A stretch of 64,000 nt of DNA from Myxococcales bacterium 68-20 (GTDB taxonomy: Bacteria; Myxococcota_A; Polyangia; Polyangiales; Polyangiaceae), in contig MKVQ01000040.1 of the NCBI GenBank assembly GCA_001899635.1, positions 251,915 to 315,914 of the forward strand. Reading direction: 5' to 3'. Shown here piece by piece: positions 1 through 64,000 of the stretch. Below the pieces are notes generated by a model, which saw only the letters and a program-made list of their open reading frames with translations, made no database searches and was not told where the DNA came from. The translations under genes and the position numbers were made by a program. Position 1 is the first letter of the stretch, and each line of letters opens with the position of its first letter.

Positions 1-377
1 GCCACGTCGACGTAGTGCTGGCGAAGGCCCTCCTGCGTCGGCTTGTTGTAGTAGGGCACGACGACCATCACGGCGTCGGCGCCGGCGCGCGCGGCGGCCT
101 GCGATGCGTTGATCGTGCTTCGCGTCGCGTTGGTGCCGGTCCCGGCGAGGACGATGCACTTCCCCTTCGCGAGCTTCACGCAGCGGCGAACGAGCTCGAG
201 CTGCTCCTCGTGATCGAGCGCGGGGCTCTCGCCCGTCGTGCCGCAGGGCACGATGCCCTGGACGCCGCCGGCGAGCTGTCCCTCGACGAGCTTGTCGAAG
301 GCGTCCCAGTCGATCGACAGGTCGTCCTTGAACGGGGTGACGAGCGCGGTGAACGTGCCTTCGAAGCGGAGGGTCAT
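1..377 (-). CDS. dapA: 4-hydroxy-tetrahydrodipicolinate synthase, N-terminal part (cut by window edge)
   Basis: Only the first 125 codons are in the window; the C-terminus lies beyond the left edge. DapA condenses pyruvate with aspartate semialdehyde in lysine and diaminopimelate biosynthesis, in the cytoplasm. The class I aldolase barrel start is clear: the pyruvate-binding loop GTTGE is at residues 46-50, and YYNKP at 108-112 carries the catalytic tyrosine. The Schiff-base lysine is not in the window. The ATG start gives the usual DapA N-terminus with the early TALVTPF stretch. It follows the J-domain gene on the same strand after about 134 bases. Confidence 0.93.
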   Translation of the reverse strand, partial: MTLRFEGTFTALVTPFKDDLSIDWDAFDKLVEGQLAGGVQGIVPCGTTGESPALDHEEQLELVRRCVKLAKGKCIVLAGTGTNATRSTINASQAAARAGADAVMVVVPYYNKPTQEGLRQHYVDV

Positions 378-511
378 GTCGCCAGCCTTTTTCGTATGGC
401 GCCCAGCGTTATGCAAGAGACGAAGGTCTCCTGGCGGGAGGGGCGTCGCCCAAGACCATACACCTACATCGAGCGCGCTGCTGGACTCTGCCGGAGGCGG
501 CGCGATCGGGC

Positions 512-1255
512 TCAGCGGTTCCGCGCGACCCGCTCGGCGAGGGCTGCGTGCAGCTCGCCGAGGTCGACCCGGTCGGGCTCAATCTCGCAGGCGATCGCGA
601 GCTGCGCGAGCGCGCTTCGGTCCCGACCTTCGGCGAGGTGGAGGCTGGCGGCGGTGACGCGGTACTCCGCCCGGGTCGAGTCGAGCTCGATCGCTCGGGT
701 CGCCGCTGCCATCGCCGAGTCGTAGCCGGACCTGGAGCGGAGGAGCGCACGGGCCCAGCGATGCTGGATGTACGCGTCGGTCGGGAGCTGCTCCACGATC
801 CGCGCCCAGACCTCCGCTGCTGCGGCCCAGTCCTTCGCGACCTCGAGGGCCTCGGCCTGACGGCGGTTGATGCGCGTCTTCAGCACTTCCCTGAGGTACG
901 CGTCGTACTCGGCGCGCTTTTGCGCGTTCGTGAGCGTCGCTTCGGCCACCGTCAACGCGTTGAAGACCGCGTCCACCTTGGCGCGAAGCGCGCCGATGTC
1001 CTTGCGGAACCACCGATCGGGATGGTGCTCCTTCGCGAGCGCGAAGTAGGCGCGCTTGATCGTCTTCGTGTCGTCCGTCGCGGCGACCCCGAGGAGGCGG
1101 TAGTGATCGATCCGGTTGAGCTTCTCGTAGAGCTCGGTGATCCGTCGCTGCATTGCCTCGGGCATCGCGATGGCGTGCATCGACGAGAGCGAGCTGGGAG
1201 GCGCCGGCGCCGAGTCCGGGTCACGATCGGGCTTTCGAGAGAGGCTTTCCTGCAT
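512..1255 (-). CDS. J-domain protein with C-terminal TPR-like repeats
   Basis: A 247-residue protein. The J domain spans about residues 50-120, with the HPD motif at 78-80 that stimulates DnaK ATPase. Residues about 135-245 are helical and Ala/Arg-rich, like TPR repeats. It lacks the Gly/Phe linker and zinc fingers of true DnaJ, so it is a specialised co-chaperone, probably cytoplasmic and using the TPR part to select a partner. An internal Met at residue 26 is an alternative start, and no good Shine-Dalgarno precedes either. It sits between a dehydrogenase gene and dapA on the same strand and may be co-transcribed with them. Confidence 0.85.
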   Translation of the reverse strand: MQESLSRKPDRDPDSAPAPPSSLSSMHAIAMPEAMQRRITELYEKLNRIDHYRLLGVAATDDTKTIKRAYFALAKEHHPDRWFRKDIGALRAKVDAVFNALTVAEATLTNAQKRAEYDAYLREVLKTRINRRQAEALEVAKDWAAAAEVWARIVEQLPTDAYIQHRWARALLRSRSGYDSAMAAATRAIELDSTRAEYRVTAASLHLAEGRDRSALAQLAIACEIEPDRVDLGELHAALAERVARNR

Positions 1256-1332
1256 GGGGGACGGCCGGGTGGCCTATCCCAACAATGATAGCAGCTCGAC
1301 GGCCCAGGGAAAGGCTCGGCGCGGCCCCGGGC

Positions 1333-2181
1333 TCAGACCTTCATGATCGCCGCCCAGTTGTCGGCGATCTCTTGCGGCGTCCACACCGTGTCCGGCCCCT
1401 CCTTGAACTTCCCAGCCGACTCGACGACCTTGAACGCGTACATGCGGGCGCCGGCGACGGCGAGGACGTGTCCGGTCTTGTCCCCGCAGAGATCGCTCCC
1501 GAGGAAGAGCGCTGCAGGGGCGATGTGCTCCGGCGTCATCGTCTCGACGTTCTGGAACGCCGGCAGGTCTTCGGTCATCCGCGTCTTCGCGATCGGGGCG
1601 AGCGCATTGACGGTGATCCGGTGCTTCTGGAGCTCGATCGCCATCGTCCGCGTGAGCCCGTAGATCCCGGCCTTCGCCGCGGCGTAGTTCGCCTGGCCGA
1701 AGTTGCCGAGCATGCCGCTCACGCTCGTGGTGTTGACGATCCGGCCTCCGCCCCCGCGGCTGACGGCGTGCTTGGCGAAGGCCTGCGAGACGAGGAACGT
1801 GCCCTTGAGGTGGACGGCGACGACCGAGTCCCAGAGCTCCTCGTCCATCTTCATGAACGTCTTGTCGCGCAGGATGCCCGCGTTGTTGACGAGGACGTCG
1901 ACCTTACCGAACGTCTCGACGCCGAGCGCGACCATCGCCTGCGCTCCTGCTGCCGTCGCGACCGAGTCGTGGCTCGCGACCGCGCGCCCACCGGCGGCCT
2001 CGATCTCCTTCACCACCGCGTCGGCCGCGCTCGACTCGCCGGCCCCGGTCCCGTCACGCATCCCGCCGACGTCGTTGACGACGACGGCTGCGCCCTCGGA
2101 GGCGAAGAGCAGCGCGTGCGCACGCCCGATGCCGTTGCCCGCGCCTGTCACGATCACGACCTTCTCGTCGAGGAGACCCAT
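1333..2181 (-). CDS. Short-chain dehydrogenase/reductase, similar to MFE-2-type 3-hydroxyacyl-CoA dehydrogenase
   Basis: A 282-residue classical SDR. The nucleotide-binding motif TGAGNGIG is at 12-19, NNAG at 99-102, the catalytic serine at 153, and YAAAK carries Tyr166 and Lys170. The Gly-rich insertion after the second strand (about 38-52) and the C-terminal extension past residue 230 resemble the dehydrogenase part of the multifunctional beta-oxidation enzyme MFE-2. An NAD-dependent 3-hydroxyacyl-CoA role is therefore likely but not proven. The gene is divergent from the FHA-GGDEF gene and heads a minus-strand group running towards dapA. Confidence 0.88.
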   Translation of the reverse strand: MGLLDEKVVIVTGAGNGIGRAHALLFASEGAAVVVNDVGGMRDGTGAGESSAADAVVKEIEAAGGRAVASHDSVATAAGAQAMVALGVETFGKVDVLVNNAGILRDKTFMKMDEELWDSVVAVHLKGTFLVSQAFAKHAVSRGGGGRIVNTTSVSGMLGNFGQANYAAAKAGIYGLTRTMAIELQKHRITVNALAPIAKTRMTEDLPAFQNVETMTPEHIAPAALFLGSDLCGDKTGHVLAVAGARMYAFKVVESAGKFKEGPDTVWTPQEIADNWAAIMKV

Positions 2182-2254
2182 GCGAGCGACCTAGCGACAT
2201 CGCGCGGACGCGGCAAGCACTGTCGTCGGCGTAAGCCAGCGGCCAGCGCGGCCA

Positions 2255-2263
2255 TGCTACACT
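2255..2263 (+). promoter_or_regulatory. Putative extended -10 promoter element
   Basis: TGCTACACT lies in the divergent gap before the FHA-GGDEF gene and matches an extended -10 box (TG, one base, TACACT). No convincing -35 box is seen 17 bases upstream, as is common with extended -10 promoters. It would give a leader of roughly 110 bases. Based on motif resemblance only. Confidence 0.3.
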
Positions 2264-2383
2264 CGGGCGGCAAAGCCGAAGCGACGATCGACGGGCCTCG
2301 GGGCGGCCGCCTCGGCGTGCGTGTGTCGTCGGTTCGGGCGCGTCGACGGCGCATCCGAGGCACGATAAGACCAGGGCAACGCG

Positions 2384-3439
2384 ATGAAGGACGCCTTCAA
2401 GACGCGAAAGATGCAGACGATCCCGCTGCCGCAGGCCGCCGAGCCTGCGTCGAACCAGCCTGCATCGAGCAGCAGCCGTGCGTCAACTATCCCGCTCGGG
2501 CCTCCATCTTCCGACGGCTGGCACACGGGCGACGCCGCGACCGAACGCACGACCGATCCGGCGATGGCGCTCCCCGGCCTCACGCTTCCCGGAAAGGACC
2601 GTGCGACGCTCACGGTCCTCGCCGGCATCAACGCCGGTCAGGTCTTCGCGCTCGACGGCACCGACCACGTCATCGGACGCGGCACCGAGGCGGACATCTG
2701 GGTCGACGACGGCGGGGTCAGCCGCCGTCATGCGCGGATCACGTGCCGCTCGGACGGTCGCTACTTCGTCGAGGACCTCGGCTCGACGAACGGCACCTTC
2801 GTCGGACCGCAGCGCGTCGATATCCTCGAGATCCGCCCCGGCGATCGGATCCAGGTCGGCCCCCACGTCACGCTCCGATTCCAGATCACCGACGACGCGG
2901 AGGAGGAGCTCCAGCGCCGCCTCTACGAGTCGTCGACGCGCGATGCGCTCACGCGTGTCTACAACCGCAAGTACTTCACCGAGCGGTTGACGGCGGAGGT
3001 CGCGTATTCGAGACGCCACCGCGTGAAGCTCGCGGTCATGATCCTCGACCTCGACGACTTCAAGGCGACGAACGACACCTACGGCCACCTCGCCGGCGAC
3101 ATGGTGCTCCGGCTCGTCTCGAACCAGATGCAGCGGCTGATCCGTCTGGAGGATCTCCTCGCGCGCTACGGCGGCGAGGAGTTCGTCATCCTCGCGCGCA
3201 CGACCGGCAAGACCGACGCCGTGCGGCTCGCCGAGCGCATTCGCGAGTCGATCAGCAAGCTCGACATCCCGGTTGCTCCGGATCGCTCGATCCGCGGGAC
3301 CGTCAGCATCGGTGTGGCCGCGCTCCCCGACGTCGCCCCCGAGGGCGGACCGAACGAGCTCCTCGCGCTCGCAGACGCTCGCCTCTACCGCGCGAAGGCC
3401 GAAGGGAAGAACCGTGTCTGCGCGGAGGGGGAACAGTGA
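2384..3439 (+). CDS. FHA domain diguanylate cyclase (GGDEF)
   Basis: A 351-residue cytoplasmic signalling protein. A low-complexity N-terminus (1-70) is followed by an FHA phosphothreonine-binding domain at about 75-165, with IGRG at 97-100, SRRHA at 113-117 and GSTNGT at 133-138. A GGDEF domain follows at about 180-345, with active-site GGEEF at 263-267. An RLED I-site stands five residues before GGEEF, so product inhibition by c-di-GMP is expected. The layout suggests that phosphorylation by a Ser/Thr kinase recruits or controls c-di-GMP synthesis. Its TGA stop overlaps the next ATG by one base, which couples it to the beta-glucosidase gene. Confidence 0.93.
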   Translation: MKDAFKTRKMQTIPLPQAAEPASNQPASSSSRASTIPLGPPSSDGWHTGDAATERTTDPAMALPGLTLPGKDRATLTVLAGINAGQVFALDGTDHVIGRGTEADIWVDDGGVSRRHARITCRSDGRYFVEDLGSTNGTFVGPQRVDILEIRPGDRIQVGPHVTLRFQITDDAEEELQRRLYESSTRDALTRVYNRKYFTERLTAEVAYSRRHRVKLAVMILDLDDFKATNDTYGHLAGDMVLRLVSNQMQRLIRLEDLLARYGGEEFVILARTTGKTDAVRLAERIRESISKLDIPVAPDRSIRGTVSIGVAALPDVAPEGGPNELLALADARLYRAKAEGKNRVCAEGEQ

Positions 3440-4938
3440 TGTCTAGAGGGACGTCGTTCGCGGTTGCTGCACTCGCCTTTGGCCTTGCGTCGTGCTCGAG
3501 CGACGATCCGGAGACGAAGGACACTGGCCCGTCTGAAGTGACGTTCCCGCAGGACTTCATGTGGGGCTCGGCGAGCGCCGCCTTCCAGGTCGAGAAGGGC
3601 CTCGGCAACACCGACTGGGGCATCTGGGTGAAGACGCCCGGCAAGATCAAGGGCGGCGACGATCCCGACGTCGGTGGCGCCGACGCCTTCGCGCACATCG
3701 ATGAGGACGTCGCGCTCCTGAAGGCGGCGAACCAGAACACTTACCGCTTCTCGATCGACTGGGCGCGCGTCTACCCGACACGTGAAGCGTTCGACGCCGA
3801 CCAGCCCGATGCGGCCGCGATCGCCGCCTACGACAAGCTCTTCGCCGCGCTCCGTGCCGCCGGCATCCGCCCGTTCGTGACGCTGCAACACTTCACGCTG
3901 CCCGACTACCTCTCCGATCCGAGCAAGCCCGAGGAGCCGCAGGGCTGGGAGCGGCCCGAGACGGCGACGGCGTTCGGGACGTGGTGCTCGCGCGCGGCGA
4001 CCCGGTGGGGCGGCGAGGTCGACTGGTGGGTGACCATCAACGAGCCGCTCGTCGCGCCGCTCGCCGGCTACGTGCAGGGCTCCTTCCCGCCGGGGCTCGT
4101 GCTCAAGCTCAATCGCGCGCTCGAGGTCGGGCGCCAAGAGGTGCTCGGTCACGCGAAGTGCTACGACGCGGTCAAGGCGGCGGATACGACGGACGCCGAC
4201 GGCGACGGCAAGGCGTCGTGGGTCGGCATCGTGCAGCACCAGCGCGCCGTCGAGCCGGAGAACCCCGATGAGCCGGCCGATGTCGCCGCCGTCGATCGCG
4301 TCCGCTACCTCAACAACCTCTGGTTCCTCAACGCGGTCGTGCGTGGCGATTGGGACGACGAGTTCGACGGCAAGCTCGACGGACCGAAGGATCGCAAGGG
4401 CGATCCGGCGCTCGCGAACCGCTCCGACTTCCTCGGCATCAACTACTACTCCGCGCTCACTGCGAGCGCGCGCGGCCTCGTCTTGCCGGTCGTCGACGCG
4501 GCGATCCGTCTCGAGCGCCTCCTCACCGATCGCCCGAAGACGGACTTCAACTGGGACATCTATCCCGAAGGCCTTCGCGTGATCCTCGAGGAGGTGCGGC
4601 CGTACAACCTCCCGATCGTGATCACCGAGAACGGCATCGCCGACTCCGCGGACAAGAATCGCGCGCGCTTCGTGCTCGAACATCTCTTCCAGCTCGGTCT
4701 CGCGCGGGAGTCGGGTCTCGACATCCGCGGCTACATGTACTGGTCGCTGCTCGACAACTTCGAATGGGCGCACGGCTTCTGTCCGCGCTTCGGGCTCCAC
4801 ACCGTCGACCGCGCGACCGGGCAGCGCGCCGTCCGCCCGAGCACGGCCCTCTACGCGAACGCCGCGAAGACCGGGAAGATCACGCGCGCGGAGATCGCTG
4901 CGCTGCCGCCGTACGCCGAGCCGACGTACTGCGAGTAG
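3439..4938 (+). CDS. Glycoside hydrolase family 1 beta-glucosidase-type lipoprotein
   Basis: A 499-residue GH1 protein with an N-terminal lipoprotein signal (lipobox LASC, Cys19). GH1 enzymes hydrolyse beta-glucosides and galactosides by the retaining mechanism. The acid/base Glu202 lies in TINEP and the nucleophile Glu397 in ITENG. The family start FMWGSASAAFQ is near residue 40, and the substrate-pocket motif WSLLDNFEW is near the C-terminus. The frame stays open far upstream of residue 1, but the lipoprotein signal and the one-base overlap with the preceding stop fix the start here. A membrane-anchored exported GH1 is unusual, since most members are cytoplasmic. Confidence 0.93.
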   Translation: MSRGTSFAVAALAFGLASCSSDDPETKDTGPSEVTFPQDFMWGSASAAFQVEKGLGNTDWGIWVKTPGKIKGGDDPDVGGADAFAHIDEDVALLKAANQNTYRFSIDWARVYPTREAFDADQPDAAAIAAYDKLFAALRAAGIRPFVTLQHFTLPDYLSDPSKPEEPQGWERPETATAFGTWCSRAATRWGGEVDWWVTINEPLVAPLAGYVQGSFPPGLVLKLNRALEVGRQEVLGHAKCYDAVKAADTTDADGDGKASWVGIVQHQRAVEPENPDEPADVAAVDRVRYLNNLWFLNAVVRGDWDDEFDGKLDGPKDRKGDPALANRSDFLGINYYSALTASARGLVLPVVDAAIRLERLLTDRPKTDFNWDIYPEGLRVILEEVRPYNLPIVITENGIADSADKNRARFVLEHLFQLGLARESGLDIRGYMYWSLLDNFEWAHGFCPRFGLHTVDRATGQRAVRPSTALYANAAKTGKITRAEIAALPPYAEPTYCE

Positions 4939-5099
4939 CCGCCGGCAGAGCTAGCCCCGGCCTTTCGACGCCCCGGATCGGTGCAAAACGGGGGCTCGAC
5001 GAGGGCTGGCTTTCAACGCATGAGCTTGTGCCTCACAAGTGCGTAGCCTCCTCATCATCGGGGGCCGTGCCGAGGTCGTGGTATTTCCCGCAATCACTG

Positions 5100-6290
5100 A
5101 TGCGCGCTTGGCTTCTGCCTCTTCTATTGCTCGCGGCCTGCAAGCCAGGTGGAACTTCGCCTTCGGGCGGTGACGCGTCGCCAGGCCGCGATGCGGCCCG
5201 GGACGAGCCTGGTGCAGCGGACGCCTCGGCTCTCGGTGCGCTCGATGGGGCTGCCCTCTACAGCTCGCTATGCGCTGTGTGTCACGGCGCCGACGGCACC
5301 GGATACAGGGCCGACAACGCTCCGTCCCTCGTCAACCGCACCTTCCTCGAGAGCGCCACCGACGAGCAGCTCCACCGCTCGATCAGAGACGGCCGCCCCG
5401 GCACCGCGATGGCGGCATATGGGACCGCTCGCGGCGGACCGCTCGACGACAAGGCCATCGCCCGGATCGTCACGTGGATCCGAGGGCACGGCCCCGCGCC
5501 GATGACGATCCCGCCCCGAGCCGTCGGCGACGCCGCGCGCGGCGCGCCGCTCTTCGCCGCCAACTGCGAGCGATGCCACGGTACCGCGAAGGCGCGGGGA
5601 AACGCCGTCCATCTCGCGAATCCTCGCTTCCTCGAGAGCGCGTCCGACCCGTTCATCGGATGGGCGATCGCGCATGGTCGTCCGGGCACTCCGATGGAAG
5701 CCTGGCAAGGTCGCCTGACCGACGCGCAGATCGACGACGTCGTCGCGTACGTGCGTGCGCTCGGAAAGCCACCGGTCGCCGAGACATTGCCTGCCCCGAC
5801 GGGCAAGGAGCCGATCGTCATCAATCCAGGCGGCAAGGCCCCAACGTTCAAGCCGCGCTCGACGCCATGCGCTCCCAAGGTTCCGTGCACGCCGGACGAG
5901 CGCTTCGTGCCCGTCGATCAGGTGAAACAAGCGCTCGACGAGAAGCGCAGGATTGTCATCATCGACACCCGTCCGCCTTCGGACTGGATGCGCGTCCACA
6001 TTGCGGGGGCAGTGTCGATTCCGTACCACGACCTGAAGCGCCTCGACGAGGTCCCGAACGACGGCACCTGGGTGATCGCCTATTGCGCGTGTCCACATCA
6101 CCTCTCGGGCGAGGTCGTCGACGCGCTCCGAAAGCGCGGCGTGAAGCACGCAGCGATCCTCGACGAAGGCATCTTCGAGTGGCAGCGCCGCGGCTACCCG
6201 ATCGTCGCGGCTCCAGGCGTCGAGCCACCACAAGGCTTGTTCCCCCCGAACGGGGCGGGAAGCGCCCCTGGCACGCCAGCAAAACACTGA
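5100..6290 (+). CDS. Diheme cytochrome c / rhodanese fusion lipoprotein
   Basis: A 396-residue lipoprotein (lipobox LAAC, Cys14). Two cytochrome c domains carry CAVCH at 58-62 and CERCH at 156-160, with likely distal Met ligands at 104 and 199 in repeated GRPGT-M contexts. A Cys-containing linker (about 230-270) leads to a C-terminal rhodanese domain (about 270-375). There, Cys329 and Cys331 in YCACP stand where the sulfur-carrying cysteine loop is expected. An exported electron carrier joined to a sulfur or thiol domain suggests oxidation of a sulfur species or thiol redox sensing at the membrane. The ATG follows an intergenic gap and a typical lipoprotein signal. It lies just upstream of block A, with no equivalent before block B. 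Confidence 0.9.
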   Translation: MRAWLLPLLLLAACKPGGTSPSGGDASPGRDAARDEPGAADASALGALDGAALYSSLCAVCHGADGTGYRADNAPSLVNRTFLESATDEQLHRSIRDGRPGTAMAAYGTARGGPLDDKAIARIVTWIRGHGPAPMTIPPRAVGDAARGAPLFAANCERCHGTAKARGNAVHLANPRFLESASDPFIGWAIAHGRPGTPMEAWQGRLTDAQIDDVVAYVRALGKPPVAETLPAPTGKEPIVINPGGKAPTFKPRSTPCAPKVPCTPDERFVPVDQVKQALDEKRRIVIIDTRPPSDWMRVHIAGAVSIPYHDLKRLDEVPNDGTWVIAYCACPHHLSGEVVDALRKRGVKHAAILDEGIFEWQRRGYPIVAAPGVEPPQGLFPPNGAGSAPGTPAKH

Positions 6291-6472
6291 TGTCCGGCTG
6301 ACCGGGGGGGCACGCGTCGCGTGATGCTCTTCGAGCCGTGAAGGATTCGAGCGAGGCGGTTCGGCGAGCCACCTCAGCAGTCCGCCCGCCCCATCTGGAT
6401 CTCGGCGTACGTTCGGTCGCGTCGCTCCTGAGTCGTGCGATACGTTCGAGATCGGGCCATGGCGAGTCGGAC

Positions 6473-7531
6473 GTGAGCAGACGGAACGAGCTGAGCTCGT
6501 CATGGCGGCGTGCCCTTGGCGGCGTTGCCGTGATCGCCGTGTTGCTCGTCCCTGCATCGGCGCTTGCCGAGGTCGAGCCGGTCGCGATCCGCTACGAGAC
6601 GACCGGGGCTTGTCCCTCGGAGTCGGAGTTCTTGTCGGAGGTGCGCGGCTACACCACGCTCTGGTCGCCCGTGCCGGAGGGCACCACCGCGGCGCGAACG
6701 ATCCGCGTTCGCGTGACCGTGGGGCCGTCCGAGACTGTCGGCACGCTCGCCGTGGCGAACTCGAGCGGCGTGATCTCCGAACGGGACATCGTCGGCCCGA
6801 ACTGCACGGCGGTGTCTCGAGCACTGGCGGTCATGGTCGCCGTCGCGATCGACCCGCACGCGGGCGAGGCGAACGAACGACATCCCGACGAGAGCGCGAG
6901 CACGGCTGAACCCGATGCCGAGCGCGTACCACCGACTTCCGATCGCCTCGCGCCGCCCCAGCACCCGAAAGAAGCGTCACCTCCGATCGCCGGTCCACGC
7001 GTCACGCTCGACCTTCGAGTGGAGGCGACCTCTGCCGTCGTCCGAGGGTCGCTCACGGGGATCGGGATGTCGACGAAGCTCGAGCTCCCGGAGACCACGG
7101 GGCCACGTTGGCTCCGCGAGTGGAAGCCCAGCCTCGGGATCGGCATCCGTCAGAGCTTCCCGCAGGAGCGCAAGCTGAGCGGTGGCAGCGTGGAATTCCT
7201 ATGGACCGCGGGCCATCTTCGCGTCTGTCCGTTTCGGATCGCGCTCGGCGGCGTCGCGGAGGTGTCGCCGTGCGCCGAAATGAACATTGGACGCCTTCAC
7301 GCGTCTGCCGACGGCTTCCCCGATGCTCGAGGCGCATCGACGTTCTGGCTCGATCTCGGCGGATCGGTATGGGCCGCAGTGAACCTCTCCAAGCGGGTGT
7401 TCTTCAGCTCTACCGTGCTCGTGACGGCACCGGTCACCCGGCAGCCCTTTGCGCTCGCGAGCGGAGCGTCCGTCTCGACCGCCCCCGCGCTCGGTCTCCT
7501 GGGTGGAATCGGCGTCGGTGCTACGTTTTGA
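6473..7531 (+). CDS. Block A gene 1: secreted protein with N-domain and probable beta-barrel C-domain
   Basis: 352 residues from a GTG start that places a clean signal peptide at the N-terminus (cleavage expected after ALA, residue 32). An N-domain (about 35-130) has a conserved Cys pair, the first in ACPSE. A Pro/Ala/Glu-rich linker follows, then a C-terminal half (about 170-352) of alternating polar and hydrophobic stretches ending in Phe, as in outer-membrane barrels. The block B counterpart at 23682 has the same layout. The sigma factor gene follows after 63 bases. Function unknown; an outer-membrane sensor or anchor for the block is an inference. Confidence 0.75.
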   Translation: MSRRNELSSSWRRALGGVAVIAVLLVPASALAEVEPVAIRYETTGACPSESEFLSEVRGYTTLWSPVPEGTTAARTIRVRVTVGPSETVGTLAVANSSGVISERDIVGPNCTAVSRALAVMVAVAIDPHAGEANERHPDESASTAEPDAERVPPTSDRLAPPQHPKEASPPIAGPRVTLDLRVEATSAVVRGSLTGIGMSTKLELPETTGPRWLREWKPSLGIGIRQSFPQERKLSGGSVEFLWTAGHLRVCPFRIALGGVAEVSPCAEMNIGRLHASADGFPDARGASTFWLDLGGSVWAAVNLSKRVFFSSTVLVTAPVTRQPFALASGASVSTAPALGLLGGIGVGATF

Positions 7532-7594
7532 CCGGTCCTGAAGCTCGTCGGACGTTTTCGTGATCGGCACGGGCGGGTAGCGGCACTACGGCGC

Positions 7595-8230
7595 GTGCTG
7601 AACCCGTCGGCCGCTTCCGCGGCTGCTGCCAACCTGGTCGGGCGCGACGACGCAGAGAGTGATCCGGCGTTGCCTGCCCAGAGACCGACCGCGAGCGAGC
7701 TGGAGCGTGCCGAGCACCTTCGCGGGCTCGTACGGGAGCACTTCTCGAGCGTGTGGCGGTTCCTTCGACGGCTCGGCTTCGAAGAGCACCTCGTCGACGA
7801 CGCCGCGCAAGAGCTCTTCTTCGTCGCGCTCCGCCGCGCCGACGACATGACGCCGGGGCGCGAGCGCGCGTTCCTCTTCGGAGCCGCGCTTCGAATCGCG
7901 ACCAAGATGAAACGCAAGGGCGCGCGCGAAGTGCCGGTGGACCGGCTCGCCGAGCGCGCCGAGCCGTCGGACCGTGCGGCGACGCCGGAGAAGCTCCTCG
8001 ACGAGGAGCGGGCGCGCGCTCTCCTCTACCAACTGCTGTCCGAGCTCGAGGAGCGCCTTCGCGTCGTGTTCGTCATGTTCGAGCTCGAAGGAATGACCAT
8101 GCCGGAAATTGCCGAGGTGATCGACATCCCCGTGGGGACGGTGGCCTCCCGTCTTCGCCATGCACGCGAAGACTTCCGCGCGCGGCTCGAGCGGCACCGC
8201 GCGCGCACGCGGCGCGAGGTAGGCACATGA
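7595..8230 (+). CDS. Block A gene 2: ECF-type RNA polymerase sigma factor
   Basis: 211 residues from a GTG start. Sigma region 2 is at about 40-105 (WRFLRRLGF, DDAAQELFFVA) and region 4 at about 140-195, with a helix-turn-helix around EIAEVIDIPVGTVASRL. This is the ECF plan of regions 2 and 4 only. It redirects RNA polymerase to a small regulon, probably its own block. The stop overlaps the next start as ATGA, the usual coupling with a membrane regulator. Paralogous to the sigma factor at 24809. Confidence 0.93.
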   Translation: MLNPSAASAAAANLVGRDDAESDPALPAQRPTASELERAEHLRGLVREHFSSVWRFLRRLGFEEHLVDDAAQELFFVALRRADDMTPGRERAFLFGAALRIATKMKRKGAREVPVDRLAERAEPSDRAATPEKLLDEERARALLYQLLSELEERLRVVFVMFELEGMTMPEIAEVIDIPVGTVASRLRHAREDFRARLERHRARTRREVGT

Positions 8231-9030
8231 TCGAGGAACCGACACGTCTCATCCACGACGATCCGGAGTTCGCCAGTCTCGCGGCTGCAAGCAACAACGA
8301 CGGCCCGTCGAGCGCCGAGGTCGACAAGGCCCTGGCGCTCGCGACCCGGACCGCGATGACGTCGCCGCGGACGTCGTGGCGTTGGTTCGGAGCGAGCTTG
8401 GCGGTCGGCATCGCGGTCATCGGCACGTCCGTGATCGGTCTCGTCGGGATGCCTGGAGCTGCCCCCGCCCGCGATGCAGCCGTTCGAACGAGCGTCGTCA
8501 CGGCGCCTGCACCAAACACGCCCGCGGCAGAGACGCTGGTCGAGACGCCGGTGATGACCGTCTCCGTCGATGACCTCGCTTCCGCGCCATCCGCGCCGCC
8601 CGCCGCCGACCTCTCGGCGCGGACGTCACAGGCAAGGGCCGCAGCGCCTGCCGTCGTCGCACGATCAGGATCTCCGGAGGCGCAGAACGAGAGCGCAAAG
8701 ACGAGCCTGGACTCGCGCAGCGACACCGAGCTCGGGCGCACCGACGCAGGGAGTTCGACCTTCGCCGAAGAGTTCGCGCTCGTATCGGCGGCGCGCTCGG
8801 CGCTCGGGAGAGGCGACGTCCCCGCGTGCATGCGCGCCGTCGATCGCTATGGCGAGCGCTTTCGTTCGGGGATGTTCGCGCAGGAGATCGAGGTCATCCG
8901 CATCGAGGCGCTCGCTGCGTCGGGCGAGCGCGCCCGGGCGCACGCTGACGCGGAGCGATTTCTCGCAGCGAACGCGCGAAGCCCCTACGCGGATCGCGTT
9001 CGCTCGCTGCTCGAGCGAACCAGCCACTGA
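8227..9030 (+). CDS. Block A gene 3: single-pass membrane protein with helical-repeat tail, candidate anti-sigma factor
   Basis: 267 residues. A short cytoplasmic N-part (1-50) is followed by one membrane helix at about 53-75, a Pro/Ala/Thr-rich periplasmic linker (80-175) and a helical TPR-like domain (about 180-267). Its position directly behind the sigma gene with an ATGA overlap argues for an anti-sigma or sigma-regulator role. No zinc-binding anti-sigma motif (HxxxCxxC) is visible, so this rests on context. The block B partner at 25345 shares the layout and the short GPS-containing N-part. Confidence 0.75.
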   Translation: MIEEPTRLIHDDPEFASLAAASNNDGPSSAEVDKALALATRTAMTSPRTSWRWFGASLAVGIAVIGTSVIGLVGMPGAAPARDAAVRTSVVTAPAPNTPAAETLVETPVMTVSVDDLASAPSAPPAADLSARTSQARAAAPAVVARSGSPEAQNESAKTSLDSRSDTELGRTDAGSSTFAEEFALVSAARSALGRGDVPACMRAVDRYGERFRSGMFAQEIEVIRIEALAASGERARAHADAERFLAANARSPYADRVRSLLERTSH

Positions 9031-9076
9031 AACCTGACGTTCATAAGGAACGCCGCACGAGGATTCCACAACCCTC

Positions 9077-10336
9077 ATGGATGACCATCGTCCCCATCGC
9101 CCAGCACGCCTGCGAGGGCACACCCTCGCGAGGCTCGTCTACGTCGGCACGCTGTGTTTCACCGTGACGGCTCTCGCGACGCTCATCGCCTCGTGCACGG
9201 CGGATCGCGTTCCGATCATCCTCGGCAACGACCGCGGCGACGGCGCCGCTGCGCCCGCGTTCACGGAGACGCCGGACGCCGCGGCCGACGCCGAGGCCGG
9301 ACTCACCGCGTACTGCCCTTCGTCCGAGTGCCCGCCGGGGTGGACGACGTGCCCGGACTCGCGCTTCCCGTGCGACAAGGACATTCTCGCGGATTCACGC
9401 AACTGCGGCGGATGCGGAATGACCTGCCCGGATGGGAACGGGCTCGACGGCTTCGCGTGCATCGAGGGAGCATGCAAGCTCCAATGCAATCCGGCTTTCG
9501 GCCTCAAGGACTGCGACGGCCTCGTCGACAATGGCTGCGAGAGTGGGAGGCTTGACCCCAACAACTGCGGGGCGTGCGGCGTCGCGTGCGACGTCGGCGT
9601 GCAGTGTGTTTGGCAAGACGAAGTCGGGGGAGAGGTGGGGTGCGGATGCCCGGCCGGGCAGACGGCGTGCTCCGGCTCCTGCGTGGACACGAGTGGGGAT
9701 GATGCCAGCTGCGGCGCCTGCGACAACGTGTGCGATCGCGCCGGGGGAGCTGGCGCGTCGCAATACGCTCACGCGTTCTATGGGTGCGCGGCGAGCGAGT
9801 GCGGCCACATCAAGTGTGAAGCGCGCTACGCCAACTGTGACGGAGACATAGAGAACGGTTGCGAGGCGTCGACGCTCACGAATGAGAACTGCGGCGCGTG
9901 CGGCCGAGCCTGCGCGCCGGGACAGCAGTGTGCGTTGGATGGGCGGAATCGACCCTACTGCGCGTGCGCGGAGGACGGCTTCACGTTCTGTCAGTACGGA
10001 GAACAGGAAGGCCTTCCCAAAGGCGAATGTGTCGACACCAAGACAGCGATCGGCCATTGCGGTGGATGCTTCGCATCGTGCACTCCGGCCATCGTGTCGA
10101 TGCTCAAAGAGCGCGTCGCGTGCGACTACGGCAAGTGCACGGTCGTCTGCGTGGAGGGGCACGCCGACTGCAACGGCGCCGAATCCGACGGCTGCGAAGT
10201 CGACACGAAGAGCGACCCGCGCAACTGTGGCGGCTGCGGCATCACCTGCGATCTCTCGATCGGGCAAGCGTGCGCGGCGGGCAAATGCGTGGTCGTGCCG
10301 TGTGACCAAGTCGACGCGGGTGAGGTGACCCGATGA
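9077..10336 (+). CDS. Block A gene 4: Cys-rich NCGxCG-repeat lipoprotein
   Basis: 419 residues with a lipoprotein signal (lipobox IASC, Cys40). The mature part is packed with cysteines in a recurring pattern: NCGGCG or NCGACG followed by C, then CDG..NGCE. This pattern is typical of secreted Myxococcota proteins of unknown function, probably disulfide-stabilised and at the cell surface. It starts 46 bases after the membrane-regulator gene and overlaps the next gene by ATGA. Homologous to the protein at 26222, including the early ECPPGWTTCP-like stretch. Confidence 0.85.
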   Translation: MDDHRPHRPARLRGHTLARLVYVGTLCFTVTALATLIASCTADRVPIILGNDRGDGAAAPAFTETPDAAADAEAGLTAYCPSSECPPGWTTCPDSRFPCDKDILADSRNCGGCGMTCPDGNGLDGFACIEGACKLQCNPAFGLKDCDGLVDNGCESGRLDPNNCGACGVACDVGVQCVWQDEVGGEVGCGCPAGQTACSGSCVDTSGDDASCGACDNVCDRAGGAGASQYAHAFYGCAASECGHIKCEARYANCDGDIENGCEASTLTNENCGACGRACAPGQQCALDGRNRPYCACAEDGFTFCQYGEQEGLPKGECVDTKTAIGHCGGCFASCTPAIVSMLKERVACDYGKCTVVCVEGHADCNGAESDGCEVDTKSDPRNCGGCGITCDLSIGQACAAGKCVVVPCDQVDAGEVTR

Positions 10337-11511
10337 GCGTGTGGCGTTCTACCTTGGGCTTCGGCGTGGGCTCCGCGTGCACGCTGGCGGGGATCTTCGT
10401 CAGCGCGTGTGCGTCGGACGACGCGACCTTCAATCTCGATCCCGAGCGGACGGAAGTGGTCATCCCCGAGCGCGATGCCGGCGATGGGGACGGTTCGGAC
10501 GGGAGCGAGGCGTGCACCGGCGACGACTGCGCGTTCTTTCCCGCCGAGTGTGAGCCCGGAGCACTCTGTCCGAGCGGCCTGTTCGAAGCGGCCCCCTCCA
10601 GCGGTGTGGATTGGCGCACGTGGGTGTCGGCGATTCGAGGGCGCTCGGCGACGGATGCGTGGCTCGTCGGCACGGTCGGGCTGGCGGCCCGCTTCGACGG
10701 GACGACGTGGAAGACCGTCGACGTCGATACCGAAAACTCGCTTCGGTTCCTCTGGCTCGCGGAAGGTGGTGAGCTTGCGTTCGGCACGCCCGACGCTGTG
10801 TTCACGCGGGGACTGGGCGCTGGCGATGGCAACCCGTCGCCGGATGGATGGGTCAGCCGAGGGAAGGTGACGCAGCCGGCGGGGGCCAGCCGCTATGTGA
10901 CCACGGCATGGGGACGCACCGGTTCCCGCGCGATGTGGGTGGCGACGGACTCCGAAGTGTGGCGCATGCGCTTGGACGATGACGCGCTCACGACCGCGCC
11001 AGGTCTCACCACGTCGGTGTGCAGCAGCCTGCCGTGCAAGCACCTCCGAGGTCTCGACGGAGCATCCTCGAACGTCGTGTGGGGCGTCGGCGAGACGGGC
11101 GCGGCGATCCGCGTGGTCGACGCCGAGAGCGCGTCGCCGACCATCGAAGTGTCGAACCCGCTCGCGTGGCTGACGCTCAACGGCATCTGGGCGGTATCCG
11201 ACACTGAAGCGTGGGCCGTCGGAGCGCAAGGCACGGTCATCCACAACGTCGGCGCAACGTTCGACTGGAAGGTGGCCGACGTGCCAACACGGGCGAACCT
11301 GTACGCCGTCGCAGGTTCGTCGTCCTCGGACGTTTGGGCGGTCGGCGCCGAGGGCGTCGTCCTTCACTACGATGGAACGACCTGGTCGCGCGTGAAGGTC
11401 GCGGGGATGGGGCTTCGCCGGCCGGAGCTCCGATCGGTGTGGGTTCCGGAGCCCGGGAAAGTATGGATTGGAGGCCAAGGGGTTCTCCTCTCGCTCGGAG
11501 ACAAGCCATGA
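10333..11511 (+). CDS. Block A gene 5: WAVG-repeat (beta-propeller-like) lipoprotein
   Basis: 392 residues with lipobox VSAC (Cys26). The mature protein has repeated blades marked by DxWxVG, such as TDAWLVG, TEAWAVG and SDVWAVG, followed by a hydrophobic strand and an HYDGTTW-type turn. These resemble BNR or sialidase-like propeller repeats but lack catalytic residues that I can name. It ends in an ILSLG-like strand also found in the block B paralogue. ATGA overlaps on both sides imply co-translation. A binding or scaffolding role is inferred. Confidence 0.85.
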   Translation: MSVWRSTLGFGVGSACTLAGIFVSACASDDATFNLDPERTEVVIPERDAGDGDGSDGSEACTGDDCAFFPAECEPGALCPSGLFEAAPSSGVDWRTWVSAIRGRSATDAWLVGTVGLAARFDGTTWKTVDVDTENSLRFLWLAEGGELAFGTPDAVFTRGLGAGDGNPSPDGWVSRGKVTQPAGASRYVTTAWGRTGSRAMWVATDSEVWRMRLDDDALTTAPGLTTSVCSSLPCKHLRGLDGASSNVVWGVGETGAAIRVVDAESASPTIEVSNPLAWLTLNGIWAVSDTEAWAVGAQGTVIHNVGATFDWKVADVPTRANLYAVAGSSSSDVWAVGAEGVVLHYDGTTWSRVKVAGMGLRRPELRSVWVPEPGKVWIGGQGVLLSLGDKP

Positions 11512-12947
11512 GACTCCCCTATTTGCTCGCAACATCAGCGGCGGCGCTGGCTGCCCTCGTCGCCTGCGCGGCGGCGGATGGAGATGCGGTCGCGCTCGAG
11601 CCTGCTCGCGACGGTGGAACGGTGGTTCCGGAGGTGGCGTCTCCCATCGAAGCGGACGCGGCGACGCCGACGCGCGACGCGTCGGCGCCCGTGTGGTCTG
11701 CGTGCAACGACCACGGATGGTGCGAGACGGAGCTGCCGGGGCCGGACCTGACGCTGTTCGACGTTTGGCCCTTCGAAAAGCGGGCGTTCGCCGTCGCGCA
11801 GAGCGAGACGCTCGGAACGAAGCTGCTCGAGTGGACCGAGGCGACGGCAAAGTGGACCTACGTCGACGACAACTCGCAGAATGCGTACGGCCGCGGCCAC
11901 TACACGGGGAAGATGTTCGCCCCGAGCGAGAACGAGGTCTACTTCATCACGGCGCCAGGCCTCGTCTTCCACGGAACACGCGCGAATCCACAATCCGCGT
12001 TCACGTGGGAGTCGGCGCGACTTCCATACGACGGTCCTGTCTACCCGGATCGTGATCCGGGGATCGCCCGGAGGTCGGACAACGCCCTGGTCGCACCGCC
12101 ACGTTTCGTCTACGCGCTCGGCGTCTTCGGTACGTCGGAGGGCGACGTCTATGCGTGGTTTGGCAACCGCATCTTCCGTCGCACGCGCGTCGACGGCGCG
12201 CCTCCGACATGGGTTTCCGAGTTCGTTGCGGAAGATCCCGATGTGCCCTCGGACGAGTCCTTCTACATCTTCAACGCCGCGAAGGGAGAGGGCGACGAAG
12301 TCTGGTTCGTCGGCGGGCGCGGTACGTACGTCAGCAATAGCTACCAGGGCTGTCCGACGCTGTACCGTCGCACGGCCGCCGGCTATTCGGCGGTCATCAA
12401 CGCTTCGATGGTCAGTTTCAGTTGTTCAACGCGCCCGGGATCGATCGACCCGACGTTGGTGATCGACATCCCTGGCTTGGGACCGTATCCCCTCCCTCTT
12501 TCGTCTGACGGCTGGGGGACGGCGGTGCTCTCCGTTGGCTCCGGGCAGGCCGTCCTTCTGCTCGATGGCAACAACACCTTCTACTACATCGATCTCGCGA
12601 AGGGCATCGCACGGCTCAACGAGATCCGCTCCGTCGTGCCGCCGGTCATGACCGGCACTCCGCTCCTTCACTCCGGCGTCCGCCTCGGCGACCGGATGTG
12701 GCTCAGCGGTCACGGCATTGCTTTCAGCTCGGAGATCAAGAAGGAGCCGTGGGAGGCGTCGATTGGCATCGGCACGCTCGAGCACTTCCAGCAGGCGGGC
12801 ACCGAAGTTGGTGCGCTGCTCGAGCTGTCCAGCGTGGAGATGAAAGGGCGCTACCTGAACGAGCCGCTCTACCAGGTGCGAGGAACGTCGGCGAACAACC
12901 TCTGGGTAGTCGGAAACCGCTATGCACTTCACAAGAAGACTCCTTGA
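11508..12947 (+). CDS. Block A gene 6: second WAVG-related lipoprotein
   Basis: 479 residues with lipobox LVAC (Cys20). The start is fixed by the ATGA overlap and the signal peptide. After an Asp/Ala-rich linker, a conserved GWCETELP segment opens a region of WD/BNR-like strands (about 70-470) ending in NNLWVVGNRYALHKK. The block B partner (28596) shares the opening and closing segments but is about 30 residues shorter. No catalytic motif was recognised. The last 26 bases overlap the RCC1 gene. Confidence 0.8.
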   Translation: MRLPYLLATSAAALAALVACAAADGDAVALEPARDGGTVVPEVASPIEADAATPTRDASAPVWSACNDHGWCETELPGPDLTLFDVWPFEKRAFAVAQSETLGTKLLEWTEATAKWTYVDDNSQNAYGRGHYTGKMFAPSENEVYFITAPGLVFHGTRANPQSAFTWESARLPYDGPVYPDRDPGIARRSDNALVAPPRFVYALGVFGTSEGDVYAWFGNRIFRRTRVDGAPPTWVSEFVAEDPDVPSDESFYIFNAAKGEGDEVWFVGGRGTYVSNSYQGCPTLYRRTAAGYSAVINASMVSFSCSTRPGSIDPTLVIDIPGLGPYPLPLSSDGWGTAVLSVGSGQAVLLLDGNNTFYYIDLAKGIARLNEIRSVVPPVMTGTPLLHSGVRLGDRMWLSGHGIAFSSEIKKEPWEASIGIGTLEHFQQAGTEVGALLELSSVEMKGRYLNEPLYQVRGTSANNLWVVGNRYALHKKTP

Positions 12948-14280
12948 TCGGCGACGTTCTGGGCTGCTCGTCGCGATGTCGGTGCTCGCCGCTTCGGCGG
13001 CAGCCGTGAGCTGCTCGAGCAGTGACGAGCCAGACCTTCAGCCGCCCACCGACGCGGGCTCGGAGAGCTCGGACGCACCCTCCGAGGCCGACGCGAGCGA
13101 TGGGGACGCAGCTGTTTTCGAGGGGCAGCCGCTTCCCGTCGTGTGCGCGTCGACGCCGTGCGCGACCGATCTCGTGACGACGCTCGGTGCGAACGAGGAC
13201 GATGGCGCCGAGGGGTTCTGCGTCCTGCTCGACGATGGCACGGTCGCGTGCTGGGGCGCGAACGGCGCGGGCCAACTCGGTCGCGGAGAGGGCGAAGACG
13301 AAGCGCTCGTCGACAGTGCGACGGCGGCCAAGGTCGTCGGCCTCTCGAACGTCGCGTCGCTCGACCACACGTGCGCGCTCGACAAGAGCGGCGGCGTTTG
13401 GTGCTGGGGAATCGGTCCCTTTTCCTGGACCGACGAGGGCGTGGTCAGCACCACCTCCACCTCGCCCGTGAAGCTCCCGCTACCGCCCGCCACGAACGTG
13501 GCACGCAGTTTCGAAACCGCGTGCGCAATCGTGGGCGCGAACGATGTTCGTTGTTGGGGCGATAACCGGCTCGGCCAGCTCGGACCGCTCACGGAGACGT
13601 TCAACGGCGAGCCGCAGCGGGCGGAGCTTCCTGAGGGAGCACGAGCATCGTCGCTGGCAATGGGCAATGCCACCTTCGTCCTTCGCGAGGATGGCGCCCT
13701 TGTGAGCTGGGGCGGAAACCCGGGCATCGGACGTGTATCGCCAAGCTTCCCGGACCCGCGCCCGCAACCCGTCTCGCTTTCGCGCGTCACGGAGGTCGAC
13801 GCCACGCGCAACAACACGTGTGCGATAGCGAATGGTAAGCCGTATTGCTGGGGCGCGCGCCTCGTGCCCACCGAGGGGACACTCGTGGAGCGGGCGCTCC
13901 CCGAGCCGGCGGTCGCGCCCGAGCCGCTCGTTCGAATCGCGACGACCCACTCGGAAGGATACGTGTACCCCGCAAGCAAGAAGCTCGTCGGGTTCAAGCC
14001 CTACCGATGGTGCGCCGTGGGCGCTTCGGGAAGCCTCTACTGCTGGGGCTACAACACCAGCGGGCAGGCGGGGACAGGGGACCAAGAGTTCGTCACGCGC
14101 GCCACGTTGGTCGACGGCCTTCCAGAGAAGGTGGCGCGCGTGCGAACGACGATGAACACGACGTGCGCGCTGCTCACGAACGGCAAGGTGTACTGCTGGG
14201 GCAGCAACTACTACGGGCAGCTCGGCAACGGGTTGAATCGAGGCGGAACCTTCGTTCCGACAGAGGTGGTGCTTCCATGA
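12922..14280 (+). CDS. Block A gene 7: seven-repeat RCC1-like propeller lipoprotein
   Basis: 452 residues with lipobox AVSC (Cys31). Seven RCC1-type repeats can be read, most with Cys-Ala-(Leu/Ile/Val) and CWG marks; the clearest last one is VYCWGSNYYGQLGNG. Seven repeats match a complete seven-bladed propeller. Unlike classical RCC1 repeats, most have two cysteines, so blade disulfides are likely outside the cell. The start overlaps the previous gene by 26 bases, exactly as in block B. This supports the ATG chosen over a later internal Met. Confidence 0.88.
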   Translation: MHFTRRLLDRRRSGLLVAMSVLAASAAAVSCSSSDEPDLQPPTDAGSESSDAPSEADASDGDAAVFEGQPLPVVCASTPCATDLVTTLGANEDDGAEGFCVLLDDGTVACWGANGAGQLGRGEGEDEALVDSATAAKVVGLSNVASLDHTCALDKSGGVWCWGIGPFSWTDEGVVSTTSTSPVKLPLPPATNVARSFETACAIVGANDVRCWGDNRLGQLGPLTETFNGEPQRAELPEGARASSLAMGNATFVLREDGALVSWGGNPGIGRVSPSFPDPRPQPVSLSRVTEVDATRNNTCAIANGKPYCWGARLVPTEGTLVERALPEPAVAPEPLVRIATTHSEGYVYPASKKLVGFKPYRWCAVGASGSLYCWGYNTSGQAGTGDQEFVTRATLVDGLPEKVARVRTTMNTTCALLTNGKVYCWGSNYYGQLGNGLNRGGTFVPTEVVLP

Positions 14281-16070
14281 CGAGACGTTTCGCCACGCCG
14301 GCGGCCCTTTCGCTGGCCTGCCTCGCGGTCGTCGCCGCGCTCATCGCCCTCGCGGCATGCGCCGGCGATCGCGATGGGTTCGCCAAGTCACCTGACCTCG
14401 TGCCGCCGCTGCCGGAAGCCGATGCTGGCGATTGTCCGCTCCAGTGCTCCCTCGACGGGCGCTCCGTCATTCAGTCCTGCGACGGCACGGTCGCGGAGAC
14501 GTGTCCCGATACGCAGGCATGCGGCGCGGCCCGATGCCAGGAGCCGTGCGCTGCGGCAGCGGCGGACCCGAGCTCGAACGGCTGCGAGTTCTACGTGCAG
14601 AACTTTGCCCAGAACGAGGATGGTTGCCTCGCGGCGTTCATCGTCAACACGTCGGCGCAGCCCGTGGAGATCGCCCTCGACAAGGATGGCGAGGTGCTGG
14701 AGCTCTCCAAGGCGGTTTGGCGCACGAATCCCGGTGACGCCACGCTTCTCGAGCATTCTGGGCCAATCCCGCCCGGCGAGAGCGTCATCGTTTTCATCGC
14801 AAGCCCCAATCCACACATGCCGCCACTTTACGGCGACGTCATCATCTCCTGTCCCGATGGGGTCGTTGCCGCAACGGAAGGCTCGGCGCTCTATCGATCG
14901 GGCATCGCATCGTCGCTTCATCTGACGGCATCCGCCCCCGTTTCGGCTGTGGCCATGTTCCCGTTCGGTGGCGCTCCGAGCTACAAGCCCGCGACGACCC
15001 TTCTCATGCCCGTCGTGACCTGGGCCAAGGAGCACGTGCTCATCGACGGGTGGGAGCTCAACGCTGGAGTGCCGGCCACGCAGATCGTCGCGGCGCAAGA
15101 CGGAACGGAGATCACCGTCATCCCGACCAAGTCGGTTCAGGACGGTACCAACATCAAAGGCGGGCCTCCGAAGGTGCCGCTGACCTACTCGCTCGACAAG
15201 GGAGAGTACCTGCAGCTCATTCAGCCCGAACAGCTCGCCGGAAGCGTGGTGCTTTCGAGCAAGCCGACGAGCGTTTTCGGGGGACAGACCTGCGCGTACG
15301 TTCCCTCCTCCACTGGGGCGTGCGACATGCTCTGGCAACAGATTCCGTCGTTCGAGCAGTGGGGGGCCGAGTACGTCGGGGTTGGTTATCGCCAGCGAAC
15401 GGAATCCACCCATGAACGCATGCCCTACCGCATGGTGGCCGCAAAGGACGGAACGCGGCTCGACTACGATCCGTACATCCCGCCCGGCGCGCCGACGGAG
15501 ATGAATGCGGGCGACGACGTGACGTTCCCGGTCCGCGTGAACGAACCGTTCGTCGTCCGAACGCAGGACGCGGAGCACCCCATCTACATGGCGGCGTACA
15601 TGGTCGGCGGCGGGGGAGGGGGCGACGGCTCAGGAGGGTACTTCGGTACTCCGAACCTCGGTGGCATCGGAGACCCGGAGTTCGTCAACGTCGTCCCCGC
15701 CGGGCAGTGGCGGAGCTCGTACTCGTTCTACGCGGACCCGACGTACAAGGAGACCTCCCTCGTCGTCATTCGCGGAAAACAGCGCGACAAGTTCGAAGAC
15801 GTGTGGCTCGAGTGCGCCGGCATCCTCGAGGGCTGGACGCCGATCGGCGCCCGTGGCGACTACGAGTTCGTGCGCGTCGATCTGCAGCGGGATGGCGGGC
15901 CTGGGCAGTCGTTCGGCGACAAGGTTTGCCAGACCGGGCTTCACCGAATGAAGAGCGACGGGCCGTTCACCGCGACGATCTGGGGCTGGGCGTTCGCGGC
16001 GAGCTACGCCTATCCCGGCGGCATGGCGCTCCGGAAGCTCGTCGATTCGCCGCTGCTCCCGATCCAGTGA
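14277..16070 (+). CDS. Block A gene 8: IgGFc-binding-like lipoprotein
   Basis: 597 residues with lipobox LAAC (Cys28). A short Cys-rich head (about 50-100, with CSLDGRSV and SSNGCEFYV) precedes a large domain (about 105-590) that resembles the IgGFc-binding protein N-terminal domain (PF17517 type). This large, mostly beta region contains KPTSVFGG, the FVVRTQDAEHPIY segment and a GDPEFVNVVP segment. The binding name comes from the mammalian protein; the bacterial ligand is unknown. It is the last gene of the block and is followed by a strong nested hairpin. Confidence 0.82.
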   Translation: MTRRFATPAALSLACLAVVAALIALAACAGDRDGFAKSPDLVPPLPEADAGDCPLQCSLDGRSVIQSCDGTVAETCPDTQACGAARCQEPCAAAAADPSSNGCEFYVQNFAQNEDGCLAAFIVNTSAQPVEIALDKDGEVLELSKAVWRTNPGDATLLEHSGPIPPGESVIVFIASPNPHMPPLYGDVIISCPDGVVAATEGSALYRSGIASSLHLTASAPVSAVAMFPFGGAPSYKPATTLLMPVVTWAKEHVLIDGWELNAGVPATQIVAAQDGTEITVIPTKSVQDGTNIKGGPPKVPLTYSLDKGEYLQLIQPEQLAGSVVLSSKPTSVFGGQTCAYVPSSTGACDMLWQQIPSFEQWGAEYVGVGYRQRTESTHERMPYRMVAAKDGTRLDYDPYIPPGAPTEMNAGDDVTFPVRVNEPFVVRTQDAEHPIYMAAYMVGGGGGGDGSGGYFGTPNLGGIGDPEFVNVVPAGQWRSSYSFYADPTYKETSLVVIRGKQRDKFEDVWLECAGILEGWTPIGARGDYEFVRVDLQRDGGPGQSFGDKVCQTGLHRMKSDGPFTATIWGWAFAASYAYPGGMALRKLVDSPLLPIQ

Positions 16071-16124
16071 GCGTCGAGCGTGCGTCCGGCGACGCCCGCG
16101 CGCTGACGACGACGCGTCGTCCCT

Positions 16125-16159
16125 GGCGACCGAGAGCGGGGGCTCCCCGTCCGGTCGCC
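16125..16159. terminator. Nested hairpin after block A
   Basis: An outer stem GGCGACCG (16125-16132) pairs with CGGTCGCC (16152-16159), and an inner stem CGGGG/CCCCG (16137-16149) has a three-base loop. No T-run follows, so it is either a weak intrinsic terminator or an mRNA 3' stabiliser. A separate perfect 14-base palindrome lies just before it at 16108-16121. Confidence 0.5.
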
Positions 16160-16311
16160 GGCACGAGCGCGGTCTGGCCCGCACGTGCGCACGCCGCGAG
16201 GGGAGCCGAGCCGCGTCGCTCACGTTGGCTTACCCGGCTCCGATGAAATTCATGTTTCGGTCTTAGACCTCCGCCGCCGGCGCCCCGAGTTGCGTGTAAG
16301 CTCGTCGCCAT

Positions 16312-18507
16312 ATGACGCGCCACGTCCTCGCTCTTCCGCCCGCTCTCCTTCTCTCGCTCGTCGCGGGATGCAGCGGAGGAGCTAGCGGAAGCTCCATGGC
16401 CGACTACACCGCGTGCCTCAGCGCGGAGACGGCGGCGCTGACGGCCGCTGCCCTGAGCAGGGACGCACCGAAAGGTCCCTTCTCTGCCGCGCTCCTCGTG
16501 AGCGACCCGTCGAGGGTCGAGTCGATCGTCCGCGACGAAGTGAAGGCGAGCATGCGAAGGTCGCTCGAGTCTGCGCGGGCATCCTCGATCGCATTTGTCC
16601 GGTGCGAGCCTCTCCGTCCGCCGCCGGACCGCTCGTACTCCGAAACCGTCTCGGCTGATTCGAACACGTCCGAGCCGGGCGTGGGTCGTGGCGGCGGCGC
16701 AAGCGAGGTGTCGGGCACGAACAACCAAGTTGCGGGCGTCGATGAAGCGGATTTCATCAAGAACGACGACAAGTACATCTACGTCGTGACCGGCTCGACC
16801 CTCCGAGTCATCGAGGCATGGCCTGCAGAGACCGCTCACGAGATCGCGAAGGTGCCCGTGCCGGGCACCGCCAAGAAGCTCTTCGTCGAAGGGAACCGCG
16901 CCCTCGTCTATTCCTCGACTCCACGCCAGGTCACGAACGGCGGCACGAACATCGGCGGCAGCGCCGACGCCATGTACTATCCGGGCGTCAGCGGCGACTG
17001 CACCTACGGCTATGACGGCTGCGTCCCCGCAGGCGACGGTTCCGAGACGGAGATCTCGATCTTCGATATCTCCGATCGCACCGATCCGAAGCTCGTTCGT
17101 AGCATCCACTCGTCGAGCTCCCTCATCGCCGCCCGCCGGATCGGCAATGCGGTCCATACCGTGCTCGGACAGCCGGCGCTCACCGCCCCGATCGGCTGGG
17201 AGGATCAGCCGAGGTTCTCGAACACGCCCTCCGAGAACGAGATCAACGAAGCTTACGACGTCGTCATCGCGAAGAACCTCACCAAGCTCGATGCCGTCGA
17301 CTTGGGCACCGTGCTGCCCACGTTTACGGACAGCACCGGCCGGCCGCCCGATATGGTGCTGTTCCAGTCGAGCATCCCGGACGGCACGGCGCTCACGAGC
17401 GTGCTCTCGCTCGATCTCGTCTCCGATCCCTCGCTCGAGGTGGCATCGGTCATCAGCCGCTCTGGTTGGGTCTACGCCTCCGCGGACGCGCTCTACATGG
17501 CCGTGCCCCACCAGCAGATCGCAGGGTGGGGGTGGTACGACGGGAGAAGCGAGAGCGAGCTCTCCACGATCCACAAGTTTTCGATCGGGACCGCGCCGTC
17601 CGCCACCGCCTACGTCGGCACTGGCGTCGTCAAGGGACGCGTCCTGAATCAGTTCGCGATGGACGACAAGGACGGATTCCTCCGCGTGGCGACGACGACG
17701 GGCCGCTCGCCGAACCCGGATGCACACAACACGCTTTCGATCCTCGAGGACAGGGGCGGCAAGCTCGACGTCGTCGGTCAGATCGACCAGATCGCGAAGT
17801 CCGAGGACATCCGCTCGGTCCGCTTCGACGGTACACGCGGGTACATCGTCACGTTCAAGAATACCGACCCGCTCTTCGTCTTCGACCTCACCGATCCGCG
17901 CGCTCCGAGGACGATGGGCGAGCTCAAGATCCCGGGCTTCTCGACCTACATGCACATGCTGGACGAGACGCATCTCCTCACGATCGGCTACGACGCCGCC
18001 GATCAAGACAACTTCGCGTTCTTCACCGGCGTCGTCCTGCAGATCTTCGACGTCTCGAATCCAAGCGACCCCAAGCTCACGCACAAGGAGACGATCGGCA
18101 CGCGGGGCACGAGCTCGGAGGCGCTGACGAACCACCTCGCATTCAACTACTTCGCCCCGAAGAACCTCCTCGCGTTGCCGATGACGATCTGCGAAGGCGG
18201 TGACGGGAACGGCAACTATGGCAGCAAGATGACGTTCAGCGGGCTCATGGTCTACGACACCACGGTCGCGAACGGATTCAGCCTTCGCGGGAGAGTTTCA
18301 CACCCGAACGCGTCCCAGCCGGGCCCGCCGCGGAACACCCACGGCTACTACGACGTGGGCTGCTCCAGCTGGTGGACGAACGCGTCGAGCGAAGTGAAGC
18401 GCAGCATCATCATGGATGACTGGATCTTCAGCGTGTCGGCTACCCGCATCAAGGTAAACAACCTCGCCGCGCTCGCGACGGACGTGAAGGAGCTCTCGAT
18501 CCAGTAG
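16312..18507 (+). CDS. Beta-propeller domain lipoprotein (PF09826-like)
   Basis: 731 residues with lipobox VAGC (Cys20). After a variable N-region, the segment NNQVAGVDEADFIKNDDKY (about 140-160) marks the start of the bacterial/archaeal beta-propeller family PF09826, which fills the rest. Repeated strands follow, such as ISIFDISD, LFVFDLTDP and LQIFDVSNPSDP, each beginning a blade. Its role is unknown; secreted members are thought to bind surface ligands or stabilise other proteins. It stands alone between two intergenic gaps downstream of block A and has no copy after block B. Confidence 0.88.
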   Translation: MTRHVLALPPALLLSLVAGCSGGASGSSMADYTACLSAETAALTAAALSRDAPKGPFSAALLVSDPSRVESIVRDEVKASMRRSLESARASSIAFVRCEPLRPPPDRSYSETVSADSNTSEPGVGRGGGASEVSGTNNQVAGVDEADFIKNDDKYIYVVTGSTLRVIEAWPAETAHEIAKVPVPGTAKKLFVEGNRALVYSSTPRQVTNGGTNIGGSADAMYYPGVSGDCTYGYDGCVPAGDGSETEISIFDISDRTDPKLVRSIHSSSSLIAARRIGNAVHTVLGQPALTAPIGWEDQPRFSNTPSENEINEAYDVVIAKNLTKLDAVDLGTVLPTFTDSTGRPPDMVLFQSSIPDGTALTSVLSLDLVSDPSLEVASVISRSGWVYASADALYMAVPHQQIAGWGWYDGRSESELSTIHKFSIGTAPSATAYVGTGVVKGRVLNQFAMDDKDGFLRVATTTGRSPNPDAHNTLSILEDRGGKLDVVGQIDQIAKSEDIRSVRFDGTRGYIVTFKNTDPLFVFDLTDPRAPRTMGELKIPGFSTYMHMLDETHLLTIGYDAADQDNFAFFTGVVLQIFDVSNPSDPKLTHKETIGTRGTSSEALTNHLAFNYFAPKNLLALPMTICEGGDGNGNYGSKMTFSGLMVYDTTVANGFSLRGRVSHPNASQPGPPRNTHGYYDVGCSSWWTNASSEVKRSIIMDDWIFSVSATRIKVNNLAALATDVKELSIQ

Positions 18508-18700
18508 CGGGCTCGAAGGCGTCGGCCAGCAGCGCAATCGCCGGACGCGGAATCGAGCGAGCGGGAAGGCCGGGCGGGTCGGATATCGGCACACGCGCGG
18601 AACATCGGCGCGCGAGGGCGGACGGAGCTGCTCGACGGTCCGGGCACATCTCGGTCACGAACGCATAAGTCCGCTGTATGCTCATCGAAGGAGAATGCCG

Positions 18701-19243
18701 TTGTCGAACATGTCCCGCCGCGCGCTCATGGTCGGGGTCGCCACGACCTTCATCGGCTGCAAGCGCCTCCTCTCGAGAAAGAAGGGGGGCACGAAGCAAT
18801 TGACGTGTCCCGCCGGCGAGCATTCGATCATCGTTCCGGCGCACTGGACCGAGGGACTGCTCAAGAACGACGAAGCGGAGATCGTCCACGGGTCGAACCT
18901 CGACGCCTCATTCGTCGTCGTCATCGCCGAGCCGAAGGACGACTTCTCGGTCGATCTCGCCGGATACGCGGAGATCATTGCCGACCTGCAGCGGGAGAAG
19001 TTCGAGGACGCGACGTTCGAGCCTCTCGAGCCGCGCGTGATCCATGGCATGCAGGCGCTCGTACGTGAGCTGCGTGGAACGCTCAAGGGGCTCAACCTTG
19101 TCTACCTGAGCGCGGTCGTGGAGACGCCCAAGCACTTCGTGCAGATCCAGACGTGGACGTCGAAGTCGCGCTTCGAGGCCAGCCGCCCCGTGCTGCTCTC
19201 GGTGATCGACAGCTTCGACGTGATCGGGCCGAAGCCGAACTGA
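18701..19243 (+). CDS. Small lipoprotein of unknown function, DcrB/PsbP-like size
   Basis: About 180 residues. GGAG at 18690-18693 sits one base before an ATG at 18695, seven bases before a TTG at 18701 and sixteen before an ATG at 18710. Spacing favours the TTG, which is in frame with both ATGs. The N-terminus has SRRALMVG followed by lipobox FIGC, a Tat-like lipoprotein signal. The mature part is a compact alpha/beta domain (about 30-180) that resembles small periplasmic DcrB or PsbP-fold lipoproteins. No catalytic residues were recognised. Confidence 0.75.
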   Translation: MSNMSRRALMVGVATTFIGCKRLLSRKKGGTKQLTCPAGEHSIIVPAHWTEGLLKNDEAEIVHGSNLDASFVVVIAEPKDDFSVDLAGYAEIIADLQREKFEDATFEPLEPRVIHGMQALVRELRGTLKGLNLVYLSAVVETPKHFVQIQTWTSKSRFEASRPVLLSVIDSFDVIGPKPN

Positions 19244-19351
19244 CCGTACCGCGCAGTGTCGCACCCGAGGCCGCGAACCCCGTGCTCGCGTGTTCGATTA
19301 GAACCTCCGGCGCTCCCAATGAACGCAGTTGTTCGACTCGAGCGCCGATTC

Positions 19352-19963
19352 TCAGATCTCTGCTGATGCCGGATTCGCCGTCCGTGATCGGAGCCCGAGT
19401 GCGTTGAGTGGGCCGATCCGCGGCAGTCGGTGTGCGACGAGGCTGAGCGCGCGCGCGTTGTCGTCGCCGAAGGCGCTGAGCGGGATGAGGCCTATGACCG
19501 CCGGGATCCAGCGGCCTTTGGCTCGCTTGATCAGCAACAGGTCGTCACCGGCGATGGACCAGCCGTCGAGCTCAGCCCAGGCGCGGTGGGATTCGCGACC
19601 GGCGCCGGATGATCTCCATCCGGTCTCGTCGAGCGTGGCGGTGACTTCGGAACGATCGGGGACACTGAGCCGCAAGAGCTCGCGTGTCAGTGATGGTTTG
19701 AGCCGTGTCCGGACGAACACGACGAAGAGGAGGAACATGATGATGGCGGAGAGCAGAATCCACCCCAGCGGTTCAGCGTGTCTCGCCAGATCGGCTCCGA
19801 GTGCAGCGAGGACCAGGGCGGCGACGACGACGGGCCAGCGGAATGAGGATGGGCGTTGCGTCCAGATGAACGCCGCTACCGCATCGGTCTCACGCTTCTG
19901 AGCGGTCGTCCAGCGGCCGGTAGCGGTTGTCCCAGCGGGCAACGGTCGCTCGGGGCGGTTCAT
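19352..19963 (-). CDS. YcxB-like membrane protein
   Basis: 203 residues with two adjacent membrane helices at about 41-60 and 66-86, then a soluble C-terminal domain (about 105-190) with the TLDETGW..AWAELDGW pattern of YcxB-like proteins. The function of the family is unknown. It converges with the small lipoprotein gene and is divergent from the NTPase gene. Confidence 0.75.
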   Translation of the reverse strand: MNRPERPLPAGTTATGRWTTAQKRETDAVAAFIWTQRPSSFRWPVVVAALVLAALGADLARHAEPLGWILLSAIIMFLLFVVFVRTRLKPSLTRELLRLSVPDRSEVTATLDETGWRSSGAGRESHRAWAELDGWSIAGDDLLLIKRAKGRWIPAVIGLIPLSAFGDDNARALSLVAHRLPRIGPLNALGLRSRTANPASAEI

Positions 19964-20114
19964 CCCGCCGACTCTAATTCAGTTCAGATCGAGGGGGTGG
20001 ATTGCTCGGTGCGCGTCGGGAGGGGCATGTTCCTCGCGATGTTTGTCGCAGGACGGCCACGTTGGCAGATTCTTCGCATCCCCTTCGAGCAGAACGTCTG
20101 CCGGCGGATGAGCC

Positions 20115-20648
20115 ATGTCCAACGACCTCGAGAAGAAGGCTCATGTCCTGCTGATCACCGGGCTGCCCGGCATCGGCAAGACGACGGTGATCCGGCACGT
20201 CGCCGATGGGCTCACCGCCAAGGTGCTCCGGGGGTTCTACACCGAGGAGATCCGCCTGCACGGGGAGCGGTGCGGCTTTCGGCTCGTGAGCTTCGACGGG
20301 GCCCCGCGTGTCATCGCGCATGTGGACTTCCCGAAGAGCTGCCGCGTGGGCAAGTACGGCGTCGATGTCGGGGCGCTCGACGATGCCGCGCCGCTGCTGC
20401 AGCCCGATCCGAAGGCAGACGTCTACCTGGTCGACGAGATCGGCAAGATGGAGTGCTTCTCGGATTGCTTGGTGGAGGCGATGCGCACCCTCCTCTCCTA
20501 CGGCACGCCTGTCGTCGCCACCGTCGGCGCGCGCGGAGACGGCTTCATCGCCGAAGTGAAGCGCCGCCCCGAATGCGAGCTCTGGGAAGTGACCCGTGCC
20601 AATCGGGACGACTTGCCTGCCCGTATCGCCGCGTGGGTCTCGGCGTAA
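20115..20648 (+). CDS. THEP1-family nucleoside-triphosphatase
   Basis: 177 residues, the normal THEP1 length. Walker A is GLPGIGKT at 16-23 and Walker B is VYLVDEIGKME, with Asp107 and Glu108. The family diagnostic GFYTEEIR follows near residue 40. These enzymes hydrolyse NTPs to NDPs in the cytoplasm; the biological role is not settled. It stands 15 bases before the convergent stop of the aldo/keto reductase gene. Confidence 0.92.
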   Translation: MSNDLEKKAHVLLITGLPGIGKTTVIRHVADGLTAKVLRGFYTEEIRLHGERCGFRLVSFDGAPRVIAHVDFPKSCRVGKYGVDVGALDDAAPLLQPDPKADVYLVDEIGKMECFSDCLVEAMRTLLSYGTPVVATVGARGDGFIAEVKRRPECELWEVTRANRDDLPARIAAWVSA

Positions 20649-20663
20649 CGGGCATCGTCGTGG

Positions 20664-21494
20664 TCACAGCACCTCGAGCGGCCTCTTCTCCGTGGGAGGT
20701 GGGAACGCTTCGTCGAGCATCGCGAGGTCGTCCCGGTCGAGCCGGATCTCGAGTGCGGCGCGATTCTCTCGCACGTGCTCGCGCGTGCCCGCCTTGGGGA
20801 TTGCGGCGACACCGCGATGACGGAGCACCCATGCGAGCGCTACTTGCGCAGGCGTGGCTCCGTGTTTCTCGGCGATGACTTTCAACGGCGGATGAGCGAG
20901 CAGTCGGCCCTGCTCGATCGGCGAGTACGCCATGATCGGAATGCGTCGCTCGCGACACCAAGGCAGGAGGTCGTACTCGATTCCTCGTCGTGAGAGGTTG
21001 TAGAGCACCTGATCCGTCGCGACCTCTTCGCCTCCGAGCTCGATGAGCTCCTGCATGTCGTCGATGTCGAGGTTGCTCACACCCCAGTGGCGGATCTTTC
21101 CCTCACGCATCAGGGTACGAAACGCATCGACGGTCTCGTCGAGAGCGACCGATTCACGCCAGTGCAGCAGATACAGGTCGAGCCGATCCGTGCGCAAGCG
21201 ACGCAGGCTGTTCGTGCATGCACCAATCGTCCCGCGTCGGCTCGCGTGCTGCGGGAGCACCTTGCTGACGAGGAAGACCTCGTCACGACGGCCGGTGATC
21301 GCTTCTCCGACGAGCTCCTCTGCGGCGCCATCGGCATACATCTCGGCGGTGTCGATGAGCGTCATGCCGAGATCGAGGCCGAGGCGGAGCGCTGCGAGCT
21401 CCTCATTCCTGCGCCCGACACGCTCGGCCATGCACCACGTGCCTTGCCCGAGAACGGGAATCGACTCACCCGATGGCAACCGCAGCTTGCGCAT
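20664..21494 (-). CDS. Aldo/keto reductase
   Basis: 276 residues from the ATG that gives the normal AKR N-terminus (MRKLRLPSGE); longer upstream starts add a non-family tail. The catalytic tetrad is visible as Asp48, Tyr53, Lys78 and His111. SNLD and the C-terminal IPKAGTREHVRENR cofactor-phosphate segment support NADPH use. It probably reduces aldehydes or ketones; the substrate cannot be told. Upstream on the same strand lies a stretch of decayed genes. Confidence 0.92.
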   Translation of the reverse strand: MRKLRLPSGESIPVLGQGTWCMAERVGRRNEELAALRLGLDLGMTLIDTAEMYADGAAEELVGEAITGRRDEVFLVSKVLPQHASRRGTIGACTNSLRRLRTDRLDLYLLHWRESVALDETVDAFRTLMREGKIRHWGVSNLDIDDMQELIELGGEEVATDQVLYNLSRRGIEYDLLPWCRERRIPIMAYSPIEQGRLLAHPPLKVIAEKHGATPAQVALAWVLRHRGVAAIPKAGTREHVRENRAALEIRLDRDDLAMLDEAFPPPTEKRPLEVL

Positions 21495-21761
21495 GGTCGT
21501 TGGTGTGCGCGGTGACGTTCGTCGTGCTCGCCAGTCGAGACCGGGATGCATGCGCTGGACCATCGTGGTGAGTCGGAAGTCGAACGGAGGTCGGCCGAGC
21601 AACGAGCCAAGTACGAGCTCCTGGCTGGAGCCCAGCCTCCGACCGATCGAGCTTCTCCGGCGCGGGCAAGGACGACGAGCTCGAGGACGGCCAGGGCCCT
21701 TCGAGACGGGAAGCGGGTCTCCCCGTCGAGGACGACGCGGGGCGACGGCGCGCGCGTCGCA

Positions 21762-22035
21762 TCAAGCGCGCGAGGGGGCGGCTCCGTCGTCGGTGAGCTG
21801 TCGCATGAGCGACGCCTCGTCGGTGAGCCGATGGTGGGCGATGATCCGTCCGTCACGGAATCGCTCGATCGTCATCTGCGCGACCTCGAAGGTCCGACCC
21901 GTGGGGGCGAGACCGAAGAAGTCGCCGTCGTGGGGGCGAAGCCGTCGCGACGCGCGGCGGCGCTCTGGCATTGGCGAAGTCGCCGCGTGTCGGTGTGAAG
22001 GTCTCGTAGGCGAGCACGTCTTCTCGCCGGCGCGC
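21762..22035 (-). pseudogene. Decayed SnoaL-like protein fragment
   Basis: The last about 50 codons read as a good SnoaL-fold C-terminus: GDFFGLAPTGRTFEV, then an ERFRDGRIIAHHR stretch and SLMRQL. Upstream, a short segment in another frame (EDVLAYE) looks like the preceding strand. The N-terminal half and an in-frame start are missing, so this looks like a frameshifted and truncated remnant. A short coding gene cannot be excluded. Confidence 0.45.
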
Positions 22036-22073
22036 ACCCTCGTGAGCGCGCGCGGCGAGAGCGCGGGCAACCC

Positions 22074-22345
22074 TCACCGGCGACGGCGGCGGAGCCAGGC
22101 TGCGAGGACGAGACCGATGAGGGCGAGACCGCTCGGCTCGCTCGCTCCCGGCGCGCGGACACTGCATCCGGATGCGCCGTCGTCGATGGGCGAGGTCTCC
22201 TCCGGCGAAGGCACGCCGCCGTCGCCGTTACCTGCATCGGGCTCCGCGCCGCTCGAGGTGTCCGGTTCCACCGACGCGTCGGTGCCGGTGTCGACCGGAG
22301 GGGTGGCGATGACCCAGGAGCGGCGTTCGGGCCGCTTGCGAGACG
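22074..22345 (-). pseudogene. C-terminal fragment of a MYXO-CTERM-type secreted protein
   Basis: This frame ends in a typical MYXO-CTERM-like tail: an Asp/Gly/Ser-rich linker, the GCSV cysteine, a short hydrophobic helix (GLALIGLVLAAW) and terminal RRRRR. The upstream part of the frame is antisense to the sigma factor gene at 22371 and shows no signal peptide or domain. I read it as the surviving 3' end of a larger secreted-protein gene whose front was lost. Confidence 0.5.
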
Positions 22346-22370
22346 CGGCGTTCCCGGTGGAAGATGACGC

Positions 22371-23015
22371 GTGAAGGACGCCTATCTCGAGCTGCTGGCA
22401 CGAGCACGGCGGTTGACGCGACGTTCGGACGAGGCGGAAGACCTCCTCCAGGCGATCCTGCTCTCTGCCATCCATGCAGGGCGTGCGGATCTCTCGTGCC
22501 CGAACAACCGGCGCTGGCTCGAAGGCGCTCTCCGGAGGCGGGCCGCCTTCGAGGCGCGAACGGCGATCCGGCGCCGTCGCCGAGAGGGGGGCTGGTCCAC
22601 GGACGCCGCGGCGCCTGCTGGCAGCCCGCTTCCGGCGTCGTTTCTCGGAGCGCTCACGCCGAGCCTGCGCACGACGGCCCTGCTGGTCCTGACCGGGCAT
22701 GCCAAGCCCGAGATCCTCTGGTTGCAACGGCTCTCGGATGCGGCGTTCCGGCAGCGCGTCAGCGCGATCCGACGGCGCTGGCGCGAATCTGACGATCCCT
22801 CGATCGAAGACGCTGCGGGCCTTGCCGGGCCGCTGAGCTACGGGCGGATCCGGCGTGCGCTCCTCGGGGCAGCGCAGGGCGAAGGGGTGGCGCTTGCCAG
22901 CCATGATCCCGACGGACATCTTTTTGTCATACGGACGAGCTCACAAAACGACGGCCGACGGCAACACGGGGGTGAGGAGGAACCTGCGAAGGCCTCCACT
23001 ACAGTCAGGGAGTAA
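22371..23015 (+). CDS. Divergent ECF-like sigma factor
   Basis: 214 residues from a GTG. Residues 1-70 read as sigma region 2 (YLELLARARRLT, DEAEDLLQAILLSA), followed by an Arg-rich stretch. Region 4-like sequence at about 88-140 is degenerate, with weak helix-turn-helix spacing. The C-terminal 60 residues match nothing I know. No membrane regulator follows; the VOC gene starts four bases after the stop. It may be a functional sigma factor of an unusual group or one in decay. It is not closely similar to the block A and B factors. Confidence 0.65.
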   Translation: MKDAYLELLARARRLTRRSDEAEDLLQAILLSAIHAGRADLSCPNNRRWLEGALRRRAAFEARTAIRRRRREGGWSTDAAAPAGSPLPASFLGALTPSLRTTALLVLTGHAKPEILWLQRLSDAAFRQRVSAIRRRWRESDDPSIEDAAGLAGPLSYGRIRRALLGAAQGEGVALASHDPDGHLFVIRTSSQNDGRRQHGGEEEPAKASTTVRE

Positions 23016-23019
23016 ACAC

Positions 23020-23415
23020 ATGCTTGGGAAATTCCGGCTCGGGACCATTTGCTACTACGTCGCGGACATCGCTCGGACGGAGGCCTTCTATCGCGACGTG
23101 CTCGGCTTCGAGGTGAAGCGCATGGATGACGATGGAGAGGGCAATGCCTGGCTCACGGCCCAGACCGCGAACGGCATCGAGCTCATCTTCTTCAAGCGGG
23201 ACGCCCGCCCCGGCGACACACCCGTCGTCGTCTTCGACCTTCCGGACGGTGGGATCGACGACGTCGTTTCCGGCCTCGCCGCCAAAGGCGTCACGATCGT
23301 CACGCCGGTGAGCGAAGCGCCTGGCGGCTGGTCGGCGGACGTAGCCGATCCGGACGGTCACCCGATCTCGATGTACCAAACCAACGAGCTGCCACGCAGG
23401 GCAGCAGGGAGCTGA
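23020..23415 (+). CDS. VOC (glyoxalase/bleomycin resistance) family protein
   Basis: 131 residues, one VOC module pair. It begins FRLGTICYYVADIARTEAFY with the usual FYRDVLGFEV strand-helix and ends with DPDGHPISMYQ. The metal-ligand positions look plausible, but the substrate is unknown. AGGGAG at 23007-23012 is well placed before the ATG. It follows the divergent sigma gene at once and may be co-transcribed with it. Confidence 0.87.
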   Translation: MLGKFRLGTICYYVADIARTEAFYRDVLGFEVKRMDDDGEGNAWLTAQTANGIELIFFKRDARPGDTPVVVFDLPDGGIDDVVSGLAAKGVTIVTPVSEAPGGWSADVADPDGHPISMYQTNELPRRAAGS

Positions 23416-23681
23416 GAGCCCCGCTCTCGACGGCGTCATGCTCACCGCGCGTCATCGCCCGCGCGGTGAGCGGCTGCACTCCGCGACACCGAGCCGGATA
23501 GCGAGGCGCGTGCTGTCTCTCGAGCGCTGCGAGCATCGGTGAGAATGCCCAGCCTTCCACGACGCCGGCACACGCGTCCCCATAGCGCGACCGTACGTGC
23601 GCGCGGAGCCCCGTTCGTCCTTTCATCTGGTTCGGTGTCCCACGGTTCGGAGTAGCATCGCGGGTCGAGGGTTCGAAGACC

Positions 23682-24737
23682 GTGAGGCTCATCGGCACTC
23701 ATGCGCGTGTTCGTGCCCTGGTGAGCGGTGTCGGCCTCGTGCTCGCATCGTGGTCGTGGTCGAAGGCGGCCTACGCCGCGCCGTTCGAGCTCGTGTGGTC
23801 CGCTCCGGCGGGATGCCCCTCGCGCGACGAGATCATGGAGGCGACGCGAGCTCGTCTCGGAGAGCCTCGCAGCGCGGCGACCCCAGAGCTGCTCGTGGAG
23901 GGTACAGTCAGCGAGAGCAACGAGGGGTTCAGCGTCACACTCGTGATGAACGACGCTTCTGGACGTCGCATCGGACAACGTCAGGTCCGAGTCGAAAGCC
24001 GCACGTGCAAGGAGGTCGAAGGTCCGACGTCGCTCGTGCTCGCGATGATGATCGCCGTCGCACGCCCGCGGATCGAGGCGCCCGCGAGCCCGGACGACCA
24101 CGTCGAGACGCCGCCGAGCGGGGCGGCGCCACCAGAGCGTGAGGTCGCTCGTCTGCCGCCCGCCGCAGCGCCGAGTCGACCGCCGGCGCCGGCGCCAGCC
24201 GCAGAGCCTCGACCGCGGACGCATCGACTGCTCATCGGCGCGGCGGCGGTCGCGTCGCGCGGTGCGCTTCCCACGACGGCCGGCGGCTTCGCGGTTCGCG
24301 CGTTCTACTCGCCGAGCTCGATCGTGCTCTTCGGGCTCGAGGCGAGCGCCGAGACGAGCGGTTCGGTACGAGCTGGTGCGGGCGAGGTCGGATTTTCGAT
24401 GTTCGGGGCGTCCGCACGCGTCGGGCTATCCGTTTTCAGCGCTTCGCGGTTCGAGCTCATCCCGACGCTCGGCGCACGGCTCGCCTTCATCCACAACACG
24501 CCGAGAGGCTTCCAGGCGGTCCATCAGCAAGTCCGCCCCACGATCCTCGCGGGGCCTGGCGTCCTCGTGCGCGTCGAGGTCGCGCGTTCGCTCTTCGTGG
24601 AGGCCCTCCCCGAGATCGAAGGCATCTTCCATCGCGAGGGCTTCCTGATCCGCGAGGATGGCAAGCTCTACCATGTGCACCGCCCGAGCGCCCTCGAGGG
24701 CCGCCTATCGGTTGGTGTCGGCTACGAGTTTCGCTAG
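23682..24737 (+). CDS. Block B gene 1: secreted protein with N-domain and probable beta-barrel C-domain
   Basis: 351 residues from a GTG. The signal peptide ends near AYA (residue 32). The N-domain (35-130) has the AGCPSRDE and RTCKEVEG cysteines that match those of the block A protein. A Pro/Ala-rich linker (130-185) leads to a barrel-like C-half with aromatic-ended strands and a terminal YEFR. It opens block B, 71 bases before the sigma gene. Role unknown; the retained position at the head of both blocks suggests a functional link to the sigma system. Confidence 0.75.
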   Translation: MRLIGTHARVRALVSGVGLVLASWSWSKAAYAAPFELVWSAPAGCPSRDEIMEATRARLGEPRSAATPELLVEGTVSESNEGFSVTLVMNDASGRRIGQRQVRVESRTCKEVEGPTSLVLAMMIAVARPRIEAPASPDDHVETPPSGAAPPEREVARLPPAAAPSRPPAPAPAAEPRPRTHRLLIGAAAVASRGALPTTAGGFAVRAFYSPSSIVLFGLEASAETSGSVRAGAGEVGFSMFGASARVGLSVFSASRFELIPTLGARLAFIHNTPRGFQAVHQQVRPTILAGPGVLVRVEVARSLFVEALPEIEGIFHREGFLIREDGKLYHVHRPSALEGRLSVGVGYEFR

Positions 24738-24808
24738 TCGATCCTGCACCCAAAAAAAGCGAGGCCGTCACGAAGGAAAAGTCGTGGGGGGCGTGCATTG
24801 ATCCCAGC

Positions 24809-25348
24809 GTGGAGGCCTTGATCGCTCGTGATGTCGCCATGCGGGAAGCCGCTGGAGACGTGATGCCTGCGCCGATGACGATCGACGACCTCTTCTCGTC
24901 CTATGCCGTGTTCGTCTGGCGGACGTTGCGGCAGTTCGGCGTTGCGAGCGCCGACCTCGAGGATCAGACGCAGGAGGTCTTCCTCATCGCCCACCGGCGC
25001 ATCGGCCACTGGGACGGCAAACATCCCCGCGCCTGGCTCTTCGCCATCGCACGCCGTTGTGCGTCGGCCTATCGCCGGCGCAGTCATCGCCGTCACGAAG
25101 AGCCCGTCGCGACCGTGCCCGAGGAGGCCGATCCGGGAGACCCGTCCGTACGCGCGGAGATCGATCTGCTCAATCGCGTCTTCCAGACGCTCGACGAGGA
25201 CAAGCAGATCGTCTTCATCCTCCATGAGGTCGAAGGGATGTCGATGCGCGAGGTCGCAGAGGCCGTCCAGTGCCCTCTCAAGACCGCTTTCACCCGTTAC
25301 TACGCTGCACGGCGCGAGCTCACTCGCGCGCTCGGAGAGGCAACATGA
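24809..25348 (+). CDS. Block B gene 2: ECF-type RNA polymerase sigma factor
   Basis: 179 residues from a GTG; in-frame ATGs at codons 11 and 19 are alternatives. Region 2 spans about 25-90 (VFVWRTLRQFGV, DLEDQTQEVFLIAHRR) and region 4 about 115-170, with the MREVAEAVQCPLKTAFTRY helix-turn-helix. It is recognisably the paralogue of the block A factor, but the region 4 recognition helix differs, so promoter preference may have diverged. The stop overlaps the next gene as ATGA. Confidence 0.93.
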   Translation: MEALIARDVAMREAAGDVMPAPMTIDDLFSSYAVFVWRTLRQFGVASADLEDQTQEVFLIAHRRIGHWDGKHPRAWLFAIARRCASAYRRRSHRRHEEPVATVPEEADPGDPSVRAEIDLLNRVFQTLDEDKQIVFILHEVEGMSMREVAEAVQCPLKTAFTRYYAARRELTRALGEAT

Positions 25349-26196
25349 AGACGGAGTATCCCGACGCTCCGCGCGCCGGCGAGCAGGATCCCGAAGGACT
25401 GCGCGCGTTCGTGCGCTCACGCCAGGTCGGCCCCAGCGATGCTGCTCTGGATCGAGTGGCGAAGCGCCTCGCAACGGCCGGGGTCCTCAGCCCTACGCGG
25501 AAGCCGGCCAGCGACCGGCCTTCGGTCAACGGGAAAGTTGCATACTACAAGGCTGGCCTTCTCGCGGCCGCCGTTGCGGGGGTGCTCGCAGTCTCTTGGG
25601 ATCGGGCGGAGAGACCGTTCGCCGGGACCAATGAACAGGCGCCATCGATGACGGCGCAATCACCCGCACCGGAGGTCGTGTCACCGGCGTCGGAGTTGCC
25701 GGTCGCGCAGGTGGCGCAGGTCGCCGTGGCGCCGGAGCCCGATCGCCCCGCGGCCGTGGTCTCGGTCGATCAGCTCCCCTCCGCACCTCCCCTCGCGCGA
25801 GGCATCAGCTCCACTCCCGCTGCTGCGAAGAGCACGAAGTCGCCGGCCGGCGGCGCCGAGGCGGCGCCGTCCGCGACGGAGCTCGAGCTGGTCCAACGCG
25901 CGCAGGCAGCGCTCGCGTCCGATCCGAATCGCGCGCTCACGCTCACGAACGAGCATGCTGTCACGTATCCAAAGGGCGAGCTCGTGCAGGAACGCGAGGT
26001 GACCGCCGTCGAGGCGCTTGCGCGGCTCGGGCGAAACGAGGAGGCCTCGCGCCGCGCGCTCGCTTTCGTGCGCCGCTTCCCGCAGACCCCTTACGCCGCG
26101 CGCCTCGAGATGGCGATCGGGCGCCCTCTGCCGGCGCCGTCCGGCGCCTCGACCCCCGAGGCGAGCGCCCGCTCGCTCTCGACCGCCACTCCGTAA
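25345..26196 (+). CDS. Block B gene 3: single-pass membrane protein with helical-repeat tail, candidate anti-sigma factor
   Basis: 283 residues. The layout equals the block A partner: a cytoplasmic N-part with GPSDAALDRVAK, one membrane helix at about 68-84, a Pro/Ala/Val-rich linker, and a TPR-like domain at about 190-260 ending in a FPQTPYAARLE-type helix. No zinc anti-sigma motif is seen. The assignment as sigma regulator rests on the coupled position and membrane topology. Confidence 0.75.
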   Translation: MKTEYPDAPRAGEQDPEGLRAFVRSRQVGPSDAALDRVAKRLATAGVLSPTRKPASDRPSVNGKVAYYKAGLLAAAVAGVLAVSWDRAERPFAGTNEQAPSMTAQSPAPEVVSPASELPVAQVAQVAVAPEPDRPAAVVSVDQLPSAPPLARGISSTPAAAKSTKSPAGGAEAAPSATELELVQRAQAALASDPNRALTLTNEHAVTYPKGELVQEREVTAVEALARLGRNEEASRRALAFVRRFPQTPYAARLEMAIGRPLPAPSGASTPEASARSLSTATP

Positions 26197-26221
26197 GCCG
26201 CTCTCCGAAGGAATGACCGAG

Positions 26222-27409
26222 ATGCTTCGACCCATCGCGCGCTACGGCGCGCCATTCACGCTGACTGCGTCCGTCGCGCTCGTGTGGCTCTTCGGCGGCT
26301 GCCGCGGGCCCGACGTCACCATCGCCGAGTCGTACGACGCAGGGTCGCCGCCGGCCTTCGTGGAGCCGGACGCCGAGGCCCCCAAGCCGGAGCTCGCGCT
26401 CACGGAGTACTGCCCGCTGACGACCTGCCCGATGCCGTACACGACCTGCCCGACCTCGCAGTACCCGTGCGACGTCAACCTGATGACCGACCCGAAGAAC
26501 TGCGGGGCCTGCGGGTTCCAATGCGCCGGGAGCGGCAACGCCACGTTCGAATGCGTGAGCGGGAAGTGCACCTTCCGCTGCACGGAGTCGAACGGGATCC
26601 GCACGGCCGACTGCAACGGCATCGTCGACGATGACTGCGAGGTCACGCTCGGGACGAACGACAACTGCAACGGCTGCGGCGACCGCTGCCCGGACCCGAA
26701 CAAGCCGTGCATTTACGACGAGACCACGCAGGTCGGCCGCTGCGGATGTAAACCAGGGCTTCTCCTCTGCGGAGAAAAGTGCGTCGACCCGACCGACGAC
26801 GACGAGCACTGTGGTGCCTGCGACCATAAGTGCGACCCAGCCGATGGAGGCGCCGGAAGCGACGGAGGCGCGCCTCCAGCCAATGCGTACTACGGCTGCC
26901 AGAAGAGCGAGTGCGGACATCTGAGATGCCGATATCCATTTTTCAGTTGCGATGGAGATCTCTCGAACGGATGTGAGGTTTCGCTCCTGAGCAACGAGCA
27001 TTGCGGCGCGTGCAATAACGCCTGCGCTCCCGGGCAGACGTGCCGTGCGAACAGTCAGGGACAGCCCGAGTGCATGTGCGCTCCCGGCTTGACCCTCTGC
27101 GGGAAGAAATGCGTCAACCTGACGACCAGTCCCGAACACTGCGGCGCCTGCGGGAACCGCTGCTTCGTTGTCGGCTCGGCCATGAATCAGGTCGGTACGT
27201 GCGCCTACGGCTACTGCATTCAAGAATGCAGGCAGGGCTGGGGTGATTGCAATGGAGACCCCAGCGACGGTTGCGAGGTGAACCTGAACTCCGATCAGCG
27301 CAATTGCGGGACGTGTGGGAACGCATGCGATGTGCTCGCGGGGCAACCCTGCGTCGGCGGAGGGTGCGCCGTTCATCCGTGCAGCGAAGGCGAGGAGGAG
27401 GCGCGATGA
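26222..27409 (+). CDS. Block B gene 4: Cys-rich NCGxCG-repeat lipoprotein
   Basis: 395 residues with lipobox FGGC (Cys27). GAAGGA at 26207-26212 stands nine bases before this ATG and directly abuts an in-frame ATG at 26213, so 26222 is preferred. The mature part repeats NCGACG or HCGACG with C and CDG..NGCEV. It parallels the block A protein closely in the opening TEYCPLTTCP-type segment and the final NCGTCG unit. Probably disulfide-rich and surface-exposed. It overlaps the next gene by ATGA. Confidence 0.85.
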   Translation: MLRPIARYGAPFTLTASVALVWLFGGCRGPDVTIAESYDAGSPPAFVEPDAEAPKPELALTEYCPLTTCPMPYTTCPTSQYPCDVNLMTDPKNCGACGFQCAGSGNATFECVSGKCTFRCTESNGIRTADCNGIVDDDCEVTLGTNDNCNGCGDRCPDPNKPCIYDETTQVGRCGCKPGLLLCGEKCVDPTDDDEHCGACDHKCDPADGGAGSDGGAPPANAYYGCQKSECGHLRCRYPFFSCDGDLSNGCEVSLLSNEHCGACNNACAPGQTCRANSQGQPECMCAPGLTLCGKKCVNLTTSPEHCGACGNRCFVVGSAMNQVGTCAYGYCIQECRQGWGDCNGDPSDGCEVNLNSDQRNCGTCGNACDVLAGQPCVGGGCAVHPCSEGEEEAR

Positions 27410-28599
27410 AAGCCGCTCGTGCGATCGCGGCCCTCGGCGCACTGAGTGTGGGCGCCTTCTTCCTCGCCTGCGCGTCGGACGAAGACCCGACGCTCGCCGA
27501 CCCCAACAACGAGAGCCGCGTACCCGGGCTCGACGGCGGAGCGGACGCCGATGCGAGTCAGAGCGAGGACGAGCCGTGCGTGCCCGGCGCTCTCTGCCCG
27601 TTCGGTCCTTTCGAGCCGTCCACTCCCGGCGGCGCGCTCGATCTCCGTACGCGCATCCACTTGATCCGCGGTCGCTCCCCGAGCGACGTATGGGCGCTCG
27701 GAGCGCGCGGCGCCGTCGCGCATTTCGACGGGACGTCCTGGTCGCGCGCCGAGACCGGAGCCACCGAATCCTTCCGGGCCGTCTGGCTTCGCGAAACGAG
27801 TGAGATCGCGCTGGCGTCGCTCGACGCCATCTACTCGCGGAACGCCGGTCTCGACGGCCCCGACGGAGGCGTGCCCTCGGCGGGCGGCTGGCTCCGAACG
27901 AACCCGGCCGCGACCGCACCCGAGATGGCCGGCCGGCCTGAAAACGTGAGCTCGGTCTGGGCCTCGCCGTCCGCGGAGTGGCTCTGGGGAACGAGCACCC
28001 TCGCCGATTGGATAGAAGGGATAAAGGAGAACGGCCTCTGGCGCGCGCGCATCGCGCCCGGGACGCAGACGCTCGAGGTCGCCCCTGCGCTGCCGCGTCA
28101 CGCGTGCGAGCTGATGGGATGTGTTCAGATGCTCAGCATCCACGGCAGCTCCGCCGACGATCTCTGGGCGGTGGGCGTCAGGGGTGCCGCGTTCCACATC
28201 ACGGGTGCCCAGAGCGAGACGCCGACCATCACTGCGTTCGACAGTCAGACCTGGGCCGGGCTGGACGGTGTTTGGGCTGCCTCGGCGACGGACGTCTGGG
28301 CGGTAGGCGGCGCCGGCACGATCCGTCGGTACACGGGCGGTGCTGTCTCGCTCGACGTCGTCGACGGCGTGCCGACCACCGAGGATCTGCACGGCGTCTG
28401 GGGCACGTCCTCGTCGGACGTCTGGGCGGTCGGCGATGCCGCGACTGTCCTCCACTACGACGGAGCAACGTGGTCCCGCGTGGAGATCCGGGGTCTCGGT
28501 CAGCGCAAGCCAAACCTCTTCACCGTCTGGTCGCCCGCTCCCGGTCATGTCTGGGTGGGCGGCGAAGGCGTCATTCTTTCGCTTGGAGGCAAGCCATGA
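27406..28599 (+). CDS. Block B gene 5: WAVG-repeat (beta-propeller-like) lipoprotein
   Basis: 397 residues with lipobox FLAC (Cys22). Blades are marked by SDVWALG, DDLWAVG, TDVWAVG and SDVWAVG, with HFDGTSWSR and HYDGATWSR turns. The conserved head EPCVPGALCPFGPF matches the block A paralogue. It ends with GHVWVGGEGVILSLG. No catalytic residues were recognised. The start is fixed by the ATGA overlap with the Cys-rich gene. Confidence 0.85.
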   Translation: MKAARAIAALGALSVGAFFLACASDEDPTLADPNNESRVPGLDGGADADASQSEDEPCVPGALCPFGPFEPSTPGGALDLRTRIHLIRGRSPSDVWALGARGAVAHFDGTSWSRAETGATESFRAVWLRETSEIALASLDAIYSRNAGLDGPDGGVPSAGGWLRTNPAATAPEMAGRPENVSSVWASPSAEWLWGTSTLADWIEGIKENGLWRARIAPGTQTLEVAPALPRHACELMGCVQMLSIHGSSADDLWAVGVRGAAFHITGAQSETPTITAFDSQTWAGLDGVWAASATDVWAVGGAGTIRRYTGGAVSLDVVDGVPTTEDLHGVWGTSSSDVWAVGDAATVLHYDGATWSRVEIRGLGQRKPNLFTVWSPAPGHVWVGGEGVILSLGGKP

Positions 28600-29939
28600 G
28601 ACGTCCGCTCGCAGGCATCGCGCTTCTCTGCGGAGCGCTCGGCGCGCTCGGCGTTGTTGCGGCGTGCGCCGCAACGGGCGTCCAGGATACGGCGCAGGAG
28701 ACGCCGGTCGACCCCGGCGACGGCGGCTCGATCGTGCTCGGGGACGCCGCCCACCCACGCGATGCGGCCGACGAGGGCTCTGGCGAACCGCCGGTGTGCA
28801 GTCCGGCAGGCTGGTGCCAAACCGAGCTGCCCGCCAGCGACATCCACCTCGTCGACGTCTGGCCGGTCGGATCCCGCGCCTTCGCCGTCGCAACGAGTAC
28901 GGTGCACGGGATTAAGTTCCTCGAATGGGATGCGGCGGGCGGCTGGAAGTTCATCGACAAGAAGATGGGATTTTCCAGATTGATGAGCCCGGTCAACGTA
29001 TGGGCCCCTGACGAGAACGAGGTGTTCTTCGTGATCTCGGACACGTCTGGATTCAGCGTCGGGCGGCCGATTGGTGCCCTCGTGCTGCGTGGAACGCGAC
29101 CAACCCCACCGGAGACCACGTGGTCGTGGACTCGCTCGCAGATCGATTGTCCGGACCTCACGCACAGCCGGGCCCAAGCCGTCCTATGGGGCGCGAGCCG
29201 CGACGAGGTTTATCTGGCCGTCTGCGAGAGCGTGTATCGCCTGAATCGGAGCGCGCCCCTCGATTCCGGTGTGGACGGGGGACACGCCGGTGTCGACGGC
29301 GGCGCCGCGGTCTCTGACGGCTGGGAGGTCGAATACGCAGTCAGCGACCCCAACTTCCAGCAGTGGACGGCGGTGACCGGGACCGGGACCGGTGACGTCT
29401 GGTTCGTCGGGATCCAGGCCGCGGGGGCCGACCAGTGCGTCCTTTTGATCCGAAAGACCTCCGAGGGGTACACCACCGTCGTAGACGGAGTTCCGACTGC
29501 GGGCGAGCGCTGCGTAGCGAAGCCCGGTGTCGCGATGATCCCCGGGCAGTTCTACCACGCCCATGTGCCGGTCAAGGATCGACTCGTCGGCGTCCACGCG
29601 CTCGGTTTTGGTTCGGACGTCGACAACGACATCGTTCAGGTCGCCGTCGTGAGCGGCGAGGTCCAGATCAAGCGGGCGAGCCCCGCGAGCACGATGGAGG
29701 TCACGTTGAGGTCCGTGTGGGGGACGTCGCCGGACGACCTCTGGGTGATCGCAGATCGTGGTGCAAGCAGCATCTTGCGCGCGACCTCCGTATGGGATGG
29801 CGCCGGAAAGTTCGAATTCTCGACGCTTGCCATCAATGGTGCGCCGAACTTGGCGCCCCTGTCGCGAATTCGTGGGACATCGAATCAGAACCTCTGGGCA
29901 GTCGGGAGAGATCGTGCGTACTTCAAATCGACTCCGTGA
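28596..29939 (+). CDS. Block B gene 6: second WAVG-related lipoprotein
   Basis: 447 residues with lipobox VAAC (Cys24). The conserved GWCQTELP opening and the SNQNLWAVGRDRAYFKS end align with the block A partner. The middle has strands of the DVWFVG and DLWVIA kind plus a Gly/Asp-rich insertion (about 225-240). It is coupled to its neighbours by ATGA upstream and a 26-base overlap downstream. Confidence 0.8.
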   Translation: MRRPLAGIALLCGALGALGVVAACAATGVQDTAQETPVDPGDGGSIVLGDAAHPRDAADEGSGEPPVCSPAGWCQTELPASDIHLVDVWPVGSRAFAVATSTVHGIKFLEWDAAGGWKFIDKKMGFSRLMSPVNVWAPDENEVFFVISDTSGFSVGRPIGALVLRGTRPTPPETTWSWTRSQIDCPDLTHSRAQAVLWGASRDEVYLAVCESVYRLNRSAPLDSGVDGGHAGVDGGAAVSDGWEVEYAVSDPNFQQWTAVTGTGTGDVWFVGIQAAGADQCVLLIRKTSEGYTTVVDGVPTAGERCVAKPGVAMIPGQFYHAHVPVKDRLVGVHALGFGSDVDNDIVQVAVVSGEVQIKRASPASTMEVTLRSVWGTSPDDLWVIADRGASSILRATSVWDGAGKFEFSTLAINGAPNLAPLSRIRGTSNQNLWAVGRDRAYFKSTP

Positions 29940-31314
29940 GCGCTGCACGTCGGCTCTGATCGCCCTCGCCTCGATCGCGGCGGCCACGGCGGCAGGCGCT
30001 AGCGCAGCCAGTTGCACGAACGACAACGACATCCTGCCCGGCCAGGAGACGGACGCCTCGACCAACGAGGACGTGACGGACGGCTCCGCGAACGAGGACG
30101 CGGATGCAGGCGCGCCCCGCAGCCCGTTTCGCGACGCTGCCACGTCCGACGCGGCTCCAGAGCCGGTCGTCTGCGAATCATCACCTTGCGCAGTTTCGCT
30201 CACCACGACCGGCACCGACACGTACTGCGTCCTGCTCGAGGACAAGACCGTTGCCTGCTGGGGAGCCAACCTCGTGAGAGGAAACCGCTTGAGCGGGGAC
30301 CTCGGGCGGGGGCCCAACATGCGCGACGACAGCGCCGATCCAGCGCGCGTCGTCGGCCTGACCGACATCCGCTACCTCAATCGCGGCTGCGCGATCGACG
30401 GCTCCGGCGCGACGTGGTGCTGGGGGACCGGTCCCTATCTCCAATCGACGACGACGGCATTCACCACCGAACCGGTTCCCGTGAAGCTGCCGATCCCGGC
30501 CGCGACCAGCGTGAGCATCGGCTTCTATCGTCAGGACACGGTGAATTATTTCGCTGTTGGTTGCGCGACGGTGCAGGCTGGACTGATTTGTTGGGGAACG
30601 AACGGGATGGGACACCTCGGGCCGATGGAGCTCGGGGGCAGCAGCACGGCACCTCACGAGGCGCGTACCATCGCGCTGCCGCCGGGCGCGCCGATCGAGA
30701 GCATCGTCGTCGGACAGGCTGCCTTCGCAGTTCGTTCCGACGGAACGGTGCTGAGCTGGGGGCGGAATCCGCCTCTCGCGCGCATCTCGTCGCTGTTCCC
30801 GGATCCGTACCCGAGGCCGGCGATGCTGAACGGGATCTCGAGGCTCGAGGCCTTCCGCGAGAACGCGTGCGCCGTTGCGCAGGGGATCGCGTACTGCTGG
30901 GGCGGAAATCCTCACGGCAGCGCCATCTACGGCATGGAGGAGCCGATGAAATTCGCGATCCCCAAGGCGATCGCAACGCCAGAGCCGGTCGTCGACATCG
31001 CCACGCACTCGTGCCTCGACTACGGCGGCAGCATGCAGCATGGCTGCGCGGTGGGCGTCTCCGGAGCTCTCTATTGCTGGGGGGAGAACCTCTACGGCCA
31101 GGTTGGTGACGGCACACGCGAGTACGCGCTCTCGCCCGTCAAGGTCACGGGTCTACCGGGTCGCGTATCGCGTGTGAAGACGACCAGGCTGTCGACGTGC
31201 GCGCTCCTCACCACGGGGAAGGTCCATTGCTGGGGAGACAACCGCTACGGCCAGCTCGGCAACGGCGACATCCGGGCCGCGAGCACCGTTCCGCAGGAGG
31301 TACTGCTGCCATGA
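29914..31314 (+). CDS. Block B gene 7: seven-repeat RCC1-like propeller lipoprotein
   Basis: 466 residues from a GTG that aligns base for base with the ATG of the block A gene and gives the same 26-base overlap. The lipobox is AASC (Cys34). Seven RCC1-type repeats are readable, most with a CA(V/I/L) and CWG pair, the last KVHCWGDNRYGQLGNG. A full seven-bladed, disulfide-rich propeller outside the cytoplasm is the likely structure. Confidence 0.88.
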   Translation: MRTSNRLRERCTSALIALASIAAATAAGASAASCTNDNDILPGQETDASTNEDVTDGSANEDADAGAPRSPFRDAATSDAAPEPVVCESSPCAVSLTTTGTDTYCVLLEDKTVACWGANLVRGNRLSGDLGRGPNMRDDSADPARVVGLTDIRYLNRGCAIDGSGATWCWGTGPYLQSTTTAFTTEPVPVKLPIPAATSVSIGFYRQDTVNYFAVGCATVQAGLICWGTNGMGHLGPMELGGSSTAPHEARTIALPPGAPIESIVVGQAAFAVRSDGTVLSWGRNPPLARISSLFPDPYPRPAMLNGISRLEAFRENACAVAQGIAYCWGGNPHGSAIYGMEEPMKFAIPKAIATPEPVVDIATHSCLDYGGSMQHGCAVGVSGALYCWGENLYGQVGDGTREYALSPVKVTGLPGRVSRVKTTRLSTCALLTTGKVHCWGDNRYGQLGNGDIRAASTVPQEVLLP

Positions 31315-33155
31315 CTCGCTCCGCGAGCCGTTCCGTCACGACCGTGGTCACTGCGTTGGGGGCGGTGCTCGCGGTGAGCACCGCGAGCCTTGCAGCTTGC
31401 AGCACCCGTGAGGCGGGGTTCGATTCCTCGCAGGGGACCTTCGTCGAGGATGCCTCTACCGACGGACCGAGCTGTTACTTCCAGTGTTCGCTCGATGGCC
31501 GGTCGGTCGTGCAGACATGCACCGGCGAGGTCGTCGAGACGTGCCCTCCACACCTCGCGTGCGGAGCGGGGGCGTGCCAGGAGCCGTGCGCCGCGGCCGC
31601 CGCCGATCGGAGCTCGAATGGCTGCGAATTCTACCTCCAGCCGCCGCCGTACAGCGCCATCGACATCGGCCAGAGCTGTTACGCGGCCTACGTCGTCAAC
31701 ACGTCCGCCGTGCCCGTCGAGGTTGAGCTTTCGCTAGACGGACAGAAGCTCGATCTCTCGAAGGCGCTCTTCACGCTGAAGCCCGGCGGCGACGTCTCCT
31801 GGACGCCTCAGGTCGGCCCGATCGCGCCCGGAGAGAGCGTGGCCCTCTTCGTATCCGATGCGAAGCCCGGATCCGTGTCACCAGGCAGTATCCACACGGC
31901 GTGTCCCAAAGAGGCCGTCCCCGCGAGCTATACCAATTCGCTCCCCAACGGGACTGGCTTCGGATCGTCGTTTCACCTGACCACGAGCGCGCCCGTGAGC
32001 CTCTCGGCGATCTTTCCGTACAGCGGAGCGGAGAGCCACATCGCGTCTGCGACGTTGCTCTTGCCGGTCGCGACCTGGGGAACGGAGCACATCATCGTCA
32101 ACGCATGGGAGCAGTTGACCCACCCGCTCCAGGCGTCGCCGAGCGGGCCCGCGGCGCAGATCGTGGCTTCCGAGGACGACACCGAGATCACGATTGTCCC
32201 GAAGCGCGATATCCAGGACGGTATCGGGTTCGTCGGCGCCCCCGCCAACGTCCCGGCGACGTATCACCTCGCCAAGGGGCAGCTCCTCCAGATCAACCAA
32301 GCGCAGGAGCTCTCCGGGAGCATCGTCCGATCGAACAAGCCCACGAGTGTGTTCGGCGGTCACGAGTGCATGAACGTTCCCTCGATGAGGGCTGCATGTG
32401 ACGCCGCGCTCCAGCAGCTCCCGCCCTTCCCGCAATGGGGATCGGAATACGTCGGCGTCGGCTACCGGCCGCGCCTCGGAAACGAGTTCGAACCGATGCC
32501 CTATCGCATCGTCGCCGCGCGCGATGGGACGCGGCTCGACTACGACCCCGCCGTCCCGGCGGGTGCTCCGCTCGAGATGTCGGCAGGCGAGGTCGTCACG
32601 TTCTGGTCGGGCACGGGCCAGCCGTTCGTCGTCCGCAGCCAGGACGCCGAACACCCCTTCTACTTGGCCGCGTACATGTCGAGCGGCGGCAAGATCCATT
32701 TGACTACCGGGAACGCCACAGACTTCCTCAGCCCGCTCGACTTCGGCGGCAGGGGCGATCCCGAGTTCGTCAACGTCGTCCCGGCGAGGCAGTACCTCAA
32801 CGCGTACAGCTTCTTCGCCGATCCGTCGTACCAGGAGACGGCCCTCACGATCGTGCGCGCGAAGAGCGGCGATGCCTTCAAGGACGTGTGGCTCGAGTGC
32901 GCCGGCAACCTCACCGACTGGAAGTCGGTCGGAACGCGCGGCGAGTACGAGTTCACGCGCGTCGATCTCGCGCGCAACTTCGGTCCCGGGCAGTCCTTCG
33001 GCTCGAGCGTCTGCCAGAAGGGCCTCCAGCGTATGAAGAGCGAAGGCCCCTTCACGGCGACGATCTGGGGATGGTCGCAATGGACGAGCTACGCCTATCC
33101 GGGCGGACAGGCACAGCGAAAGCTCGTCGACACTCCTCTCCTGACCGTGCACTGA
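31311..33155 (+). CDS. Block B gene 8: IgGFc-binding-like lipoprotein
   Basis: 614 residues with lipobox LAAC (Cys30). The Cys-rich head (QCSLDGRSVVQTC, SSNGCEFYL) and the large beta-rich domain (about 110-605) align along their length with the block A protein, sharing NKPTSVFGG, FVVRSQDAEHPFY, GDPEFVNVVPA and an IWGWSQW-type end. The ligand is unknown. It ends the block and is followed by a short GC-rich hairpin. Confidence 0.82.
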   Translation: MTRSASRSVTTVVTALGAVLAVSTASLAACSTREAGFDSSQGTFVEDASTDGPSCYFQCSLDGRSVVQTCTGEVVETCPPHLACGAGACQEPCAAAAADRSSNGCEFYLQPPPYSAIDIGQSCYAAYVVNTSAVPVEVELSLDGQKLDLSKALFTLKPGGDVSWTPQVGPIAPGESVALFVSDAKPGSVSPGSIHTACPKEAVPASYTNSLPNGTGFGSSFHLTTSAPVSLSAIFPYSGAESHIASATLLLPVATWGTEHIIVNAWEQLTHPLQASPSGPAAQIVASEDDTEITIVPKRDIQDGIGFVGAPANVPATYHLAKGQLLQINQAQELSGSIVRSNKPTSVFGGHECMNVPSMRAACDAALQQLPPFPQWGSEYVGVGYRPRLGNEFEPMPYRIVAARDGTRLDYDPAVPAGAPLEMSAGEVVTFWSGTGQPFVVRSQDAEHPFYLAAYMSSGGKIHLTTGNATDFLSPLDFGGRGDPEFVNVVPARQYLNAYSFFADPSYQETALTIVRAKSGDAFKDVWLECAGNLTDWKSVGTRGEYEFTRVDLARNFGPGQSFGSSVCQKGLQRMKSEGPFTATIWGWSQWTSYAYPGGQAQRKLVDTPLLTVH

Positions 33156-33159
33156 CGCG

Positions 33160-33175
33160 CGCGGACGACCGCGCT
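33160..33175. terminator. Short GC hairpin after block B
   Basis: GCGCGG and CCGCGC form a 6-base stem around the loop ACGA, four bases after the TGA of the last block B gene. No T-run follows. Weak on its own; position is the main support. Confidence 0.3.
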
Positions 33176-33269
33176 GCAGGTGCGGCGTGTCGGGGGGCGC
33201 GCCGCCACGGTCGAGTTACCCCAATCGCACGCTATCGACGAAATACACGTTGATGCTAGCGTCGCCCCC

Positions 33270-33668
33270 ATGACGGCAGTGCTTCCACGCGTGCTCACCG
33301 GCCTGTTCTGCGCGCTCGGCGTCTGCATCGGTGCATGCAGCAGCGATGGCGACTCTCCGGTGCCCGCGGGCGACGCGGCGCAGGGTGATGCAGCCGCGGG
33401 CGACGCGGCGACCGCGTGTGTTCCCGACGAGGGCAAGCTCGCGGAAGACGACTCCGAGAGCTGCTGCCCCGGCCTCTTCAAGTCGTGCCCGTCGGTCAAG
33501 ATGGCCAACGATGCCAAGCCGTGCGTTTGTTCCACCGTCGAGTGTGGGACCGCGGAGAAGCAGCCGCCCCCGAACGTGCAATGCTGCCCCGGGGTCCAGT
33601 CAGAGTGTTCGATGGTCTTGGGATCCGGTCAGGTCAAGTGCGTCTGCGGTGGAGCGACGGACAACTGA
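33270..33668 (+). CDS. Small Cys-rich lipoprotein
   Basis: 132 residues with lipobox IGAC (Cys23). After a linker of two near-identical GDAA-rich repeats, there are two CCPG units (SCCPGLFKSCPS and QCCPGVQSECS), each followed by a CVC cysteine pair. It looks like a small disulfide-rich surface protein with an internally duplicated module. It lies just after block B, but about 114 bases separate them and block A has no equivalent. Function unknown. Confidence 0.75.
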   Translation: MTAVLPRVLTGLFCALGVCIGACSSDGDSPVPAGDAAQGDAAAGDAATACVPDEGKLAEDDSESCCPGLFKSCPSVKMANDAKPCVCSTVECGTAEKQPPPNVQCCPGVQSECSMVLGSGQVKCVCGGATDN

Positions 33669-34115
33669 CGGCACGCGTGGGGCTCGCCGCGTGAGCCCGG
33701 TCACGACATCGGTCGTCGGTGACGCTCGGCTCCCTGCCGCGACGTTGCGAACGAGGAGGGCACGGTCGTCCGATTACGGAGGCGCCTGGAGTGCAGGCGC
33801 ATCGTCTTCTTCGTGCAAGCAGTGACGGTCGAGCTCAGTGCTCGGTGACGAGCCTGGAGCTGCGAGCTGCGAGCTGCGAGCTGCCGCCAGGTACATCCTC
33901 GTCGCGCGCACGGCGGCGGACGCGAGGCCCGGCACGACGAGCGACGTCGCACGCCAGGGGGCAGAGCATGACGGAGACGGACGATCGAGTCCGAGGACGA
34001 GGCCGCGAGCCTTGACCCGAAAGTTTTGCCCTGGTACCCAACTGAACCGTCATTCATTCATCGCGCCCCGTTTCCGGGCGCACAACCGATCGATTTCGAT
34101 ACGAGGAGGACGCCG
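33669..34115. other. Intergenic region with a heptamer repeat
   Basis: No convincing gene is seen in either strand. It holds four exact copies of GAGCTGC at 33857-33884. It ends with the purine-rich GAGGAGGA ribosome-binding site (34103-34110) of the SCP2 gene. Confidence 0.6.
33857..33884. repeat. Tandem heptamer GAGCTGC, four copies
   Basis: Four perfect head-to-tail copies of GAGCTGC lie in a non-coding stretch. Each unit contains AGCT, so the array can fold on itself. Such short arrays vary by slippage. Confidence 0.85.
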
Positions 34116-34445
34116 ATGGCCGTCGACATCAAGAAGCTGTTCAACGAAGAGCTCCCCGCGGCCCTCGCGAAGAACGCCGAGGACGCGAAGACGATCGGCG
34201 CGAAGTACCAGATGAACGTCACCGGCGAGGGTGAGTGGAACATCGACGTCACGTCGACGGGCCCCTCCTGCAAGCCGGGCACGGCCGACGCCGACTGCAC
34301 GATGACGATCGCGGCCGAGGATTTCCAGAAGCTCATCGAGAACCCGCAGGCCAACGGCATGCAGCTCTTCTTCGCCGGCAAGCTCAAGGTCACGGGCAAC
34401 CAGATGCTCGCGATGAAGCTCCAGAAGCTCTTCTCGTACAAGTGA
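34116..34445 (+). CDS. SCP2 sterol-carrier domain protein
   Basis: 109 residues made of one SCP2 fold: an N-terminal helix, the central GEWNIDV strand, then a DCTMTIAAEDFQKLI segment and the closing FFAGKLKVTGNQMLAMKL lipid-pocket helix. It binds lipids or acyl-CoA in the cytoplasm. A strong GAGGAGGA precedes the ATG by five bases. The next gene, a CoA-transferase of the AMACR type, fits a shared lipid or acyl-CoA role. Confidence 0.9.
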   Translation: MAVDIKKLFNEELPAALAKNAEDAKTIGAKYQMNVTGEGEWNIDVTSTGPSCKPGTADADCTMTIAAEDFQKLIENPQANGMQLFFAGKLKVTGNQMLAMKLQKLFSYK

Positions 34446-34491
34446 GCGGGCTCGGCGCGAGCCGACTCGAGCGTCGGGAGAGCGAGCGCCG

Positions 34492-35664
34492 ATGATCCCG
34501 CTCTCCGGGATCAAGGTCCTCGACCTCTCTCGGCTCCTCCCTGGGCCGCTCGCGTCGCTCGTGCTCGCGGATCTCGGCGCGCAGGTCGACAAGGTCGAGG
34601 ACTCGTCCGGGGGCGACTACCTCCGGGTGCTGCCGCCGGTCGCGTCGGGCAAGGACGCCGATCCGACCTCGACCGTCTTTCTCGCGCTGAACCGCAACAA
34701 GCGGAGCGCCGTCTTCGATCTGAAGAAGCCCGAGGCGAAGGAGATGTTCCTTCGCCTCGTGCGTTCGTACGACGTGGTGCTCGAGCAGTTCCGGCCCGGC
34801 GTGCTCGATCGGCTCGGTCTGTCGCACGCGGCGCTGCTCGAGGCGAACCCGAGGCTCGTCGTCTGCGCGCTCACGGGCTACGGCCAGACCGGCCCGCTCG
34901 CGCATCGCGCCGGGCACGACCTCAACTACCTCGCGCGTGCCGGCGTCCTCGGGTTCCAGGGCCCGCACGATCGGGCTCCCGCCGTGCCGGGCTTCCAACT
35001 CGCCGACGTGAGCGGCGGCCTCTACGCCGTCATCGGGATCATGGGCGCGCTGATGGAGCGTGCGCAGACGGGGCAGGGCAAGGTCGTCGACGTGGCGATG
35101 ATCGAGACGGCGATGCCGTTCGCGATCGCCGGCTTCGGCCTCGCGTTCGGGGGGCAGTCACCTGCGCGTGGAGACGAGGCGCTCACCGGCGCGCTCGCGC
35201 CGTACCAGACGTATGCGACGAAGGACGGTGGGGCGATGGCGCTCGCGTCGCTCGAGCCGAAGTTCTGGATGCAGTTCTGCGCGGGGATCGGCCGCGAGGT
35301 CGACATGAGCGATCTCGTCCCGGGCCCGCATCAGGCTGCGCTGAAGGAGCACCTCAGCGGCGTCTTCGCGGGGAAGACGCGCGAGGAGTGGATCGCCTTC
35401 GCCGCCGAGCGGGACTGTTGCCTCGAGCCCGTGCTCACGCCGGACGAGGCCCGTACCGATCCGCACCTCGCGGCGCGGAAGATGTTCTTCGAGCTCGCGT
35501 CGCCGTGGGGACCGATCCCGCAGATGCGCACGCCGCTCACGTCGCCGGATCGGGTGCACGCGCCGCCGCCGCGGCAGGGCGAGCACACCGACGCGATCCT
35601 GCGCGATGCCGGTCTCGGAGACGACGAGATCGCGAAGCTCCGCGCCGCCGGCGCCGTCCGCTAG
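34492..35664 (+). CDS. Family III CoA-transferase / alpha-methylacyl-CoA racemase-like protein
   Basis: 390 residues, the usual CaiB/BaiF length. The N-terminal KVLDLSRLLPGP, the GYGQTGP loop and GHDLNYLARAG with the key Asp143 are typical. The Asp at this position is the nucleophile in transferases and an acid/base residue in racemases, so either activity is possible. The GHDLNYLA sequence is closer to AMACR-type racemases. It lies 46 bases after the SCP2 gene, a pairing also known from peroxisomal branched-lipid metabolism. Confidence 0.9.
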   Translation: MIPLSGIKVLDLSRLLPGPLASLVLADLGAQVDKVEDSSGGDYLRVLPPVASGKDADPTSTVFLALNRNKRSAVFDLKKPEAKEMFLRLVRSYDVVLEQFRPGVLDRLGLSHAALLEANPRLVVCALTGYGQTGPLAHRAGHDLNYLARAGVLGFQGPHDRAPAVPGFQLADVSGGLYAVIGIMGALMERAQTGQGKVVDVAMIETAMPFAIAGFGLAFGGQSPARGDEALTGALAPYQTYATKDGGAMALASLEPKFWMQFCAGIGREVDMSDLVPGPHQAALKEHLSGVFAGKTREEWIAFAAERDCCLEPVLTPDEARTDPHLAARKMFFELASPWGPIPQMRTPLTSPDRVHAPPPRQGEHTDAILRDAGLGDDEIAKLRAAGAVR

Positions 35665-35685
35665 TGCCGCTCGCCGGAAATCCGG

Positions 35686-35738
35686 CCGGGATTCTCTCAT
35701 CGCCCCCCACGAGGGTGAGGGCGATGAGAGAATCCCGG
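35686..35738. terminator. Perfect 20-bp inverted repeat between convergent genes
   Basis: The left arm 35686-35705 and right arm 35719-35738 (centre of the stem GATTCTCTCATCGCC) are perfectly complementary around a 13-base loop. It lies just after the CoA-transferase stop and before the convergent GspE-N gene end. No T-run follows. It may be a bidirectional terminator; its length and perfection could also mark a small repeat element. Confidence 0.6.
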
Positions 35739-35783
35739 TCGTTCCGGACGTCCGGCTCGCGCATGATGTACTCATTTCCCGTG

Positions 35784-35812
35784 CCTTCACCCGAACAGAG
35801 TTCGGGTGAAGG
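35784..35812. terminator. Second hairpin in the same convergent gap
   Basis: CCTTCACCCGAAC (35784-35796) pairs perfectly with GTTCGGGTGAAGG (35800-35812) around a three-base AGA loop. Together with the 20-bp inverted repeat it makes a double-hairpin end between two convergent genes. Confidence 0.6.
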
Positions 35813-35856
35813 ACACTAGGTCGAGCGCGCCGCTACGGCTGCTAGAGCACGGGCGA

Positions 35857-36924
35857 TCAGATCTTGCGGAGCTCTTCGACGAACTCCCAGTCCGCGATGA
35901 GGCCCTTGCGGAGCAGGATCGAGAGAAGGGCTGCGACGACCGGCTCCCAGCGTACCTGATCGCCGAGGATGTCGCTGGCATCCGCGCCGTTGGCCGTCGC
36001 CCGGAGCGCGCTCACGAAGTCGCGCGCGGTGAGGCCTTCGGCGTGAGGAGCCTCTTTCTTCTTCGCCGGCAGCGAGATCGTCGTGCCGTCGAGGAGGGTG
36101 AGGTTCACCATGCGCGGCTTTCGGCGTCCGGGCTCCGCCTCCTCTGCGCGTGCCGGCGGTGCTTTCCGCACGCCCTCCTCGCCCGCCGCAGTCACGGTGG
36201 ACGGGGGAGACGAGCGCGTGGTGCTCGGGGGAGCCTCGTCCGGGGTCGGGGGAGGGACGCTCGGTGTCGTGCGTCGCGCCGCAGCTGGAGACGAGCGCGG
36301 GGGATCGGGCTGCGTCGCGATCGGTGGCGTCACCGGCGCCGCGTCGCGCGCGCTCACGGGTGGAGCTGCGCGCGCCTGCGCCACGGGGACTTCGAGCACG
36401 GGAGCGCTGCCGGTCGGCTCGCCGTAATAGACGCGGATCGCGCTCCGGATGTCCGAGGCGGAGGCGATCATCGGACGCGTCGGCAGGCCCGCCAGCCGGG
36501 AGACCTCCTGGAGCGCGCTCTCGTTCGTCGGATCGTCCATCGCGACGTAGAGCGTCTCGCCTTGGCCCTTCACATGGCGAACGAAGATCGGGATGAGGCA
36601 GTACTTCTCTGCGACCTCGCGAGAGAGCCGGTTGAGCAGCTGGCGCGAGAAGTCGATGTGATAGAGCGACACCCACGGCACGCTGAGCTGCAGGCTGAGG
36701 GTCTGCGTGAGCTGCGCCTCGGTGATCCATCGGCGCTCGAGGAGCACCTGACCGAGCTTCTTGCCGGCCTCGCGAGGAGAGCCGAGCACCTCCCCGAGCT
36801 GCTCGGCGGTGATGACCTTGCTCTCGACGAGGAGCTCTCCGAGGAGGACGCGTCGGACGTTCGTCGCCTCGGGCGCGCCTGGTGCACCGGGAGGGGAGGA
36901 GGGCCTGCTCGGATCGCCGACCAA
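35857..36924 (-). CDS. Stand-alone GspE N-terminal (MshEN-like) domain protein
   Basis: 355 residues. Residues about 24-170 are the N-terminal domain of type II secretion/pilus ATPases (GspE, PilB, MshE), with two tandem LGELLVESKVIT and LGQVLLERRWIT units that precede helices. No P-loop or ATPase domain follows. Instead there is a long Pro/Ala/Ser-rich linker (about 180-265), then a KPRMVNLTLLDG strand pair and a second small helical domain (about 290-355). MshE-type N-domains bind c-di-GMP; whether this one does is not known. It may be a c-di-GMP reader or a regulatory partner of a pilus ATPase encoded elsewhere. Confidence 0.8.
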   Translation of the reverse strand: MVGDPSRPSSPPGAPGAPEATNVRRVLLGELLVESKVITAEQLGEVLGSPREAGKKLGQVLLERRWITEAQLTQTLSLQLSVPWVSLYHIDFSRQLLNRLSREVAEKYCLIPIFVRHVKGQGETLYVAMDDPTNESALQEVSRLAGLPTRPMIASASDIRSAIRVYYGEPTGSAPVLEVPVAQARAAPPVSARDAAPVTPPIATQPDPPRSSPAAARRTTPSVPPPTPDEAPPSTTRSSPPSTVTAAGEEGVRKAPPARAEEAEPGRRKPRMVNLTLLDGTTISLPAKKKEAPHAEGLTARDFVSALRATANGADASDILGDQVRWEPVVAALLSILLRKGLIADWEFVEELRKI

Positions 36925-37167
36925 GACTCCATGGTAGCGGGACGTACCCCCGGGAGGGCAAAAACCGGGGCGAAGCGGCGAAGATATGGATCCGGCAGGG
37001 CTCTGCCCGGTCGCGGGCCCGTTCGGGGCGGGGGAAACGGGGCCCGAGGCCCCCAGCCGAGCGCTCCGGTCGTGCTTGGCGCTCGCCTTTACGGTGTATG
37101 TGGGTGGAGAGACTTACCGTTTCCGCCAGGTTAACCGCGTGATAGCTTCGCACTTCGGGGCGAGCGT

Positions 37168-39906
<2,739 letters not shown>

Positions 39907-39914
39907 CGATCGCT

Positions 39915-40862
39915 CTAGGTCTGCGCTGCTACGCGCGTGGCGGTCGACTCGGCGCGCGGTGGCGGCGAGCCCGTGCCGAGCACGATCAGGTCTCGGTCGC
40001 GCCGGTGCACCGGTGTCGTGTTCGCACGCGACATCTTCCGCATCGTCGCCAGCTCGACGACGTCGTGCGAGCAGAAGACCTTCACATGTCTGCCGTGCTC
40101 CTTCACGAGCTGGCGCAGCCGACGCTGGTTGTCGAGCCGCGCCTCGCGGTCGACCTCCATGAGCCGCTGGTAGAAGCGGAGCCCGGGGGTGCAGCGTGTC
40201 CGGCGCGGGACCATCTCGCCGCGGTGGAAGTAGGCATCGCCGCAGTGGAGGTACCACTGCGAGCCGGTGCGGACGGCGACGCCCGCGTGGCCTGCTGTGT
40301 GGCCGGCGAGCGGCACGAGGAGGATCTCGGGCGGGAGTCCGTCGAGCGTCCGAACCGCATCGAAGCCGAACCAGCGTTCTCCTCCGGGCTCGTAGGTGCG
40401 CCAGCGCGAGGCGCTGCTCCATTGCTGCGGTCGGAAGCGCTGGCGATCCAGGAACGTCCTCTGCGCTCGCGCCGCTCTCTCTTCGGACTCGAGCAAGTGG
40501 ACGCGCGCGCGCGGGAAGTCGTCGAGCCCGCCGGCGTGGTCGAAGTCGAGGTGCGTGAGGACGATGTCCGTGACGTCCTCGGCGCGGTAGCCGAGCTGCT
40601 CGAGCTGTCGAACCGCCGTGTCGGCCTCTCGTAGCCGCGGCCGGAAGAGGACGTCGAGGAAGAGGCGGCTCAAACGAGGCCTCGGATAGCGGACATCGAG
40701 CAACCCGAGTCCCGTGTCGACGAGCACGAGCCGATCGCCGACCTCCACGAGCAGGCAGTGGCAGGAGAGCTCCGCGCGGCCGCGAGCACCGCCCCGGCCA
40801 TCCGTCAGTCGGCGCGCGGGCGGACACAGCGTGACGCATCCAAGGTGCATGATCCGGATCAT
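39915..40862 (-). CDS. MBL-fold metallo-hydrolase (lactonase-like)
   Basis: 315 residues. The metal motif THLDFDHAGG (HxxxDH) is clear, with downstream metal ligands in LAGHTAGHAG, HCGDAYFH and FCSHD. The extended form with a long insert before the second ligand resembles N-acyl-homoserine lactonase and related hydrolases; the substrate is not determined. GGAGG (40868-40872 on this strand) is five bases before the ATG and decides the start. The stop is eight bases from the convergent kinase stop. Confidence 0.88.
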   Translation of the reverse strand: MIRIMHLGCVTLCPPARRLTDGRGGARGRAELSCHCLLVEVGDRLVLVDTGLGLLDVRYPRPRLSRLFLDVLFRPRLREADTAVRQLEQLGYRAEDVTDIVLTHLDFDHAGGLDDFPRARVHLLESEERAARAQRTFLDRQRFRPQQWSSASRWRTYEPGGERWFGFDAVRTLDGLPPEILLVPLAGHTAGHAGVAVRTGSQWYLHCGDAYFHRGEMVPRRTRCTPGLRFYQRLMEVDREARLDNQRRLRQLVKEHGRHVKVFCSHDVVELATMRKMSRANTTPVHRRDRDLIVLGTGSPPPRAESTATRVAAQT

Positions 40863-41260
40863 CGCGACCTCCGAGGCCGCGCCCATGCAAGCCGCGGGGC
40901 ATCTCGCGCATCCCGCTCGTATGCGTTGGTCGCTCGGATGCTCGTGAGATCGAGAGCAGAGTCCAGGGGAAGGCGGGAAGACGGGAAGGAGGTGATCGTC
41001 GGTCTTTTTCGGACTGTCTGGTCTTGCTGTTCGTTCGGTGGCGGTCATCCGCTCGGGATCGGATGGGGCTCCTGCTCGGCAAGTGCGCGGATTGCCTGCT
41101 GCTGTGAACGAGCATCGAGCAGGAGCGACTGTGGCGATCGTGCGAGTAACGTCGCGGATCGCATGGTGACGTGGATTGCACCGAGATCCCGGTGCACGGC
41201 GAGGCCGATGATCGCGGGAGCCTGATCGCTCGAGCCACTCGCCAATAGGCGAACGGCGAG
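40863..41260. other. Intergenic region, no gene seen
   Basis: About 400 bases between two minus-strand genes. Short open frames in both strands lack recognisable domains, ribosome sites or coding bias. It probably holds the promoter of the MBL gene. Confidence 0.5.
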
Positions 41261-42484
41261 TCAAAGCACCGGGGCGGTCGTCAGGCGCACCGGACGTCCG
41301 TTCGTCTTCACGCGCATGAGCGCGTAGGGGCGGACACGTTCGTCGTGGCCGTTGTGGAATTGGGGCTGGCGATGGAGCTGGTTCACCGTGAAGTAGAGCC
41401 AGCCGTCCTGGGCGAGACAGAGCGTATCCGGCCAGAGGATGCGAGAGTCGTGCACGAGCGTCTCGAACGTGCCGTCCGCGTTGCGGCGCATGACGGCGTT
41501 GTGCTCGTAGTTCGTCAGGTAGACGTGTCCTTGCTCGTCGGACTCGAGGCCGGAGCTCGCGCCGTTCTCGCCGAGGTCCTCGACGGTCTTGGCGACCTCC
41601 GAGTCCGGCAGCGACTCGTTCACGAGAGCGTCGACCGATACCGCGTAGAGCTTGCGACTCGCGAGCGGTGAGTAATAGAGCCGCTTTCCGTCGGGAGAGA
41701 GCGCAAGACCGTTCGCGCCGACGGAGAAAGGCTGGCGTGGCTTGCCCGGCCGTCGCAGCCAGAGCTCGCGCGCCTCGACGAACGGGATGAAGCGCGGATC
41801 CGCCTTGGTGCTCGGGTGATCGTTCAAGCGACGCCAGCTCCGCCCCGACGCGAGGTCGACGACGATGATCCCGTTCGGTCCCTTCATCGACGCGTCCGTG
41901 ATGAACGCGAGCCCGCGCGTTCCGCGGCGGAGATCGAAGCGGACATCGCCCAGGTAGGAGTCGGGGAGCGCGACCGTCGGCGGGAGTGCGATCGACTCGA
42001 TCACGCTGCCGCTGCTGGGGTCGATCGCGACGAGCTTGGGCCCACCATCGATCACGCCCTCGAACCGCGGATTGCCTGTGTCGAGCGCCCAGAGCCGATT
42101 GTTCGGGCCGAGCACGATGCTCTTCACGCTGATGAGTGCCTTGTCGGCAGGGAGGCCGTTGGGCCACTGATTGATCTGGTTGTTAGGGAACGGGTAGAGC
42201 CCGCCGTCGCGCACCTCCGCGACGGTGAACTCGACGGGATCGCCCCAGCGCGGAAAGCTCACGAAGATGCGATTGTCCCGCGAGACCGTGACGCCGGTGG
42301 GCATCGGCCCGTAGAACATCGCTTTGACCTCCACCGTGCCAGCTGGGTTCTCCTGAGGCAGGATCGTCGTCGCGTCCGGCGGCACGTGCGTGCTCGAGGA
42401 CTTGCCGCGGCATGCAACGGAGAGCACCGCGATCAGCGCGGCGGTCGTGAGACGCCGGTTCAGATACGCCGAGCCACGCACCAT
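41261..42484 (-). CDS. Major royal jelly protein/Yellow-like lipoprotein
   Basis: 407 residues from the ATG that gives a lipoprotein signal (lipobox SVAC, Cys25). The mature part is a six-bladed propeller of the MRJP/Yellow type: NRIFVSFPRWG, SIVLGPNNRLWALDTG, then a FDLRRGTRGLAFITDAS segment and GLALSPDGKRLYYSPL. Bacterial members are secreted and of unknown function; some relatives are lactonases or bind small amines. It stands alone upstream of the MBL gene on the same strand. Confidence 0.88.
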   Translation of the reverse strand: MVRGSAYLNRRLTTAALIAVLSVACRGKSSSTHVPPDATTILPQENPAGTVEVKAMFYGPMPTGVTVSRDNRIFVSFPRWGDPVEFTVAEVRDGGLYPFPNNQINQWPNGLPADKALISVKSIVLGPNNRLWALDTGNPRFEGVIDGGPKLVAIDPSSGSVIESIALPPTVALPDSYLGDVRFDLRRGTRGLAFITDASMKGPNGIIVVDLASGRSWRRLNDHPSTKADPRFIPFVEARELWLRRPGKPRQPFSVGANGLALSPDGKRLYYSPLASRKLYAVSVDALVNESLPDSEVAKTVEDLGENGASSGLESDEQGHVYLTNYEHNAVMRRNADGTFETLVHDSRILWPDTLCLAQDGWLYFTVNQLHRQPQFHNGHDERVRPYALMRVKTNGRPVRLTTAPVL

Positions 42485-42537
42485 GGCGATCGGGGCGAAG
42501 GTGCAACGCGCGCGCCCCGGGGCCACGAGCGTTTCGC

Positions 42538-43194
42538 TCAACGCTGGAGGCAGAGCGCGTGCGGCGCGCATTCCGCTACCGAACCGAGCCCGTCAGTGCG
42601 CTTGTCGCATGCTGCGAGGCGGATCGCCGAGAGGCAGCTCGCGACGGCGGTGGAGTCGTAGCCGTCGGGGCATCCCAGCTGCGCGAGGGCCTCGCGTGCA
42701 AGCGGCCGCTCCGTGTCCATGCAGCTCGCGAGCGAGGACCAGGTCTTTCCGCTCCCGATCTGCCCGCACGAACGCGCGCGATCGCACTGCGCTTGGGCGA
42801 CTCGAGGAACGATGGGGTCGAGCGGCGTGCTCGTGCCGCCCTCTGTCGGCGGAGGCCGCGAGCGCTCGCCGCGCTCGGCCTTCGGGGTCGGCGGCTCGAT
42901 CGGGAGCGGGAGCCCGACGCCGGGGGTGCCGGTTGGACGTTCGGCTCCGGTCTCCGTGGCTCGCATCCCGCTCAACTCGGTGCGCGAGGTCTCGTTGCTC
43001 GTGCGGCCGCCGTTGTCGACGAAGCCAGCCGCATCGACGGTGCGCGGGCTCGACGACATCGTTTCGGGACGCATGTTCGCGCTCGTGCTCGTCGCGGTGC
43101 TGGGACCGCGCGTACGCGCACGGTCGCAACCTGCGGCAGTGAGGAGAGCGGCGCCGACGACGACCGCGCGGACTTTCCAGCGTTGCGCGCTCAT
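42538..43194 (-). CDS. Putative lipoprotein with C-terminal Cys-helix domain
   Basis: 218 residues with lipobox AAGC (Cys23). A Ser/Thr/Pro-rich linker (30-135) ends in a compact helical domain with six or more spaced cysteines (about 140-218: CDRARSCGQI, ASCMD, LGCP, SCLSAI, ECAPHALC). Similar Cys-helix domains are common in Myxococcota lipoproteins. The adjacent divergent lipoprotein has a related domain. Function unknown. Confidence 0.7.
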   Translation of the reverse strand: MSAQRWKVRAVVVGAALLTAAGCDRARTRGPSTATSTSANMRPETMSSSPRTVDAAGFVDNGGRTSNETSRTELSGMRATETGAERPTGTPGVGLPLPIEPPTPKAERGERSRPPPTEGGTSTPLDPIVPRVAQAQCDRARSCGQIGSGKTWSSLASCMDTERPLAREALAQLGCPDGYDSTAVASCLSAIRLAACDKRTDGLGSVAECAPHALCLQR

Positions 43195-43329
43195 GAAATG
43201 AGAGCTCTGCACCCGATGTGCCGCGTGGGGATGCGGCCGTGAGGCCACGCTGCTCGCATCGATCGGCGCCGAGCTCCAGTCTCCGCGACAACCTGGACCA
43301 GGCCGCAGCGCCTCTAGTAGAGAGGGAAT

Positions 43330-44382
43330 GTGCGCACCCGAGTCAGAGCAGCCCTCCTTGGCGTCGGTGCGAGCGCCGCCGTTCTGATCGCGGCGTGTGG
43401 AGGGCAGGAGCCGCCCGCGAAGCCGCCGGCGCCCCCTGCTCCGCCGAAGGATCCGCCGTTGCTCGCGCAGATCGCCTCCGCTTGCGCCCGGATCTCCGCC
43501 TGCACGCGCGCGCATGACGTGCCGCGCTTCCGTGAGCCGGGCGCGTGCGTCGACTGGTGGCTGTCCGAGCCGGACGCCGCGAGGAAGGCTGATCCGCTCC
43601 GCACGTGTCTCGCCGAAGCGACCACCTGCGAGAAGGTCTCGGTCTGCATGCAGGGCGGCGGTGACTCGCGCGCGGCTGCGTTCTGCTCGCAACGGCAGGG
43701 CGTGGTCTCCGGGTGTGATGGCGATCGCCTCGTGAGTTGCGGCGAAGACGATGCTCACCCGAGCAGTGTGATCGACTGCGCGAAGATCGGCGCGAGCTGC
43801 CGCGAAGTGAAGTCAGCAGGAGGTCTCGTCGTCCGGGCCTGCTGGTCGCCGCAGAAGTGCCCCGCCGGCGCGCCCGAGTCGCGGTGCGATGGGCCCGGCG
43901 CCGTCGTCTCTTGCCGCGATGGCGCGTTCGAGCGCGTGGTTTGCCGTCCGGGGACGACGTGCGAGGAAGGAAAGGACGAGGCTGGCGAGATCGTCGCCGC
44001 CTGCGAGCTCCCCGGTCGCCGCCGCTGCGAGGCTCGCGGCGCCCGTCACTGCGAGGAAGACCGACTCGTCGAGTGCGACCGTACGGGCCTGACGAGCAAG
44101 GCGCGCGTCACCGACTGCGTCGGCTTCGGCCTCCGCTGCGCGGGCGTGGGCCCGCGCGCCGGCTGTTACGTCCCGACCAACGTGGAGTGCGACAAGGAGC
44201 TCCTCCCCAAGTGCGAGGGTGAATCCGTCGTGTTCTGCGCCGCCGGGAGGTTGGCGAAGGTCTCGTGCAGCGGGATTGGCCTCGGAGCCTGCGACCCCTC
44301 GGCGAAAGGCCCGATGGCCGCCTGCGTTCCGGCCCCGAACGCGATCGTGGCGCCAGCGTCGACCCCGGCATCGCCGAAGTAG
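43330..44382 (+). CDS. Cys-rich lipoprotein with Cys-helix domain and repeated disulfide units
   Basis: 350 residues from a GTG, with lipobox IAAC (Cys23). A Pro-rich linker leads to a Cys-helix domain (about 45-120: SACARISACTR, TCEKVSVCM). About four units follow, marked by the pattern C-D-(G/R)-x-(R/A)-(L/V)-V-x-C, such as CDGDRLVSCGED and CEEDRLVECDRTG. Expected to be exported and disulfide-bonded. It is divergent from the 42538 lipoprotein, and the GNAT gene begins 13 bases after its stop. Confidence 0.75.
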   Translation: MRTRVRAALLGVGASAAVLIAACGGQEPPAKPPAPPAPPKDPPLLAQIASACARISACTRAHDVPRFREPGACVDWWLSEPDAARKADPLRTCLAEATTCEKVSVCMQGGGDSRAAAFCSQRQGVVSGCDGDRLVSCGEDDAHPSSVIDCAKIGASCREVKSAGGLVVRACWSPQKCPAGAPESRCDGPGAVVSCRDGAFERVVCRPGTTCEEGKDEAGEIVAACELPGRRRCEARGARHCEEDRLVECDRTGLTSKARVTDCVGFGLRCAGVGPRAGCYVPTNVECDKELLPKCEGESVVFCAAGRLAKVSCSGIGLGACDPSAKGPMAACVPAPNAIVAPASTPASPK

Positions 44383-44395
44383 TATTGTTCGGCCG

Positions 44396-45082
44396 ATGCC
44401 GGACGACTCGCCGGAAAGCTCCACCCCGAACCTGCGTACCGCCGCCCCCGAGGTGCGCGTCCGGCGCATCCACCGGCGCGATCTGAACCGGGTGTGGGAG
44501 TTCTTGAAGCTCTGCTTTCGCGACGTGAACCGTGACACGGTCGAGTACCAGCGGCCGCGCACGAAGAACCGCTTTCTCGAGATCTACGAGGAGGAGGGGA
44601 TCGAGCAGCTCGTGTTCGAGGCGCGCTTCAAGGACAAGGACGCCATCGTCGGCTACACGGAGTGCGCATTCGAGGTCCTCGGCGGCGACAACTGGATCAA
44701 CGCGCGCTACTTCTCCAAGCGCGACATGCGCCCACTCTTCGTCGAGGAGCTCGCGGTTCACCCTGAGATGCAGGGGCAGGGGCTAGGTGCGTTCATCCTC
44801 GAGCAGCTCGACCATCTCGCCCGCGTGCGCGGGTGCACGCATCTCGTCCTCGAGGTCGCGGAGAACAACGAGAACGCGCTCCGCTTCTATCGAGGGCGCA
44901 GCTTCTACAAGCTGGACGCCGCGGTCTTCCTCGCGAAGAAGGTCGTCGCCGAGGAAGAGCTCCTGCCGCCGCGCAAGCTCAAGCGAGCTCCGTCGTCGAG
45001 GGCGCTCGCGGTGCTGCAAGGCACGGCGCCGGCTCGTTCATCCTCGCGGTCGAGCGCGTCCGCGCGGCGGAAGAAGGACTGA
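44396..45082 (+). CDS. GNAT-family N-acetyltransferase
   Basis: 228 residues. The GNAT core is at about 25-185, with the acetyl-CoA loop VHPEMQGQGLGAFIL after a VEELAV strand, and an ENALRFYRGRSFYKLD motif B. The last 40 residues form a basic Ser/Arg/Ala-rich tail. Substrate unknown. It lies between a Cys-rich lipoprotein gene and the HAD-like gene, all on the plus strand. Confidence 0.88.
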   Translation: MPDDSPESSTPNLRTAAPEVRVRRIHRRDLNRVWEFLKLCFRDVNRDTVEYQRPRTKNRFLEIYEEEGIEQLVFEARFKDKDAIVGYTECAFEVLGGDNWINARYFSKRDMRPLFVEELAVHPEMQGQGLGAFILEQLDHLARVRGCTHLVLEVAENNENALRFYRGRSFYKLDAAVFLAKKVVAEEELLPPRKLKRAPSSRALAVLQGTAPARSSSRSSASARRKKD

Positions 45083-45101
45083 CGAAGGCGAGGGCTCGAT
45101 C

Positions 45102-46121
45102 GTGCTGCCGCCTCACATCTCTCGGTGGGATCTCGACAAGACGTACCTCCGTACGGAGTTCGACACGATGCGCGATCTCGTCCGGACGGCGCTCGAGCGC
45201 GCCGACGAGAAACGCACGAACCCGGGCGCGGCCACGCTCCTCCGTGAGCTCTCGCAGGCGAACGTCTCGATCCACATCCTCTCGGGGTCGCCCGAGCAGA
45301 TGCGTCGCCGGCTCGAGGCGAAGCTGAAGCTCGACGGCATCGTGTGGGACAACTTCACGCTCAAGCCGAATCTGCAGAACATGCTGCGCCTCCGCTTTCG
45401 GGCGCTGCGCGATCAGCTCGGCTACAAGCTCCCCGCGCTTCTCACCTCGCGCACCGGCGCCGGCGATCAGATCGCCGGCGTGAAGGAGACGCTCTTCGGC
45501 GACGACGCCGAGGCCGACGCGTTCGTCTACTCGCTCTACGCCGACATCATGGAAGGTCGCGCCGGTGAGGAGCTGGTGCATCGGATCCTCGAGCGCGGCC
45601 GCGTCTACGAGGACGTCACCGAGGCCGCGCTGCGCTCCGTTCGCCTCGTGAAGCCCGCGCCCGTCGTCGAGCGGATCTTCATCCATCTCGAGCAGCAGAC
45701 GCACCCGCGCGACTTCCAAATCTTCGGCGCCCGCGTCGTCCCCTTCTACAACTACTTGCAAGCTGCATATGTCGTCCACGAGGACGGCCGGCTCCCCGCG
45801 GCGAGCCTCCTCCGCGTCGCGGCCGAGATGGTGACGCTCCATCGCTTCGACGGCGACGCTCTAGCGCGGAGCTACGCGGACGTAGCGAAGCGCGGACACC
45901 TTCAGGGCACGAAGATCGACGACATCGTCGCGGCGCTCCCCGAGCTCGAGACCGTCGCGAGCCCGGCGAGAGAAGAGGTGCGTCGGATGGTGGAGCTCCT
46001 CCCGCCGCAGGCCGAGCTGGCGCGCGCGCGGTGGAAGCCCCCGGAGGAGGAGCCGATGCCGGACTACCTCGAGCTGGTCGACCGCCACAACCCGCGGCAC
46101 AAGAAGCGGAAGAAGAGCTGA
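45102..46121 (+). CDS. HAD-like phosphatase, App1 (DUF2183)-related
   Basis: 339 residues from a GTG. The nucleophile motif WDLDKT (Asp10, Asp12) is at the N-terminus, motif II is the ILSGSP strand, a Lys follows in FTLKP, and motif IV is the acidic GDDAEADAFVY. This order matches the App1 phosphatidate-phosphatase-related HAD group. A helical C-terminal half (about 180-339) ends in a basic HKKRKK tail. The natural substrate is unknown. It begins 19 bases after the GNAT stop. Confidence 0.8.
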   Translation: MLPPHISRWDLDKTYLRTEFDTMRDLVRTALERADEKRTNPGAATLLRELSQANVSIHILSGSPEQMRRRLEAKLKLDGIVWDNFTLKPNLQNMLRLRFRALRDQLGYKLPALLTSRTGAGDQIAGVKETLFGDDAEADAFVYSLYADIMEGRAGEELVHRILERGRVYEDVTEAALRSVRLVKPAPVVERIFIHLEQQTHPRDFQIFGARVVPFYNYLQAAYVVHEDGRLPAASLLRVAAEMVTLHRFDGDALARSYADVAKRGHLQGTKIDDIVAALPELETVASPAREEVRRMVELLPPQAELARARWKPPEEEPMPDYLELVDRHNPRHKKRKKS

Positions 46122-46187
46122 CCGGGCTTGCCCGCGGTCGCTCCACGAGCGTTTACGCCCGAGCGCCGAGCCGAAGAACGAAAGGCG

Positions 46188-47393
46188 CTAGGCCGCCAGC
46201 GGCAGTGTGACGACGAGCTCCGTGCCGCCATTGCGTGACCACGACGCCTCCCCGCCGAGGATGCGCGCGCGTTTCGCGATGTTCGACAGCCCTCCGCGGG
46301 ACGTCGAGAGCGCGTCGTCCGGAATGCCCTCGCCGTCGTCGGAGACACGGATGACGATGCGTGCCCCGCGCTCGATCTCGACACGCACCACCTGCGCTCG
46401 GGCGTGGCGCACGGCGTTCCGAACGCCTTCCTGGACGATTCGCAAGATATGGACCCGAACGTCGACGGGAACCATCGGCGCGGTCTCGTCGTCGTGGATC
46501 GCGATCTCGCAGCGGAGCGAGCCGGCGCAGAGACGCGTCACCCGCGTGCGGAGCTCGGCGAGGAACTCGTCCCACTTCCCGCCCGAGACACGCAGCGCGA
46601 AGACCACCTCGCGAAGCTCGTCCAAGCTGCTTCGCGCGTCGTTCACGAGATCATCGACGATCGAGGTCGCTTGCCCGTCGCCGATCCCGGCGACGGCTTC
46701 CTTCAACTCTCGCGCCCGCCAGAGCAGCGTCGACAGATCGGCGGCCACCCCGTCGTGGAGATCCCGCGCAATGCGGTCGCGCTCGCGTTCGACGAGCAAG
46801 CGCTCGAGCCGCGATCGCAGGACCCGACGTTCGGCTTCGCCGCGGAGCCGATGCTTCGCAGAGGCGGCGAAGACATAGATGCATACCGCACCGAGGACGC
46901 CGAGGCTCGCGGTGACGGCTACGTCGGCAGAGGCTTCGCGGAGTGCGAACGCGGCGGCCAACGCCGTCGTTGCGACACTGTACATGGCGATGCAGATCTT
47001 GGCGTCTCGCGGGTTGTTCCACGCGTCGGCGACGAAGAGGAGGAAGTAGATCCAGAAGACGCTGGTCGCTGAGCCCGAGAAGTAAATCAGCGCCGCGCCG
47101 CAGGATACCGAGCAAAGCGACTCGAGTTGCTCCGCGGCGCGGTACCAGCGGCCGTGCGCGCCGACGCGGCGAAAGGCGATCGCGGCGTGGACGATGGACA
47201 GCGCTGATATCGTCGTGAGCGGCAGTGTGGTCTCGATCCCGACGCCGAGCACACGACGCGCCGGAAGCCAGGCCGGCAGGAGGGCGACTCCGGCCGCGAT
47301 GGCGACGAGCAGCGCGGTCGCCGTGAAGCTGCGCATGCCGCGACGGCCTTCCGCGTAGTGCTCGCTCATCGCGCGGTCGAGCTCCACGTCCAT
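46188..47393 (-). CDS. Membrane sensor histidine kinase, NarL-partner (HisKA_3) type
   Basis: 401 residues from the ATG with a GAAGAGG-like site just upstream; a start 25 codons earlier is possible but has no ribosome site. Five or six membrane helices (about 20-180) carry the input. The dimerisation motif RDRIARDLHDG has the phospho-acceptor His213. The HATPase domain has QEGVRNAVRHA, SDDGEGIP and GGLSNI. No response regulator lies beside it, so its partner is elsewhere. Confidence 0.88.
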   Translation of the reverse strand: MDVELDRAMSEHYAEGRRGMRSFTATALLVAIAAGVALLPAWLPARRVLGVGIETTLPLTTISALSIVHAAIAFRRVGAHGRWYRAAEQLESLCSVSCGAALIYFSGSATSVFWIYFLLFVADAWNNPRDAKICIAMYSVATTALAAAFALREASADVAVTASLGVLGAVCIYVFAASAKHRLRGEAERRVLRSRLERLLVERERDRIARDLHDGVAADLSTLLWRARELKEAVAGIGDGQATSIVDDLVNDARSSLDELREVVFALRVSGGKWDEFLAELRTRVTRLCAGSLRCEIAIHDDETAPMVPVDVRVHILRIVQEGVRNAVRHARAQVVRVEIERGARIVIRVSDDGEGIPDDALSTSRGGLSNIAKRARILGGEASWSRNGGTELVVTLPLAA

Positions 47394-47597
47394 CGCCTCT
47401 TCCGAGAGGGCGGCGCCGGCGTTCGTGCTCGAGTGGCTGCTCGTCGAGGAGGTCAAGATCCAGCACATTACATTGCAGTGCCGACGTCAGGTAGCGTCGG
47501 CCCCGCACGCGCCCCTCGGCGTGCGCGACCTCGTGCGGCGCCAATCTTCGGGTCCGGCGCCCTTCATTTCACGGAGCCTCGTCGTTATCGCCTCTAC

Positions 47598-48203
47598 ATG
47601 CTCGAGGCATTGATCGTCCGGTGGGGCTATCTGGCGGTCGGCGTTGGCGTCTTCTTCGAGGGAGAGACGATCCTCGTCATCGCAGGCGCGCTGGCGCATC
47701 GGGGGTTGCTCTCGTTCCCGCTAGTCGTCGTAGCCGCGTTTGCAGGAAGCATGTTGGGCGATCAGCTGTGGTTCTACCTGGGGCGATACGGCGGCAGGCG
47801 CCTCTTCGAACGGCGTCCCCGATGGCGCGCCGTCGCGGACGCGACCCAGCGCCGGCTCGACCGGTACGGGGTCGCCTTCGTCCTTGCCTTCCGCTTCATC
47901 TACGGGATGCGCACGATCACGCCGGTCGCGCTCGGCACGAGCGGCTTCCCGGCGGTCCGGTACGCGATCCTCAACGTCATCGGCGCGGCGCTCTGGGCGC
48001 TCGGCATCGCTGCCATCGGCTGGGGGCTCGGCGCCGCCGCGACGACCATGCTCCAGCGCGCCGCCCACATCGAGGAGCTCGCCGTCGCGGCATGCGCTGT
48101 CGCCGTTGTCGTCTGGTTCGTGCAACGGCGCCTCCAGCGTCGGTCGACCCAAGCCCAAGCCGGCGCCGCCGAGGAACACGGGCCCGAGTCGACGCCGCAC
48201 TGA
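47598..48203 (+). CDS. DedA/SNARE-associated family membrane protein
   Basis: 201 residues with several membrane helices. The DedA signs are FFEGETILVIAG near the start, a GDQLWFYLGRYGG loop and FRFIYGMRT with its Arg. Members are proposed lipid flippases or scramblases needed for envelope homeostasis. It is divergent from the histidine kinase gene. Confidence 0.9.
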   Translation: MLEALIVRWGYLAVGVGVFFEGETILVIAGALAHRGLLSFPLVVVAAFAGSMLGDQLWFYLGRYGGRRLFERRPRWRAVADATQRRLDRYGVAFVLAFRFIYGMRTITPVALGTSGFPAVRYAILNVIGAALWALGIAAIGWGLGAAATTMLQRAAHIEELAVAACAVAVVVWFVQRRLQRRSTQAQAGAAEEHGPESTPH

Positions 48204-48220
48204 CGATCACGTCAGTGCGG
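48195..48220. terminator. Hairpin at the end of the dedA-like gene
   Basis: CCGCACTGACG (48195-48205) pairs perfectly with CGTCAGTGCGG (48210-48220) around the loop ATCA. The left arm contains the gene's TGA stop. No T-run follows. Confidence 0.55.
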
Positions 48221-48250
48221 TGGATCGATCGGCGTCCCGTGTTCCGTCGG

Positions 48251-48271
48251 TGAGGCGGGGGCGTCGCCTCA
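48251..48271. terminator. Hairpin at the end of the Cys-repeat lipoprotein gene
   Basis: TGAGGCG (48251-48257) pairs with CGCCTCA (48265-48271), which includes the minus-strand TGA stop of the convergent gene. It is the partner of the hairpin on the other side of the gap. Confidence 0.45.
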
Positions 48272-50125
48272 GTCGGGCGAGCAGGTGACCTGGACGTTGC
48301 CGACGTTCGCCGAAGCGATCGTTCCGTGTGCGTTCGTGACGACGCAGGTCTCGCCCGCCGGCTGCTGGTAGACGCGGACGGAGTATCGCGTGCCGGTGTC
48401 GAGGGCACGCGTGAACGAGAAGCTACCGTCGGCCGCGATCGGGCGCTGCTCGATCCCGTTCAGCCACAAGACGAGGCCGCTCTTGGTCAGGCCGCTGACG
48501 GTGCCGCCTACGGAGTACGCGGGGACGCCACCGTTCACGACGAGTCGATCGATCCCGATGTAGTCGCTGTTGCCCCCAATGAGCCCCGCGCTCGTCACGT
48601 AATAGCGAATCGCGATGCGACCGGTACCCAGGTACGGAATGCCGTTCGCGTTGGTGAACGTGAACTTGGTCCAGTCCGCCGGATATCCATTCGCCGCCAG
48701 CGACGGATTCACGGATCCGAGGAGCGTCGTATACGATCCGACGCCCGTGTCCGGCGGCAGCGCGCACGGGGCCTCCGTGCAAACGCGGACCTCGACCCGA
48801 TCCGCATACCTAGTCTGACCGTTGGGGCTTCGTGTGTAGAACGAGATCGACGATCCTGCGCCGAACGTGACGCTCGGAGTCGCGAGCCAGGTGTTGATCG
48901 TGCCCGTGTTCCCCGTGTTGTTGAAGTTCGCGCCGATGTACGCGTCCGTATTTCCGTCGTGGGCGTTGAACGGCCCACCCATCGCGACGTGGTTCCCTTG
49001 GAACCAGGTCGTGCTTCCAACCGGGGAGCTTCGGTTCGCGTCCAGCCAGCCGGCTTCGGCGAGCTTGGTGATGTCGTCGAACCCCTCGTTCAGGACCGCA
49101 GAGGGCGTGGGGTAGCAGACGAGCCCATCGCCTTCGCGCCCGCCGTTGCAGGCGCACGCCGGCACGATACCGTTCTGCGAGCACGTCGCGTTTGGGGAAC
49201 AGCCGCCGTTCGGAGCGCTGCAGAAATCGATCGGGGTGCAGGTCGCCCCGTCGCCGTCGTACCCGGACGCGCAGGCACACTGATTGGTCTTGGCCGAACA
49301 GACCTGGAGGCAAGCGGAGCGCTGCCATTGCCCAGCTGCGTCGCACGTCTCGACGGTCGCCCCGTCGGCGCATCGGTGATCTCCGGGCACGCACACTCCG
49401 GTGCATGCGCCCGCGCTGCAGACGTACGGGCACGCGTCGGCGCTCTGCCAGTTGCCCGTGGCGTCACAGCGTCGCGGGACGAGGCCGCTGCAATCCACCG
49501 CGTCGGGCACGCACACTCCGGTGCACTCGCCTGCGCTGCAGACGTAGGGGCATGCGTCGGCGCTCTGCCAGGCTCCGGCAACATCGCACGTCTGAGGGAC
49601 GAGCCCGTTGCACTGCTTGGTGCTTGGGACGCATGCGCCGGTGCACTCGCCTGCGCTGCAGACGTAGGGGCATGCGTCGACGCCTTGCCAGCCGCCGGCT
49701 GCATCGCAGGTCTGAGGGACGAGGCCGTCGCACTGCTTGGTGTCGGGCACGCATGCGCCGGTGCACTCGCCCGCGCTGCAGACGTAGGCGCACGCGGGAG
49801 CGCTCTGCCAGCCGCCGGCTGCATCGCAGTTCTGGGGGACGAGGCCATCGCACTGCTTGGTTCCCGGCTCGCAGACGCCATCGGCGCAGGCGCCGTCGAC
49901 GCACGCGATCGCGCACGCTTGACCTTGTTCCCAGCGCCCCGCGCTGCTGCACGTCTCCGGCACGAGCCCATCGCATCTCGTGGCTCCTGCCGTGCATTCG
50001 GCCGCGTCCGACGTGGTGGCCGCGTCCGCCGTGTTCGGATCGACGTTGGTGCTGGTGTCGTCCCCACACCCCACCACCAGCCAACAAGCAAGAAAAACTA
50101 CCGTGTTCCGAGCGAGGACGTTCAA
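48269..50125 (-). CDS. Lipoprotein with six 40-residue Cys repeats and a choice-of-anchor J-like domain
   Basis: 618 residues from a TTG start, which AAGGAAGGAG five bases upstream supports. The lipobox is VVGC (Cys20). Six repeats of about 40 residues fill 43-283, each with CDGLVP, TCD, W and an ACPYVCSAGECTG end. A Cys-rich EGF-like stretch follows (about 285-345). Then a beta-sandwich of the choice-of-anchor J type runs over about 350-520 (LNEGFDDI, WLDANRSSP, TTWFQG), with a C-terminal transthyretin-like strand domain. It probably acts at the outer surface as an adhesin-like binder. Partner unknown. Confidence 0.85.
   Translation of the reverse strand: MNVLARNTVVFLACWLVVGCGDDTSTNVDPNTADAATTSDAAECTAGATRCDGLVPETCSSAGRWEQGQACAIACVDGACADGVCEPGTKQCDGLVPQNCDAAGGWQSAPACAYVCSAGECTGACVPDTKQCDGLVPQTCDAAGGWQGVDACPYVCSAGECTGACVPSTKQCNGLVPQTCDVAGAWQSADACPYVCSAGECTGVCVPDAVDCSGLVPRRCDATGNWQSADACPYVCSAGACTGVCVPGDHRCADGATVETCDAAGQWQRSACLQVCSAKTNQCACASGYDGDGATCTPIDFCSAPNGGCSPNATCSQNGIVPACACNGGREGDGLVCYPTPSAVLNEGFDDITKLAEAGWLDANRSSPVGSTTWFQGNHVAMGGPFNAHDGNTDAYIGANFNNTGNTGTINTWLATPSVTFGAGSSISFYTRSPNGQTRYADRVEVRVCTEAPCALPPDTGVGSYTTLLGSVNPSLAANGYPADWTKFTFTNANGIPYLGTGRIAIRYYVTSAGLIGGNSDYIGIDRLVVNGGVPAYSVGGTVSGLTKSGLVLWLNGIEQRPIAADGSFSFTRALDTGTRYSVRVYQQPAGETCVVTNAHGTIASANVGNVQVTCSPD
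49280..49999 (-). repeat. Coding tandem repeat, about 120 bp x 6
   Basis: The six Cys repeats of the lipoprotein gene are visible as a DNA repeat with a 120-base period. The middle three units are almost identical and the outer ones are diverged, which suggests recent duplication or gene conversion inside the array. Confidence 0.85.
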
Positions 50126-50520
50126 CGTGGCTCCTTCCTTCGAGCGAAGTCAGTGAACCCCCCGATCGGGATCGCATGATCCCAATCCGTCCTCCGAGGG
50201 CTGCTTTCTGTCGCGGGGCCCACGAAGGCGAATTTCCCGTATCGCAGAGCACGGGCGCCATGTCCAGTGGCGCTACGACGTTCGCCTACTGCTAAGCGCA
50301 GATCGTCGAGGCTGTGTTTAGCAACGAACTCGAAGCAGTCCGATTCTTCGCGTCGGAGTTGGACGTCGAGCGAATCAACGATCCAACCAAGCGCGACCAT
50401 GCGCAGTGCGAGACCGACGCGTTCGCGGTGGACGTCGAAAACGCTGACGTTCGCCGACGGCTCACACGTCCGTCGATGCGGTCTCGCCGATCGTGACGCC
50501 TGGTGCAGTGCCGCCCTGCG
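50126..50520. other. Intergenic region with lower GC and two short open frames
   Basis: About 395 bases between two minus-strand genes. AAGGAAGGAG (50131-50140) is the ribosome site of the TTG-started lipoprotein gene. One minus-strand frame (50122-50400) and one plus-strand frame (50314-50496) have balanced amino-acid composition unlike typical shadow frames here, but no domain or ribosome site supports either. GC appears lower than in the neighbours. Confidence 0.4.
50131..50140 (-). promoter_or_regulatory. Strong ribosome-binding site deciding a TTG start
   Basis: AAGGAAGGAG on the minus strand is five bases before TTG. No ATG or GTG in a usable position gives the lipoprotein signal, so the TTG start is supported. 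Confidence 0.7.
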
Positions 50521-51549
50521 CTACCAGGTCCCCGCGATGCCGACGTCGAAGCCGCCTTCTCTTCGGGGCGCGGCGCTCGGACGGATCGTCGTGAGCGCCG
50601 CCTTCGATGGCTCGGCTGGCATGCGCTCCTTGGCGATGACCGCGGAGTCGACGATCATCGCGCAGATGGCTCCGGCGCCGGCGCCGGCGACGCCGAAGGC
50701 GGCGGAGTTGAGGGCGACGCTGCTTTCGTGGGAGCCGTTCGCCGCGCCCATAACCGCACCGCTCAGCGCGCCGAGCAGCCCCGCCCCCAGTGGAAGGCCC
50801 GCTCGAATGCCGAGGCTCGTTCCGGCGCGGGCGATGTTCCAATTCATGACGTGCACCGTCGGGCCGCCTGTCAGGTAGAGCGCTGCGCCGGCGACTGGAG
50901 CGACGGGCGTGATCACGATCGCGACGCCGTCTGCGATCAGCGTCTGCCAGCCATACCAGCGGGTCCTTTGCGCTGGGGGTGACGCTGGCGGCGGGACGTC
51001 GAGACTCGCTGGCGTCGTGGTGGTCGGAGGTCGATCGCTGCTTGCAGATCGATCGCGGAGCGCATCGAATGCGAGCGAGCGAAGCTCGGTGGAGCGGGAT
51101 GCATCGACGAGATCAGGCGCCGTGTCGACGAGCACCCCGAGTCGGCGTGCGGCAGCGGCGAACGCACCGCGGGCGAGGTCGTTGCGCGCGACCTCGAATG
51201 AGGTGTTCCATTCGGCGGCGGAGGGCTTGCTCTCCTTGCCGGAAGGGGAGGCGTTCGTGCCCGTGGTGTCGGGCATGGGTGACGGAGGGCGGGCCCATCG
51301 CCAGGTCGTTCCCATCGCATGGAGCTCGAGAAGCGCCGCTCGCTCGTGCATCGAGATCTCCGACGCGAGCTGATCCGCGATCGCCTCGCGGGCCTCGTCG
51401 CCGTGGCCCATGACGAGGAGACGGCGAATCTGCTCGCGCGGGGACATTGCGGGGGCGAGCGAAGGCGCCGGTTCCTCCGCAAACGCGGGCAACGCGTAAC
51501 ACGCGAGAGCGATGGTGGAGAGCAACCGGACCGCCCAGCGTCGCGCCAT
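50521..51549 (-). CDS. Exported membrane protein with TPR-like N-part and Gly/Ala-rich C-terminal helices
   Basis: 342 residues. A type I signal peptide ends after AFA (residue 24). The N-part (30-175) is helical, with a DEAREAIADQLAS pattern like a TPR. After a Pro-rich linker, several small-residue hydrophobic helices (about 205-310) contain GxxxG-like runs. Similar proteins occur in myxobacterial genomes, but I cannot assign a function. It stands alone downstream of the STAND gene. Confidence 0.65.
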   Translation of the reverse strand: MARRWAVRLLSTIALACYALPAFAEEPAPSLAPAMSPREQIRRLLVMGHGDEAREAIADQLASEISMHERAALLELHAMGTTWRWARPPSPMPDTTGTNASPSGKESKPSAAEWNTSFEVARNDLARGAFAAAARRLGVLVDTAPDLVDASRSTELRSLAFDALRDRSASSDRPPTTTTPASLDVPPPASPPAQRTRWYGWQTLIADGVAIVITPVAPVAGAALYLTGGPTVHVMNWNIARAGTSLGIRAGLPLGAGLLGALSGAVMGAANGSHESSVALNSAAFGVAGAGAGAICAMIVDSAVIAKERMPAEPSKAALTTIRPSAAPRREGGFDVGIAGTW

Positions 51550-51791
51550 GCCAGAGCTTGTTTCCGATCGCAGGCATCAGCAAATGATTGCGGCTGATAC
51601 GTAGCTCTCGCCCTGCGCGGCACGTCGCCTCGGTCTTGCCGGCGGTCTCGACCTCGATGCGCCCGGGCAGGAGGACTACCGGCACGTCAGGCACGGTGTC
51701 GGAGCTTCGCGCGGTCGTTAACCGGGGTTAACGACCTGGCGGAGGAGCAACGGCGAGTAGAATCTTCCCGAGCGGCAGCGGATGGCGCCGG

Positions 51792-52886
51792 TCAGGAGTC
51801 CTCGGCCAGTCGCGTGAGCAGCTCCTCGACGCGGAGTATGGCGTCGACCTCGGAGCTTCGCTGCGCCTGATCCATCGCGGCGAAGAGATGGGTCTGCTCA
51901 CTGACGATGCGCTCGGGATGGCGTTCCAAAAGGCCGACGTAGTGCTCGAACAGGCGAGCCGGCGGCACGGGCTCCGTCCGCTTCTGAACGGCGTAGCGGA
52001 CCACTGCATGGAGCGTGTATCGGTCCCGCATCGCCTCCTGGACGAGATGCCAGCGCTCGAGGGCGGCGATGGCCTTCTGCGCCTTGGCTCGTGGTGCGCG
52101 CGCGAGGATCGCGAGCGACTCGCGATCGACGTTGTCGCCCTCGACGTGTGCGAGCACGGCGAGCATGCGGCGGCTCTCGGGCGGTAGGCGACGCCACGCC
52201 CACTCCACCAGCAGCGCGACCTCCGGCAGATCGTCTTCGTGCTCGATCACGCGAACGGCGCCGATGCCGTGCTCGTCGAGGAAGCGCGCGAGCGCATTCA
52301 CGTTCGTGGCGCCAGAGGCGACGATGGCCGCGGCGATGTCGAGCGCGAGCGGGTTCCAGCGCAGGCGTCGCGTGAGGGGCGCCACACGCGGAAAGGCGGC
52401 TCGACCCGAGGTCACGAGCGGTGCCGTCACCGGGAACACGAGGACGCCGGCGAGCAAGCAACGGCGCGCGGTGATGAGGAAGGTCGCCTTCGTCTCCGAG
52501 AGCGCGTCGAGGAGCTGCGCCATCGCGGCGTCGTCCTCGTGGTTGTCGAGCACGACGAGGCGTTCGTCCTCCGAGAGGAAAGCGCGGAGACCATCGATGA
52601 TCCGGTGCCTGTCGCGCGTCGTGCCGAACCGCACCGCGAGCATCTCGGCGAGGGTGCGGAAATCCCAGGCGCCGACACGAAACCACGACATCCGCTCGTC
52701 GAAGCGCGGCGCGACGCGGTAAGCGAGCGCGGCGGCGAGCATCGACTTGCCGCTGCCGCCGGCACCGACGAGCGCGAGCCGCGTCGGCGCCGAGGTCTCG
52801 ATCGCTGCGGCGAGCGTCTCGAGCTCCGAGGCACGTCCCTTGAGCCCGCGCGGTCGAGGAGGAAACAGTCCGAGCGACGTTGCCAT
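51792..52886 (-). CDS. NB-ARC/STAND-type P-loop ATPase
   Basis: 364 residues. Walker A is GAGGSGKS at 41-48 and Walker B is RLVVLDN, with Asp114. A sensor-like ITARR follows, then a winged-helix-like region and C-terminal helices. Full-length relatives (AfsR/LuxR-like regulators) have a DNA-binding or TPR domain; here neither is seen, so the protein is an ATPase core only. It may be a signalling switch or a trimmed regulator. Confidence 0.8.
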   Translation of the reverse strand: MATSLGLFPPRPRGLKGRASELETLAAAIETSAPTRLALVGAGGSGKSMLAAALAYRVAPRFDERMSWFRVGAWDFRTLAEMLAVRFGTTRDRHRIIDGLRAFLSEDERLVVLDNHEDDAAMAQLLDALSETKATFLITARRCLLAGVLVFPVTAPLVTSGRAAFPRVAPLTRRLRWNPLALDIAAAIVASGATNVNALARFLDEHGIGAVRVIEHEDDLPEVALLVEWAWRRLPPESRRMLAVLAHVEGDNVDRESLAILARAPRAKAQKAIAALERWHLVQEAMRDRYTLHAVVRYAVQKRTEPVPPARLFEHYVGLLERHPERIVSEQTHLFAAMDQAQRSSEVDAILRVEELLTRLAEDS

Positions 52887-52960
52887 CGCGATCCAACCTA
52901 CTCGCGATCGGGACGCATGGCTGAAATCCAGCTGGAGGCCGTTCCGAGCACCACCAGCCG

Positions 52961-53473
52961 TCAGACTCGCGCGAGCTGCGTCTTCAGTGCGGGGTATTCC
53001 GTTCCGTCAGGCGCGATGTTGACCGCCTCGATCACGAGACGCTCCGGGTGCGGATGGATGACGGTTCGCCAACCCCATCGCTGATCTCCAGCGGCGTAGC
53101 TCCCGAGGACCGAAATGGCGCCGTCGACTGACGGCGCGCGTGTGCCGGTCGAGAGCATCAACGCCGAGCCGGTATGGAAGCTGTCGATCCACGCCAGGCT
53201 GTATCGCTGTTCGTCCTTTTCGTACGCGACGAGCATCTCGCCGGCGTGCGGCTTGCCGATGATGACGCTCGCGTACTGGATCCGGAGGAAGCGGCCACCG
53301 AGGACGGACTCGACGCGCATCTCGATCCGAGATTCTTCCGCCGGCGCGTTCGGATCGAGCCAGGTGGTCGTCTGCCCTTCCCAGAGTCCGGCGAGCGCAA
53401 CCAGCCGAGTGTGATGATTCGTCGGTTCGAACGGGGTCGTCGGCGCGCTCGCGATGTCGATCAGTCGAGCCAT
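52961..53473 (-). CDS. DUF1579-like protein
   Basis: 170 residues. A beta-barrel-like pattern begins LAGLWEGQTTTW and continues with SVLGGRFLRIQY, a YEKDEQRYSLAWID segment and LGSYAAGD, as in DUF1579 proteins. These are cytosolic or exported barrels of unknown function. The ATG gives no signal peptide. It lies 74 bases upstream of the STAND gene on the same strand. Confidence 0.75.
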   Translation of the reverse strand: MARLIDIASAPTTPFEPTNHHTRLVALAGLWEGQTTTWLDPNAPAEESRIEMRVESVLGGRFLRIQYASVIIGKPHAGEMLVAYEKDEQRYSLAWIDSFHTGSALMLSTGTRAPSVDGAISVLGSYAAGDQRWGWRTVIHPHPERLVIEAVNIAPDGTEYPALKTQLARV

Positions 53474-53779
53474 GGCGCTACCGGTTACCATCGGTACACC
53501 ACGACCACAAACCCGGATGGCCACCCCGAAGAAACCGGTATCGGTTCGGCTGCGAGCGACAGGGTTCGGTGCGATCGGTCCGCCCAGGTCGAAATGCCAG
53601 GTCGGTGACCGATCCGCGGTCCGGATAGAAGTGCCGATGCGATTGCGATCAACGGCGCTTGCACCAGGTGCCGCGACGGTCTCGGCATAGCGGCGAAAAG
53701 AGGAGCCTGGGCTATTGGGCCAAATGGGGATAAACGTGAAAGCGGGCGGTTTCTCGAGCTCCGCCTCGACACCTCGCGC
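53474..53779. other. Divergent intergenic region, no gene seen
   Basis: About 306 bases between divergent genes. It should hold promoters for the DUF1579-like gene and the kelch gene. I see no clear -10/-35 pair, repeat or hairpin. Confidence 0.4.
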
Positions 53780-56527
53780 ATGAAACTGCCTTCGAAGTCG
53801 ACATCCTCCCTCTTCGCCATCGTCGTCCTGGCGTCGCTCGGTGCCTGCACGGGTGCCTCCGGGCCGCACGAGCAGCTGGCCACCATGAGTAGTGCGTTGG
53901 CGACCGACAACGTGACCTGGACTCGGCTCGAGTATGGCCTGAACAGTCGCCTCGGCGCCGCGATGGCTTTCGACAGCGCGAGAGGTGTCGTCGTTCTCTT
54001 CGGCGGTAATGACCGTGTCGGAAGTCAGCGTGCAGATACGTACGAATGGGACGGAACCGCCTGGCACGAACGAGTGACCGCTCACCATCCGCCGGGGCGC
54101 GTCTACTCCGCCATGGCGTTCGATTCCGTAAGGCAGAAGATGGTGCTGTTCGGCGGTTCTCAGTGGGTGGAGGGGAACGTCGGCGACACCTGGGAGTACG
54201 ATGGAATCGACTGGACGCAGCGCTCACCGGCGACCAATCCGCCGATTCGCGCCAACCACTCCTTGGCGTTCGACTTCGCTCGAGGGCGTACCGTTCTCTA
54301 CGGTGGCTGGGCTCCTGGCCACAACTCGGGATACAACGACACGTGGGAGTGGGACGGGACGAATTGGATTGATACGTCGCGGCCAACGAACCCGGGGATC
54401 CGTTACGACGCCGCGATGACGTACGACGCTGCGCGTGGGTACACACTGCTTCACGGTGGCTACGGCGGTGGGTCGAGCACCTGGAAGTGGAACGGCGTCG
54501 CCTGGACCAACGCGAACACGAACCCAAGCCCAACGCTCACGAGACACGCGATGGTGAACGACAGCGACCGTCAGAGGGTCGTGATGTTCAGCTGGGGCGG
54601 GACGTGGGAATGGGATGGTGCCCAATGGAGCCGGATAACGACCGCCACGGTGCCGCCGATCGAGTCGGGCATGGCTGCGGCGTACGACGCCGTCCGCCAT
54701 CGAACCGTCCTCTTTGGCGGTCTCGGAACCCGAGGTCGCTCGGGCGACACCTGGACGTACGACGGCGGAGATTGGACGCTCGCCGCACCGAGCTCGATCC
54801 CTCTAGCTCGCTCCGAGTCCGCGGCGATGTTCGACCCGACGACGAACGCGATCCTGATGTTCGGTGGCGCTGCGAGGCACAACGCCGCTCTGGTCGACAC
54901 GTTCGACGATACATGGGAGTTCGATGGAAGTCGCTGGCGCGCGCTGACCCCGGAGACGTCGCCGTCGAAGCGCGGTGGGCACGTGCTCGTCTTCGATTCG
55001 GTGCGCGCCGAGGGCGTTCTCTTTGGCGGACACACAACGCCGGATCGGTTCGACGGTCACCTCGGCGATACCTGGACGTGGAGCGGAGGGAACTGGCACC
55101 TGGCGTCACCTCAACAATCGCCGCCGGCTCGATCGAATGCGTCCGCCGCCTTCGATCCCTCGCGTGGCTACGTCGTCCTGTTCGGTGGCATTGGACCCAA
55201 TGGTTACCAAAGGGACACCTGGCTCTGGACGGGGAGCGATTGGTCGCAGGTGATGCCGGCTCATTCGCCGTTGGGGATGACCGGAGCACCCATGACATAC
55301 GATCCTGTCCGCCAGCGTGTGGTCCTCTATCAGGGATCGAGCGTGTGGGAGTGGGATGGTGTCGACTGGCAGACTGCGACCGCCACGCCGCTCCCGCCGA
55401 GTCGGTCGGGAGCAGCGTTGGCTTTCGATACTCACCGCAACCGGTCGGTCCTGTTTGGCGGCTACACAAAAGTCGGCTCGACCAACGAGACCTGGGAGTC
55501 GGACGGTCTTCGATGGCTCAAACGCAATCCGGTCTCGAGTCCATCTCGACTCTCCGATGCCTCGCTCGTGTACGACCCGACGCACCATCAGACAGTCCTC
55601 TTTGGTGGTGCCGACGACTTCGCCAGCGATGCGACCTACGTCTATCGCGTCGAGCAGGGGCCTGTCGGTAGTCCGTGCTTCTCGTCGGCGGAATGTGACT
55701 CCGGATTCTGTGCCGACGGCGTCTGTTGTTCGACGGCATGTGGCGGAGGCGATCCGTCCGACTGTCAGGTGTGTAGCGTGCAAGCCGGCGCGCAGGTCGA
55801 TGGCACGTGTGCTCTGCTTGGTGGCGCTCACACGTGTCGAGCATCGGCCGGTGTCTGCGATCTCGCCGAAGCCTGCAACGGGGTCGACCCGGAGTGTCCG
55901 GCGAACGCGTTTCGGCCCGCAACACACGTGTGCCATCCGAAGGGCAGCGCGTGTGACGCGGAGATCGCGTGCACTGGAGAGAGCGCATCGTGCCCGCCCA
56001 CGCATCCCGAGCCGGCAGGGACGGTCTGCCGCCCTGCACCCAGCGAGTGCCGTGGACCGGCGCAATGCAACGGTGTCTCCGTGCTGTGCCCATCACTCGA
56101 CCCACTTGCGCCGGACGGGACGCCCTGCAACGGAGGCGTGTGTCGGGATGGTACGTGCCGTGTCGATGCAGTGATCGACTCGGGAGTGGTCGTGGACGGC
56201 GGGGAGCCCGTCGATGCCTCGACCGACGCGACGTTGTCCGATGCGGCTTCGAGCGAGTCCGATGCGGCTCCGAGCGAGACGGACTCCGGGGCCCGGATCG
56301 ACTCCGGCGACGAGCCGTCGAGCGCAGAGCCCGAAGAGACCGGACATGAAGCTCCGACGCCGCCAAGCGCACCTTCGAGCGAAGCTGGGGGCTGCGGGTG
56401 CCGCGTTCTTCCCACCGCACCTTCGGGCAGCTGGAGCTCGCTGGCGATCGGTTGTGCTCTCGCGACCGTGCTTCGAGTACGGCGACGGTGCAGGAGCGGC
56501 AGCGACGTCGCTCGAGTCCAACTGTGA
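53780..56527 (+). CDS. Large secreted kelch-repeat protein with MYXO-CTERM-like tail
   Basis: 915 residues. The lipobox-like LGAC is at Cys23. Twelve kelch repeats (about 45-625) each carry the FDSxRxxxVLFGG and DTWEWDGxxW marks, enough for two six-bladed propellers. A Cys-rich disintegrin-like stretch (about 630-790) follows with CNGVDPECP and CNGVSVLCP units. A long Asp/Ser/Ala linker then leads to a MYXO-CTERM-like end: a GGCGC cysteine, a hydrophobic helix and basic residues. It thus carries both an N-terminal lipobox and a C-terminal sorting signal. Probably surface-displayed or released. Confidence 0.85.
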   Translation: MKLPSKSTSSLFAIVVLASLGACTGASGPHEQLATMSSALATDNVTWTRLEYGLNSRLGAAMAFDSARGVVVLFGGNDRVGSQRADTYEWDGTAWHERVTAHHPPGRVYSAMAFDSVRQKMVLFGGSQWVEGNVGDTWEYDGIDWTQRSPATNPPIRANHSLAFDFARGRTVLYGGWAPGHNSGYNDTWEWDGTNWIDTSRPTNPGIRYDAAMTYDAARGYTLLHGGYGGGSSTWKWNGVAWTNANTNPSPTLTRHAMVNDSDRQRVVMFSWGGTWEWDGAQWSRITTATVPPIESGMAAAYDAVRHRTVLFGGLGTRGRSGDTWTYDGGDWTLAAPSSIPLARSESAAMFDPTTNAILMFGGAARHNAALVDTFDDTWEFDGSRWRALTPETSPSKRGGHVLVFDSVRAEGVLFGGHTTPDRFDGHLGDTWTWSGGNWHLASPQQSPPARSNASAAFDPSRGYVVLFGGIGPNGYQRDTWLWTGSDWSQVMPAHSPLGMTGAPMTYDPVRQRVVLYQGSSVWEWDGVDWQTATATPLPPSRSGAALAFDTHRNRSVLFGGYTKVGSTNETWESDGLRWLKRNPVSSPSRLSDASLVYDPTHHQTVLFGGADDFASDATYVYRVEQGPVGSPCFSSAECDSGFCADGVCCSTACGGGDPSDCQVCSVQAGAQVDGTCALLGGAHTCRASAGVCDLAEACNGVDPECPANAFRPATHVCHPKGSACDAEIACTGESASCPPTHPEPAGTVCRPAPSECRGPAQCNGVSVLCPSLDPLAPDGTPCNGGVCRDGTCRVDAVIDSGVVVDGGEPVDASTDATLSDAASSESDAAPSETDSGARIDSGDEPSSAEPEETGHEAPTPPSAPSSEAGGCGCRVLPTAPSGSWSSLAIGCALATVLRVRRRCRSGSDVARVQL

Positions 56528-56557
56528 GAGCCGCGGCCTGATCCCTGAAGCCACGGG

Positions 56558-56578
56558 CCGTTCGCCGACGGCGAGCGG
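56558..56578. terminator. Hairpin between convergent kelch and upp genes
   Basis: CCGTTCGCC (56558-56566) pairs with GGCGAGCGG (56570-56578) with one G-T wobble and a GAC loop. It lies 30 bases after the kelch stop and just before the upp-like stop. No T-run. Confidence 0.4.
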
Positions 56579-56582
56579 TGAG

Positions 56583-57404
56583 TCAGACCCAGGCGTTGTT
56601 CAGGATCTCGCCGACGCCGCCGGCGCCCGGGACGATGTACTGGTGCTCGTCGAGGCCGCGCTCCTCGTCCCAGTGAGTCCCGGGAACGGTGGAGAGGACC
56701 CTCGCCGGCGAGAGGCCGCGATCGAGGCGGAGCGCGTAGATGCGCGTGTCGGGGTGCTCGGCGAGGACGTTCTTGATGAACTCCGGCGTGACCATGAGGT
56801 GCATCGTGATGCACATCTTCGGCGTGCCCTCGAGGCGCGTCTTGTAGTGGTTGAGGGCGCCGTTGATCGACGAGCCGGTGGCCCCCATCGGATCGGGGAT
56901 GAGGAGGATGCGGCCCTCGACGTCGCGCCCGATCTTCGCGTCGTGCCAGGTCGCGCCGATGACCTTGCCGTCGGCGTCGGTCGCGCGGGACATGAAGAGG
57001 TGGTCCTGGCGCACGCCCGCCGGATCGAGGACCTCGTTGAGGAGGTCGTAGACGATCTGCGACGGCATCGTGCCCGCCCGCGCGATCCCGACGGTCACGC
57101 AGTTGGTCGAGTGGTCGAGCGCGACGCCGCGGTAGACGGCCTCGGGCGACTTGATGACCATGCGCGTGGGGACTGCGACGCGCTCGCGCGGAAACTCCTG
57201 CGCGAGCACGACCTGCGCGAGCCGCTGGTAGAGCGCACGGACGAGCTGCCCGACCTCGGGCTGGACCGTTTCACGCGCGCAGAGACGGGCGAGCTGCGTC
57301 CAGCAGACCGGGTCGTCCAGCAGGTGAACGTTCGGCCCGTACTTGTGATCGATCTCGGGCGCTCGGTACCGGCTCTGGGCGTAGGCAATCTCGACCATGA
57401 GCAC
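56583..57404 (-). CDS. Uracil phosphoribosyltransferase-like enzyme
   Basis: 273 residues. The PRPP loop DPMGATGSS is at 171-179. The C-terminal uracil-recognition segment QYIVPGAGGVGE, near 256-268, matches the family's YIVPGxGDxGDR with changes at the end. UPRT salvages uracil to UMP with PRPP. At 273 residues it is longer than the usual about 210, with an N-terminal extension of about 50 residues. Together with the altered end motif, this makes it a divergent or eukaryote-like member. Substrate is not certain. Confidence 0.82.
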   Translation of the reverse strand: MLMVEIAYAQSRYRAPEIDHKYGPNVHLLDDPVCWTQLARLCARETVQPEVGQLVRALYQRLAQVVLAQEFPRERVAVPTRMVIKSPEAVYRGVALDHSTNCVTVGIARAGTMPSQIVYDLLNEVLDPAGVRQDHLFMSRATDADGKVIGATWHDAKIGRDVEGRILLIPDPMGATGSSINGALNHYKTRLEGTPKMCITMHLMVTPEFIKNVLAEHPDTRIYALRLDRGLSPARVLSTVPGTHWDEERGLDEHQYIVPGAGGVGEILNNAWV

Positions 57405-57469
57405 GGCGTATACCGTGCTTCATGCGAGACGTCACTTTACGTTGCGCGCGATGTCGCGCGGCGCGCGCG

Positions 57470-58066
57470 TCAGGTCCAGTGGCCGGCGCGCATCGCGGCG
57501 GCGTCGATGACCTTGACCTTCGGTCCGAGCGCCTCGCGGAAGCTGTCCTCGTCCTCGTCGTCCATGATCGCGTCGCCGAAGCCGGCGGCGATCTCCATGG
57601 CCGTCGAGAGGATGCGGAGGAACTGAGCGAAGCTCGACGCGGCGAGCGTCGGTTGCCAGCGTTCCTGACCGCTCATCGCGGTGTAGACGGGGCAGTCGCC
57701 CTCGGGGTCGAGCTTCGACACGTCGAGGAAGTAGGGATCGCCCAGGAGAGAGCTCTCCGCGACGACGACCCACGACGGCTTCCAGTCGAGCGGGACCGTG
57801 CCGCCGTCCTGCGGCGTCTTCACGGTGTCCTGCGCCTTCTCGAGCTCGCTCGCCGGAAGCAGACGGACACGCTCCACCGGGGTGACGGTCTCCACCTTGG
57901 TCGGATCGGCCGCGGTGAGGAAAGCGCGGTAGCGCGCCGGGATCCGGAGCTTCTTCTTGAGCTCCTCGACCAGCGCCTTGTCAGCCTTGCCGAACGCGTG
58001 ATCGATCTTCCGCTTCTGAAAGACGGTCTTCAGACCTTCGACCGCATCTGCCAGATCACTGTCCAC
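57470..58066 (-). CDS. SMI1/KNR4 (SUKH)-like protein
   Basis: 198 residues from a GTG near a GAGGG site. The N-terminal helix, KKLRIPARYRAFL and the DWKPSWVVVAES and PYFLDVSK strands fit the SUKH fold. SUKH proteins include immunity proteins for secreted toxins, but many have other roles; no toxin gene is adjacent. It begins about 430 bases from the divergent hisD gene and is 66 bases upstream of the upp-like gene on the same strand. Confidence 0.65.
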   Translation of the reverse strand: MDSDLADAVEGLKTVFQKRKIDHAFGKADKALVEELKKKLRIPARYRAFLTAADPTKVETVTPVERVRLLPASELEKAQDTVKTPQDGGTVPLDWKPSWVVVAESSLLGDPYFLDVSKLDPEGDCPVYTAMSGQERWQPTLAASSFAQFLRILSTAMEIAAGFGDAIMDDEDEDSFREALGPKVKVIDAAAMRAGHWT

Positions 58067-58493
58067 AGGAGCCCTCGTCCGAAAAATGCTCGAAGTGTTC
58101 GGTAGCGGGCCTCGCGGCGCCGCGGCGAAGGGCGCGTACGTTACCACTTGCGGGGCCTCTTCGGATACCGATCTTCCCCTCACCACGCGACAAGCCCAAA
58201 AATAGAGAAGTGTCGAAGGCGCACCTCTGCGGGGGCTGCGGGTAGTTGGGGCGCGAGCCCCAAGTTTCAAGGAGCAATGAGGCGCAGCTCTGCGGGGGGG
58301 GCGCGACTCCCGAGCTCGTGGGCTCGACACGCCTGGGCTCTCTCGGCCGCGAGAGCGCGTCCGTCGTGCCGGGCGGCGCCGTGCCGTCCGGGGTGAGCAT
58401 TCATGTCGCGCTCTGTCCGCGTTTGCGTTCGTGTTCGCGTTCGAGGGCGTCGCTCCCACAATCGGGGGCCGTGGGCTAAGGTCCGCGCCTCCG
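58067..58493. other. Divergent intergenic region carrying a dispersed repeat
   Basis: No gene is seen in these 427 bases. It should hold the promoters of the SUKH-like gene and of hisD. A hairpin-bearing repeat (58207-58266) and a degenerate partial second unit just after it occupy the middle. Confidence 0.55.
58207..58266. repeat. Hairpin-bearing dispersed repeat, copy 1
   Basis: The core 58236-58266 matches 60085-60115 at 29 of 31 bases. It contains a perfect 7-bp stem TTGGGGC/GCCCCAA (58246-58263) with a GCGA tetraloop. Weaker similarity extends to the left. A degenerate partial unit follows at about 58270-58330. Confidence 0.7.
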
Positions 58494-59819
58494 ATGAACG
58501 ACGGTCGAGTCGCTCGCCTGGTGCATGGAACGGCTGGCTTCGACGAGGCGATGGCGCGCCTCCGCGATCGCGGCGAGAGCGACTTCGCCAAGGTCGAGCC
58601 GCAGGTCCGCGAGATCCTCGACGCGGTCCGGCGGGAAGGCGATCGCGCCGTCCTCCGGTTCGTGGAGCGCTTCGAGCGCCGCACGCCGAAGGCGCTCTGC
58701 GTTCGCGAGCTCGACGGAAAGGCGGCCCTCGATCGGCTCGCCCCGGCGGCGCGCGAGGCGCTCTCGCTTGCGGCCGAGCGCATCACCAAGTTCCACGAGC
58801 GCGAGCGCGCGGCGATGTTCCCCGGCTCGGGGTTCCGCTTCGAGGATGAGGGGAAGACGCTCGGCCTGCGCGTCCGCGCGCTGGCGCGCGTCGGCGTCTA
58901 TGCGCCGGGAGGCAAGGCACGTTACCCGTCGAGCGTCCTCATGAGCGCGATCCCGGCAAAGGTCGCGGGGGTCCAGGACATCGTCCTCGCGACGCCGCTC
59001 AGCGGGAAGGCGGAGGAAGACGACAGCATCCTCGCAGCGGCGCACCTCGCAGGGGTGTCGGCGATCGTCGATTCGGGCGGCGCCCAGGCGATCGCGGCGC
59101 TCGCGTTCGGCACCGAGAGCATCCCGCGCGTCGACAAGATCGTCGGCCCGGGCAATGCCTACGTGGCATGCGCGAAGCGCCTCGTCTACGGGGCCGTCTC
59201 GATCGACTCGATCGCAGGCCCGAGCGAGATCCTCGTGCTCGCAGACGAGACGGCCGACCCCGCGCACGTCGCCGCCGACCTCCTCTCTCAAGCCGAGCAC
59301 GACGAGGACGCCTACGCGCTCCTCGTCACCACCGAGGTCGCGCTCGCGGATGCCGTGGAGCGCGAGCTCGCCCGCCAGCTCGACGCGTTGCCTCGCAAGG
59401 CGATCGCGAGCGAGTCGCTCCGGCGCCACGGTCAGATCTTCATCGTCTCCGATCGCGCGGGTCTCGCCCTGGCGGCGAACACGATCGCGCCCGAGCACCT
59501 CAGCCTCCAGGTCGACGAGCCGGAGGCGCTCCTCGACGGCATCGGCAACGTCGGCGCTGCGTTCATCGGCCCGGCGACGCCGGAGGCGGCCGGCGACTAC
59601 GTCGCTGGTCCGTCGCACGTCCTGCCGACCGGAGGCGCCGTGCGCTTCGGCTCGCCTCTCGGTGTCCACGACTTCGTCGCGCGCACTTCGCTCATCCGCT
59701 ACACCGCGGATGCGCTTCGCAGGGACGAAGCGAACATCTGTGCGTTCGCGCGCCTCGAGGGCCTCGAAGCGCATGCGCGCGCGGTGCTCGTGCGTACGCG
59801 AGGTCTTCCTTCTTCGTGA
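58494..59819 (+). CDS. hisD: Histidinol dehydrogenase
   Basis: 441 residues. HisD oxidises histidinol to histidine with two NAD, the last step of histidine synthesis. The zinc ligands Gln266 and His269 (SQAEHDEDA), Asp368 and His427 are all in place, each seven or eight positions from the E. coli numbers. The catalytic pair Glu334-His335 lies in the APEHLSL motif. The ATG gives a normal N-terminus. No other his gene is adjacent, so hisD is apparently separated from the pathway operon. Confidence 0.96.
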   Translation: MNDGRVARLVHGTAGFDEAMARLRDRGESDFAKVEPQVREILDAVRREGDRAVLRFVERFERRTPKALCVRELDGKAALDRLAPAAREALSLAAERITKFHERERAAMFPGSGFRFEDEGKTLGLRVRALARVGVYAPGGKARYPSSVLMSAIPAKVAGVQDIVLATPLSGKAEEDDSILAAAHLAGVSAIVDSGGAQAIAALAFGTESIPRVDKIVGPGNAYVACAKRLVYGAVSIDSIAGPSEILVLADETADPAHVAADLLSQAEHDEDAYALLVTTEVALADAVERELARQLDALPRKAIASESLRRHGQIFIVSDRAGLALAANTIAPEHLSLQVDEPEALLDGIGNVGAAFIGPATPEAAGDYVAGPSHVLPTGGAVRFGSPLGVHDFVARTSLIRYTADALRRDEANICAFARLEGLEAHARAVLVRTRGLPSS

Positions 59820-59838
59820 CGTGACGGTAGAGCATGGC

Positions 59839-59858
59839 GTGACGGATGCGTTCGTCAC
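59839..59858. terminator. Hairpin after hisD
   Basis: GTGACGGA (59839-59846) pairs with TTCGTCAC (59851-59858), including one G-T pair, around the loop TGCG. It lies 20 bases after the hisD stop. No T-run follows. Confidence 0.45.
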
Positions 59859-60022
59859 TGCGTAAACGTGCTGACGCCCGCGAACGAGTCATCGTCCTAA
59901 CGGATCGCAGCAAACATCCAAAAAGCGTCGACGATCGTCGAGTGCGCGCGATGGGAGCGAGAGTTGCATCGGGGCGCGCGGGACGGTGCGCGCCGGCAGG
60001 GCTCGAGGCCTTCGGCGTGCTG

Positions 60023-60028
60023 AGGAGG
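60023..60028 (+). promoter_or_regulatory. Ribosome-binding site of the metalloprotease gene
   Basis: AGGAGG stands five bases before the ATG at 60034. It supports this start over later GTG codons and thus places the dispersed repeat inside the coding region. Confidence 0.7.
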
Positions 60029-60033
60029 TCGGG

Positions 60034-63000
60034 ATGTCGTCGAAATCAAGGAGCGCCGAGGGCGCCCCTGTGCGTGTGGCACCACTGCGGGTGGTTGGGG
60101 CGCGAGCCCAAAGTTGGTTTGGCAGGCTTGGCCTGACCGCTCTGGTCATCGGCGTCATCGGCAGCGGAACCGCTGCGGTCGGATGTGCCGAGGAGCGAGA
60201 TCCGATCGATCGCGTTCAAGCGAACGCGATCCCGAAGAGCTTCTTCGTGGGCGCGAAGCTCAACGACTCGAGCGACGATCCCGAGTTCTACGCGCGATCG
60301 ATGGTCATCGACGTGCCGTACGGCGAGTCGGGCTCCGACTTCTTGATGTTCACGAACACGATCAACTCGATGTCGAAGATCAAATGGTCGATCGAGGAGA
60401 ACAACCTCGTCGGTCGCGTGAGCTTCGAGCGCATCGCGGGCACGGACGGCAAGGGCCTCACGCCGAACAAGGATCCGCAGCGTGATCCGACGAAGCCGCT
60501 CGCGCAGAACGACGGTGTCGTCGTCTACAACTTCCGCATCATCAGCCAGTTCGACATCCGCCGTTCGTACAACCCGCAGACCGGCGAGGAGTCGAACATC
60601 ATCGAGGAGAATGCCACCGACCGCCCGTGGCAGGACCGCGAGTACATGCGGGTCGACTTCTCCCAGAACCTCGTCACGACGGCCTACGACTTCGACACGC
60701 TCTCCCTGCTCGGCGTCTACAACGGCATTCGCTACACGCCGATGCAGTTCGATCTTCGTAATCCGAACGACGAAAACGCGCCCGTCTACGATATCAAGGG
60801 TGGCTATCTCGACATCACCAACAAGGTCTTCGCCGAGCCGCAGATGATCAACCTCGGGAGCATGCAGCTCCCGGGCTGCCTCCTGCCGAGCATCGTCCGC
60901 GGCGGTACGGAGCCGGTAGGCAACTGCAACCCGAACGAGATCACCATCCGCCACGCGTTCAAGCGTGTCGTCGACACCGACTACGAGCCGATGGACTGGG
61001 ACGGCCGGAGGTTCGAGACCTACGGCGCCTTCACCACCGATCGTAACGGCTACGCGCGGGACTACGGGCTCGCGGACCAGAACTGGAAGCGTTATATCAG
61101 CCGCTACAACATCTGGGAGCGCAGCCACGTCTACAGCGATCCGGTGAAGATGACGGGGGCGGTGACCTGCAACGCGGACGTCGACTGTTCGGACATCGGC
61201 GCGCTCGGCAGCTCGCGCTGTGACACCTACGCCGGGAAGTGCACGCTCCCCTACCAGCAGCGCAAGGAGAAGCCGGTCGTCTGGCACTACTCCGACGGCA
61301 GTGCGCCCGAGTTCTTCGAGCCGACTCGCGAGGCCGCCGAGGAGTGGGACGTTGCGATGCGCTCCGCGGTCATGACCGCGAAGTACGCCGAGTGCATGCG
61401 CTTCGGCAACCTCGGCGATCCGAACCAGATCTGTCTGGAGCAGTACCCGGGCGTCATCGACGGGAACTACGCCGAGGAGGAGGACGCGCTCTTCCTCGTG
61501 AAGGAGGTGCAGGCCTGCCGGCGCGATGCGGTGAAGGCAGGGAAGAAGGATCCCATCGCGGAGTGCGAGGGGCTTGCCGACCAGCTCTCCGATCAGCGCC
61601 GCTATTCACCGGCCGTCCGCGCGATCGCGAAGATGCCGGAGATGGTCATTCTCTGCCACAGCCCGGTCGACGCTCTCGACCCCGCAGTCTGCGGCAAGCC
61701 TGGCACGGTCGCGCGTCTCGGTGACCTCCGGTTCCACCTGGTGACGTCCGTGGCTACCCCGCAGACGAACTCGCCGTGGGGGATCATGTCGGACTCCAAC
61801 GATCCGCTGACCGGCGAGCACGTCGCGGCGAGCATCAACGTCTGGACGCACGTGAACGACATGTTCGCGCGCGGCCTCATCGACACGTTCCGTTACATCG
61901 GCGGTGAGCTCACCACGGAGGAGATCACCGACGGCACGTACGTCAACAAGTGGGTCGAGGCTGCGCGGAGCTCGAACGGGCTCGGGATCGCCCCCGTCAT
62001 CGGCGGCGCCGAGGTCGACAAGCGCGTTGCGGCGATCGCCGGTGTGTCCGTCGAGAAGCTGAAGCAGCTGGAGGCGAAGAACGAGAAGCGACGTCCGATG
62101 AAGGGCCGCATCTCGGAAGCCCAGCGCACGCCGCTCGAGCGGGCGTTGCTCGCGGACCTCGAGCGGGTCGCGCAGACGAAGGCGTCGTTCGACGCACCGT
62201 CGACGTGGGCGCCGGTCTACGAGGCGCGGATGAACCAGCTCCGCGGTACACCGGGAGAGGCTGCGCTCGTGACGCCTGCGATGCAGGAGCTCGCCAAGTC
62301 GGCCCTCGGGAAGCTCGGCGGGAGTCTGAGTGCCTCGAGCGCCCAGAGCGCCGATCCGCAGAGCGCGATGTTCAAGGCGGCGTCGCCGCTCCAGGGCTTG
62401 AACCCGAAGCTCGCGAGCGCGCTCGAGCACCGTCTCGAGAGCTCGCTCGCCGAGCGCGGAGCGTGCGTCATGAACTACGAGGCGCTCGCGCCGCTCGGCT
62501 ATGCCGCGCTGGCCGAGGAGCTCCAGAACAAGTTCGGGCGCTTCAATCCGAGCGACGGACCGGGCGTGCAGCTCGAACGTGCGGACAGGATGAAGAACTG
62601 GCTCGCTCGTCGAGCGCACTACTCCGTCATCGCGCACGAGATGGGGCACTCGTTCGCGCTCCGACACAACTTCGTGAGCTCGTCGGACTCGTGGAACTAC
62701 CGCCCGCAATACTGGGCGCTTCGCACGAACGCGAAGACCGTGACTGCCGAGTGTCCGGCCGACGCGAGCGCGGCGGCGGACGGCTCGAAGTGCGTCGGCC
62801 CGCGCTGGCTCGACAAGGTCACGCCCAACGAGCAGAAGAACCTCATCAACATGTGGGCGCAGTCGTCCACGATGGAGTACGCCGGTGAGCCCTCGCAGGA
62901 TCTGCTCGGCATCGGCGTCTACGACTTCGGCGCCGCGCGGATGTTCTACGGCGATGCGGTGACGGTCTACAAGGACGCCCGTTTCCAACGTGACAAGGAG

Positions 63001-64000
63001 ATCGGCAAGGTCGCTCAGGATCACCAGAACGACTTCGGTGGGCTCCTCGGCTTCCGCTACGGCAACTTCTCGAACCCAATCCACTACTCGCAGCTCGACA
63101 AGCGCGTGAACCTCATCGAGGCCTGCGAGGCCGTCCAGCCGGAGGCGTTCAGGCCCGCGAGCTGGAACGAGGAGAAGGACGGCAAGTGGAGCGCGCTCAT
63201 CGACGGCCACATCGTCACGGACGAGGGGGGCCGCTCGATCAAGTGCAGCCAGCCGAAGGTCGACTTCGTCCAGTGGGACGCGATGAAGTCCACCGATAAG
63301 AAGACGCACTCGTACGACGGGAGGAACCGGGTCAGGGTCCCGCATGCTTTCGCGTCGGACAACTGGGCCGACCTCGGCAACGTCGCCGTCTTCCGCCACG
63401 ACAACGGCGCCGATCTCTACGAGACCATGCACTTCTGGCAGGCGCAGCAGGAGATGAACCACATCTTCACGTCGTACCGCCGTGGCCGCCGGGACTTCAA
63501 CATCTGGGGCGCGTTCCGGCGCACGCTCACGCGCTACCACGAGAAGATGCGCGACTCCGCGAAGGCGATCGGCCTCTTCGTCAATCTCGCGCGCGACACC
63601 GTCGTTCACTACAACAGCGCCGGTGACGACCCCGAGGCGTTCGTCGCCGACATCCTGAAGCAGGTCGCCGTCGAGAGCACGATCGCGAGCTCGATCGCGT
63701 TCGACCAGTTCTCGCACGTGTTCTCGCGTCCGCAGCCCGGCGAGCACGGCACCGTCGGTGTCGAGGACGCGGAGAACGGCACCACGATCGTTCGCTCGTG
63801 GGACGGAACGGGCTTCGCCGACAAGGGCATGCGCCCGCTCCTCTCCGTCGCCAACGGCGTCACAGGCGGCTTCGGGACCATCTCGCTCGGCGGCCGTCCG
63901 GTCGAGAACGCGCTCGATCGCAACCAGGGCCGCGACTACAACTCCTGGTACACGCTCAACGTCGGCTCGTACTACGAGAAGGCGTACACCGCGTACCTGA
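60034..64000 (+). CDS. Large metzincin-like zinc metalloprotease lipoprotein (cut by window edge)
   Basis: 1322 codons are open to the right edge with no stop. A long basic n-region leads to a hydrophobic signal and lipobox AVGC (Cys51). The zinc motif HEMGHSFALRH has His868, Glu869, His872 and His878, the HExxHxxxxxH spacing of metzincins, with Ala in place of the usual Gly. A possible Met-turn, STMEY with Met947, follows. The rest fits the large zinc-dependent lipoprotein proteases known in Myxococcota. It probably degrades proteins outside the cell, perhaps prey proteins. Residues about 18-27 are encoded by a dispersed repeat copy. Confidence 0.88.
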   Translation, partial: MSSKSRSAEGAPVRVAPLRVVGARAQSWFGRLGLTALVIGVIGSGTAAVGCAEERDPIDRVQANAIPKSFFVGAKLNDSSDDPEFYARSMVIDVPYGESGSDFLMFTNTINSMSKIKWSIEENNLVGRVSFERIAGTDGKGLTPNKDPQRDPTKPLAQNDGVVVYNFRIISQFDIRRSYNPQTGEESNIIEENATDRPWQDREYMRVDFSQNLVTTAYDFDTLSLLGVYNGIRYTPMQFDLRNPNDENAPVYDIKGGYLDITNKVFAEPQMINLGSMQLPGCLLPSIVRGGTEPVGNCNPNEITIRHAFKRVVDTDYEPMDWDGRRFETYGAFTTDRNGYARDYGLADQNWKRYISRYNIWERSHVYSDPVKMTGAVTCNADVDCSDIGALGSSRCDTYAGKCTLPYQQRKEKPVVWHYSDGSAPEFFEPTREAAEEWDVAMRSAVMTAKYAECMRFGNLGDPNQICLEQYPGVIDGNYAEEEDALFLVKEVQACRRDAVKAGKKDPIAECEGLADQLSDQRRYSPAVRAIAKMPEMVILCHSPVDALDPAVCGKPGTVARLGDLRFHLVTSVATPQTNSPWGIMSDSNDPLTGEHVAASINVWTHVNDMFARGLIDTFRYIGGELTTEEITDGTYVNKWVEAARSSNGLGIAPVIGGAEVDKRVAAIAGVSVEKLKQLEAKNEKRRPMKGRISEAQRTPLERALLADLERVAQTKASFDAPSTWAPVYEARMNQLRGTPGEAALVTPAMQELAKSALGKLGGSLSASSAQSADPQSAMFKAASPLQGLNPKLASALEHRLESSLAERGACVMNYEALAPLGYAALAEELQNKFGRFNPSDGPGVQLERADRMKNWLARRAHYSVIAHEMGHSFALRHNFVSSSDSWNYRPQYWALRTNAKTVTAECPADASAAADGSKCVGPRWLDKVTPNEQKNLINMWAQSSTMEYAGEPSQDLLGIGVYDFGAARMFYGDAVTVYKDARFQRDKEIGKVAQDHQNDFGGLLGFRYGNFSNPIHYSQLDKRVNLIEACEAVQPEAFRPASWNEEKDGKWSALIDGHIVTDEGGRSIKCSQPKVDFVQWDAMKSTDKKTHSYDGRNRVRVPHAFASDNWADLGNVAVFRHDNGADLYETMHFWQAQQEMNHIFTSYRRGRRDFNIWGAFRRTLTRYHEKMRDSAKAIGLFVNLARDTVVHYNSAGDDPEAFVADILKQVAVESTIASSIAFDQFSHVFSRPQPGEHGTVGVEDAENGTTIVRSWDGTGFADKGMRPLLSVANGVTGGFGTISLGGRPVENALDRNQGRDYNSWYTLNVGSYYEKAYTAYL
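60047..60115. repeat. Hairpin-bearing dispersed repeat, copy 2 (inside a coding region)
   Basis: The core 60085-60115 matches copy 1 at 29 of 31 bases, with stem TTGGGGC/GCCCAAA (one mismatch) and the same GCGA loop. It lies in the region that encodes the n-part of the metalloprotease signal peptide. Confidence 0.65.

Follow-up and report, generated by a model that had tools for sequence, protein, structure and literature searches.

Bacteroides genomes carry many SusCD loci, paralogous surface-lipoprotein operons with their own ECF/anti-sigma regulators. Cassette-based surface variation drawing on a large stock of paralogous lipoproteins is known from vlsE of Borrelia and vlhA of Mycoplasma gallisepticum. 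Another point of reference is Sorangium cellulosum, which we take to belong to the same order as the bacterium studied here. In strain So0157-2, 109 sigma factors have been reported, dispersed over a large genome (PMC3696898); the terms IgG, lipoprotein and RCC1 are absent from that text. In the FecA-FecR-FecI system (ECF242; PMC9239204), an outer membrane barrel, a membrane protein with one transmembrane (TM) helix and an ECF sigma factor occur side by side, as they do in the locus described below, which would share its logic.

We analysed a stretch of 64,000 nucleotides (the window) from the 11.9-Mb genome of a soil bacterium of the Polyangiales, near Labilithrix. The window contains two blocks, A (6473-16070) and B (23682-33155), and the open reading frame (ORF) lists confirmed the original prediction that both encode eight genes in identical order (Table 1). 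Genes 1 to 3 (sec, sigma and mem) form a switch triad, and genes 4 to 8, beginning with cys, form a cargo pentad of five lipoproteins per block. With start codons picked by hand from the ORF lists, the sigma/mem, cys/WAVG, WAVG/WAVG2 and RCC1/IgGFc junctions overlap by 4 bp and the WAVG2/RCC1 junction by 26 bp, in A and B alike. Alignment of A with B by BLASTP matched seven of the eight pairs, with identities of 35% (sigma), 28% (mem), 42% (cys), 40% (WAVG), 28% (WAVG2), 42% (RCC1) and 53% (IgGFc) and E-values from 1.7e-4 (mem) down to 0. The sec pair gave no BLASTP match at E <= 10; its relationship is supported by an alignment score of 96, 8.2 SD over shuffles (shuffle maximum 66, n = 200), and by profile searches that place both proteins in one family. 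A lipobox was present in all ten lipoproteins of the window (that of 10333-11511, VSAC-A, was identified by eye) and none has Asp at +2, as had been noted from the sequence; of 546 lipoboxes detected, 3 have Asp at that place. The lipoproteins are probably displayed on the outer membrane.

Table 1. Features of blocks A and B, in window coordinates.
Feature	Position	Strand	Evidence
Block A gene 1 (sec), switch: signal peptide, periplasmic domain, Pro-rich linker, 8-stranded outer membrane barrel	6473..7531	+	ORF; profile family; fold inferred from block B model
Block A gene 2, switch: ECF sigma factor	7595..8230	+	PF08281 55.8 bits, PF04542 27.4 bits, both above cut-off
Block A gene 3 (mem), switch: short N-terminus, one TM helix, TPR-like tail; presumed anti-sigma	8227..9030	+	YfiO/BamD weak, below cut-off; block B model; 4-bp sigma overlap
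Block A gene 4 (cys): Cys-rich lipoprotein; leader tracks switch side, mature part tracks cargo	9077..10336	+	ORF; lipobox; column-wise correlation
Block A gene 5, cargo: WAVG (YCF48-like) propeller lipoprotein	10333..11511	+	PF14870 E 1.6e-4, below cut-off
Block A gene 6, cargo: second WAVG-type lipoprotein	11508..12947	+	ORF; lipobox; profile; no Pfam family
Block A gene 7, cargo: RCC1-repeat lipoprotein	12922..14280	+	PF13540 107.4 bits (5 stretches), PF00415 64 bits
Block A gene 8, cargo: IgGFc-binding-domain lipoprotein	14277..16070	+	PF17517 320 bits, cut-off 25.6, residues 240-570
Block A cargo cassette: AYCP motif of cys to 10 nt past gene 8 stop	9311..16080	+	85% DNA identity to block ending C6:32692
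-10-like element TACGTTCG 5' of block A gene 1, candidate promoter	6441..6448	+	
-10-like element TAGCATCG 5' of block B gene 1, candidate promoter	23653..23660	+	
Block B gene 1 (sec), switch: OmpA/OmpW-like barrel and periplasmic domain	23682..24737	+	AlphaFold2 pLDDT 87; structure matches
Block B gene 2, switch: ECF sigma factor	24809..25348	+	TIGR02937 69.9 bits, cut-off 42.9
Block B gene 3 (mem), switch: two short N-terminal helices, presumed TM helix 63-88, TPR-like tail 179-258	25345..26196	+	AlphaFold2 pLDDT 74
Block B gene 4: MXAN_6577-like Cys-rich lipoprotein	26222..27409	+	NF041328 104.6 bits, cut-off 100
Block B gene 5, cargo: WAVG propeller lipoprotein	27406..28599	+	39.6% identity to block A gene 5
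Block B gene 6, cargo: second WAVG-type lipoprotein	28596..29939	+	27.9% identity to block A gene 6
Block B gene 7, cargo: RCC1-repeat lipoprotein	29914..31314	+	41.7% identity to block A gene 7
Block B gene 8, cargo: IgGFc-binding-domain lipoprotein	31311..33155	+	52.9% identity to block A gene 8
Block B cargo cassette: EYCP motif of cys to gene 8 stop	26408..33155	+	inferred by analogy with block A

The two blocks are members of an operon-like family with at least 127 dispersed copies, located on 35 contigs of this one genome. A block was counted if at least four of the five cargo genes were present; all five were found in 121 of the 127, sigma and mem were collinear with the pentad in 119, and all eight genes were collinear in 99. 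Taking block spans from stop-to-stop frames, the family covers about 1.18 Mb of sequence (9.9% of the assembly). Full or contig-limited blocks also occur in three sister species, so that the gene order is kept elsewhere, as predicted. The description of A and B as a duplicated block had to be abandoned: they are distant members of the family, each ranks only between 32nd and 101st among the relatives of the other, and for each of them the closest relatives of switch and of cargo differ.

The sigma factors fall in the ECF class, with sigma70 regions 2 and 4 only (Pfam for block A, NCBIfam for block B). The AlphaFold2 model of block B sec has an 8-stranded barrel, and its residues 178-351 match OmpA, OmpW and NspA with Z of 16.6-17.2. 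Its periplasmic domain aligned with the Caulobacter lipoprotein 4kwy (Z 8.9, rmsd 3.6, 102 aligned); classification as 4kwy-like or TolB-like (Foldseek) was dropped, the likeness being too weak to use, and a FecA-type signalling domain was absent among the structure matches of this domain, which excludes nothing. In the model of block B mem, the tail has a pLDDT of ~97 and counts the TPR of BamD/YbgF among its best structure matches, with E of at least 0.037, and the N-terminal ~60 residues are of low to medium confidence. Neither an anti-sigma domain (Pfam for block A, NCBIfam for block B) nor a FecR domain (E <= 0.1 with Pfam for block A; NCBIfam for block B) was recognised. A start codon allowing the 4-bp sigma/mem overlap was found in 91 of 112 pairs by a script that favoured such starts, and sigma and mem co-vary (rho 0.40). 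Over most of its length, the TPR tail tracks sigma (partial rho 0.10-0.32) more closely than it does the barrel (0.05-0.17); an order of relay from barrel to tail, sought in the co-variation of mem parts, was therefore unsupported.

Among the cargo proteins, block A gene 7 contains RCC1 repeats by the curated Pfam cut-off, and block B gene 4 belongs to NF041328 in an NCBIfam scan of block B. Pfam places block A gene 8 in IgGFc_binding (PF17517), which is a family name only; a sequence comparison of gene 8 with the PDB gave no credible solved relative.

The switch triad and the cargo pentad of each block have separate histories. Identity correlations (rho) were 0.35-0.43 within the triad, so that the three switch genes co-vary, and 0.68-0.81 within the pentad, versus -0.03 to 0.11 between the two. 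The same nearest neighbour was shared within the triad in 43-55 of 99 blocks and within the pentad in 48-62, as compared with 2 of 99 when triad and pentad averages were set against each other (1.0 on average in permutations). AU tests on triad data rejected two pentad-sister pairs (p = 7e-43 and 9e-131), and those on gene 8 data rejected two triad-related pairs (p = 5e-8 and 2e-37), with a support for control pairs on gene 8 data of 94.7 in one and only 65 in the other. One pair shows a contrast in age, with dS of 0.96-1.63 in the triad versus 0.20-0.36 in the pentad; another, C48_535084m and C40_479181m, is close in both modules. A two-cluster cut of the pentads, compared with triad neighbours, split the blocks 2/97 and was uninformative. 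With two main pentad types, 56 of 93 triad nearest neighbours were of the same type (expected 48.2 +- 5.7; a value this high or higher arose in 205 of 2000 permutations; 6 of the 99 blocks fell in minor clusters and were left out), which is not significant.

The boundary between the modules lies inside cys. Correlation of its first ~30 aligned columns is weak with the triad (rho 0.08-0.12) and nil with the pentad (0.00), and from column 30-40 on it tracks the pentad (rho 0.48-0.71); leaders of cys collected by a loose motif were uneven and were not used. Five close cargo pairs each have one common DNA segment of 6.8-7.0 kb, in which homology begins inside cys and ends between -2 and +86 nt relative to the stop codon of gene 8. 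Block A and the block ending at C6:32692 have unrelated switches, although their cargo DNA is 85% identical. The pentad is thus exchanged or copied between loci as one cassette, from the end of the cys leader to the gene 8 stop, an exchange of a defined set of lipoproteins whose location at the surface is presumed. No conserved recombination site was seen 3' of gene 8. For block B the cassette edge could not be mapped in this way, since even its nearest cargo relatives are distant (best gene 8 identity 66%); the edge was placed by analogy with block A. Neighbouring blocks less than 25 kb apart form 31 pairs among the 99 blocks; the similarity of their pentads exceeds chance (reached in 0 of 5000 permutations) and that of their triads does not (751 of 5000), with shared triads in 2 of the 31 pairs (50% and 59%).

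Re-pairing is also seen across species. At locus L177, the switch is 75-85% identical to that of block C40_531625p, as against 29-53% for the pentad, which is 66-82% identical to another cluster; judged by identity, the two switches are orthologous and carry different cargo. The same pairing is kept at loci L175 and L179, and mostly at L173 and L180. Exchange of switch and cargo is not fast.

The best explanation of the whole, to which we assign a probability approaching but not reaching even, is that barrel-sensed sigma switches stand before re-assorted surface pentads and provide a switchable repertoire. The barrel of each block would sense something at the cell surface, the periplasmic domain of sec would pass the signal to the TPR tail of mem, and the short cytoplasmic part of mem would free the sigma factor, which would then switch on its own block. 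The product may be a five-protein complex shown on the outer membrane, one of a repertoire of interchangeable complexes, each separately switchable and re-assorted by recombination. Such a repertoire would most likely serve adhesion or recognition, in variable contact with other cells, prey, phages or surfaces, rather than the uptake of one nutrient per locus. We graded this explanation lower because the tail tracks sigma more than the barrel, which speaks against the relay. Since one switch lineage precedes many pentad lineages, the choice of pentad is not set by the sensor. Of the dedicated switch for a multi-part surface structure that was first proposed, the switch-plus-lipoprotein layout stands, but dedication to one structure does not, switch and cargo lineages being unlinked. 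We put forward more tentatively, as somewhat doubtful, a fuller claim: that more than 100 ECF sigma switches with their own outer membrane sensors drive more than 100 interchangeable five-lipoprotein complexes, and that recombination at a fixed point behind the lipoprotein leader re-pairs them, making up a combinatorial surface-identity system that occupies about a tenth of the genome, with lineage-specific wiring.

An unlikely but possible reading makes the triad a bystander: its sigma factor would belong to an older module that senses the envelope and regulates other genes, and pentads would have been inserted behind it and be expressed from a general promoter. The switch is spread across the order and the cargo almost only in the genus: mem was detected in 25 of 29 genomes across the order, its own included (E <= 1e-15), versus 7 of 29 for the pentad marker (E <= 1e-25). 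Two triad proteins used as queries gave 147 and 148 matches in their own genome, some of them fragments (150 candidates scored each), compared with 127 blocks. Such an origin would also fit the unlinked histories of the modules and three blocks (C42:267276, C23:252323 and C31:4693) whose surroundings, as far as they were read, showed no switch gene. The -10-like element points the same way: TA[GC]NNTCG, a pattern picked after the alignments were viewed, occurs 28 times 5' of gene 1 against 3.0 expected (107 blocks), is in 2.25-fold excess in 313 control genes as well, and looks like a housekeeping -10 element. No promoter motif common to all blocks was found, no promoter was tied to the sigma factor of the blocks, and a search for mirrored promoters between divergent blocks gave no clear result. 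Against a bystander triad, however, sigma and mem have stayed collinear with the pentad in all but 8 of the 127 blocks, several rearranged blocks have switch genes that were flipped or moved and yet still adjoin the pentad, and gaps between mem and cys of 46 bp (A) and 25 bp (B) make read-through likely.

An expansion that is mostly neutral or selfish, with cassettes multiplying through duplication and gene conversion while the single copy brings no benefit, would account for the sharing of pentads between chromosomal neighbours, for the gene 8 fragments present in the genome and for a gene 8 copy number that varies widely within the genus (0 to at least 38 matches in other species, versus 142 here with block B gene 8 as query). 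We regard it as improbable in view of dN/dS values of 0.18-0.56 in the closer module of seven pairs, which indicate purifying selection and bear out the expectation that copies were kept by selection, and of the 94 blocks (of 127) with eight collinear genes each spanning at least 85% of its own profile. That each block is a SusCD-like locus for nutrient or glycan uptake, with a sensor that recognises the substrate and lipoproteins that capture it, likewise seems quite improbable. Such a role would suit a large set of paralogous lipoprotein operons that each come with a sigma factor and a membrane protein of their own, and propeller domains are able to bind sugars or proteins. Sensor and cargo do not co-vary, however, contrary to a sensor matched to its cargo; the barrel has eight strands; and no TonB-dependent receptor, SusC, SusD or enzyme was found among the eight proteins (Pfam for block A, NCBIfam for block B). 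One block duplicated once, with a dedicated switch for one multi-part surface structure, fits the window alone, with its same gene order in A and B, and is very improbable given 127 blocks in the genome, the low mutual ranks of A and B and the different closest relatives of their switch and cargo.

Recombination appears to combine one large stock, of surface structures, with another, of switches, in changing pairs. The natural recombinants, in which unrelated switches precede cargo that is nearly identical, as in C17_56076m and C40_522015p, or the other way round, are ready-made experiments. The system opens two questions to experiment: the number of ECF sigma factors that a cell can run in parallel without crosstalk, and the way in which a bacterium of this group, the myxobacterial one, maintains and re-wires large families of surface structures. 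If insulation is confirmed, the recombinants would also supply mutually insulated sigma/regulator pairs. At the level of search results, and among the matches listed, the literature held no described system with this gene set, in agreement with the original prediction, and no bacterial system whose operons, multi-gene, complete and more than 100 in number, each have a sigma factor of their own and evolve with switch and output as separately shuffled modules.

Compared with FecA-FecR-FecI, the barrel here is 8-stranded and OmpA/OmpW-like rather than a TonB-dependent receptor, and a TPR-like tail stands in place of a FecR domain, which was not found. The blocks resemble SusCD loci as many paralogous surface-lipoprotein operons, each with its own regulator, but contain no SusC, SusD or enzyme that we could find, and their switch and cargo re-assort. 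With vlsE and vlhA they have in common a large paralogous lipoprotein stock and the exchange of a defined cassette; the cassette here, however, comprises five genes, and a single expression site was not seen in the gene layout. The 119 of 127 copies with their own collinear sigma and membrane genes argue against one expression site with silent donors. As in Sorangium cellulosum So0157-2, the sigma genes here are dispersed over a large genome, but 119 of them lie in one operon family and are tied to five lipoproteins.

The window holds two eight-gene blocks, A and B, with one common gene order, at the positions originally noted. Gene overlaps are equal at the same junctions in both (four of 4 bp, one of 26 bp), and pairwise alignment gave significant BLASTP matches for seven of the eight gene pairs (28-53% identity). 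The BLASTP match of the remaining pair, gene 1, was not significant; its alignment score lies 8.2 SD above that of shuffled sequence, and both proteins are members of a single profile family. Genes 1-3 (sec, sigma, mem) are referred to as the triad, or switch, and genes 4-8 (cys, WAVG, WAVG2, RCC1, IgGFc) as the pentad, or cargo. The gene 1 model (pLDDT 87) shows a signal peptide, a periplasmic domain, a Pro-rich linker and an 8-stranded barrel, with residues 178-351 matching OmpA, OmpW and NspA (Z 16.6-17.2). Gene 2 encodes an ECF sigma factor. The gene 3 model starts with two short helices, followed by a presumed TM helix and a TPR-like tail; the tail resembles BamD and YbgF at E values of at least 0.037, a likeness therefore of fold class only. 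Gene 4 encodes a Cys-rich MXAN_6577-like protein, genes 5 and 6 WAVG-type proteins, gene 7 an RCC1 protein and gene 8 a PF17517 protein. Asp at position +2 causes inner-membrane retention in E. coli. The lipobox ascribed to all ten lipoproteins of the window is present in each (that of 10333-11511 judged by eye), and none of the ten has Asp at +2; across the whole family, a lipobox was detected in 546 of 629 cargo proteins, three of them with Asp at +2.

Features of the window and their positions
Feature	Position	Strand	Remarks
Block A	6473-16070		eight genes
Block B	23682-33155		eight genes
Block A cassette	9311-16080		from DNA comparison; starts at AYCP motif, onset of Cys-rich domain
Probable lipoprotein, 731 aa	16312-18507		directly behind block A; PF09826 beta-propeller domain, 435 bits
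Protein, 912 aa	37168-39906		Ser/Thr kinase domain, AAA_16, weak TPR match
Cys-containing protein, 602 aa	48269-50077	minus	weak EGF_3 match, below cut-off
Probable lipoprotein, 915 aa	53780-56527		Kelch repeats and disintegrin-like stretch

Gene 8 of block B has at least 142 matches in its own genome (G000), mostly full length and 38-66% identical, a lower bound because 150 of 167 candidates were scored. The eight families were sought by iterated profiles in 137 stretches spanning all 142 matches; block finding was seeded by gene 8, and any block lacking it would escape. At least four of the five pentad genes are present in 127 blocks and all five in 121. Sigma and mem are collinear in 119 of the 127, all eight genes in 99, and in 94 the eight collinear genes each cover at least 85% of their profiles. 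The blocks are spread over 35 of 52 contigs and both strands (66 versus 61), 28 of them within 11 kb of another, and together span 1.18 Mb in stop-to-stop frames, or 9.9% of the assembly. The earlier view of A and B as a duplication of one block does not hold in a genome with 127 such blocks, where the two are far apart in kinship, 32nd to 101st in each other's gene-by-gene lists of relatives. A mixture of strains is unlikely as the cause of the copy number in this assembly (completeness 98.4%, contamination 4.2%), because the median protein identities of nearest copies are 46-70%.

Short gene 8 fragments (G000:C48:255582-256012, C23:209643-209900, C38:44359-44553 and C48:573169-573279) are probably remnants of decayed blocks, which suggests birth and death of copies. 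Outside the 127 blocks, sec and mem also occur with no gene 8 match nearby, for example at G000:C34:79141-81522, C43:74306-76769 and C40:173168-175572. At G000:C9:36865-67924 (stretches L165 and L171), genes for a barrel, sigma and mem are followed by two gene 8 homologues, and nothing matching cys, WAVG or RCC1 exceeds the profile thresholds; the arrangement may be a reduced block or an older version of it.

Triad and pentad have separate histories. Pairwise identities are correlated within the triad (rho 0.35-0.43) and within the pentad (rho 0.68-0.81), but not between the two (rho -0.03 to 0.11), and 2 of the 99 complete blocks had one and the same nearest neighbour in both modules (permutation mean 1.0, maximum 6, 1000 permutations). 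Blocks C17_56076m and C40_522015p have pentads 71-90% and triads 21-32% identical, whereas the identities of C33_28385m and C43_678059m are 61-80% for triads and 50-63% for pentads; one pair, C48_535084m and C40_479181m, is near in both. Between C17_56076m and C40_522015p the triad has a dS of 0.96-1.63 and the pentad one of 0.20-0.36; the two halves of one block are therefore unequal in age. In AU tests on 36 blocks, triad data, with C17_56076m marked as a long branch, rejected two pentad-sister pairs (p 7e-43 and 9e-131), and gene 8 data rejected two triad-related pairs (p 5e-8 and 2e-37). The blocks are thus modular, and their modules have recombined.

Sliding windows place the module edge inside cys, whose initial ~30 alignment columns, comprising leader and linker, go weakly with the triad and not at all with the pentad, while the part beyond column 30-40 tracks the pentad. 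DNA comparison of five pentad-close pairs revealed a single 6.8-7.0 kb segment of 84-88% identity, with its start within cys and its end -2 to +86 nt from the stop codon of gene 8. Because no conserved sequence was seen 3' of gene 8, this cassette was probably exchanged by homologous recombination or gene conversion, not by a site-specific recombinase. Among the 99 complete blocks, 31 pairs lie less than 25 kb apart; pentad likeness within these pairs exceeds chance (reached in 0 of 5000 permutations), triad likeness does not (751 of 5000), and 2 of the 31 do have triads in common (50% and 59%). In the three-block arrays on C17 and C12, neighbouring pentads are 66-79% identical and triads unrelated (25-29%). 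Tandem duplication of whole blocks would have left both modules alike. Since neighbours are alike in pentads and not in triads, local copying seems to have carried the pentad, a direction that we infer.

Matches to gene 8 at E <= 1e-50 come from 13 of 29 genomes, counting the own one; in the 11 sister species of the genus, one count is at least 38 and the others are 11, 4, 3, 2, 1, 1, and 0 in four. The gene order recurs elsewhere: all 13 stretches from three sister species (L173-L185) hold blocks, or parts ended by contig or stretch ends. Seven stretches from five further genomes (L186-L192; one genome in the genus) have gene 8 without a block, L189 showing in addition weak copies of cys and of a second gene 8. 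Among the named hits, Sorangium cellulosum and three MAG contigs carry gene 8 and no block, and a MAG of Labilithrix, a member of Polyangiales, has at a contig end a partial pentad 84-92% identical to one in G000. Mem was found in 25 of 29 genomes (E <= 1e-15), whereas the pentad marker WAVG2 was found in 7 of 29 (E <= 1e-25), with one weak partial match outside the genus, and, among 183 genomes from the order, in at least 7 (E <= 1e-40; at most the best 10 candidates per genome), one from another family; all counts include the own genome. The switch is therefore order-wide and the pentad nearly genus-bound, and the switch is probably the older. Among the WAVG2 matches listed for the 183 genomes, the sole extra-genus one at E <= 1e-40, G047:C195:152-1303 at a contig start, may reflect horizontal transfer or contamination alike.

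Pairing was compared in 11 stretches of relatives with both modules. The triad of L177 (genome G003) is 78/85/75% identical to that of C40_531625p (next best 52/66/46%), and from this identity the two switches are taken as orthologous; the L177 pentad is 29-53% identical to that of C40_531625p and 66-82% to another cluster. L175 and L179 show conserved pairing, and so, for the most part, do L173 and L180. For L178 and L181 a different block gives the best cargo match, the cargo of the switch partner itself ranking closely after it, and L176, L182, L184 and L185 show no clear pattern.

A dedicated switch for one structure had been proposed; the triad does adjoin the pentad, but their separate histories speak against exclusive dedication. 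In some blocks gene 1 follows gene 8 or lies on the opposite strand, still adjoining, and at C44:189317, C23:234638 and L184 the triad, or sigma and mem, is directed away from the adjacent pentad. That the parts stay neighbours in rearranged blocks argues for a working link between them; against it, no switch gene was found within the stretch read at C42:267276, C23:252323 and C31:4693. A start codon giving a 4-bp sigma/mem overlap is available in 91 of 112 pairs, start picking being biased toward such starts. A promoter search of the blocks yielded none assignable, and no barrel-to-tail relay emerged from co-variation within the triad, where the tail tracks sigma more closely than it tracks the barrel.

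Among the titles and abstract openings listed, from literature largely outside subscription journals, none described the eight-gene set. A Sorangium genome is reported to have 109 sigma factors, and the terms IgG, lipoprotein and RCC1 do not occur in that text (PMC3696898). We infer a sensing step, release of sigma, self-activation, display at the surface and a biological role, whereby each switch would release whichever surface complex stands behind it. The favoured though tentative reading is a repertoire of surface complexes that are interchangeable, can be switched separately and would serve variable contact or recognition. Variation of the sensor barrel with sigma and not with cargo fits a set of such switches, and fits a ligand-specific uptake locus poorly.
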